32,814 nt of DNA from Oerskovia merdavium (lineage in GTDB: Bacteria; Actinomycetota; Actinomycetes; Actinomycetales; Cellulomonadaceae), in assembly GCF_014836755.1 (NCBI RefSeq), contig NZ_JACSQF010000001.1, positions 1 through 32,814 on the forward strand, given 5' to 3'. The translations under genes were made by a program, and so were the position numbers. Shown here in pieces: positions 1-32,814 of this stretch; position 1 is the first letter of the stretch, and each line of letters begins with the position of its first letter. Under the pieces are notes generated by a model, which had not been told where the DNA came from, did no database searches, and was given only the letters and a program-made list of their open reading frames with translations.

Positions 1-20
1 GCACACTGTTGAGTTCTCAA
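1..20 (-). promoter_or_regulatory. rRNA operon leader box (16S lies off the left edge)
   Basis: Read on the minus strand this is TTGAGAACTCAACAGTGTGC, the short conserved block found in actinobacterial rRNA operon leaders just ahead of 16S rRNA, where it takes part in precursor processing. Two minus-strand promoters lie upstream of it (80-108 and 287-316). The block runs to the first base of the window, so the 16S gene itself is not visible. An rRNA repeat is also a common place for a draft contig to stop. Confidence 0.75.
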
Positions 21-79
21 GCAACCGACACGCACCGACTCCAACCCGTTTCCAGGCCTTCACTCGGGGCAACTTCTCT

Positions 80-108
80 AATCTACCAGACTCTTTCCGG
101 CTTCTCAA
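80..108 (-). promoter_or_regulatory. rRNA operon promoter, proximal
   Basis: On the minus strand the -35 is TTGAGA (103-108) and the -10 is TAGATT (80-85), separated by exactly 17 bases. The initiation region after the -10 is AGAGAAG. This is a near-consensus housekeeping sigma promoter about 60 bases ahead of the leader box, as expected for a strong stable-RNA promoter. No gene is seen between here and position 287. Confidence 0.75.
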
Positions 109-286
109 CCCGCCGTTTCCGGCGGAGAAGATCTACCTGAGCCGGCCTCCCAGCAGATCATCCAACGACGCACGAGTGCCTCGTCGAGATCTTCAGGGTG
201 GCCACCCGGGGGTTCCAGCCACTTCGCGGCGGCTCCGAGGAGCTTCGCAGTGGTGTCTGTTCCTCCCTACCGGGCTGACTTCCAGA

Positions 287-316
287 ACATTACGCGGTGC
301 GCCTCGACTCCGTCAA
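287..316 (-). promoter_or_regulatory. rRNA operon promoter, distal
   Basis: A second minus-strand promoter has -35 TTGACG (311-316), an 18-base spacer and -10 TAATGT (287-292). Tandem promoters are usual for actinobacterial rRNA operons. The stretch 1-396 has no convincing coding region: the open frames that cross it are GC-rich shadows of the pxpBC gene. Confidence 0.6.
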
Positions 317-396
317 CTCCGCCTGGTGCAGCCCTCCGTCGCCACGCCGGACACCCGGAGAGCCTCGCGCACGGTGCTCGCTCGACACCACCGTGG

Positions 397-2376
397 CTAG
401 GTCCCCACCCGCCCCACGTCCCGGACCTGGCGCCCCGCTCGCGCCCATCGGAACGAGACCCTGTCCCCCGGTCGGAGCTGCGCCGCGGTGTCGAGCCCGT
501 CCGCGGCGACGACCGCGATCACCGGGTAGCCGCCCGTGACCGGGTGGTCGCGCAGGAACAGCACCGGGTTCCCGTCGGGCGGCACCTGGATCGCCCCGGG
601 CACGAGCCCCTCGCTCGCCGGCTCCCCGCGACGACGGCGGATCGTCGGGCCCGAGAGGCGCAGCCCCACCCTGTTGCTGGCGTTCGAGACCTCGAACTCC
701 CCCTCGAGCAGCGTGGCCAGTGCGTCGTCGTCGAACCACTCCGGCCGGGGTCCCCCGCGGACGTCCAGCGCGACGCCCACCGGGCCGCCCGTCGGGAACG
801 CGCGACGCGAGGGCACCGCCTCGACGACCGGCAGCGCCGAGGGTCGCGGCCCGATCGCCACCAGGTCCCCCGCACGCAACGGCGCCGGCCCCAGCTCGGC
901 GAGGACGTCGTACGAACGCGACCCGAGCACCGGCGGGGCCTCGAACCCGCCCCGCACGCCCACGTAGGTGCGCGCTCCACCGACGGGGAAGCCCAGCCTC
1001 AGCACCGATCCGGGTCGCGCGACGAGGAGCGCCTGCATCCCGACCGGGGTCCCGTCGAGCGTCGCGGGCGCGGGCGCGCCTGCGAGAGCGAACGTCGCTC
1101 GCTCGTGGAACCGCACGGCCAGCCCACCGAGCGTCACCTCGAGCGCGGCTGCGGCGCCGTCGTTGGCGAGCAGCCAGTTCACCAGACGGAGTGCGCCCTG
1201 GTCCGCCGCGCCGGACCGACCGACGCCAGCCGCGGCCCACCCCGGGCGGCCCCCGTCCTCGACCAGCGTGAGGAGCCCGGGCGCGAGGACCTCGACACCG
1301 CGCGGCTCGCGCGGGGCACCCCGGCCGACACGCTCGGCCGCACCGGGAGCACCAGGAGCACCAGGTGCACCGGGCACGAGCCGGTCCTGGCGGGCTCGCC
1401 CCGGTCCACCGGCCGCGGCGCCGCCGCCGTCACCGCCGACAGGAGTACGCCCGCCGTCACGCGCGGCCCCGTCACCCTCGCCCACGGTCTTGTCCCCGCG
1501 GGCCCCACCGTCCTGGTCGTCGTCGTCCAGCCGCTCGACCGCGCGGAACCGGACCCGGGTGCCCGCAGTGAGCAGCGCGGGCGGGTCCCGGTCGACGTCG
1601 AACAGGTCCACGTCGGTCCGCCCCAGCAGCCGCCACCCGCCCGGCGTCGCCCGCGGGTAGACCGCGGTGAGGTCTCCCGCGAGCGCGACCGACCCCGCGG
1701 GAACCCGCGTCCTGGGCGTCGCGAGGCGGGGCGCGGCGATCGCCGGGTCCACCTCGGTCAGGTACCCGAAGCCCGGCATGAAGCCGCCGAACGCGACCAC
1801 GTACTCGCGGCCCGTGTGACGAGCGACGACCTCGGCGACCGACAAGCCGGCCCACGCGGCGATGTCGGCCAGGTCCTCCCCGTCGTAGACGACGGGGATC
1901 TCGACGACCGCCGCTGCCCCCGGCGTCGCAGCGCCCGGCGCACCGGCCCGCGAGGCGGGGTCCGTTCCCCCCTCCGCGCCCCCGCGGCGGGCGACCGCGG
2001 CCCAGGCCGCACGCACCTCGCCCTCGACGCGGGCCAGGTCGGCGGAGCTCGCCGTGTCGTCGAGCAGCACGAGCACCGTGCGTGCCGCGGGCACGACGTC
2101 CGCGACCCTCGGCACACGCCGCGCCCGCAGCGCGGCGGCCAACGCATGGACCTCGTCGAGCCCGGGCAGGTCGACCAGGAGCGCCCGGTCGCCGTAGGGG
2201 CGCACCGGCAACCGGTCGGTCCCGTCCGCAGCACCGTTCACGGTCGCTCCCGTGGTCGCGCCCGCCGTGCCCGTCCGCACGCCGCCTCGGGGCGGCCCGC
2301 CGGCATCCGCCCGCGCCGTGTCACCACCCTGGCGTCGGCCGCCCGTCGGCCGCGCGGCGTCCGTCGGCCTGCTCAT
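397..2376 (-). CDS. pxpBC: 5-oxoprolinase subunits B and C fused (PxpB-PxpC)
   Basis: A 659-aa fusion of the two partner subunits of ATP-dependent 5-oxoprolinase, which opens pyroglutamate to glutamate with PxpA in the cytoplasm. Residues ~57-292 are the PxpB/KipI half, with RPYGDRALL near 59 and the family loop GGFMPGFGYL at 207-216. Residues ~360-659 are the PxpC/KipA half, starting VEVLAPGLLTLVEDGGRPGW and containing GASQ-type variant GRSGAADQGAL and SNRVGLRL. The ~65-residue linker is Asp/Gly rich and ends in a GAP triplet run. The ATG at 2374-2376 overlaps the TGA of pxpA by 4 bp (ATGA), which fixes the start and implies translational coupling. The first ~45 residues are a low-complexity Ala/Gly/Arg extension not typical of the family, so a later start is possible. 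The two subunits are separate genes in E. coli and Bacillus, but fusions are known. Confidence 0.9.
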   Translation of the reverse strand: MSRPTDAARPTGGRRQGGDTARADAGGPPRGGVRTGTAGATTGATVNGAADGTDRLPVRPYGDRALLVDLPGLDEVHALAAALRARRVPRVADVVPAARTVLVLLDDTASSADLARVEGEVRAAWAAVARRGGAEGGTDPASRAGAPGAATPGAAAVVEIPVVYDGEDLADIAAWAGLSVAEVVARHTGREYVVAFGGFMPGFGYLTEVDPAIAAPRLATPRTRVPAGSVALAGDLTAVYPRATPGGWRLLGRTDVDLFDVDRDPPALLTAGTRVRFRAVERLDDDDQDGGARGDKTVGEGDGAARDGGRTPVGGDGGGAAAGGPGRARQDRLVPGAPGAPGAPGAAERVGRGAPREPRGVEVLAPGLLTLVEDGGRPGWAAAGVGRSGAADQGALRLVNWLLANDGAAAALEVTLGGLAVRFHERATFALAGAPAPATLDGTPVGMQALLVARPGSVLRLGFPVGGARTYVGVRGGFEAPPVLGSRSYDVLAELGPAPLRAGDLVAIGPRPSALPVVEAVPSRRAFPTGGPVGVALDVRGGPRPEWFDDDALATLLEGEFEVSNASNRVGLRLSGPTIRRRRGEPASEGLVPGAIQVPPDGNPVLFLRDHPVTGGYPVIAVVAADGLDTAAQLRPGDRVSFRWARAGRQVRDVGRVGT

Positions 2377-3158
2377 CCGCCGAACCGCTGCACGACGACG
2401 CCGCTCGCCTCGAGCGTCCGGCGCACCTCGGTCAGGAGCGCGACCGCGCCCGGGGTGTCGGAGTGGATGCAGACCGAGTCGGCCTCGACCGTGATCTCGC
2501 TGCCGTCGGACGCGACCACTACGCCCTCGGTCACGAGGCGCAGCGCCCGCTCGGCGACCGCGGCCGGGTCGTGCAGGACCGCGCCGGGAGTCCCACGGGG
2601 CACGAGCGACCCGTCGGGCGCGTAGCCGCGGTCGGCGAAGACCTCGTGCACCACGGGCAGCCCCGCCTGCCGGGCGAGCCGAAGCACCGCCGAGCCGGAC
2701 ATCCCGACGACCGGGAGCGTCGGGTCGTAGCCCGCGACCGCCTCCACGACGGCGCGCGCCTGCTCCTCGTGCCGGACGATCGCGTTGTAGAGCGCGCCGT
2801 GGGGCTTGACGTACCGGACCCGGTCGCCGGCCAGGCGCGCGAACGCGTCGAGGGCGCCGAGCTGGTAGACCACGTCCGCCGTCAGCTCCGCGGGAGCCAC
2901 CGCGAGGAAGCGCCGTCCGAAGCCCGCGAGGTCGCGGTACGCGACGTGCGCGCCGATGCTCACGCCCCGCTCGACGGCGGCTCGCGTCACCGTGCGCATG
3001 ATCGTCGGGTCCCCCGCGTGGAACCCGCACGCGACGTTCGCGCTGGTCACGAGGTCGAGCAGGGCGTCGTCGTCCGCGAGCGCCCACGGCCCGAACCCCT
3101 CGCCCAGGTCCGCGTTGAGGTCGATGCGGCGCGCGCCGGGCGCCGTGAGGTGTGCCAT
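2373..3158 (-). CDS. pxpA: 5-oxoprolinase subunit A (PxpA, LamB/YcsF family)
   Basis: A 261-aa cytoplasmic protein of the LamB/YcsF family. It is the catalytic partner of PxpBC in ATP-dependent hydrolysis of 5-oxoproline to glutamate, a detoxification and salvage reaction. Family motifs are clear: DLNADLGEGFG at 13-23, NVACGFHAGDP at 41-51 and VKPHGALYN at 117-125. Length is close to the usual ~250 aa. The ATG at 3158 was chosen because it sits a dozen residues ahead of the first motif. The frame stays open 54 codons further upstream, but that extension is low-complexity. The ribosome site is poor (a GGGGG right next to the ATG), so a leaderless or near-leaderless message is possible. The stop overlaps the pxpBC start by 4 bp. 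Confidence 0.93.
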   Translation of the reverse strand: MAHLTAPGARRIDLNADLGEGFGPWALADDDALLDLVTSANVACGFHAGDPTIMRTVTRAAVERGVSIGAHVAYRDLAGFGRRFLAVAPAELTADVVYQLGALDAFARLAGDRVRYVKPHGALYNAIVRHEEQARAVVEAVAGYDPTLPVVGMSGSAVLRLARQAGLPVVHEVFADRGYAPDGSLVPRGTPGAVLHDPAAVAERALRLVTEGVVVASDGSEITVEADSVCIHSDTPGAVALLTEVRRTLEASGVVVQRFGG

Positions 3159-3224
3159 GCCCCCATCATCGCCGAGAACGCCTGCGCCCAGCAGGGGCCG
3201 CCGCGGACGGCACGGGCCCCGGAG

Positions 3225-3255
3225 CACGGCTGTCGGCCGTGACCTCGTGGTCACG
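3225..3255 (-). terminator. overlapping hairpins between DUF1059 gene and pxpA
   Basis: Two mutually exclusive 6-bp stems share bases: CACGGC/GCCGTG (3225-3230 with 3236-3241) and CGTGAC/GTCACG (3238-3243 with 3250-3255). They lie 60-90 bases beyond the DUF1059 stop and 65-100 bases before pxpA. They could be a weak terminator or an attenuator. No T-run follows. Confidence 0.3.
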
Positions 3256-3316
3256 ACCGGCTGTCCCTCCGGGTTCTCCGGTCCCGGTGACTCGGCTCCG
3301 TCGCCGGGAGGTTCCG

Positions 3317-3508
3317 TCACGCCATCGAGGGTTCGGCGTCGACCAGGTCGGCGCGGATCTCCTCACGCAGCTGTGGCGTGGGTTCGTGTCCGTGCTTGCT
3401 GACCATGTGGTCGTACGCGGCGTCGAGGACCTCCTCCTCCTCGCCGGCGATCGTCAACGTGCAGTTGATCACGCTGGGCGTCGTCCGACAGTCGACCATC
3501 TTCCTCAT
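3317..3508 (-). CDS. DUF1059 family small protein
   Basis: A 63-aa protein starting MRKMVDCRTTPSVINCTLTI, followed by an acidic GEEEEVLDAAYDHMVSKHGH stretch. The layout (short N-terminal strand with Cys, a TIAGEEEEVL element and a helix ending in HGH) matches DUF1059, a family of small proteins of unknown function common in actinobacteria. The start is well supported: GGGGAGGTGAG lies about 6 bases ahead of the ATG. A promoter with consensus -35 lies ~95 bases upstream (3601-3629). The gene is divergent from the acetyltransferase on the right. No function can be assigned. Confidence 0.75.
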   Translation of the reverse strand: MRKMVDCRTTPSVINCTLTIAGEEEEVLDAAYDHMVSKHGHEPTPQLREEIRADLVDAEPSMA

Positions 3509-3600
3509 GTGCTCTCACCTCCCCTCACGCGGACCCCGTCGTCGGGGCTCCGGGCGGGGCGGCGTCCGTGGGCTGGGCGGGCGACGTCTCCGGTCCTTCC

Positions 3601-3629
3601 ACCGTCCTCCGTGCGCGGTGAGGTGTCAA
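3601..3629 (-). promoter_or_regulatory. probable promoter of the DUF1059 gene
   Basis: On the minus strand a perfect -35 TTGACA (3624-3629) is followed after 17 bases by GACGGT (3601-3606), a partial -10 with the conserved A2 and T6. This would give a 5' leader of about 85 bases carrying the strong Shine-Dalgarno site of the 63-aa gene. Confidence 0.5.
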
Positions 3630-3743
3630 CGGCGCGGGTCGCTCGCACGCCGGGGGCGCGCGTCTGCAGGGCGGGGACGCGCGCGGTTCGGTGCTCGCCG
3701 GCCCGACGGCGGTCCGCGCCTCCCGCGCGTGGGTGCACCCGGG

Positions 3744-3749
3744 TAGATT
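3744..3749 (+). promoter_or_regulatory. -10 element of a leaderless promoter
   Basis: TAGATT is followed by six bases and then the GTG start at 3756. A -10 hexamer 6-7 bases ahead of the start codon, with no Shine-Dalgarno site, is the standard layout of leaderless actinobacterial messages. No good -35 is visible 17 bases upstream. Confidence 0.6.
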
Positions 3750-3755
3750 GCGCGG

Positions 3756-4358
3756 GTGACGACCTCCCTGCGCCCCGCGACCCCGGACGACGCCGAGCGC
3801 CTCGCGGCGCTCGCGGCGATCACCTTCCCGCTCGCGTGCCCGCCCGGCTCGGACCCCGCCGCGGTCGCCGAGCACATCCGTACGCAGCTCTCCCCCGAGA
3901 GGTTCGCGGCCTGGGCCGCGAGCGCCGACCACGAACTGCTCCTCGCCGAGGCCGCGGGCCCCGGGGAGGTCCTCGACGGCAACCCTGACGGCGGCAGCAC
4001 ACCCGACGGCACCACCGCGGACCACCGTCTCGTCGGCTACGCCCTGCTCGTGCGCGCGGTGCCCGCCGACCAGGACATCGTCGCGGTCGTCGGCGACGAG
4101 CCGACGGTCGAGCTCTCCAAGATCTACGTGCACCCCGGCTCCCAGGGCACGGGGGTCGCGAGCGACCTCATGCGGGCCGCGCTCGACGCGGCGCCGGGGC
4201 TCGTCCCGGACCGGGCCGTGTGGCTCGGCACCAACGAGGAGAACGCACGGGCCCAGGCCTTCTACCGCAAGCACGGCTTCGAGGTCGCCGGGAGGCGGAC
4301 CTACGTCGTGGGCGGCGAGTCGCACGACGACGTGGTGATGGTCCGCCCGCTGGGCTGA
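3756..4358 (+). CDS. GNAT family N-acetyltransferase
   Basis: A 200-aa protein of the Gcn5-related acetyltransferase fold, which transfers an acetyl group from acetyl-CoA to an amine. The acetyl-CoA loop is visible at ~121-135 as SKIYVHPGSQGTGVA (QxxGxxG/A type), followed by the helix SDLMRAAL. The C-terminal signature TNEENARAQAFYRKHGFE lies at 159-176. The GTG start is supported by the -10 element at 3744-3749, which would make translation leaderless. It is the only plus-strand gene in the window and faces giant protein C. Residues ~66-87 are a Gly/Asp-rich insertion, probably a surface loop. The substrate cannot be told from sequence. Confidence 0.88.
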   Translation: MTTSLRPATPDDAERLAALAAITFPLACPPGSDPAAVAEHIRTQLSPERFAAWAASADHELLLAEAAGPGEVLDGNPDGGSTPDGTTADHRLVGYALLVRAVPADQDIVAVVGDEPTVELSKIYVHPGSQGTGVASDLMRAALDAAPGLVPDRAVWLGTNEENARAQAFYRKHGFEVAGRRTYVVGGESHDDVVMVRPLG

Positions 4359-4459
4359 GCGCGGCCCGGCACGCTCCGGGGCACGCGGCGCACCGTGGCG
4401 AGCGACGCCGTCGGGCACCATGCTGAGCCGCGCCCCGCACGCGTGCCGGACGACGGACG

Positions 4460-4485
4460 GGGCGGGACCCCGAAGGATCCCGCCC
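4460..4485. terminator. GC hairpin between convergent genes
   Basis: GGGCGGGA (4460-4467) pairs perfectly with TCCCGCCC (4478-4485) across a 10-base loop. It sits between the acetyltransferase stop (4358) and the stop of giant protein C (4564), and so could terminate both. There is no T-run. The remainder of 4359-4563 shows no gene. Confidence 0.5.
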
Positions 4486-4563
4486 GCCCGCTGCTGCGGT
4501 CGACCGGCCGGCGACGCCGCCCGTCACTCGCGCGACGGGTCAGCCTCTCGACCGGTCACCCGG

Positions 4564-7500
4564 TCACCCGCAGCTCGTGGCCCCGTAGGCGACGTCGAAG
4601 GTCGTCGTCCGACCCCCGGCCGTCGCGGTGACCTGCGCGACACCTGCCTCCACCGCGCCGGCACGCGCGCTGAAGGACTGGTGCGCGGACTTCCCCGGCG
4701 CGACGCCGAGGAAGGTCTTGGTGCCGAACGGCGTCGTGACGACGATGTCCGCGGGGACGTCCTCGTCGTTGACCACACGGACCGAGACGTTGGCGGTCCG
4801 CCCCACGCACTGGGACCTGACCGTCGTGGTGACCTCGACCTCGGGCTCCGGCTCGACCGTCAGGTCCTTGACCTGGACGTTGCGGAACGAGACGTCGTCG
4901 CCGTTGCCGTGGTTCTGCAGCCCGATGTAGCCGGACGACAGGTCACGCGACGGTTCGGTCGAGGTGAAGTCGTTGATCAGCGTCCCGTTGAGGAACACCC
5001 GGATCCGCTGCCCCTCGACCTTGATCTCGTACGAGTTCCACTCCCCCGGCGCCTTGAGGACGGCGTCGCGGGCCGCGAGGTCGGCGCTCTGGAACGTGTA
5101 GATCGCACCTGTCGTGCGGTCGTCGGCGTCCGTCGCGTCGATCTGGATCTCGTAGCCCTGGTTGACCGCGACCCACGGGTCGTTCCCCGGGTCGGGGAAC
5201 CCGACGAAGACGCCCGAGTTGTCGTCCCCGGCCATCTTCCAGTCGAGCGTGAGGCTGTAGGCCTCGAGCTCCTCGGGGTACCAGAGCAGGCCCATGCCCC
5301 CGGTGGACAGCATGGAGCAGTCCTCCTGGAGCGCGAACCCGCCCGGGCCGGCCATCTTCCAGCCCGCGAGCGACTCGGCCGTGCCGTCGAAGAGCATGCG
5401 GTAGCCCTCCGCGGGCGTGGCCGGCTCGCAGACCTCGGGCTCGTCCTCGACGAACGTGACGTCGCCGAACGCGACCGTCGTGGGAGCCGTCTGGTTCTTG
5501 CCGAGCGCGAACGGCCCCGGCGCGATCCCCGCGAGCGTGTCGTTCGTGACCGGTGCGAGGTCCGTCCAGGTGACGCCGTCGAGCGACCAGGAGCCCGTGA
5601 ACGTGCTCCCGTCACGCGTCAGGCGCACGTGATACGTCTTGTCGGCCTCGCGCGGCAGGTCGGACACGCCGGGCTGCGGGTTCTGGACCACGTCGCCCTT
5701 CTCGCTGCGTGCCTCGAAGCCCACGGTCCCGGCTCCCGCCCCGTTGTGGATCACGCCCACCTTGACGTAGTTGGCCTGGTCCTTGAAGACCATGAGGCCG
5801 CCCTGGTGGTAGTTCTGCGTGAGGTCGGCCGTGATGGTCGTCTCGACCGTCCACTCGTCACCCGTGACGACCTTGTTGCGCAGGATGTTCGGCACGGTCG
5901 AGTTGGTCGCGCCGAACACGTCGTCGTCCGTGGTGGTCAGGCGCAGCGCGCCGCCGCTCACCGCGAGCTTGGACGCGTCGGGGTTGACGACGTACCAGCG
6001 GCACGCGTCGAGCTCGGTGCCCTCGAACGTGTCGCTCGCCGTCGTGCCCTCGCACGTGGGCGGCGTGCCGTCCACGAGGCGCACGTAGTCGAACGCGACG
6101 TCGATCTGCGCCGTGCCCGCGAGCTTGCCGAGCGCGAAGACCCCGACCCCGGCGTCCTGCGCCGCCACGTTCTTCACGCCACCGGGCAGCGCGGCCCAGG
6201 ACTGGCCGTTGTCGACCGAGACCTGACCCGTGAACGTGTCGCCCGCCCGCGAGAGACGCAGCAGGTACTCGCCGTAGACCGGCTTGGCGAGGTTGTCGAT
6301 CCCCGGCTGCGGGTTCTGCGTGACGTCCCCGACCTCGCTGCGCAGCTCGGCACGCACCGAGCCGTCGTCGTTGCCGACCACGTCGAGCTTCACGTAGTTC
6401 TTCTCGTCGAGGTAGACGATGATGCCGCCCTGCTGGGCCGACCGGGCGAGCGGCGCCGTGAACGACGTCTCCACGGTCCAGGTGTCGCCCGGCTGGTCGG
6501 TCGTGACGATGTTCGGCACGGGCGAGTTCGCCGTGCCGTAGAAGTCGTCGTCGGTCGTGGTGACGACCCACTTGCCGTCGCGGACCTCGGCGAGGTCCGG
6601 GCGGTAGCTGTGGACGTCCCAGCGGCACGCGTCGATCGACGCACCGAGGAACTCGTCCTCGGGCCCGCGCTGCGGGTCGGGCTCGGTGCACTCGAGCGCA
6701 CCGAACGTCGTCACCTTCACGGTGCCCGACGCCGAGGCGCCGGCCGGGTCCTTGACGGTCACCTTGGCCGTGAACGCGCCGCCCGTCGTGTAGGTGTGCG
6801 AGACCTGGGCCCCCGTGCCGGTGCCCCCGTCGCCGAAGTCCCACGCGTACGTGAGGTCGTCGCCGTCGGCGTCGGTCGCCGTGGCCGTGAAGGTCACGTC
6901 GAGCGGGGCGTCACCCGTGGTGGGCGTGCCCGTGACGGCCGTGAGCCTGGGTGCCACGTTGTTCGCGGCCCCCTTGCCGGCGAAGTGGAGCGAGTCGACG
7001 TCGAACATGTCGCCCGTGCCCCCCGACGCCGAGCGCGCGACGAAGAACAGCGTGTTCGTGCCGCCCGGGTCGGTGATCGGCACGACGTCGGACGACGCGT
7101 GCGTCTCCCAGCTGCCCGTCGAGCCCATCGTGATGGTCCCGAGGAGCGGACCGTTCGCGGCTCCCACCCGGACGTCGATGAGACCGCCCGCGTTGCCCGA
7201 CGTGTAGCGCGCCGAGATGCCCGTGATGTCCTTGAGGTTCATCCGGTCGAACGCGAACCAGTCGCCCGCGGCGATGTAGCCGAGCTGCTTGGCGCCCTCG
7301 GCCGCGGTCTTGTCGACGACCTGGACCCCCTGCTGCGACGTGAAGTACTCGGCCTGCTTGGTGCGCGTGTGGAGCACCACCTCGTCGTCGCTGCTGAGAG
7401 CCGGCACGCCCTCGGCGCCACCGTCGGTGTACGTCGCGTTGACGACCCCGAAGATGTTGGCGTCGAGCCCGTGGCCCTCGTCCTTGACGGTCGTCAGGAC

Positions 7501-10113
7501 GCCCTCGCAACCGGTCGCGCTCGACAGCGGGTGACCGTGGTTGTCGTGGCCGAGAATGTACTCGACGACGACGTTGTCGCAGTCGACCTGCGTCCCGTCC
7601 TCGGCGTCGGTGACCGTGACCTTGAACGGCACCTGGTCACCGAAGTCGAAGAACTGCCCGTCCTGCGGCAGGTCGAGCGTCACCACGGGGGCGGTGTTGC
7701 CGACCGTGATCGTCGTGGTCGCGACGCCCGTCTTGCCGTCGGGGGCCGTGACCGTCAGACGGGCCGTGTACTGACCCTTGGTGGTGTAGGTGTGCGTCAC
7801 GACGGGCTCGGTCGAGTCGACCGTGCCGTCCGAGTCCACGTCCCACGCGTACGTGAGCGGCAGGTTCTCCGGGTGCTTGGAGGCCGACCCGTCGAGGACG
7901 ACCTCGAGCGGCACGCCGCCGTTGGTCACCGACGCCTCGATCTCGGCGACCGGGGAGCGCGAGCCCTTGACGTAGTCGATGCGGTAGACCGCGGAGTCCG
8001 CGGCGCCGCCGAAGTAGCCGCTGCCGTAGTCGAGCACGTACAGCGAGCCGTCCGGACCGAACTCGAGGTTCATGGGACGACGGATGTTCAGACCCGTCAG
8101 CGCCGGGGCGAAGCCCGCGGGGCTGCCGTCCTCGTCGAGCACGGCCTCCTTGATCCAGCGCCGCTCCCACTCGTACAGCAGGGGCTTGCCGTCGTAGTAC
8201 GCGGGGAACTTGGTCTCCGAGACGAGCTCGGGGTCGTAGTTGTAGACCACGGCGCCCATGGGCGACTCGCCGCCCGAGCCGAACGCGGGGACGTTGCCGC
8301 CGTCGTAGGGCTGCCAGGCCGCGATGGCCGGCGGCAGGTCCACGAGACCCGTGTTGTTCGGGCTCGTGTTCTTGGGAGCGCTGCAGTCGAACGCCGCGCC
8401 CGAGGTGCCCGTCGCGAAGTCGTAGTCGACGTAGGGGACGTTGGCCCCCACGCAGTACGGCCAGCCGTAGTTGCCGGGCTCGGTGATGACGTTGAACTCG
8501 ACCGAGCCGCCGGGGCCGCGGTTCGCGTTCGCCCCGCCCGCGTCGGGCCCGTAGTCACCGAGGTGCACGTAGCCCGTGGCCTTGTCGACCGAGAACCGGA
8601 AGGGGTTGCGGAATCCCATCGCGTAGATCTCGGGGCGGGTCTTGTCCGTCCCCGGGGCGAAGAGGTTGCCGTCCGGGATCGAGTAGGTCCCGTCGTCCTT
8701 CATGGTGATGCGCAGGAGCTTGCCGCGCAGGTCGTTGGTGTTGCCCGACGAGCGCTGCGCGTCGTAGGCGGGGTTGCGCGTCGCCCGCTCGTCGATCGGC
8801 GTGTAGCCGTCCGAGGCGAACGGGTTCGTGTCGTCACCCGTCGACAGGTAGAGGTTGCCCTCGGCGTCGAAGTCGATCTCACCACCGGCGTGGCAGCACG
8901 TGCCGCGCGAGGCCTCGACCTCGAGGATCTTCTTCTCACTCGCCAGGTCGATCGTGTTCTGGTCGGTCAGCGTGAAGCGCGAGAGCTGGTTGTAGCCGTC
9001 GAAGGCCGCGAACGACTCGGGACCGGTCCCGTTCTCCGGGGCGTCGCCCGCGGGAGTGCTGAGCCGCGGGGCGTAGTAGAGGTAGACCCAGCGGTTCTCG
9101 GCGAAGTCCGGGTCGATCGCGACCCCCTGCAGGCCGTCCTCGTCGTGCGAGTACACCGGGATGGTGCCCGCGAGCGAGGTCGTCGCGCCCGCGGTCGTGT
9201 ACCAGACCCGGCCGTCGCGCGAGGTGTGCAGGACGTCGCCCTCCGGCAGGACCGCGAGCGCGATGGGCTCGCCGGTCTTCTCGGCGCCCTTCGCGAGCGT
9301 GATCTGCTCGTACGAGCTCTCGACCGTCGCGCCGCACTCGGCGTCGACCGCCCCCGCGGCGGTCTGGATGCCGCCCAGGAGGTGCTGGACGAACGCAGGG
9401 TCGCTGTACGACTCCTGCGTGTGGCCGCCGCCCGTGTACCAGGAGCGGCCGCCGGCCACGTCCTGGCACCAGGCCGTCGGGTGGTCGGCGCCCATGGCCC
9501 CGCCGCCCGGTGAGTAGCTCGCCTCGTCGAGGGTCGCGAGCACGTGCACGTCCCCGCGCGGGTTCTCGCGGAAGTTGTACCACTCGTCGTACCGCTCCCA
9601 CGAGGCCGGCAGGTGCGCGGTCGAGGGGTGGTCCTTGTCCGCGACCACGACGGTCGCGGTCTGGTTCTGCGGGTGGGCCGAGAAGTACGCGCCCACGAGC
9701 TCGCCGTACCAGGGCCAGTCGTACTCGGTGTCGGACGCCGCGTGCACGCCCGCGTAGCCGCCGCCGTCCGCGATGTACGCCTCGAACGCGGCCTGCTGGT
9801 CGGCGTTGAGCACGTCGCCGGTCGTCGAGAGCCAGACGACGGCGTCGTAGCCCGCGAGGTTCGCCTCGGTGAACGCCCCGGCGTCCTCGGTCGCGGTCAC
9901 GGCGAAGTGGTTGTCCACGCCGAGCTGCTTGATGGTCGCGATCCCGGCCGGGATCGCGTCGTGCCGGAAACCGGCGGTCTTGGAGAAGACGAGCACGGAG
10001 AACTCGTCGTGGGCGGCGGCGGGTGTCGCCGTCAGTGCCAGGGTCGGGGCCGCGAGGGTCAGCGCCAGGAGCGCGCTCACCCCTGCCCGTCTCCTTCGGT
10101 GTCGTACGGTCAC
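4564..10113 (-). CDS. giant secreted protein C: ThuA-GSDH-PKD-DUF1080 multidomain
   Basis: An 1849-aa exported protein. Sec signal peptide at 1-34 (MTVRHRRRRAG, a hydrophobic core, then PAAA before His35). ThuA domain ~37-258 (SKTAGFRHDAI; GVHAASDTEYDW; DHPSTAHLP; GGRSWYTGGGHTQ). GSDH beta-propeller ~265-715 (GLQGVAIDPDF; CCHAGGEIDF; EIYAMGFRNPFRF; EPGNYGWPYC). PKD ~718-805. Linker 805-920. CBM6-like ~921-1050 (AEYFTSQQGVQ; GYIAAGDWFAF). Second PKD ~1051-1140. Two ~195-aa beta-sandwich (DUF1349/LamG-like) modules at ~1148-1347 and 1358-1557, each with a 'CRW' signature. DUF1080 (3-keto-disaccharide hydrolase) ~1571-1751. C-terminal 90-aa domain 1757-1849. No LPXTG or membrane anchor, so probably released. 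The GTG start at 10113 has AAAGGAG seven bases upstream. Likely role (inferred): extracellular oxidation and cleavage of a glycoside. Confidence 0.9.
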   Translation of the reverse strand: MTVRHRRRRAGVSALLALTLAAPTLALTATPAAAHDEFSVLVFSKTAGFRHDAIPAGIATIKQLGVDNHFAVTATEDAGAFTEANLAGYDAVVWLSTTGDVLNADQQAAFEAYIADGGGYAGVHAASDTEYDWPWYGELVGAYFSAHPQNQTATVVVADKDHPSTAHLPASWERYDEWYNFRENPRGDVHVLATLDEASYSPGGGAMGADHPTAWCQDVAGGRSWYTGGGHTQESYSDPAFVQHLLGGIQTAAGAVDAECGATVESSYEQITLAKGAEKTGEPIALAVLPEGDVLHTSRDGRVWYTTAGATTSLAGTIPVYSHDEDGLQGVAIDPDFAENRWVYLYYAPRLSTPAGDAPENGTGPESFAAFDGYNQLSRFTLTDQNTIDLASEKKILEVEASRGTCCHAGGEIDFDAEGNLYLSTGDDTNPFASDGYTPIDERATRNPAYDAQRSSGNTNDLRGKLLRITMKDDGTYSIPDGNLFAPGTDKTRPEIYAMGFRNPFRFSVDKATGYVHLGDYGPDAGGANANRGPGGSVEFNVITEPGNYGWPYCVGANVPYVDYDFATGTSGAAFDCSAPKNTSPNNTGLVDLPPAIAAWQPYDGGNVPAFGSGGESPMGAVVYNYDPELVSETKFPAYYDGKPLLYEWERRWIKEAVLDEDGSPAGFAPALTGLNIRRPMNLEFGPDGSLYVLDYGSGYFGGAADSAVYRIDYVKGSRSPVAEIEASVTNGGVPLEVVLDGSASKHPENLPLTYAWDVDSDGTVDSTEPVVTHTYTTKGQYTARLTVTAPDGKTGVATTTITVGNTAPVVTLDLPQDGQFFDFGDQVPFKVTVTDAEDGTQVDCDNVVVEYILGHDNHGHPLSSATGCEGVLTTVKDEGHGLDANIFGVVNATYTDGGAEGVPALSSDDEVVLHTRTKQAEYFTSQQGVQVVDKTAAEGAKQLGYIAAGDWFAFDRMNLKDITGISARYTSGNAGGLIDVRVGAANGPLLGTITMGSTGSWETHASSDVVPITDPGGTNTLFFVARSASGGTGDMFDVDSLHFAGKGAANNVAPRLTAVTGTPTTGDAPLDVTFTATATDADGDDLTYAWDFGDGGTGTGAQVSHTYTTGGAFTAKVTVKDPAGASASGTVKVTTFGALECTEPDPQRGPEDEFLGASIDACRWDVHSYRPDLAEVRDGKWVVTTTDDDFYGTANSPVPNIVTTDQPGDTWTVETSFTAPLARSAQQGGIIVYLDEKNYVKLDVVGNDDGSVRAELRSEVGDVTQNPQPGIDNLAKPVYGEYLLRLSRAGDTFTGQVSVDNGQSWAALPGGVKNVAAQDAGVGVFALGKLAGTAQIDVAFDYVRLVDGTPPTCEGTTASDTFEGTELDACRWYVVNPDASKLAVSGGALRLTTTDDDVFGATNSTVPNILRNKVVTGDEWTVETTITADLTQNYHQGGLMVFKDQANYVKVGVIHNGAGAGTVGFEARSEKGDVVQNPQPGVSDLPREADKTYHVRLTRDGSTFTGSWSLDGVTWTDLAPVTNDTLAGIAPGPFALGKNQTAPTTVAFGDVTFVEDEPEVCEPATPAEGYRMLFDGTAESLAGWKMAGPGGFALQEDCSMLSTGGMGLLWYPEELEAYSLTLDWKMAGDDNSGVFVGFPDPGNDPWVAVNQGYEIQIDATDADDRTTGAIYTFQSADLAARDAVLKAPGEWNSYEIKVEGQRIRVFLNGTLINDFTSTEPSRDLSSGYIGLQNHGNGDDVSFRNVQVKDLTVEPEPEVEVTTTVRSQCVGRTANVSVRVVNDEDVPADIVVTTPFGTKTFLGVAPGKSAHQSFSARAGAVEAGVAQVTATAGGRTTTFDVAYGATSCG

Positions 10114-10213
10114 AGCTTTCTCCTTTGAAAGTCGATCGTCGTCCTCGGCGGCGGCCAGGGCCGTCCACCGGTACTGCGTCCGTCCTCACCTCCTCGTGCG
10201 TACGGTGCTCCTG

Positions 10214-10261
10214 GGTGCCCGCCGGGACTCGGCCCACCCGCAGGTGGTCCCGGCGGGCACC
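10214..10261 (-). terminator. strong hairpin terminator after the 268-aa membrane protein
   Basis: A perfect 15-bp stem (10214-10228 with 10247-10261) begins 4 bases beyond the stop codon at 10265. Its 18-base loop folds again (CCACC/GGTGG). No T-run follows, as is common in high-GC actinobacteria. It separates the 268-aa gene from giant protein C, which therefore probably has its own promoter in 10114-10213. I could not identify a clear one there. Confidence 0.75.
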
Positions 10262-10264
10262 GGT

Positions 10265-11071
10265 CTAGTGGTCGCTCTCCCCCAGGCTCGCGGCGCCGTC
10301 GCCCGCGTCGTCCGGGTGGAGCGGGAGGAACACGTGGACGTGCCCCTGGTCTGCGGCGACGCTCAGTTCGTCGAGCTGGGTCGCGGCCATGCTCCACGTG
10401 TCCGCGGCGCGCAGGCGCAGGTCGCCCGCGAGCGCGAGGAGCTGCGACCGGGCCGGTTCGGCCGACGCCTCGGCGAGCTCGAGCGTGTCGAGCGCGTCGC
10501 CCAGCAGCGCGATCGAGACGCCCAGACCGTTGCGGGTGACGTTGTACCCCGACGCGCCCGTCGGGAGGGCCTCGGCCTCGGTCGCCAGGGCCGCGAGCTG
10601 GTCCCGCCACATGGCGAGCTGCTCGGGCGTCGCCGGGGTCCCGGGCGCGCCGTCGAGCGGGAGCGCCACGGACAGCTCGTGCATGGTCGGCACGAGCCCC
10701 TCCTGGGCCGAGACCGCGAAGTCGGTCACGACGCCCAGGTTCTCGGCGTCGCGCGCCACCTCGGCGGCCTCGAGCTCGGCCACGCGCGCGGGGTCGACGG
10801 CGTACGCGCCGGATGCTCCGTCGTCGGGCCCTCGCGTCACGGCCCAGGCGACCGCCGCGACGACCAGGGCGACCACCGCGACCGCGGCGACCGCGAGCCA
10901 CGCGCGACGAGCGCGCGAGAGGTTCCACGGCCACCGGGCGCTCGCGCGCTCCGGTGGCCGCTGCTGGGGACGGCCGGCACCGTCCCCGGACCGGGGCCCC
11001 GCTCCCCGAGCGGTCGCCGACCGGGCTGCGAGGTCCGCCTTGCTGCGTCGTGCTGCGGTCTTCTGCGCCAC
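10265..11071 (-). CDS. membrane-anchored protein of unknown family
   Basis: A 268-aa protein. Residues 1-56 are a basic cytoplasmic tail rich in Arg/Ala. One strong transmembrane helix spans ~57-79 (AWLAVAAVAVVALVVAAVAW), followed by a ~185-residue extracytoplasmic domain that looks all-helical, with repeated heptad-like Leu/Ala (EQLAMWRDQLAALATEAEAL; IALLGDALDTLELAEA). The C-terminus ends DQGHVHVFLPLHPDD and then GESDH, a His cluster that might bind metal. The GTG at 11071 was preferred over an upstream in-frame start because AGGA lies 9-10 bases before it and the extra 50 residues look non-coding. Its place between two giant secreted proteins suggests a linked role at the cell surface. I do not recognise the family. 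Confidence 0.75.
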   Translation of the reverse strand: MAQKTAARRSKADLAARSATARGAGPRSGDGAGRPQQRPPERASARWPWNLSRARRAWLAVAAVAVVALVVAAVAWAVTRGPDDGASGAYAVDPARVAELEAAEVARDAENLGVVTDFAVSAQEGLVPTMHELSVALPLDGAPGTPATPEQLAMWRDQLAALATEAEALPTGASGYNVTRNGLGVSIALLGDALDTLELAEASAEPARSQLLALAGDLRLRAADTWSMAATQLDELSVAADQGHVHVFLPLHPDDAGDGAASLGESDH

Positions 11072-11102
11072 GGGTCGGTTCCTGTCTGTCGGGGGCGGGA
11101 GG

Positions 11103-11131
11103 TTCGTGCCGGCGCGGGCGCCCGGCACGAA
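11103..11131 (-). terminator. perfect 10-bp hairpin upstream of the 268-aa gene
   Basis: TTCGTGCCGG (11103-11112) pairs with CCGGCACGAA (11122-11131) over a 9-base loop, 32 bases ahead of the GTG at 11071. It is the last of three consecutive hairpins between giant protein B and this gene. Because it falls in the probable 5' leader it could act as an attenuator or RNA stabiliser instead of a terminator. Confidence 0.45.
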
Positions 11132-11162
11132 GACGGAGGGTGATGCGGGTGAACGGAAGAGG

Positions 11163-11183
11163 CCTGCCGGGAGACCCGGCAGG
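11163..11183 (-). terminator. 9-bp triloop hairpin
   Basis: CCTGCCGGG (11163-11171) pairs perfectly with CCCGGCAGG (11175-11183) around an AGA triloop. It is about 100 bases past the end of giant protein B and probably part of its termination region. Confidence 0.5.
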
Positions 11184-11238
11184 GAAGCGCTGTCAGAGCC
11201 GTACGCCGTCGGGCCCGTCACGGCGGGACGACGTGCGC

Positions 11239-11272
11239 GGCAGGCGCCGCCCCCGAGGGGGCGACGCCTGCC
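11239..11272 (-). terminator. terminator of giant protein B
   Basis: GGCAGGCG pairs with CGCCTGCC and, after one C/A mismatch, an inner 6-bp CGCCCC/GGGGCG stem closes on a short loop. It begins 10 bases beyond the stop codon at 11282, the expected place for a terminator. Confidence 0.7.
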
Positions 11273-11281
11273 GCTCGTGCA

Positions 11282-14200
11282 TCAGCTGCAGGAGGCAGCC
11301 GCGTGGTCGACCGTGTACGTCGACGTCCGGTCCCCGATCGTCGTGGTGACCGTGACGGAACCCGCCTCGATCGCCCCGAGACGCGAGCTGAACGTCTGCG
11401 ACGCGGACTTGCCCGGAGCGACACCCGTGAAGGTCTTCGTCCCGAACGGCGTGCTCACCTTGATCGTCGCGGGCGCGTCGTCGGTGTTGACGACCCGCAC
11501 GTTGACGAGCACCTTGCCCGCGGTGCACTGGGTCTTGGCCACGACCTCGGCCGAGACACCACCCTCGACCGCGGGCACCGAGAGGGTGAGCGGCTCGCTC
11601 ACGTTCCCGGCGACGTCGACCGCGCGGTACAAGACCTCGACGGCCCCGTCCCCGACCACGACCGGCTCGCCGTACGTGAGCCACTCGCCCTCGGCCGTGT
11701 CGGCGAGACGGTACTCGACCCGCGCGACGCCCGAACCTGCGTCGGCACCCGCGAGGGTCACCGTGCGCTCGGCGAGCTCGGCCGTGGCCGTCGGCACCGT
11801 GGCGTCGATCTTGACCACGTGAGCGACCTCCTCGGAGACGTTGCCCGCCTCGTCGGACGCCCGGAAGGCGAGCGTGTGCTCCCCGTCCGTCGTGAGCGCC
11901 ACGCCGGCCGTGTACGGGGCCCAGGCGCCGTCGGCGACCTTGACCTCGATCGACGGCGCCTGCGAGACGTCGTCGGTGGCCGTCGCGGAGACCGTCACGG
12001 CCCCGGTGTTCCAGCCGGACGCGCCGGCCGCCGGGTCCTGGGCGACGGTCACGACCGGCGCCTGCGTGTCCTCGTCACCCGTGGTGACGTGGAACCAGTC
12101 GAACGCCACCTTGACCGGGACCTCCTGCTCGGGGCCGATGGCCACGAGACCGAAGGACGTCAGTGCCGCGTCGTTCGTGACGGGCGCCCCGAGGGACGTC
12201 CAGTTCACGCCGCCGTCGCTGACCCAGCCCTGGTAGGTGTTGCCCACCTTCTCCATGCGCAGGTACCAGTAGCCCGACTCGGTGGTGTCGGCGATCTCGA
12301 GCTGGCGGTTGCCGCCGCTCGAGGCCGCGTTCTTCTCCGACGCGAGCTCGGCACCCAGGTTCAGCGGGGTGCCCGGCTGGTTCTTGGCGACCACGTCGAG
12401 CTTGACGTAGTTGTCGTCGTCGCCGTACGCCATCAGGCCCGCGTACTGCCAACGGTGCAGCAGCGGAGCCTTGAAGCGGGTCTCCGCGACCCAGTCGCCC
12501 TCGGGGGCGGCCTGGAGCACGAAGTTGCGCGGGCTGACCGGGTTGTTGTTGTTGATGTCACCCGGCTGCGTGGTGATGCGCAGCTCGCCACCGGCGACCT
12601 CGACCTTCGAGGCGTCGTAGCGGACCACGTTGTTCCAGCGGCAGCCGTCGAGCGAGGTGCCGTCGAACTCGTCAGAAGGAACCCGCGTTCCATCGTCAGG
12701 TCCGTCCGTCGAGTCCGGCGTGACCTTGAACCAGTCGACCAGCGCGACCGAGTCGGCCGTGCCCGTGTCGCCCGCGGCGATGACGCCGAAGGTCGCGTTC
12801 GCCTTGACCGGGGCAGAGCCCGCGATCGCGGTCCACGTCTGGCCGTCCGCCGAGTACGCGGCCGTGATGGCCGTACCCGTCGAGGTCAGCTTGAGGTACA
12901 CCGACGACGGGAAGTTCGCGGCGACGTTCGTCTGGCCGTGCCACGTGCGCGCACCGCCGGTCTCGGTCTGGAACTCCAGGAAGCGGTTGCCGTTCTGGTT
13001 CTTCGTGAACGCGAACTTGGTGTACTCGTTGTCGTTCACGTGCACGAGGAGACCCGCGTGCTGCCAGTGCCGTGCGAGCGGGACCTCGACCTTGGTCTGG
13101 ATCTCCCACGCCCCGGCAGGTGCCGGCTGACCCAGGTAGCTGATCGGGCCCGGGACCGCCTCGTTGATGTCGCCCTGGACGACGGGCAGGACCGCCTTGC
13201 CGTCCGCGACCGTGATCGACTTCCCGGGCGCGGTGCGCACCACGGTCCAGCGACCGGTGTTGATCGACGCGGCGTCGAACTCGTCGGACTTCTGCGCCGC
13301 GCACTGCGGCGGCGTGCCCGTACCCGGCTCGGTCGGGTCGACCGGGTCGTCGTCGAACGTGAAGTCCTGGAACTCGACCGCGCTCGTGCTCGAGCTGTGC
13401 GCCGTCACGAACAGGCCGACGTCCTGGACCGACGCCGCACCCGGCAGGGACACCGGGTCGCCGATCTGGGTGAAGTTCTCGCCGTCCTTGCTCCACGACG
13501 CCGTGTACAGGTCGCCGTCACGCTCGATCCGCACCCACGCGGGGTAGCTCGTCGAGCTCGCCGCGGACGACGTCACGAGCTGCCCCGCGGCGTTGCCGCG
13601 CAGCCACTCGAAGCCACCGTTCGGACGGATGCCGAGGGCCGCGTAGCCCGGCGACTTGCCCGGCTGCGTCACGTCGTTGCGGACGATCAGGCCCGCCTTG
13701 GCGGACCCGTTGGAGTTGCCCTGGCTGTTGACCTTGACCGTCGCGGACCACTTCTCGTCCGCACCGGCCTCCTTGTAGATGGCCGAGTACTCGTCGGTGC
13801 CCTGCCACATGTTGGCGCCCGCAGAGGTCACGAGGTACTTGCCCTCGGACAGCTGCTCGAACGTGCCGTTCGCGTTGGTGTAGGTCTTCATGCCGGCGAA
13901 CAGGTCACCGACCTGCGCCATGACGATGCGGGACTTCGTGGTGAGGCCCTTGTCGTTCGTGGCGACCGCGGTCAGCTTGTAGTAGTTGTCCGCCGTCACG
14001 TTCCACGTCGTCGTGTACGGCGCGGACGTGTCCGTGCCGATCGACTGGCCGTTCACGAAGAACTCGACCTGCGTGACGGTGTTCTCGGCGTCCGTCGCGT
14101 CGGCCGAGACCGTGATCGCACCCTGCTCGAGCTGGACGCCCGCCTCGGGAGCGGTCACGACGACCTCGGGACGGGTCGTGGCCGAGATGCCCTTGCCGTG

Positions 14201-17200
14201 CGCCTCGATGAAGTTCAGGCGACGCTCGCCCGCACCGGGGAACACGACGTACAGGGTGAAGCTCTCGCCCGGGTCCGCCACGTCGACGCGCACGTCGGTG
14301 AAGGTCCCCAGGCCGGTCTCCGGGACGGAGGCCGTGGCGAGGAGCTCGCCGTCGGGAGCGTCACGACGCAGCTCGACGGTGCCCGCCTGGGCTGCCGAGA
14401 CGCGCAGCGAAAGCGCACTGATCTGGTGGAGGTTGAACGGGTCGTACGAGGACCAGGCCCCGTCCTTGCCCGTGATGACCGAACCGCCGCCCTCGACGTC
14501 CCGGCTCGGGAGCTGGGTCGTGCCCTGCGAGGCCGTCTGGAACTCGGCCTCACGCTTCTTGCCGAACACCAGCGTCGTGTCGGAGCCGGTCAGCGCGGGC
14601 ACGCCGCCCTCGCCGCCGCCGTCGGTGTAGCGGGCGTCGAGCACGTAGAAGACGTTCATGTCCTCGCCGTGGCCACCGCCCAGGCCGGTCTCGACCGAGC
14701 CCGTCGTGCCGTGGAGCGGCTCGGACGGGTGCGCGTGCGCGTCGTGGCCGAGGGCCGGCTGGATGATGACGTTCTCGTCGACGATCGAGGCGTCCTCGGC
14801 GTCGGTGACCGAGACGTCCCAGTCGATCCGGTCGCCGAAGTCGAAGAACGACCCGGTCGGCGGCAGGTTGAAGTCGACCTCGGGGCGCGTGTTGCCCACC
14901 GTGATCGGCGCCGTGGCGGTACCGACCTTGCCCGAGGGGTCCTTGACCGTGAGGCGGGCGTCGAACACGCCGTTCTCGGTGTAGGTGTGGGTCGGCTTGG
15001 CCTCGGTCGAGTCCGTCGTGCCGTCACCGTCGAAGTCCCACGCGTACGTGAGCGCCTCGTTCTCGGGGTCCGTGCTCGCCGAGCCGTCGAACGCGACGGT
15101 CAGCGGGGCCGTGCCCGAGTCCGGCGTGGCGGCCGGCTTGGCCACCGGGGAGCGCGAACCGGAGATGTAGTCGATGCGGTGCAGGCCCGAGTTCGGGTTG
15201 TCACGGCCGAAGCCGCCGCCCCAGTCGAGCACGTAGAGCGCGCCCTCGGGGCCGAACGTCGAGTCGATCGGAGCGAGGAACTGCTCGTTCGACAGGAAGG
15301 GGTTGACCTTCTCGACCGCTGAGTCGCCGGGCCCCGTGGCGCCGGGGTTCTTGAGGTCGATCGAGTACATCTTGTTGCGCGCCCACTCGTAGAAGAAGGG
15401 CTTGCCGTCGTAGTACTCGGGGAACTTGGTGTCCGACACGAGGTCGGCGTCGTAGCTGTAGAACGGACCACCCATGGGTGCGAGACCGCCACCGGCGTTG
15501 ATGACGCCGGGGGCCGAGGTGCGCTGGTAGCCGTAGTACATGTCCGCGGGCTGGGCCGGCGGGAGCTGCGTCAGACCCGTGTTGAGGATCGAGTCGTTGA
15601 CCGGGTTGGCGCAGTCGAAGAAGGCGCCGACCGTGACCGGGTTGGTGCGGTAGTCGACGTCACGGAAGGGCTCGTTCTTGCCCATGCACAGGGGCCAGCC
15701 GAAGAAGCCCGGCTCCTGGATGTAGTTCCACTCGGCGATGCCCGCAGGGCCGCGGTTCGCGAGGTTGTCGGAACCGTTGTCGGGCGAGTAGTCGGCCACG
15801 CCGAGGTTGCCCGTGGCGGGGTCGATCGTGAACCGGAACGGGTTGCGGAAGCCCATGGCGTAGATCTCGGGCAGCGTCTTCTCGGTGCCCGGGGCGAACA
15901 GGTTGCCCTCGGGGATCGTGTACGTGCCGTCGGCCTCGGGGTGGATGCGGAGCACCTTGCCGCGCAGGTCGTTGGTGTTGGCCGACGTCGCGCGGGCGTC
16001 GTGCTGCTGCCCCGGGCGCTCGGAGATCGGCGCGTAGCCGCCCGAGGGCTCGGAGTGCGGGTTCACGTCGTCGCCCACGCCGATGTACAGGTCACCGGTG
16101 CGGTCGTCGAAGATCAGGCTGCCACCGGTGTGGCCCGGCTCGTCGGGCAGACGCCCGGCCGGGACCTCGATGAGGACCTTCTCCGACGCCGGGTCGATCA
16201 CGGTGCCACCGGGACCGCCGTCGGTCACAGTGAAGCGCGAGATCCGGTTGAAGAAGTTCGCCGGGTCGGAGTCGTTGGCGCTGGCCGGCGAGTAGTACTG
16301 GTACAGGTACCCGTTGGTCGCGAAGTCCTTGTCGAGCGCGATGCCCAGCAGGCCGTCCTCACCGCCGGAGTACACGGGGATGGTGATCGCGGTCGAGGTG
16401 TTCTGGGTGCGCGGGTCGTAGACGCGGATCTGACCGCGCACGAGCTCGGTGAAGAACACGCGGCCGTCGGGGGCGACGTCCATGCCGAACGGTGCGCTCG
16501 TGTTCGTGTCGAGCGCGACCTTCTCGAACTGGCCCCAGTCGGTGCCGCCGCAGTCGCCCGCGACCTGTCCGGACGCCCACTGCACGCCGCCCACGATGTG
16601 CTGGACCAGGTCCGGCTCGCCGGTGAAGTGCGCACCGAAGTGGCCCATGCCGGTCATCCAGGCGCGGCCGCCGTCGTAGGGCTTGCACCACGAGATCGGG
16701 TGGTCGGCGCCCATCTTGTTGCCGCCGGCGTCGTAGGTCGACTCGTCCATCGTGGCGAGCACGTGGGCGCTGCCGCGGACGTTGGCCGAGTAGTTGTACC
16801 ACTCGTCCGCGCGGTTCCAGCGCTGGTCGAGGTGGCTGGTCGAGGGGTGGACACGGTCCTCGACGCGGACCGTGCCGGGCAGGCCGGGGCTGTTGCCCGT
16901 GGCCGCGTGACCGGGCATGAGCGCCCCGATCATGTCGTCCCACCAGCCGTAGTTCCCGCGCATGTCGGTCGCGTTGTGGATCGCGACGATCCCGCCGCCC
17001 GCCTGCTGGTAGCGCTCGAGCGCGGCCTTCTGGTCGGCGTTCCACGGGTCGCCCGACGTCTGGAACATCACGAGCGCGTCGTACTCCGCCAGGCCCGCGT
17101 CGGTGAAGACCGAGGAGTCCTCGGTGTGGTCGGACGCGATACCGACGTCGGCGAACGCGGCCTCGAGCACGGGGGTGCCCTGCGTGATCGCCTCGGAGTG

Positions 17201-17368
17201 CCGGAACTGGGTCGTCTTGGTGAAGATGAGGACCTTGCGGTCGTCACCGGGTTCGTGTGGTCCGTCGTGGGCAGCTGCCATGGTCACGGGCGCGAGGGTG
17301 AACGCCAGTGCTCCGATGGTCAGTGCCGCGACGGCTCTTCCCCGCAGGGGAAGTCGCGCAGCCTTCAT
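11282..17368 (-). CDS. giant secreted protein B: ThuA-GSDH-PKD multidomain
   Basis: A 2028-aa exported paralogue of proteins A and C. Signal peptide 1-33 (MKAARLPLRGRAVAAL... ending AAA before His34). ThuA ~43-269. GSDH propeller ~275-740 (GLLGIALDKDF; GHTGGSLIF; EIYAMGFRNPFRF; EPGFFGWPLC). PKD ~743-824. Cadherin-like linker to ~945. CBM6-like ~945-1062. An Ig/Big-type domain ~1066-1149 (VEFFVNGQSIGTDTSAPYTTTW). Three ~190-aa beta-sandwich (DUF1349/LamG-like) modules at ~1156-1339, 1359-1548 and 1563-1764. A paired Ig region resembling OmpL47/sortase-associated repeats ~1769-1936. Shared C-terminal domain 1937-2028. It lacks DUF1080. The ATG at 17368 has GGAGG eight bases upstream, so the longer frame with 31 extra codons is rejected. 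It differs from A and C in having PGHTGG where they have CCHAGG. Confidence 0.9.
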   Translation of the reverse strand: MKAARLPLRGRAVAALTIGALAFTLAPVTMAAAHDGPHEPGDDRKVLIFTKTTQFRHSEAITQGTPVLEAAFADVGIASDHTEDSSVFTDAGLAEYDALVMFQTSGDPWNADQKAALERYQQAGGGIVAIHNATDMRGNYGWWDDMIGALMPGHAATGNSPGLPGTVRVEDRVHPSTSHLDQRWNRADEWYNYSANVRGSAHVLATMDESTYDAGGNKMGADHPISWCKPYDGGRAWMTGMGHFGAHFTGEPDLVQHIVGGVQWASGQVAGDCGGTDWGQFEKVALDTNTSAPFGMDVAPDGRVFFTELVRGQIRVYDPRTQNTSTAITIPVYSGGEDGLLGIALDKDFATNGYLYQYYSPASANDSDPANFFNRISRFTVTDGGPGGTVIDPASEKVLIEVPAGRLPDEPGHTGGSLIFDDRTGDLYIGVGDDVNPHSEPSGGYAPISERPGQQHDARATSANTNDLRGKVLRIHPEADGTYTIPEGNLFAPGTEKTLPEIYAMGFRNPFRFTIDPATGNLGVADYSPDNGSDNLANRGPAGIAEWNYIQEPGFFGWPLCMGKNEPFRDVDYRTNPVTVGAFFDCANPVNDSILNTGLTQLPPAQPADMYYGYQRTSAPGVINAGGGLAPMGGPFYSYDADLVSDTKFPEYYDGKPFFYEWARNKMYSIDLKNPGATGPGDSAVEKVNPFLSNEQFLAPIDSTFGPEGALYVLDWGGGFGRDNPNSGLHRIDYISGSRSPVAKPAATPDSGTAPLTVAFDGSASTDPENEALTYAWDFDGDGTTDSTEAKPTHTYTENGVFDARLTVKDPSGKVGTATAPITVGNTRPEVDFNLPPTGSFFDFGDRIDWDVSVTDAEDASIVDENVIIQPALGHDAHAHPSEPLHGTTGSVETGLGGGHGEDMNVFYVLDARYTDGGGEGGVPALTGSDTTLVFGKKREAEFQTASQGTTQLPSRDVEGGGSVITGKDGAWSSYDPFNLHQISALSLRVSAAQAGTVELRRDAPDGELLATASVPETGLGTFTDVRVDVADPGESFTLYVVFPGAGERRLNFIEAHGKGISATTRPEVVVTAPEAGVQLEQGAITVSADATDAENTVTQVEFFVNGQSIGTDTSAPYTTTWNVTADNYYKLTAVATNDKGLTTKSRIVMAQVGDLFAGMKTYTNANGTFEQLSEGKYLVTSAGANMWQGTDEYSAIYKEAGADEKWSATVKVNSQGNSNGSAKAGLIVRNDVTQPGKSPGYAALGIRPNGGFEWLRGNAAGQLVTSSAASSTSYPAWVRIERDGDLYTASWSKDGENFTQIGDPVSLPGAASVQDVGLFVTAHSSSTSAVEFQDFTFDDDPVDPTEPGTGTPPQCAAQKSDEFDAASINTGRWTVVRTAPGKSITVADGKAVLPVVQGDINEAVPGPISYLGQPAPAGAWEIQTKVEVPLARHWQHAGLLVHVNDNEYTKFAFTKNQNGNRFLEFQTETGGARTWHGQTNVAANFPSSVYLKLTSTGTAITAAYSADGQTWTAIAGSAPVKANATFGVIAAGDTGTADSVALVDWFKVTPDSTDGPDDGTRVPSDEFDGTSLDGCRWNNVVRYDASKVEVAGGELRITTQPGDINNNNPVSPRNFVLQAAPEGDWVAETRFKAPLLHRWQYAGLMAYGDDDNYVKLDVVAKNQPGTPLNLGAELASEKNAASSGGNRQLEIADTTESGYWYLRMEKVGNTYQGWVSDGGVNWTSLGAPVTNDAALTSFGLVAIGPEQEVPVKVAFDWFHVTTGDEDTQAPVVTVAQDPAAGASGWNTGAVTVSATATDDVSQAPSIEVKVADGAWAPYTAGVALTTDGEHTLAFRASDEAGNVSEEVAHVVKIDATVPTATAELAERTVTLAGADAGSGVARVEYRLADTAEGEWLTYGEPVVVGDGAVEVLYRAVDVAGNVSEPLTLSVPAVEGGVSAEVVAKTQCTAGKVLVNVRVVNTDDAPATIKVSTPFGTKTFTGVAPGKSASQTFSSRLGAIEAGSVTVTTTIGDRTSTYTVDHAAASCS

Positions 17369-17406
17369 GTGTCTTGCCTCCAGGGCAGTCGGCACGTGGT
17401 TTGCGT

Positions 17407-17430
17407 GCCCCGCTCGTCGGTGAACGGGGC
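17407..17430 (-). terminator. hairpin between the epimerase-like gene and protein B
   Basis: GCCCCG (17407-17412) pairs with CGGGGC (17425-17430), extendable by a GTG/CAC arm with one bulge. It lies ~70 bases after the epimerase stop and ~40 before the protein B start, so it may end the sugar operon or act in the leader of B. I see no convincing promoter in 17369-17497. Confidence 0.4.
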
Positions 17431-17497
17431 GCACGTGCTGTGAAGAGATACGTCGTCCCACGGCGTGCCGGCGCCGTCGGTGATTCCTACCGATCGA

Positions 17498-18361
17498 TCA
17501 GCCGCGCATCAGTCCTTTCAGGAAGTCCAGGCCATCGACGGCGATGGCGTCCTGGGTGGGGGCGAGCGGACGCCAGATGGAGGCGGCCGTCGCGATGGTC
17601 GCGTTGTCGGCGGTGAACGACTCGATGCACAGGGAGCCGTCGTAGCCCACCCGGTCGAGCGCGCCGAGGAACGCGGGCCAGTCGAGGTGGTCGCTGCCGG
17701 GTGCCCCGCGGTCGTTGCCGCAGACCTGCACGTGCGCGATCCGGTCCCCGGCGCGCGTCACCGCGGCGGCCAGGTCCGTCTCCTCGATGTTCATGTGGTA
17801 GATGTCGAGCATCAGCCCGATCCCGGCCGACGGCAGCGGTGCGACGACCGCGAGGCCCTGGTCGACCGTGTTGACGAGGCTCGTCTCGTAGCGGTTGAGC
17901 GGCTCGAGGCCGATCCGCACGCCCGCGGCCATCGCGTGGTCCACGACGGGGGCGAGGTGCTCGACCAGCTCGGCGTAGGCCGCCTCACGCTGGCCGGGGG
18001 TCATCCGCCAGGTGCGCCCGACGGACGCGTACGCGGGCCCGCCGATCACGCCCGCACCCACGGTGCGCGCCATGTCGACGACCTGGCGCAGGTAGTCCTG
18101 GGTCCGGCGGACCGTGCCGGCGTCGGCCGTGACGAGCTCGCGGCCGGGGCCCATGACGAGGGACACCGAGGCCCCGAGGCCGTGGTCCGCGAGCACTCGC
18201 GCGGCCTGCTGCGGGTTCCAGTCGGTCACGTCCTCGACGGGCAGCTCGAGGACGTCGAATCCCCACCCGGCGACGCGCGGAGCGATCTCGCGGAGGGAGG
18301 CGTCGGTCAGGGGCGAGGTCCACACCCAGGTGTTGACCCCGAGGGGGCGCGTACGAGCCAC
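17498..18361 (-). CDS. TIM-barrel sugar epimerase, D-tagatose/D-psicose 3-epimerase-like
   Basis: A 287-aa cytoplasmic TIM-barrel of the xylose isomerase-like (sugar phosphate isomerase/epimerase) superfamily. Likely metal ligands and catalytic acids are Glu153 (GLEPLNRYE), Asp186 (LMLDIYHMN), His210 (IAHVQV) and Glu247 (CIESF). Their positions and spacing follow those known for D-tagatose 3-epimerases (Glu152, Asp185, His211, Glu246) within a residue. I therefore infer C3 epimerisation of a ketose or a related keto-sugar, but the exact substrate is open. The GTG at 18361 was chosen because AAAGAGAG lies just upstream. A second GTG at 18391 adds ten unsupported residues. It is the last gene downstream of the ABC transporter, though a hairpin separates it from the binding protein gene. 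Confidence 0.85.
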   Translation of the reverse strand: MARTRPLGVNTWVWTSPLTDASLREIAPRVAGWGFDVLELPVEDVTDWNPQQAARVLADHGLGASVSLVMGPGRELVTADAGTVRRTQDYLRQVVDMARTVGAGVIGGPAYASVGRTWRMTPGQREAAYAELVEHLAPVVDHAMAAGVRIGLEPLNRYETSLVNTVDQGLAVVAPLPSAGIGLMLDIYHMNIEETDLAAAVTRAGDRIAHVQVCGNDRGAPGSDHLDWPAFLGALDRVGYDGSLCIESFTADNATIATAASIWRPLAPTQDAIAVDGLDFLKGLMRG

Positions 18362-18489
18362 GGTGCTCTCTTTCGTCGGCGGGTGCGTCACCCGGGTGCC
18401 CGACGCCGGAGCTCGCCCTCGCGCGGAGGGCGGGCTGCGTCGTCGGGCACCGTGGGTGGAACGTGCGGTCGTGCTCCGGTGGGCCGTGC

Positions 18490-18544
18490 CCGGCCCCTCG
18501 AGCTGGTCAAGGGGCCGGACCGCAGGCCTACCGGTCGTGCGGTC
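18490..18544 (-). terminator. hairpin pair after the binding protein gene
   Basis: CCGGCCCCT/AGGGGCCGG (18490-18498 with 18510-18518) is a perfect 9-bp stem. GACCGCA/TGCGGTC (18518-18524 with 18538-18544) forms a second 7-bp stem right beside it, 16 bases beyond the binding protein stop (18560). They probably reduce read-through into the epimerase gene or protect the 3' end of the binding protein message. Confidence 0.5.
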
Positions 18545-18559
18545 GGACCGGTGCCGAGA

Positions 18560-19786
18560 TCAGCGGTCGGTCCAGGCGGTCGGGAACCCGGGCAGGTCCT
18601 CGCCACCGAACTTGGCGTAGTGCAGCGACGGCATGTCCTTGTTGGCGTCGAGGTAGAACTCCAGGTCCTCGCCCGTGATGGGCGACTGCGGGAGGACCCA
18701 CTCGGCCGGGACCTGCTCGCCGTTCCAGATCTTCTGGGCCGCGAGGATCGGGGTGCGCCACTGGAAGTTGGAGTACACGGCGCCCAGGGCGGTCATGTCC
18801 GTCTCCTGCCACTTGCGCATGAAGCTCAGCTCGTCCTCGCCCATGAACACGGGGTAGGGCTTGCCGGCGTCCTCGAACGCCTCGACCGCTGCGACGGCGC
18901 CGTCACCGGCGTCCATCCAGATGCCGTCCACGTCACCGCGCTGCAGGTACTGCGTCACGATGTCCTTGATCTTGGCGCCGTCACCACCGGTGAACTCCTG
19001 GCCCACGACCTCGATCTCGCTCTCGGAGAAGATCTTGTCCGCCGCGGCCCAGCGGTTCTCGAGCACGTCGACACCGGGCAGGATGCGCAGGGCGAGGACC
19101 TTGGAGCCGGGCTCGAGGTTCTCGACCAGGAACTCGGCGCCGTCGGCGCCGTAGGCGTAGCCACCGATCGGGTGGATGTAGGTCACCATGCAGTCGGAGT
19201 TGACGCCACGGTCGAACACGATGACGGGCTTGCCGCTCTCGCACGCCGCCTCGACCGCCGGGGTCAGGGTCGCGGTGGTCGAGGGCGAGATGATGATCGC
19301 GTCGCAGTCACCGGCCTCGACGAACGCCTGGATGTCGGAGATCTGCTTGTTGTCGTCGTCGGCCGCGTCCGAGACGCGGAACTCCGAGATGTCGCCCGAG
19401 GCCTTGAGGACCTCGACCTGCTGCTGCATCGTGATGAAGCCCGTGACACGCCACGGGTTGGAGACCGAGGCGTTGGAGAAGCAGAGCTTCTTGCCCCCCT
19501 CCTTCGCGTACTGCGCGGTGTCCACGTACTCGGGGTCGATCGCCTGCAGCCACGGCTGCTCGCCCGGCCCCTCGGGCACCGCCGAACGCTGCGCGAGCTG
19601 GCGCTCGTAGTCGGCCTGCACGAACCACTGGCTGTTCGCACCGGACTCGTCGGACTCCTCCGTGGACTCCTCGGTGGCCGCGGCACCCGCGTCCGGGGTG
19701 TCGGCGGGCGCGTCGGTGGTGCACGCAGCGGTGAACAGCAGTGCCGCGGTCGCGGCTCCTGCCATGAGAACTCGAGAGCGTCGCAT
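18560..19786 (-). CDS. sugar ABC transporter substrate-binding lipoprotein
   Basis: A 408-aa lipoprotein of the ribose-type periplasmic binding protein family (Peripla_BP_4). The signal peptide MRRSRVLMAGAATAALLFTAAC has a lipobox with Cys22, so the protein is lipid-anchored outside the membrane, with an acidic Ser/Glu/Thr linker after it. Family hallmarks follow: KLCFSNASVSNPWRVTGF near 100, DDNKQISDIQAFVEAGDCDAIIISP near 143-167, and DRGV. It delivers a sugar or cyclitol to the two permeases encoded just upstream. Length exceeds the typical ~320 aa mainly through the N-terminal linker and ~50 residues before the first strand. Start supported by AGGAG seven to eight bases upstream. The ligand cannot be read from the sequence. 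Confidence 0.9.
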   Translation of the reverse strand: MRRSRVLMAGAATAALLFTAACTTDAPADTPDAGAAATEESTEESDESGANSQWFVQADYERQLAQRSAVPEGPGEQPWLQAIDPEYVDTAQYAKEGGKKLCFSNASVSNPWRVTGFITMQQQVEVLKASGDISEFRVSDAADDDNKQISDIQAFVEAGDCDAIIISPSTTATLTPAVEAACESGKPVIVFDRGVNSDCMVTYIHPIGGYAYGADGAEFLVENLEPGSKVLALRILPGVDVLENRWAAADKIFSESEIEVVGQEFTGGDGAKIKDIVTQYLQRGDVDGIWMDAGDGAVAAVEAFEDAGKPYPVFMGEDELSFMRKWQETDMTALGAVYSNFQWRTPILAAQKIWNGEQVPAEWVLPQSPITGEDLEFYLDANKDMPSLHYAKFGGEDLPGFPTAWTDR

Positions 19787-19823
19787 GTTCCTTCTCCTGA
19801 TGATCGAGAGACTTCTTTGTCCT

Positions 19824-19846
19824 GCCGTCGCAGCGGGTGCGACGGC
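19824..19846 (-). other. intercistronic hairpin ahead of the binding protein gene
   Basis: GCCGTCGCA (19824-19832) pairs perfectly with TGCGACGGC (19838-19846) around GCGGG. It lies in the only sizeable gap (106 bases) between the permease and binding protein genes. Such hairpins commonly protect a processed binding-protein message so that it accumulates above the membrane components. That role is inferred. No T-run is present. Confidence 0.45.
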
Positions 19847-19892
19847 CTGTCGGGGACGGATCTGTGTGGCGTTCCGGGGGGTGGCCGGAGGT

Positions 19893-21011
19893 CTAGGGTG
19901 CTGCTGGCTGGGGCTCCTTGGGGACGGTGGGTTCGGGGACCCCTGCCGGGGTGGTCGGGGAGCTCGGGGCTGCCTTGGACCTGCGCGGCATCGCGGCGTA
20001 GGCGACGGCCGCGATGATGATCACGCCCTGGACCGCGGGACGGATCGTCGACGGCAGGCTGAGCTGGTTGAAGAGCGTGAACAGCGCCTCGAGGGTCAGC
20101 GCGCCGGCCATGGCCGCGACGACCGACCCGCGACCGCCGCCCAGGACCACGCCACCCAGGACGACCGCCGTGATGGCCATGAACTCGAGCCCGTCGCCGA
20201 CCTGGGCCGTCACGCCGGCGTAGCCGCCGATGAGGATGCCCGCGACCGTGGCCATGAAGCCCGAGAACAGGAAGGCGCGCGTGCGCACCCACCAGACCGA
20301 GGCGCCGGAGAAGGCGGCAGCCACGTCGTTGTCGCCCGTCGCGACGAGGGTGCGCCCGTAGGGGCGCCGCATGATGATCACGGCCACGACGCCGAGGACG
20401 AGCGTGATGAGCACCGCGTACGGCACCTGGAACTGACCGGGCGTGTCCGGGAAGCCGCCGCGCCCCCACTGGCGGAAGCCCTCGGTCAGGGAGCCCGTGG
20501 GCGCCCCACCGGTCCAGAGCCGGATCGCCCCGTACAGGACGAGCATCATGCCGAGCGTCGTGATGAACGACGGGACCTTGAGCAGCGTGACGATGAGGCC
20601 GTTGATCAGCCCGACCCCCAGACCGAAGAGGACCATCAGACCGATCACGGGCCAGGTCATGGACTCCTCGCCGTCGATGAGCTTGGCCGCGATGACGACC
20701 TGGGCCCCCACGAGCGACCCGACCGAGAGGTCGAACTCACCGGAGACGATCACGAAGTACTGACCGATCGCCAGGACGATCAGCGGTGCCGCCTTCTTGA
20801 GGAAGGCCATGAGCGACATGGGCTCGCCGAACGACGGGTTCATGACGAGGATCGCGACGAAGACGACGATCAGCAGGGCGTAGACGGTCCAGGAGCTGCC
20901 GGACGTGGCGCGCTGCACCAGGCGGGAGAAGCCGTTGCCGGAGGGCCCCGGCTGCGGTGCGCCGGCGGTGCCGGTGCCGCTCGGCGTGGTCGCGGACGTG
21001 CTCGCGCTCAT
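19893..21011 (-). CDS. sugar ABC transporter permease 2 (CUT2 type)
   Basis: A 372-aa integral membrane protein of the BPD_transp_2 family (RbsC/XylH-like). After a ~35-residue polar N-terminus there are about ten hydrophobic segments, starting near WTVYALLIVVFVAILVM. Family motifs include GQYFVIVSGEFDLSVGS and LGGVVLGGGRGS. Together with permease 1 and the double ATPase it forms the import channel. The ATG at 21011 overlaps the stop of permease 1 by 4 bp (ATGA). The C-terminal ~30 residues are Pro/Ala-rich and not typical. Confidence 0.9.
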   Translation of the reverse strand: MSASTSATTPSGTGTAGAPQPGPSGNGFSRLVQRATSGSSWTVYALLIVVFVAILVMNPSFGEPMSLMAFLKKAAPLIVLAIGQYFVIVSGEFDLSVGSLVGAQVVIAAKLIDGEESMTWPVIGLMVLFGLGVGLINGLIVTLLKVPSFITTLGMMLVLYGAIRLWTGGAPTGSLTEGFRQWGRGGFPDTPGQFQVPYAVLITLVLGVVAVIIMRRPYGRTLVATGDNDVAAAFSGASVWWVRTRAFLFSGFMATVAGILIGGYAGVTAQVGDGLEFMAITAVVLGGVVLGGGRGSVVAAMAGALTLEALFTLFNQLSLPSTIRPAVQGVIIIAAVAYAAMPRRSKAAPSSPTTPAGVPEPTVPKEPQPAAP

Positions 21012-22147
21012 CGGGTGGCCTCCTTGCCGGACGAGGTGGACGGGGCGGACGCGGACGAGGAGCCTGGAGGGGCCTGCCCGTCCCGCGCGCCGCCGGGACG
21101 GACGGACTGGGCCAGTGCCCGGAACCTCGCTCGGCTGCTCGCGGGGTCGATCTGACGGCGGGCGTACATGGCGACCGCGGCGATGATGATCGCGCCGCGC
21201 AGGACGTCCTTGAAGAACGGGCTGACGTCGAGGACGTTGAACACCGTGTCGAGCGAGGCGAGGATCAGGACGCCCGCGATCGTGCCCATGATCGATCCGC
21301 GCCCGCCCATGAGCAGGGTCCCGCCGAGCACGACGGCCGCGATCGAGTTGAGGTCGTAGCCGTAGGTGTAGACCAGGGCGTTGCCCGTGCCGAAACGAGC
21401 GGCGATGAGGAGCCCCGCGACGCCCGCGCACAGCGAGCACAGGACGTGGGCCAGGATGATCGACCGGTCGGTGCGGATGCCCGAGAGCCGGGCGACGTCG
21501 ATGTTCCCGCCGACCGCGAACATGTGGTACCCGGAGCGGGTGCGGTTCAGCAGGACCACGCCGAGCACCATGACCACCGCGAGCACGATGACCGAGATCG
21601 GCACCGGGCCGATCCGCGTGTAGCCGAAGCCCTGGAACGCCTTGGGGATCTCGCCCGACGGACCCTTGTACTGGGTGTCGAGGTAGCCCTTGATGATGAG
21701 GCCGACGCCGAGCGTCGCGATGAACGAGTTCACGCGGAGCTTGGAGATCACCAGGCCGTTGACCAGGCCGACCCCCGCGGCGACCGCCAGGGCCGCCACC
21801 ACGCCGAGCCAGATGCGCGACGGGTCGCCGGCCATGGTCGTGGCGGCGACGAGCGAGGACCAGGCCACGACGTAGCCGACCGACAGGTCGAGCGACTTGC
21901 AGAGGATCACGAACGTCTGCCCGATCGCGACGAAGCCCAGCAGGCTCGTCTGCGACAGCAGGTAGAACAGGTTGCCCTGGCTGAAGAAGTTGCCGCCCTG
22001 GGCCGCGACCAGTCCTGCCGAGATCACGAGGATCCCGACGAGGGCGAGGTAGACGATCCCCGTCGAGCCGAGCCGGCGCCGGCGCGGGCCGGAGGTCGAC
22101 TTCGCGCTCCCCGTCGAGGGCGAGGCGGTGCTCACCGCGGTGCTCAT
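21008..22147 (-). CDS. sugar ABC transporter permease 1 (CUT2 type)
   Basis: A 379-aa integral membrane protein of the same BPD_transp_2 family as its neighbour but clearly different in sequence, implying a heterodimeric channel. The first membrane segment is near residues 30-50 (IVYLALVGILVISAGLVAAQ). Motifs include GQTFVILCKSLDLSVGYVVAW, VNSFIATLGVGLI and VVLGGTLLMGGRGS. The ATG at 22147 overlaps the ATPase stop by 4 bp, and the stop overlaps the next permease likewise. The frame extends 134 codons upstream inside the ATPase gene, but that extension is a shadow. Confidence 0.9.
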   Translation of the reverse strand: MSTAVSTASPSTGSAKSTSGPRRRRLGSTGIVYLALVGILVISAGLVAAQGGNFFSQGNLFYLLSQTSLLGFVAIGQTFVILCKSLDLSVGYVVAWSSLVAATTMAGDPSRIWLGVVAALAVAAGVGLVNGLVISKLRVNSFIATLGVGLIIKGYLDTQYKGPSGEIPKAFQGFGYTRIGPVPISVIVLAVVMVLGVVLLNRTRSGYHMFAVGGNIDVARLSGIRTDRSIILAHVLCSLCAGVAGLLIAARFGTGNALVYTYGYDLNSIAAVVLGGTLLMGGRGSIMGTIAGVLILASLDTVFNVLDVSPFFKDVLRGAIIIAAVAMYARRQIDPASSRARFRALAQSVRPGGARDGQAPPGSSSASAPSTSSGKEATR

Positions 22148-23802
22148 TGGTCCTCCTGGGTGGTGTCGCGCTGCGCGTGCCGTGGGGAGGCGGGCTCGCC
22201 GCCGGGCAGCACGGACTGGGGTGCGCGGGCTGCGTCGCCCACGGGTACGTCGAGGGCGGAGAGGTCGACCTCGACGTGCTCCGAGGTGTCCCCCGCCCCG
22301 GTGGCCATCGCCATGATGGTCTCCTCGTCGCTGCCCGCGGGGAGCTCCCCGGCCAGGCGGCCGTCGCGCATCACGAGGATGCGGTCGGCCATGGCGACGA
22401 CCTCGGGGAGCTCCGAGGAGATGAGCAGGATCGCGACCCCGCGCGCCGTGAGGGTGCGCATGAGGTCGTAGACCGCACGCTTGGCGCCGACGTCGATCCC
22501 TCGCGTGGGCTCGTCGAGCACGATCACCGAGGGGTCGGTCACGAGCCACTTGGCGAGGACGACCTTCTGCTGGTTGCCACCCGAGAGGTACTGGACCTCG
22601 GCGTCCTTGGAGCGCGAGACCAGGTCGAGGGACGAGAGGATGCCGGGGATCGCCCTGGCGCGGCGGTCGGAGGACCCCGGGGTCACGGAGTCGAGCACGA
22701 GCCGCGCGTTCGCGGAGATCGACTGCTCGAGCGCGAGCCCCTCGGCCTTGCGGTCCTCGGTCACGAGCGCCAGGCCCAGGCGGACGGCCTCGCGGGCCGA
22801 GGAGACCGTGACGGGCTTGCCGTCGAGCAGGATCGTGCCGCGCGTGAAGGGAGCGACACCGAACACGCCGTGCGCGATCTCGGTGCGGCCGCTGCCCTGC
22901 AGGCCCGCGAGCGCGACGATCTCGCCCGCTCGGACCTCGAGGTCGATCCCGTCGACCTGGGTGTTGCCCGCACCCTCGAGCGCGAGCTTGACCGCGCCGG
23001 GCACCGTGCCGGGGTCCTTGTCCGGGTAGTAGCCCGCGAACTCGCGCCCGACCATGGTGCGCACCAGGCGGTCCGGGGTGATGTCGGCCGTCGCGGTCGT
23101 CAGCACGAAGTCGCCGTCCTTGAGCACCGTGATGGTGTCGCAGAGGTCGAAGATCTCCTTGAGGCGGTGCGAGACGTAGAGGATCGCGACACCGCGCGCC
23201 CTCAGCTGCGCGACGAGCGCGTAGAGGAGCTCGACCTCCTGGTCGGCGAGCGCTGCCGTGGGCTCGTCCATCGAGATGATGCGCGCGTCGTAGGAGACGG
23301 CCTTGACGATCTCCACGATCTGCTGCTCGGCCACGGACAGCGAGCCGACCCGCATCCAGGACGCGAGGCCGTGCAGGCCGAGGTCCGCGAGCAGGGCGTC
23401 GGTGTCGCGGGCCATGCGCCCGGCGTCGACGATCCCGAACCGGCGGGGCTCACGACCGAGGTAGACGTTCTCGGCGACCGTGCGCTCGGGCAGGAGGTTG
23501 AACTCCTGGAAGACGGTCGAGACGCCGGCGGCCTGGGCCGCGAGGGGCGAGGCGAACGCGACGGGCTTCCCGTCGAGCTCCATGGTGCCCGAGTCGGGCT
23601 TGTGGACCCCGGCGATGATCTTCATGAGCGTGGACTTGCCGGCGCCGTTCTCCCCGACGAGCGCGTGGACCTCACCGGGCCGCACGTCGAGGTCGATGCC
23701 GCGCAGGACCGAGTTGCCGAAGAAGACCTTGCCGATGCCCCGCAGCTGCAGGATGGGCGCGCCCGTGGTGCTCGCGCCTCCTGCTGCCGTCGATGCGGTC
23801 AT
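22144..23802 (-). CDS. sugar ABC transporter ATP-binding protein (double ATPase, RbsA/MglA type)
   Basis: A 552-aa cytoplasmic protein with two ABC ATPase halves in tandem, the architecture of ribose-type (CUT2) importers. N-terminal half: Walker A GENGAGKST near 52-60, a degenerate signature LSVAEQQ, and Walker B IISMDEPTAAL. C-terminal half: P-loop variant GLQGSGRTE, canonical signature LSGGNQQ, and VIVLDEPTRGIDVGAK. Both the degenerate first signature and the altered second P-loop are normal for the family. It powers sugar import through the two permeases that follow. The ATG overlaps the stop of the dehydrogenase gene by 4 bp (ATGA). The C-terminal ~50 residues past the second ATPase are low-complexity. 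Confidence 0.93.
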   Translation of the reverse strand: MTASTAAGGASTTGAPILQLRGIGKVFFGNSVLRGIDLDVRPGEVHALVGENGAGKSTLMKIIAGVHKPDSGTMELDGKPVAFASPLAAQAAGVSTVFQEFNLLPERTVAENVYLGREPRRFGIVDAGRMARDTDALLADLGLHGLASWMRVGSLSVAEQQIVEIVKAVSYDARIISMDEPTAALADQEVELLYALVAQLRARGVAILYVSHRLKEIFDLCDTITVLKDGDFVLTTATADITPDRLVRTMVGREFAGYYPDKDPGTVPGAVKLALEGAGNTQVDGIDLEVRAGEIVALAGLQGSGRTEIAHGVFGVAPFTRGTILLDGKPVTVSSAREAVRLGLALVTEDRKAEGLALEQSISANARLVLDSVTPGSSDRRARAIPGILSSLDLVSRSKDAEVQYLSGGNQQKVVLAKWLVTDPSVIVLDEPTRGIDVGAKRAVYDLMRTLTARGVAILLISSELPEVVAMADRILVMRDGRLAGELPAGSDEETIMAMATGAGDTSEHVEVDLSALDVPVGDAARAPQSVLPGGEPASPRHAQRDTTQEDQ

Positions 23803-25061
23803 GCTCCTACCTCCACCCAGGTGCCGGTGCGTGCGGATCGGGCGACGGCCTCGGCGAGGCGCGCGGCCCGGAGCCCGTCGGCGAACGTGGGCAGCCCGTC
23901 GGGCGTCTGCCCGTTGATGGCCGCTGCGGTGTCGCCGACGAGGGCGTTGAAGCAGTCCTGGTATCCCTGCGGGTGTCCTGCGGGGAGCCGGGAGTAGCGG
24001 GCGGCCTCGGGCGTGAGCGCCTCGGGGTCGCGGATGAGCAGGCGGCTCGTGTCGCGGCGGCCCTCCCAGAGGGTCTCGGGGCCCTCCTGGTCGAACGCGA
24101 GGGTCGACTCGGAGCCCGAGATCTCGAGGAAGAGCCGGTTCTTGCGCCCGGCCGAGACCTGGCTGATGACGGCCGAGCCGAGCGCTCCTCCGTCGGTCTC
24201 GTACTGCAGGGTCACGGCGTCCTCGGTGCGGACCGCCGCGGGGCGGCCGTCGGCGCCCGTGCGCTCGGCGTTGATCGTCGCGGTCTGCGCGACGAGCCGC
24301 ACGATGCGCTGCCCCGTCGTGAACTCGAGCAGGTCGCAGAAGTGCGAGCCGATGTCACCGAACGCACGGCTCGCGCCGCCCAGGGCGGGGTCGACGCGCC
24401 AGTTGTCGTCGCTCGCCCGCAGGAGCCAGTCCTGGAGGTAGGAGCCGTGCACGAGGCTGATGGTGCCGACCGCGCCGCTGCGGACCCGGGCGCGCGCCTC
24501 GCGGACCATGGGGTGGAAGCGGTAGGCGAAGGGTACGACGGCGACGCGGCCGTCGGTGGCGGCGGCCTCCTCGGCGAGGCCGGCGAGCGCGATCGCGCCC
24601 TCGAGGTCCATCGCGAGGGGCTTCTCGCACACCACGTGCTTGCCCGCGGCCAGCGCGGCCGTGGCGAGCGGTACGTGCAGGAAGTTGGGGGTGCAGATGT
24701 GCACCACGTCGATGTCCGGGTCGTCGATGAGCTCCTGCGACGTGGCCGCGTACCCCAGGGCACCGAGGTCGGCGGCGGCCTCGCGCGCCCCCGGCGCGTC
24801 GATGCCGGCGACCGAGACGAGGTCTCCCCCGGCCGTGCGGATCGCGCGGGCGTGGACCTCGCCGATGAACCCGGTCCCGATGATCCCGGCGCGGTAGCCC
24901 GCGGCGGGCAGTCGGCTCGGGAGCAGGTCGCTCGCGGGGTGGACAAGAACTGGGGTGGTCGCGGTGCCCACGACGGCACGGCCGTTCAGGGAGGACGGCT
25001 CCGTCCTGGGGGCGGGGGCGGTGACAGCCCCGTGGTCTCGCGCGACTTCTTCGGCTCGCAT
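23799..25061 (-). CDS. Gfo/Idh/MocA family NAD(P)-dependent sugar dehydrogenase
   Basis: A 420-aa cytoplasmic oxidoreductase. The Rossmann motif GIIGTGFIGEVH lies at 59-70, CTPN at 123-126, and the family lysine motif EKPLA at 146-150 (Lys147). The catalytic-type DIGSH is at 236-240 (Asp236, His240). Members oxidise or reduce sugar or inositol hydroxyls at the C1, C2 or C3 carbon. ThuB-type members make 3-keto-disaccharides. A ~55-residue N-terminal extension precedes the Rossmann fold, so a later internal start is possible. The ATG at 25061 is supported by a near-consensus promoter whose -10 ends 7 bases before it. A TTG further out lies inside the -35 and is rejected. It heads an operon with a sugar importer, which suggests it acts on the imported sugar. 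Confidence 0.9.
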   Translation of the reverse strand: MRAEEVARDHGAVTAPAPRTEPSSLNGRAVVGTATTPVLVHPASDLLPSRLPAAGYRAGIIGTGFIGEVHARAIRTAGGDLVSVAGIDAPGAREAAADLGALGYAATSQELIDDPDIDVVHICTPNFLHVPLATAALAAGKHVVCEKPLAMDLEGAIALAGLAEEAAATDGRVAVVPFAYRFHPMVREARARVRSGAVGTISLVHGSYLQDWLLRASDDNWRVDPALGGASRAFGDIGSHFCDLLEFTTGQRIVRLVAQTATINAERTGADGRPAAVRTEDAVTLQYETDGGALGSAVISQVSAGRKNRLFLEISGSESTLAFDQEGPETLWEGRRDTSRLLIRDPEALTPEAARYSRLPAGHPQGYQDCFNALVGDTAAAINGQTPDGLPTFADGLRAARLAEAVARSARTGTWVEVGA

Positions 25062-25068
25062 GTCCCAT

Positions 25069-25097
25069 ACCGTAGGGGGACTTATGTCGAGCGTCAA
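25069..25097 (-). promoter_or_regulatory. leaderless promoter of the sugar operon
   Basis: On the minus strand -35 TTGACG (25092-25097), a 17-base spacer and -10 TACGGT (25069-25074) stand 7 bases from the ATG of the dehydrogenase gene, with no Shine-Dalgarno site. Upstream DNA (25098-25160) is strikingly AT-rich for this genome, as expected at a regulated promoter. Confidence 0.75.
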
Positions 25098-25123
25098 GCA
25101 AAAGCCGAATGTTAGATGTCACC

Positions 25124-25133
25124 GTTAGGTAAC
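25124..25133. promoter_or_regulatory. candidate operator palindrome
   Basis: GTTAGGTAAC is an inverted repeat GTTA-N2-TAAC about 27 bases upstream of the -35 of the sugar operon. Related GTTAG/GGTTAAAC elements lie at 25111 and 25139, and a CAATTG palindrome sits at 25148. The cluster is suggestive of a repressor or activator site, but no regulator gene is in the window to match it with. Confidence 0.3.
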
Positions 25134-25238
25134 TCCATCGGTTAAACAATTGCCGAGGCCTACTGTCGCGCGGCTGAACCGTGACGAACCGCGTGCCGGC
25201 ACGTGCCCCGCCAGGTCCGTCGCCCCTCGCCCGGACAC

Positions 25239-25280
25239 GCCGGAAGGGCGCCCTCCCCGGTGGGAGGACGCCCTTCCGGC
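25239..25280 (-). terminator. strong terminator of the isomerase/epimerase gene
   Basis: A 12-bp perfect stem (25239-25250 with 25269-25280) continues, after one mismatch, into a 6-bp CCTCCC/GGGAGG stem closed by CGGT. It begins 16 bases beyond the stop codon at 25296 and separates this transcription unit from the sugar operon promoter. Confidence 0.85.
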
Positions 25281-25295
25281 GCCTGCTTCCTGCTG

Positions 25296-26300
25296 CTACT
25301 CCTTGGTCGAGAACGCCGCGTCGAACGCCGCGTCGGGAGCCTCGAACGCGTACTGCTTGACGAACGCGAGGGCCTCGGGCGCACCCACGAGGCGGTCCAT
25401 GCCCGCGTCCTCCCACTCGACCGAGATCGGACCGTCGTACCCGATGCTGTTGAGCATCCGGAAGCTGTCCTCCCACGGGACGTCCCCGTGACCCGTCGAG
25501 ATGAAGTCCCAGCCACGGCGCGGGTCGGCCCAGGCCAGGTGCGAGCCCAGACGGCCGTTGCGGCCGTTGTGCATGCGCTTCTTGGTGTCCTTGCAGTCCA
25601 CGTGGTAGATCCGGTCCTGGAAGTCCCACAGGAACCCGACCGGGTCCAGGTCCTGCCACACCATGTGGCTCGGGTCCCAGTTCAGCCCGAACGCCTCGCG
25701 GTGGCCGATCGCCTCGAGCGTGCGGACCGTCGTCCAGTAGTCGTACGCGATCTCGCTCGGGTGGACCTCGTGCGCGAAACGGACCCCGACCTCGTCGAAC
25801 ACGTCGAGGATCGGGTTCCAGCGGTCCGCGAAGTCCTGGTAGCCCGCGTCGATCATGTCCTGCGACGCCGGCGGGAACATCGCCACGTACTTCCAGATCG
25901 AGGACCCCGTGAAGCCGACGACCGTCTTGACGCCCAGCCTGGCCGCCAGGCGCGCCGTGTTCTTCATCTCCTCGGCCGCGCGCTGACGCACGCCCTCGGG
26001 GGCGCCGTCGCCCCACACGCGGTCCGAGAGGATGTCGCGGTGACGCTGGTCGATCGGGTCGTCGCACACCGCCTGGCCCTTGAGGTGGTTCGAGATGGCG
26101 TAGACCTTGAGCCCGTGCGCCTCGAGCAGCGCGAGCTTGCCCGCGACGTACTCGTCGTCGTCCCAGCGCCAGGGATCCAGGTGGTCGCCCCAGCAGGCGA
26201 TCTCCAGGCCGTCGTAGCCCCAGCCGGACGCGAGGCGTACGACCTCCTCGAAAGGCAGGTCGGCCCACTGGCCGGTGAAGAGGGTGATCGGTCGTGCCAT
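25296..26300 (-). CDS. sugar phosphate isomerase/epimerase (TIM-barrel)
   Basis: A 334-aa cytoplasmic TIM-barrel of the AP-endonuclease-2/xylose isomerase-like superfamily. Probable metal ligands are Glu178 (AHEVHPSE), Asp209 (NWDPSHM), His233 or Asp235 (YHVDCKD) and Glu295 (SVEWED). It starts [20 protein letters not shown] and contains [20 protein letters not shown]. Relatives are annotated as sugar isomerases, epimerases or keto-sugar lyases, often next to Gfo/Idh/MocA enzymes in sugar, inositol or glycoside loci. It is clearly a different subgroup from the epimerase-like gene at 17498. The ATG has AAGGAG eight bases upstream. It lies between a CopC-like gene and a strong terminator. Substrate unknown. 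Confidence 0.88.
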
Positions 26301-26373
26301 GTCGGTGTCTCCTTCGTTCCGTCGTGCTGCGGGTGCGCCCGTGTGCGGCGTGCACCCGGGTGGGCTGTGGTGC

Positions 26374-26398
26374 GGCGCGCGGTGGTCACCGCCGCGCC
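26374..26398 (-). terminator. hairpin after the CopC-like gene
   Basis: GGCGCG pairs with CGCGCC and the inner CGGTG with CACCG, with a single bulged C. It starts 6 bases beyond the stop at 26404. No clear promoter is seen for the isomerase gene in 26301-26403, so partial read-through is possible. Confidence 0.5.
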
Positions 26399-26403
26399 AG
26401 GTC

Positions 26404-27048
26404 TCAGGGGCGCTCGGCGGCCGTGGCCCGACGGCGGAGCACCAGCACGGCTCCGGCGGCAGCGAGCAGCACGACCACGCCGACGACGATCGCGGTCGTC
26501 GGGACGCCCGACGCCTCGTCCTCGCTCGCGGCAGCGGACGACGCGGCCTCGTCGCCCTGTGCGGCGACCTCGCCGTCGGCGCCGTCCTCCGCGGGCGCGG
26601 GCGGGGCCGACGGGGGGACCACGTCGATCTGCGTCGTCGCGGTCGTCGCCACGGGCGTCGTGGTCGTCGCGGTCACGGTCCAGTTGCCCTCGCTCAGGAC
26701 GTCGGGGGCCGACGTGTACCAGCCGACGCCCTCGGAGGCCGAGGAGAGCTGGATCGGACCGACCTCGGTGCCCTCCGCGGAGACCGCGGTCACCATGACG
26801 TCGACGATCTCCTCGACGGGGTGCCCGTCGGTCTTGTACGTCACGTTGACCGACACGCCCCCGGCACCGTCACCGCCGATCGACAGGATGATCTCCCCGC
26901 CGTGGGCGCTCGCCGGCGCCGCGCCAAGCACCGAGGCGAGCAGCAGGACGGCCCCTGCCAGGACCGCACGCAGCGCGTGCGAGAAGGGGCGGGGGCGCGG
27001 GGTACGCGTCCGGTCCGGACCGGAGCTCCGGTTCGCCTGCTGAGTCAT
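26404..27048 (-). CDS. CopC-like secreted, membrane-anchored protein
   Basis: A 214-aa cell-surface protein. Signal peptide ~1-48 (basic N-terminus, then [21 protein letters not shown]) with predicted cleavage before His49, so the mature protein would begin HGGEII. An Ig-like beta-sandwich resembling the CopC/YtkA group spans ~49-145 ([35 protein letters not shown]). An acidic Ala/Pro/Glu linker follows, then a C-terminal transmembrane helix near 182-205 ([19 protein letters not shown]) and a basic tail [10 protein letters not shown]. An N-terminal His is a copper ligand in true CopC proteins. Copper binding here is inference. Start choice is uncertain: ATG 27048 has GAGG 11 bases upstream, and an in-frame ATG at 27057 adds three residues. 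It lies just downstream of giant protein A. Confidence 0.75.
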
Positions 27049-27094
27049 GTCGCTCATCACCTCGTCGTGAAGGAAAGGGGTCGTGCGTCGGGCT

Positions 27095-27115
27095 GCGCGG
27101 CCCGGCGGGCCGCGC
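27095..27115 (-). other. perfect 9-bp hairpin upstream of the CopC-like gene
   Basis: GCGCGGCCC (27095-27103) pairs with GGGCCGCGC (27107-27115) around GGC. It is about 45 bases ahead of the CopC-like start and may be a leader structure or a second terminator of giant protein A. Confidence 0.45.
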
Positions 27116-27120
27116 GGTGG

Positions 27121-27156
27121 TGCTGGTCCTGCTGGTCCTGCTGGTCCTGCTGGTCG
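27121..27156. repeat. 9-bp tandem repeat, four copies
   Basis: Four head-to-tail copies of TGCTGGTCC, the last ending in G. They lie in the non-coding gap between giant protein A and the CopC-like gene. Nine-base units could vary in number by slippage, changing the spacing between flanking hairpins. Confidence 0.8.
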
Positions 27157-27166
27157 TACGGTAGGT

Positions 27167-27211
27167 GGCTCCCGGCACCAGCCGGAGCACCGGGTTCCGG
27201 TGCCGGGAGCC
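27167..27211 (-). terminator. 13-bp hairpin, probable terminator of giant protein A
   Basis: GGCTCCCGGCACC (27167-27179) pairs perfectly with GGTGCCGGGAGCC (27199-27211) over a 19-base loop, about 170 bases beyond the stop of giant protein A. The intervening 27212-27380 has no gene that I can support. Confidence 0.6.
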
Positions 27212-27336
27212 GGCACGTCCTCGTCGTCGACGGGGAAGTGCCAGACGTGCTGACGAGCCTCGGCCATGGTGCCGACGTCCCGGCCGAAGGGTCGTCGACG
27301 CCACACGTCGGGCGAGGCCCCTCCGCCCGCCCGTCC

Positions 27337-27354
27337 GGGGGGGGGGGGCGGGGG
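27337..27354. repeat. poly-G tract (G12 then C then G5)
   Basis: A run of twelve G followed by CGGGGG, 27 bases beyond the stop of giant protein A. It is far longer than any other homopolymer inside the window. Such tracts are prone to slippage and to sequencing error. Confidence 0.8.
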
Positions 27355-27380
27355 TTCACCGCGGCCCCACCGGTGATCGG

Positions 27381-30300
27381 TCAGCCGCAGCTCGCAGCGG
27401 CGTGGTCGATCGTGTACGTGCTGGTCCTCCCCTCGGCGTCGGTCACCGTGACGGTGACCTGACCGGCCTCGATCGACGCAGCACGGGTCGCGAACGACTG
27501 GTGGGCGGACTTGCCCGCCGCCACCCCCGTGAAGGTCTTGGTGCCGTAGGCCGAGCGCACCACGATCGTGACCGGGGCGTCGCCCGTGTTGACCGCGGTG
27601 ACGCCGAGCGTCACGCGGTTCGCCACGCACTTCGGTGCGGCCGTGACGGTCGCGGGGACCAGCTCACCGGCCGGCACCTCGAGCGAGGAGGCCGTGACGT
27701 TCCCGGCCACGTCCGTGGCCCGGTAGGCGAGGGTCGCCGCGGCGTCGCCGACGGCGACCGGCGCCTCGTACGCGACCCAGGTCGTGCCGTCGAGCGAGTA
27801 CTCGACCGACGCGATCCCCGAGACGTCGTCCGTGGCCGTGATCTCCACGGTGCGGTCCTCGCGCAGCGTCGCCGCTGCGGTCGGTCCGTCGCCGTCGATC
27901 TTGACCGCCACGTCGGCGCCCGTCACGTTCTCGGAGCCGGCCGAGGCCCGCACCTTGATCGTGTGCTCACCCGGTGCGTCCACGACCACGGGGGCCGTGT
28001 ACTCGGCCCACGCGCCGCCGTCGAGCTGGTACTCGCGGTAGACCTGCTGGCCTGCCGCACCGCCCGTGGTGGCGACCGTGACGGTCACCGGACCGGTCCA
28101 CCAGCCGTTCGCGCCCGACGGCGAGGCCGGGTCGAGCGACCCGCTCACCGTGAGCGGCTCGGCCTGGGGCCCCACGACGCGGAAGTGCTCGAACGTCGCA
28201 GTCGCGGAGGCCTGTTGGCCGGCTCCCAGGGCGTACAGACCGATCTTTGCGTCCGCCAGCCCCGGGTTGGTGACCTTCTCCGCCATCTCGGTCCACGTCA
28301 CGCCGTCGGCGCTGTACGAACCCGTGTAGGTCGTGCCCACCTTGGCCAGGCGCAACCACCACACGCCCTGCGTGAGGTTGTTGACGTTGGGCTGCGGGTT
28401 GAGGACGGCGGCACCGGCCTCGCTGCGCATCTCGAGCCCACGGTCGACCGCCGCGCCCGGCTGGTTCTTCGTGATGAAGTCCAGCTTGACGTAGTTGTCG
28501 TCGTCGCCGTAGAGGATCAGACCACCCTGCTGGTACTGCTGGTCGAACGTCGAGCCGTCGACCTTGGTCTCGACGGTCCAGTCACCAGCGGGCTGGTCCT
28601 GCAGGACGATGTTCGGCACGTCGGTGTTGCCCGTGCCGTAGATGTCCGTCGGGGTCGTGTCGATCTCGAGCTTGCCCCCCGCGACCCGCAGACCCGAAGC
28701 GTCCGGACGGACCACGCTGTTCCAGCGGCAGCCGTCGAGCGACGTCCCCTCGAACTCGTCGTCCGGCCCGGCCGCGGTGGCCGTGTCGTCCGGCGTGATG
28801 TGGAACCAGTCGAACTTGGCGTCGACCACGGCCGGCACCGAGCCGTCGTTCGCGAACGCCACGAGCCCGATCTTCGGGTTCACGAGGCCGTGCAGCGACT
28901 TGGTCTCGGACATCGCCGTGAAGTCCAGGCCGTCGGCCGAGTAGTACGCCCTGAGGTTGGACCCGTCGCTCGTATAGCGCACGTAGAACGTGTCCGGGAA
29001 GTCCGTCGTGATGTTCACGTTGGACGCGGCCACCTCGTTGGGTGCGCCGTTCTCCTCGCGGATGAACTGGAAGACGCGCGAGTTCGGGTTCGCCCCGGTC
29101 CCGCGGCCCTGGATCACCATCTTGGCGTAGTTGTCGCCGTCGCCCCACAGGAGCAGACCGGCCTGCTGGTACTGGGCACGCGCCGGGAAGGTGACCTTGG
29201 TGGTCGCCGTCCACGGGCCCGACGGGAGGTCCTGCAGGACGATGTTGGACACCGGTCCCTCGCCCTGGCCGTAGAAGTCCGCCTTGCTCGCCGGGATCAC
29301 GAGGTGACCGTCGGTGACCGCGAGCTTCTGGTCGCGACGGATGATCGTGGACCAGCGGTCCTCGTCCACCGCGGTGCCCGTGAAGTCGTCCGAGCGGCCC
29401 GAGAAGCACATGACCGGACCGGACTCGTTGACCTTGATGTTCACGTACTTGACCGTGTAGGCGCCGCCGGCGTCGGTCACTCGGACCTGCAGCCGGTAGG
29501 TGCCCGCCGCGGTGTACGTGTGCGAGAACTCGGGGCCGCCGTCGACGAACCCGCCGCCCAGCCCGTCGTCCCACGCGTAGACCAGGTCGGACGCCTCGCC
29601 GTCGGGGTCGGAACCCGTCGCGGTCGCGGTGACCGTCAGCGGGGCCGAGCCGACCAGGGTGGGCACGTCGAGCTCGACGTCGGGACGGATGTTGTCCGTG
29701 ACGCCGCGGCCGTCGATGTCCATCCAGTTGACGTTGATGCCGCCCGAGAGCAGGACGAAGTAGAGCGTCCCGCTGCCTTCCGGCACGTTCGTGAGCGGCG
29801 TCGAGACGTCGCGGTAGACCTGCCAGTCCCCCGTGTTCGGCACGGTGATCCGGCCGATCTCCGGGCCGTCCGGAGCGTCCCAGCGCAGCGAGACCACGCC
29901 GTTCGCGTTGGGCGAGGCGACGCGCAGGCTGATGGCCTCGACGTTCGTCAGGCTCACGGGCTCGTGCGCCCACCAGTCACCGGGCTCGATGTAGCCCAGG
30001 TTCTGACCGCCGCCCGCGGAGTCCGAGGTGGTCTCCTTCTGGACGCCGGGGGTGCCGCTGGTCCCGATCGAGGTCTCGCGACCCGTCGAGGTGTAGAACT
30101 CCGACTGGACGCGCTTGGGCTGGAGCACCTGGAGAGCGTTGCCCGTCAGGGGCACGCCGGCCTCGCCGCCGTCGTCGGTGTAGGAACCCTCGATGACCCA
30201 GAAGATGTTCGACTCGATGCCGTGACCCTCGTCGCGAGCGGTCTGGAGGACCCCCTCGCAGCCGTACAGCTCCTCCATGGGGTGAGCGTGCGAGTCGTGG

Positions 30301-32814
30301 CCGAGCGAGGTGCGCAGCGCGACCGACGAGCAGTCGACGTCGCCGTCGGGGTCCTCGACCGTGATCCGGTAGCGGACCTGGTCGCCCCACTCGAAGAACC
30401 CGCCGTTGTCCGGGAACTCGATCTTCACCGTGGGCGCCTGGTTGCCGACGACCACCGTGACGTTGGCGACGGCGAACTTGCCGTTGCTGTCGGTCGCGGT
30501 GAGCTGGGCCGTGTAGGAGCCGTTCGCGGTGTAGGTGTGGGTCGGGTTCGCCTCGGTCGAGGGCGCGGAGCCGTCGCCGAACGTCCACTGGAGCGCGATC
30601 GGGTCGCCCGACGGGTGACGCGTGCCCTCCGAGGAGAACTCGACCGTCAGGGGTGCCGCACCGCTCGTCACGTCCGCACGGGCGTGGGCGATCGGCGACG
30701 GGTCGCCCTGGACGTAGTTGACCTTGTAGACCGCGCTCGAGTCGTTGTTGCCGCCGAAGCCCGAGCCCCAGTCGATCACGTACAGCGCGCCGTCAGGACC
30801 GAAGTCGAAGTCCATGGGGCGGTCGAACCCGTTGGACGGGTCCAGCACGCCCGGCATGATCCGGTTGATGTCGACGATCTGGTCACGCTTCTCGCCGTCG
30901 AGCTGGATCGAGAACATCGTGCCGTGGTTCCACTCGCCGAACAGCGCCTTGCCGTCCCAGTACGCGGGCCACTTCACGTCGGAGTCGAGCTCGGGGTCGA
31001 ACTCGTAGACGGGGCCGCCCATGGGCGCACCGCCGCCACCGATCTCGGGGAACTGCGGGTTGGCCGCGCCGGTGTACCAGATCTCGGCGGCGATGGCGGC
31101 CGGGAGCTTCTGGATGCCCGTGTTGTTCGGCGAGTCGTTGGTCGTGCCCGCCGCGCAGTCGAACGACGCACCGGACTGGCCGGTCGCGAAGTTGTAGTCG
31201 ACGTACGACGTGTTGGCGCCCGTGCAGTACGGCCAGCCGTAGAAGCCCGGCTCGCTCACGACGTTCCACTCGACCGCGCCGCGGGGACCGCGAGCGGGGT
31301 CGGCCGAGCCCGAGTCGGGACCGTAGTCGCCGACCAGGACGTTCCCGGAGGCGTTGTCGATACCGATCCGGAACGGGTTGCGGAAGCCCATGGCGTAGAT
31401 CTCGGGCCGCGTCCTGTCCGTGCCCGGGGCGAACATGTTGCCCTCGGGGATCGAGTACGTGCCGTCGTCCTCGGGTGTGATGCGCAGGACCTTGCCGCGC
31501 AGGTCGTTCGAGTTCGCCGAGGAACCCTGGGCGTCGAAGTTCTTGCGGCCGGGACGCTCGTCGGTCGGCGTGAAGCCACCGGACTCGAACGGGTTGGTGT
31601 TGTCACCCGTCGCGAGGATCAGGTTGCCGTCCTCGTCGAAGATCATGTCCCCGCCCGCGTGGCAGCACGTGTCGCGCTGCGTGGTCACGGTCAGGAGCTT
31701 CTTCTCGCTCGTGGGGTCGAACGTCCTCGACGCGGTGTCGTAGGTGTAGCGCGAGATCCGGTTGTGCGGGCCGTCCGACCCCACGTTCGCGGGCGACCAG
31801 TAGGCGTAGAGCCAGCCGTTCGTCGCGAAGTCCGGGTCGAGCACCAGGCCCAGCAGCCCGTCCTCGTTGGCCTGCGTCACGTTGAGGCTCAGCGCCGTCG
31901 TCGTGACGTTGGCGTCGTGGTCGATGCGGCGGACGCGACCGTCACGCTCGGCGTAGAACACCGTGCCGTCGAGGGCGACGTCGAGCATCATGGGGTTGCT
32001 CGTGTCCTCGTCGAGCGCGACGCGCTCGAAGCTCGCGCTCTGCGTCGCGTTGCAGTCCGAGTCGACGACGCCCGCGGCGGTCTGGATGCCGCCCAGCAGG
32101 TGCTCGACGAATCCCGGCTCGGTGTAGCTGGCCTGGGTGTGCCCGCCGCCGGTGTACCAGGAACGGCCGCCCTCGTAGGTCTGGCACCACGCGATCGGAT
32201 GGTCAGAACCCATCTTCGCGCTGCCCGCGTCGTACGAGGTCTCGTCGAGGCTCGCGAGCACGTGGACCTTGTCTCGCGGGCTCGTGCGGAAGTTGTACCA
32301 CTCGTCGTGGCGGTCCCAGCGGGACGGCAGGTGAGCGGTCGAGGGGTGGACGCCGTCCTCGACCTTGATCGTGGCGTCCTGGTTCTGCGGGTGCCCCGAG
32401 AAGTAGGCGCCCACGAGGCCGCCGTACCAGGACCAGTCGTACTCGGTGTCGGACGCCGCGTGCACGCCGGCGTAGCCGCCGCCGTTCGCGATGTACCGCT
32501 CGAACGAGGCCTGCTGGTCGGTGTTGAGCACGTCGCCCGTGGTCGAGAGCCAGATCACGACCTCGTACTGCGCGAGGTTCTCGTCGTTGAAGGCGGCCGC
32601 GTCCTCGGTGACGTCGACCGTGAAGCCGTTCTCGGTCCCGAGCTTCTCGATCGCGGCGATGCCGGCCGGGATCGCGTCGTGCCGGAACCCGGCGGTCTTG
32701 GAGAAGATCAGCGCGTCGAAGGGGGCCGCGGCGGCCTCCTGGGGCACCACGACGGACGTGGTGGCGGACTGGGCGGCACCGGGGGTGGCGGGGCAAGCCG
32801 CCCCCCCCGGGGCC
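27381..32814 (-). CDS. giant secreted protein A: ThuA-GSDH-PKD multidomain (5' end off the window)
   Basis: At least 1789 aa from an internal GTG at 32750. The same frame stays open to the last base, reading ...TPGAAQSATTSVVVPQEAAAAPFD, so the true start and signal peptide lie beyond the edge. By position: ThuA ~32730-32070 (SKTAGFRHDAI; GVHAASDTEYDWSWYG). GSDH propeller ~32050-30700 (GLLGLVLDPDF; CCHAGGDMIF; EIYAMGFRNPFRI). PKD ~30700-30440. CBM6-like ~30110-29710. Second PKD ~29690-29420. Two ~195-aa beta-sandwich (DUF1349/LamG-like) modules at 29395-28805 and 28760-28190. Paired Ig region ~28130-27660. Shared 90-aa C-terminal domain 27650-27381. It is closest to C in the ThuA and GSDH halves but resembles B at the C-terminal side, and lacks DUF1080. 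Sugar-oxidising role inferred. Confidence 0.88.
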   Translation of the reverse strand, partial: APGGAACPATPGAAQSATTSVVVPQEAAAAPFDALIFSKTAGFRHDAIPAGIAAIEKLGTENGFTVDVTEDAAAFNDENLAQYEVVIWLSTTGDVLNTDQQASFERYIANGGGYAGVHAASDTEYDWSWYGGLVGAYFSGHPQNQDATIKVEDGVHPSTAHLPSRWDRHDEWYNFRTSPRDKVHVLASLDETSYDAGSAKMGSDHPIAWCQTYEGGRSWYTGGGHTQASYTEPGFVEHLLGGIQTAAGVVDSDCNATQSASFERVALDEDTSNPMMLDVALDGTVFYAERDGRVRRIDHDANVTTTALSLNVTQANEDGLLGLVLDPDFATNGWLYAYWSPANVGSDGPHNRISRYTYDTASRTFDPTSEKKLLTVTTQRDTCCHAGGDMIFDEDGNLILATGDNTNPFESGGFTPTDERPGRKNFDAQGSSANSNDLRGKVLRITPEDDGTYSIPEGNMFAPGTDRTRPEIYAMGFRNPFRIGIDNASGNVLVGDYGPDSGSADPARGPRGAVEWNVVSEPGFYGWPYCTGANTSYVDYNFATGQSGASFDCAAGTTNDSPNNTGIQKLPAAIAAEIWYTGAANPQFPEIGGGGAPMGGPVYEFDPELDSDVKWPAYWDGKALFGEWNHGTMFSIQLDGEKRDQIVDINRIMPGVLDPSNGFDRPMDFDFGPDGALYVIDWGSGFGGNNDSSAVYKVNYVQGDPSPIAHARADVTSGAAPLTVEFSSEGTRHPSGDPIALQWTFGDGSAPSTEANPTHTYTANGSYTAQLTATDSNGKFAVANVTVVVGNQAPTVKIEFPDNGGFFEWGDQVRYRITVEDPDGDVDCSSVALRTSLGHDSHAHPMEELYGCEGVLQTARDEGHGIESNIFWVIEGSYTDDGGEAGVPLTGNALQVLQPKRVQSEFYTSTGRETSIGTSGTPGVQKETTSDSAGGGQNLGYIEPGDWWAHEPVSLTNVEAISLRVASPNANGVVSLRWDAPDGPEIGRITVPNTGDWQVYRDVSTPLTNVPEGSGTLYFVLLSGGINVNWMDIDGRGVTDNIRPDVELDVPTLVGSAPLTVTATATGSDPDGEASDLVYAWDDGLGGGFVDGGPEFSHTYTAAGTYRLQVRVTDAGGAYTVKYVNIKVNESGPVMCFSGRSDDFTGTAVDEDRWSTIIRRDQKLAVTDGHLVIPASKADFYGQGEGPVSNIVLQDLPSGPWTATTKVTFPARAQYQQAGLLLWGDGDNYAKMVIQGRGTGANPNSRVFQFIREENGAPNEVAASNVNITTDFPDTFYVRYTSDGSNLRAYYSADGLDFTAMSETKSLHGLVNPKIGLVAFANDGSVPAVVDAKFDWFHITPDDTATAAGPDDEFEGTSLDGCRWNSVVRPDASGLRVAGGKLEIDTTPTDIYGTGNTDVPNIVLQDQPAGDWTVETKVDGSTFDQQYQQGGLILYGDDDNYVKLDFITKNQPGAAVDRGLEMRSEAGAAVLNPQPNVNNLTQGVWWLRLAKVGTTYTGSYSADGVTWTEMAEKVTNPGLADAKIGLYALGAGQQASATATFEHFRVVGPQAEPLTVSGSLDPASPSGANGWWTGPVTVTVATTGGAAGQQVYREYQLDGGAWAEYTAPVVVDAPGEHTIKVRASAGSENVTGADVAVKIDGDGPTAAATLREDRTVEITATDDVSGIASVEYSLDGTTWVAYEAPVAVGDAAATLAYRATDVAGNVTASSLEVPAGELVPATVTAAPKCVANRVTLGVTAVNTGDAPVTIVVRSAYGTKTFTGVAAGKSAHQSFATRAASIEAGQVTVTVTDAEGRTSTYTIDHAAASCG

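What the first reader, a model, noticed from the sequence alone, without database searches (positions are those of the whole stretch)
4564..32814. Candidate extracellular keto-sugar (oxidative glycoside) utilisation locus
Three giant secreted proteins pair a ThuA domain with a PQQ-type sugar dehydrogenase propeller, and one adds a DUF1080 (3-keto-disaccharide hydrolase) domain. Between them lie a CUT2 sugar importer, a Gfo/Idh/MocA dehydrogenase and two different TIM-barrel isomerase/epimerases. DUF1080, Gfo/Idh/MocA and TIM-barrel partners are the known parts of 3-keto-glycoside metabolism. Putting oxidation and cleavage outside the cell on single giant chains, with reduction and epimerisation inside, would be a distinctive arrangement. 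The domains are seen. The pathway is inference.
Basis: partly seen in the sequence, partly recalled or inferred. Interest (0 to 1): 0.78.

Follow-up and report, generated by a model that had tools for sequence, protein, structure and literature searches.

The report
Secreted oxidative sugar-cleaving giants with importer
A soil actinobacterium carries a gene set that probably attacks sugar chains outside the cell by first oxidising them and then breaking the bond, and takes the fragments in for repair to ordinary sugar; the oxidising part looks like an enzyme type not known for this job.

Summary
Three secreted giants (G1, G2, G3; about 1.8-2.1 kaa) carry ThuA + a GSDH-fold (PQQ-type) propeller + PKD + CBM6 + ConA-like modules; G1 also has a DUF1080 domain. 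Between them, on one strand, lie a CUT2 importer, a Gfo/Idh/MocA dehydrogenase and two TIM barrels. The locus continues past the window: a second Gfo and importer, then a divergent ROK protein and lone ThuA. The co-occurrence test was passed: among 118 genomes of the class, DUF1080 (E<=1e-12) occurs in 20 of 21 genomes with this propeller family and 0 of 97 without; one TIM barrel (TIM2) in 20/21 versus 13/97. Elsewhere the same modules are separate or reshuffled neighbours. TIM2 is related to a 2-hydroxy-3-keto-glucal hydratase, so the best reading is oxidation and DUF1080 cleavage outside, then import, hydration and reduction inside. PQQ-site residues are intact, but C3 oxidation by this fold is inference, and no pqqC was found. 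Two small membrane-anchored proteins of no known family (26404-27057, 10265-10876) accompany many giants. Verdict: a new variant of the known C3-oxidation route, with a possibly new class of glycoside 3-dehydrogenase.

The parts
4564..10113 (-). G1, 1849 aa secreted: ThuA - GSDH propeller - PKD - CBM6 - PKD - DUF1349/GH43_C2 (ConA-like) - DUF1080 - C-terminal domain
   Evidence: Pfam; N-terminus by eye
4867..5403 (-). DUF1080 / 3-keto-disaccharide hydrolase domain of G1 with the QNHG and EIQID motifs
8449..9270 (-). GSDH propeller of G1 (core match); equivalents of sGDH H144, R228, N229, G247, P248, E253 present, Cys-Cys directly before the His
9364..9996 (-). ThuA domain of G1
10265..10876 (-). 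W4: small protein with N-terminal hydrophobic anchor (by eye), predicted helical bundle, invariant GH.H motif; no family in Pfam or NCBIfam; next to giants in 7 of 79 named loci (8 by similarity alone)
11282..17461 (-). G2, 2059 aa secreted: ThuA - GSDH - PKD - CBM6 - Big_7 - several DUF1349/GH43_C2 - C-terminal domain; lacks the Cys-Cys
17498..18391 (-). TIM1: ketose / tagatose / allulose 3-epimerase-like TIM barrel
18560..19786 (-). CUT2 substrate-binding protein (Peripla_BP_4; lipoprotein signal by eye)
19893..21011 (-). CUT2 permease 1
21008..22147 (-). CUT2 permease 2
22144..23802 (-). CUT2 double-domain ATPase
23799..25097 (-). Gfo/Idh/MocA oxidoreductase (gene finder prefers a start at 24971, 390 aa); no secretion signal seen by eye
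25296..26300 (-). TIM2: TIM barrel related to 2-hydroxy-3-keto-glucal hydratase (PDB 8ro4); E.HP.E, DPSH, KD and EWE motifs shared
26404..27057 (-). W13: secreted, predicted beta-sandwich with C-terminal hydrophobic anchor, His at the presumed mature N-terminus; no family over cut-off; next to a giant in 30 of 79 named loci
27381..32814 (-). G3, at least 1810 aa: ThuA - GSDH - PKD - CBM6 - PKD - DUF1349/GH43_C2 - C-terminal domain; 5' end lost in an assembly gap

Best explanation
This is an actinobacterial version of the C3-oxidation route for breaking glycosidic bonds, moved to the outside of the cell. The giants bind polysaccharide through CBM6 and ConA-like modules (inferred). Their GSDH-fold propeller, with PQQ taken from outside, oxidises a sugar residue of the chain, most likely to a 3-keto residue (inferred). 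The DUF1080 domain of G1, possibly helped by ThuA, then splits the activated bond by elimination or hydrolysis (family function from the literature, not tested here). The 3-keto-sugar or 2-hydroxy-3-keto-glycal enters by a CUT2 importer. Inside, TIM2 hydrates the glycal and a Gfo/Idh/MocA enzyme reduces the 3-keto-sugar to an ordinary hexose; TIM1 may epimerise ketoses (family relationships shown, reactions inferred). W4 and W13 are membrane-anchored surface partners of the giants, perhaps for anchoring or electron transfer (speculation). A divergent ROK protein is the likely regulator (inferred from position).
For: Shown: PQQ/Ca-site equivalents intact, aligned to sGDH and kept in 90 giants (H144 89/90, R228 88/90, N229 88/90, G247 88/90, P248 87/90, E253 81/90). 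DUF1080 at E<=1e-12 in 20 of 118 genomes of the class, all among the 21 with the propeller family at E<=1e-80 (20/21 vs 0/97, Fisher 1e-21; own genome included). In 18 of those 20 a DUF1080 hit lies within 8 kb of a propeller/ThuA hit (37 of 57 rows). TIM2 20/21 vs 13/97 (p 5e-13) and Gfo2 17/21 vs 12/97 (p 1e-9); within 20 kb of a propeller/ThuA hit in 12 of 20 and 13 of 17 genomes, where position alone would give about 4% on average. Modules are split and reshuffled elsewhere: L091 has separate [GSDH-CBM6] and [ThuA-DUF1080] genes next to TIM2, Gfo2, binding protein and permease; L085 has one chain GSDH-PKD-CBM6-ThuA-DUF1080. TIM2 is related to 8ro4, named 2-hydroxy-3-keto-glucal hydratase (E 7e-35). 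Gfo2 gets 367 bits from the NCBIfam levoglucosan dehydrogenase model, below its cut-off 650, and 310 bits to 6a3f (deposited as putative dehydrogenase; recalled as levoglucosan dehydrogenase). In the same genome a ThuA-less GSDH protein is followed by a TIM barrel with a TAT-like signal (16.3 bits, model cut-off 16.7) related to 8bvk, the A. tumefaciens 3-keto-O-glycoside eliminase (E 3.5e-10). No other secreted oxidase of the two kinds tried: the one GMC_oxred_C hit (E<=0.001) and the 8 Gfo hits (E<=1e-8, of 25 first-look candidates) show no signal by eye.
Against: No activity has been tested. Solved relatives of the propeller are named glucose dehydrogenase, putative oxidoreductase or Hedgehog-interacting protein; as recalled, the dehydrogenases act on C1, not C3. 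pqqC, the only PQQ gene tried, is not found in this genome and is over cut-off in 1 of 118, so the cofactor must be imported or is not PQQ. Only 8 of 90 giants carry DUF1080 in the same chain; the closest G1 relatives, in Cellulosimicrobium funkei and cellulans, show none in the loci held. 0 of 35 Micromonospora/Verrucosispora loci have the importer genes within the flank held, and 20 of 57 DUF1080 rows lie more than 20 kb from the listed propeller hits (those are capped at 9 per genome). The importer-Gfo2-TIM2 part also occurs without giants (Gfo2 in 12 of 97 propeller-free genomes, 11 of these with TIM2). Counts are by genome, not corrected for ancestry. ThuA's reaction is unknown.
Confidence: 0.55

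Rival explanations
1. The propeller is an ordinary PQQ aldose dehydrogenase that oxidises C1 of reducing ends, or feeds electrons to other redox enzymes; the keto-sugar genes nearby serve a separate intracellular pathway, and DUF1080 acts on 3-keto sugars made by other organisms.
For: Solved relatives of the propeller include glucose dehydrogenases; Gfo2 with TIM2 exists in 11 propeller-free genomes; 82 of 90 giants lack DUF1080 in-chain.
Against: C1 oxidation gives no 3-keto substrate, yet DUF1080 (E<=1e-12) occurs only in propeller genomes of the sample (20/21 vs 0/97), is fused or adjacent to the propeller, and an enzyme related to a second kind of 3-keto-glycoside-cleaving enzyme follows another propeller in the same genome.
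Confidence: 0.25
2. DUF1080 and the ConA-like domains are plain glycosidases or binding modules, and the locus is an ordinary polysaccharide degradation locus in which ThuA/GSDH have no oxidative role.
For: A Thermogutta DUF1080 protein is cited as endo-xanthanase/lichenase (PMC9007349 passages) and DUF1080 was proposed as a xanthan glycosidase (PMC5673643 passages); giants carry CBM6 and DUF1349/GH43_C2 modules.
Against: Catalytic-site residues of the propeller are kept in 88-89 of 90, which a scaffold would not need; hydratase-like TIM2 and levoglucosan-dehydrogenase-like Gfo2 sit in the operon.
Confidence: 0.12
3. The locus serves inositol-type or rare-sugar uptake (CUT2 + Gfo + TIM barrels), with giants as neighbours by chance.
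For: Gfo is also similar to inositol dehydrogenase models and TIM2 weakly to IolE; TIM1 resembles ketose 3-epimerases.
Against: Giants and these genes recur together in 12 genera and within 20 kb in 12 of 20 (TIM2) and 13 of 17 (Gfo2) propeller genomes of the class sample; inositol model scores are below cut-off.
Confidence: 0.08

Closest known systems
Levoglucosan pathway LgdA-LgdB1-LgdB2-LgdC of Bacillus smithii (PMC7676230, passages read)
   Same: Oxidation, elimination, hydration and reduction with Gfo/Idh/MocA-type enzymes, two sugar-phosphate-isomerase-type proteins, a LacI-type regulator and sugar ABC importer genes in one cluster; Gfo2 scores best with the levoglucosan dehydrogenase model (below its cut-off).
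   Different: Acts on a small anhydrosugar with NAD-dependent oxidation; no secreted giants, PQQ-type propeller, ThuA or DUF1080 in the passages read.
A. tumefaciens GlycDH-AtOGE-AtHYD-Gfo operon (PMC10628242, section 7 and passages)
   Same: Same four-step logic; TIM2 is related to 8ro4, named 2-hydroxy-3-keto-glucal hydratase (its source organism is not shown in the listing), and another locus of this genome has a TIM barrel with TAT-like signal related to AtOGE (8bvk).
   Different: Oxidant there is a flavoenzyme (GlycDH) studied with a TAT-pathway signal protein; here a GSDH-fold propeller stands in its place.
Caulobacter lactose system LacABC + DUF1080 + transporter + two epimerases + reductase (PMC9007349, passages)
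   Same: Proposed extracytoplasmic oxidation and DUF1080 cleavage, then transporter, two epimerase-type proteins and a reductase: nearly the same gene set.
   Different: Periplasmic, separate proteins and a LacABC dehydrogenase; here giant multidomain chains and a PQQ-type propeller in an actinobacterium.
Bacteroides BT2157-BT2159 3-keto-glycoside enzymes (only mentions seen; the Nature 2024 paper is not held)
   Same: BT2157 is cited as a DUF1080 3-ketotrehalose hydrolase; NCBIfam names BT_2158 and BT_2159 families glycoside / disaccharide 3-dehydrogenase, to which Gfo and Gfo2 score weakly.
   Different: Oxidation there by Gfo-type enzymes; no PQQ-type propeller known to me.
Soluble quinoprotein glucose dehydrogenase and other GSDH-fold proteins (1c9u, 8re0, 2ism, 3a9g)
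   Same: Propeller family and active-site residues.
   Different: No Cys-Cys before the catalytic His in the three GSDH alignments displayed (8re0, 2ism, 3a9g); here it is present in 84 of 90. No fusion to ThuA or DUF1080 in those chains.

Membership tests
C3-oxidation (3-keto-glycoside) catabolic systems | enzyme that makes a 3-keto sugar | not testable with these tools
   Two Gfo enzymes related to levoglucosan dehydrogenase and the propeller are candidates; no activity data
C3-oxidation (3-keto-glycoside) catabolic systems | 3-keto-glycoside cleaving enzyme (DUF1080 or OGE-like TIM barrel) | tested here: met
   By family only: DUF1080 domain in G1 over the Pfam cut-off, relatives incl. 8rr2 and 8tda
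C3-oxidation (3-keto-glycoside) catabolic systems | hydratase for 2-hydroxy-3-keto-glucal | tested here: met
   By family only: TIM2 related to 8ro4, E 7e-35, shared motifs; substrate not tested
C3-oxidation (3-keto-glycoside) catabolic systems | cytosolic 3-keto-sugar reductase of the Gfo type plus importer | tested here: met
   By family only; no signal seen by eye in the Gfo frames
PQQ-dependent GSDH (sGDH) family | fold-family profile match | tested here: met
   PF07995 in all three giants
PQQ-dependent GSDH (sGDH) family | catalytic His and PQQ/Ca-site residues | tested here: met
   residue roles recalled
PQQ-dependent GSDH (sGDH) family | PQQ made by the organism (not obligatory for members) | tested here: not met
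   pqqC not found in own genome; the same profile rang over cut-off in one of 118 genomes, which serves as positive control; other pqq genes not searched
Levoglucosan dehydrogenase (NF052479) | equivalog score over cut-off 650 | tested here: not met
   Gfo2 367, Gfo 155 bits
D-psicose/allulose 3-epimerase (NF051856), for TIM1 | equivalog score over cut-off 300 | tested here: not met
   141 bits
CopC / YtkA-like copper proteins, for W13 | profile or fold match | tested here: inconclusive
   YtkA E 0.075, 14.1 bits against cut-off 25.9; Foldseek CopC-type hits at E about 0.02-0.04 among many other beta-sandwiches

The most novel reading that the evidence does not exclude
The GSDH-fold propeller of these giants is a third, unrelated class of glycoside 3-dehydrogenase (beside flavin enzymes and NAD-dependent Gfo enzymes): a secreted quinoprotein that oxidises residues of bound polysaccharide at C3, hands the product to a DUF1080 enzyme on the same or a neighbouring chain, and passes electrons by way of a vicinal disulfide and a small membrane-anchored partner (W13 or W4).
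Probability: 0.35. Interest if true: 0.8.

Novelty: new variant of a known kind. Interest (0 to 1): 0.62.

Why it matters
It would assign a role to a widespread, often multi-copy family of giant secreted proteins, connect ThuA to keto-sugar chemistry, and could give biocatalysis a soluble PQQ enzyme that oxidises sugars selectively at C3.

Tried and rejected
Plain inositol catabolism was considered and set aside (scores below the models' cut-offs). A flavin GMC oxidase as the extracellular oxidant: only one GMC_oxred_C hit at E<=0.001 in the genome, in a frame without a signal by eye and on another contig; other flavin families were not searched. A secreted Gfo as oxidant: none of the 8 hits at E<=1e-8 shows a signal by eye; first showed only four of them because of its motif filter, and 17 of 25 first-look candidates were below the threshold and not read. 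The first PQQ test (19 genomes) had no positive control and was repeated with a wider sample. W13 and W4 folds: models good in the core (mean pLDDT 74 and 84), but no PDB match at E<=0.001, so function stays open. The N-terminal and the internal His of W13 are lost together in one Micromonospora clade, which hints at a shared site but is a single clade. S. coelicolor locus tags that I recalled for PDB 2zds gave 3 papers with passing mentions (listing only). Literature: the direct search for DUF1080 together with PQQ, GSDH, Gfo/Idh/MocA or ThuA gave 5 papers, none with DUF1080; the 8 papers with DUF1080, PF06439 or 3-keto-disaccharide hydrolase and the listings showed none on such giants by title or abstract start. 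The library holds open-licence papers only; the Nature 2024 and Angewandte 2024 papers are not held. The mapping of the B. thetaiotaomicron lyase residue H275 (named in PMC13273386) onto the QNHG His of G1 was not established. On re-check, the distance count had used 92 of the 128 hit rows; it was repeated with all 128 and gave the same 12 of 20 and 13 of 17.
Full report
What is there. The window is the first 32,814 bases of a 523-kb contig in a 4.49-Mb genome. Every gene of the finding reads on the minus strand. From right to left: G3 (27381 to the window edge), W13 (26404-27057), TIM2 (25296-26300), Gfo (23799-25097), ATPase (22144-23802), two permeases (21008-22147, 19893-21011), binding protein (18560-19786), TIM1 (17498-18391), G2 (11282-17461), W4 (10265-10876), G1 (4564-10113). 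Permeases, ATPase and Gfo overlap by 4 bases. The window stops at a 10-N assembly gap (contig 32815-32824), so G3 lacks its start; the Oerskovia enterophila orthologue begins with a signal-like stretch. Beyond the gap the same strand carries a second Gfo (33156-34340), a second binding protein, a permease and an ATPase, then a divergent ROK-family protein and a lone ThuA. G3 and its neighbours are nearly identical to Oerskovia enterophila (TIM2 99%, Gfo 97%, ATPase 99%; branch 0.009), so the genome is probably an Oerskovia (inference).

Are the domains likely to work? The profile of the three ThuA-GSDH regions aligns to soluble quinoprotein glucose dehydrogenase with His144, Arg228, Asn229, Gly247, Pro248 and Glu253 in register (the roles of these residues are recalled). 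In 90 giants from the named loci and the window these are kept in 89, 88, 88, 88, 87 and 81 rows (one or two rows have a gap there). A Cys-Cys pair directly before the catalytic His is present in 84 of 90, but not in G2; it is absent from the three GSDH alignments displayed. ThuA has many residues kept in at least 97% of rows, several of them His, Asp and Glu. The DUF1080 domain is related to solved DUF1080 proteins including 8rr2 and 8tda, and across 13 aligned members E100, Q102, D104, W137, N138 and QNHG (178-181) are invariant.

Flanks are up to 10 kb and shorter at contig ends. Within them, 23 of 79 loci in 12 genera hold CUT2 genes plus Gfo and/or a TIM barrel; of 35 Micromonospora/Verrucosispora loci none does. 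In an even sample of 118 genomes of the class, own genome included, propeller-family hits at E<=1e-80 occur in 21 (at most 9 candidates scored per genome). DUF1080 by Pfam at E<=1e-12 occurs in 20, all among those 21 (the same 20 with my own profile at E<=1e-25). Weaker DUF1080 hits in other genomes are not excluded: some had first-look candidates that scored worse. TIM2 (E<=1e-60) occurs in 33, 20 of them among the 21; Gfo2 (E<=1e-110) in 29, 17 among the 21. Fisher values are 1e-21, 5e-13 and 1e-9, not corrected for ancestry; the 21 genomes fall in 7 families. With all 128 hit rows, DUF1080 lies within 8 kb of a propeller/ThuA hit in 18 of 20 genomes (37 of 57 rows), TIM2 within 20 kb in 12 of 20, Gfo2 in 13 of 17; position alone would give about 4% on average. 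Against this, Gfo2 also occurs in 12 propeller-free genomes, 11 of them with TIM2: the inner module can live without the giants. And DUF1080 sits in the same chain in only 8 of 90 giants; the closest G1 relatives, in Cellulosimicrobium funkei and cellulans, show no DUF1080 in the loci held.

Split and shuffled forms. In G105 (L091) the order is permease, binding protein, Gfo2, TIM2, [GSDH-CBM6], [ThuA-DUF1080]. In G055 (L085) ROK, ATPase, permease, binding protein, Gfo2 and TIM2 are followed by a single chain GSDH-PKD-CBM6-ThuA-DUF1080. In G111 (L086) GSDH-CBM6-ricinB and ThuA-DUF1080-ricinB are neighbours of TIM2. The same modules thus occur as one chain, as two chains and in different order, which is good evidence that they serve one process. 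In this genome a ThuA-less GSDH-PKD-CBM6 protein (contig C41) is followed by a TIM barrel with a TAT-like signal (just under the model's cut-off) related to 8tcd, 8tcs, 8tct and 8bvk; 8bvk is the A. tumefaciens O-glycoside eliminase according to PMC10628242. Relatives of that TIM barrel lie in L006, L007, L069, L071, L077, L080, L087, L088 and L091; a signal was seen by eye in L083 and L087 only, the others were not checked. So propellers of this family sit beside DUF1080 and beside relatives of an unrelated 3-keto-glycoside-cleaving enzyme.

Mechanism. The inner genes match the oxidation-elimination-hydration-reduction logic described for levoglucosan in Bacillus smithii (PMC7676230, passages) and for glycosides in A. 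tumefaciens (PMC10628242, section 7 and passages): TIM2 is related to 8ro4, named 2-hydroxy-3-keto-glucal hydratase (E 7e-35); Gfo2 scores 367 bits with the levoglucosan dehydrogenase model (cut-off 650) and 310 bits with 6a3f, which I recall as that enzyme. The Caulobacter lactose cluster with DUF1080, transporter, two epimerases and a reductase (PMC9007349, passages) is the nearest in overall plan. What is missing here is the known kind of extracytoplasmic oxidant. The one GMC hit in the genome shows no signal by eye; the 8 Gfo hits show none. That leaves the propeller as the best candidate to make the 3-keto substrate outside. This step is inference: known dehydrogenases of the fold act on C1 as I recall, and no pqqC was found here; the cofactor would have to come from outside, as I recall is the case for some other PQQ enzymes.

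New partners. W13 (26404-27057) and W4 (10265-10876) match no Pfam or NCBIfam family over a cut-off. By position, W13 homologues lie next to a giant in 30 of 79 named loci in 11 genera and W4 in 7 of 79 in 4 genera (W4 in 8 by similarity alone). On a tree of the 90 giants, W13-associated and W4-associated rows fall on two sides of one branch (SH-aLRT 96, quick method; 48 rows have neither, and one row has both and was counted as W13). W13 is predicted as a beta-sandwich with a C-terminal helix, W4 as a helical bundle; fold searches gave nothing at E<=0.001. Electron transfer or anchoring are guesses.

Verdict. Observation confirmed; interpretation partly supported and sharpened. The system is a new variant of a known kind. 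The open and testable point is whether a quinoprotein propeller is a glycoside 3-dehydrogenase.

Noticed in passing
window 26404-27057: W13, an orphan family with an Ala-His signal junction and a second His, next to giants in 30 of 79 named loci; both His are lost together in one Micromonospora clade.
   Followed up: partly
window 10265-10876: W4, an orphan membrane-anchored predicted helical bundle with an invariant GH.H motif, beside the G1/G2-type giants.
   Followed up: partly
L083 13720-14679 (G000 C41): TIM barrel with a TAT-like signal, related to the 3-keto-O-glycoside eliminase 8bvk, directly after another GSDH-PKD-CBM6 protein.
   Followed up: partly
L082 10943-14140 (G000 C33): Another large chain: PA14 - weak DUF7133 (propeller by recall) - CBM35/CBM6 - DUF1080 - a C-terminal domain like that of the giants.
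   Followed up: partly
L087 and L086: An ebo-like cluster (UbiA-like, TatD-like, TIM barrel, phosphodiesterase, polyprenyl synthetase; names by eye and recall) lies beside TIM2 and the GSDH/DUF1080 genes.
   Followed up: no
window 397-3320: 5-oxoprolinase-type genes (carboxyltransferase CT_A_B/CT_C_D and LamB/YcsF), on the same strand, left of the locus.
   Followed up: no
contig C11 32815-32824 and 34385-34394: Two 10-N assembly gaps; the first cuts G3 and lies at the window edge.
   Followed up: yes
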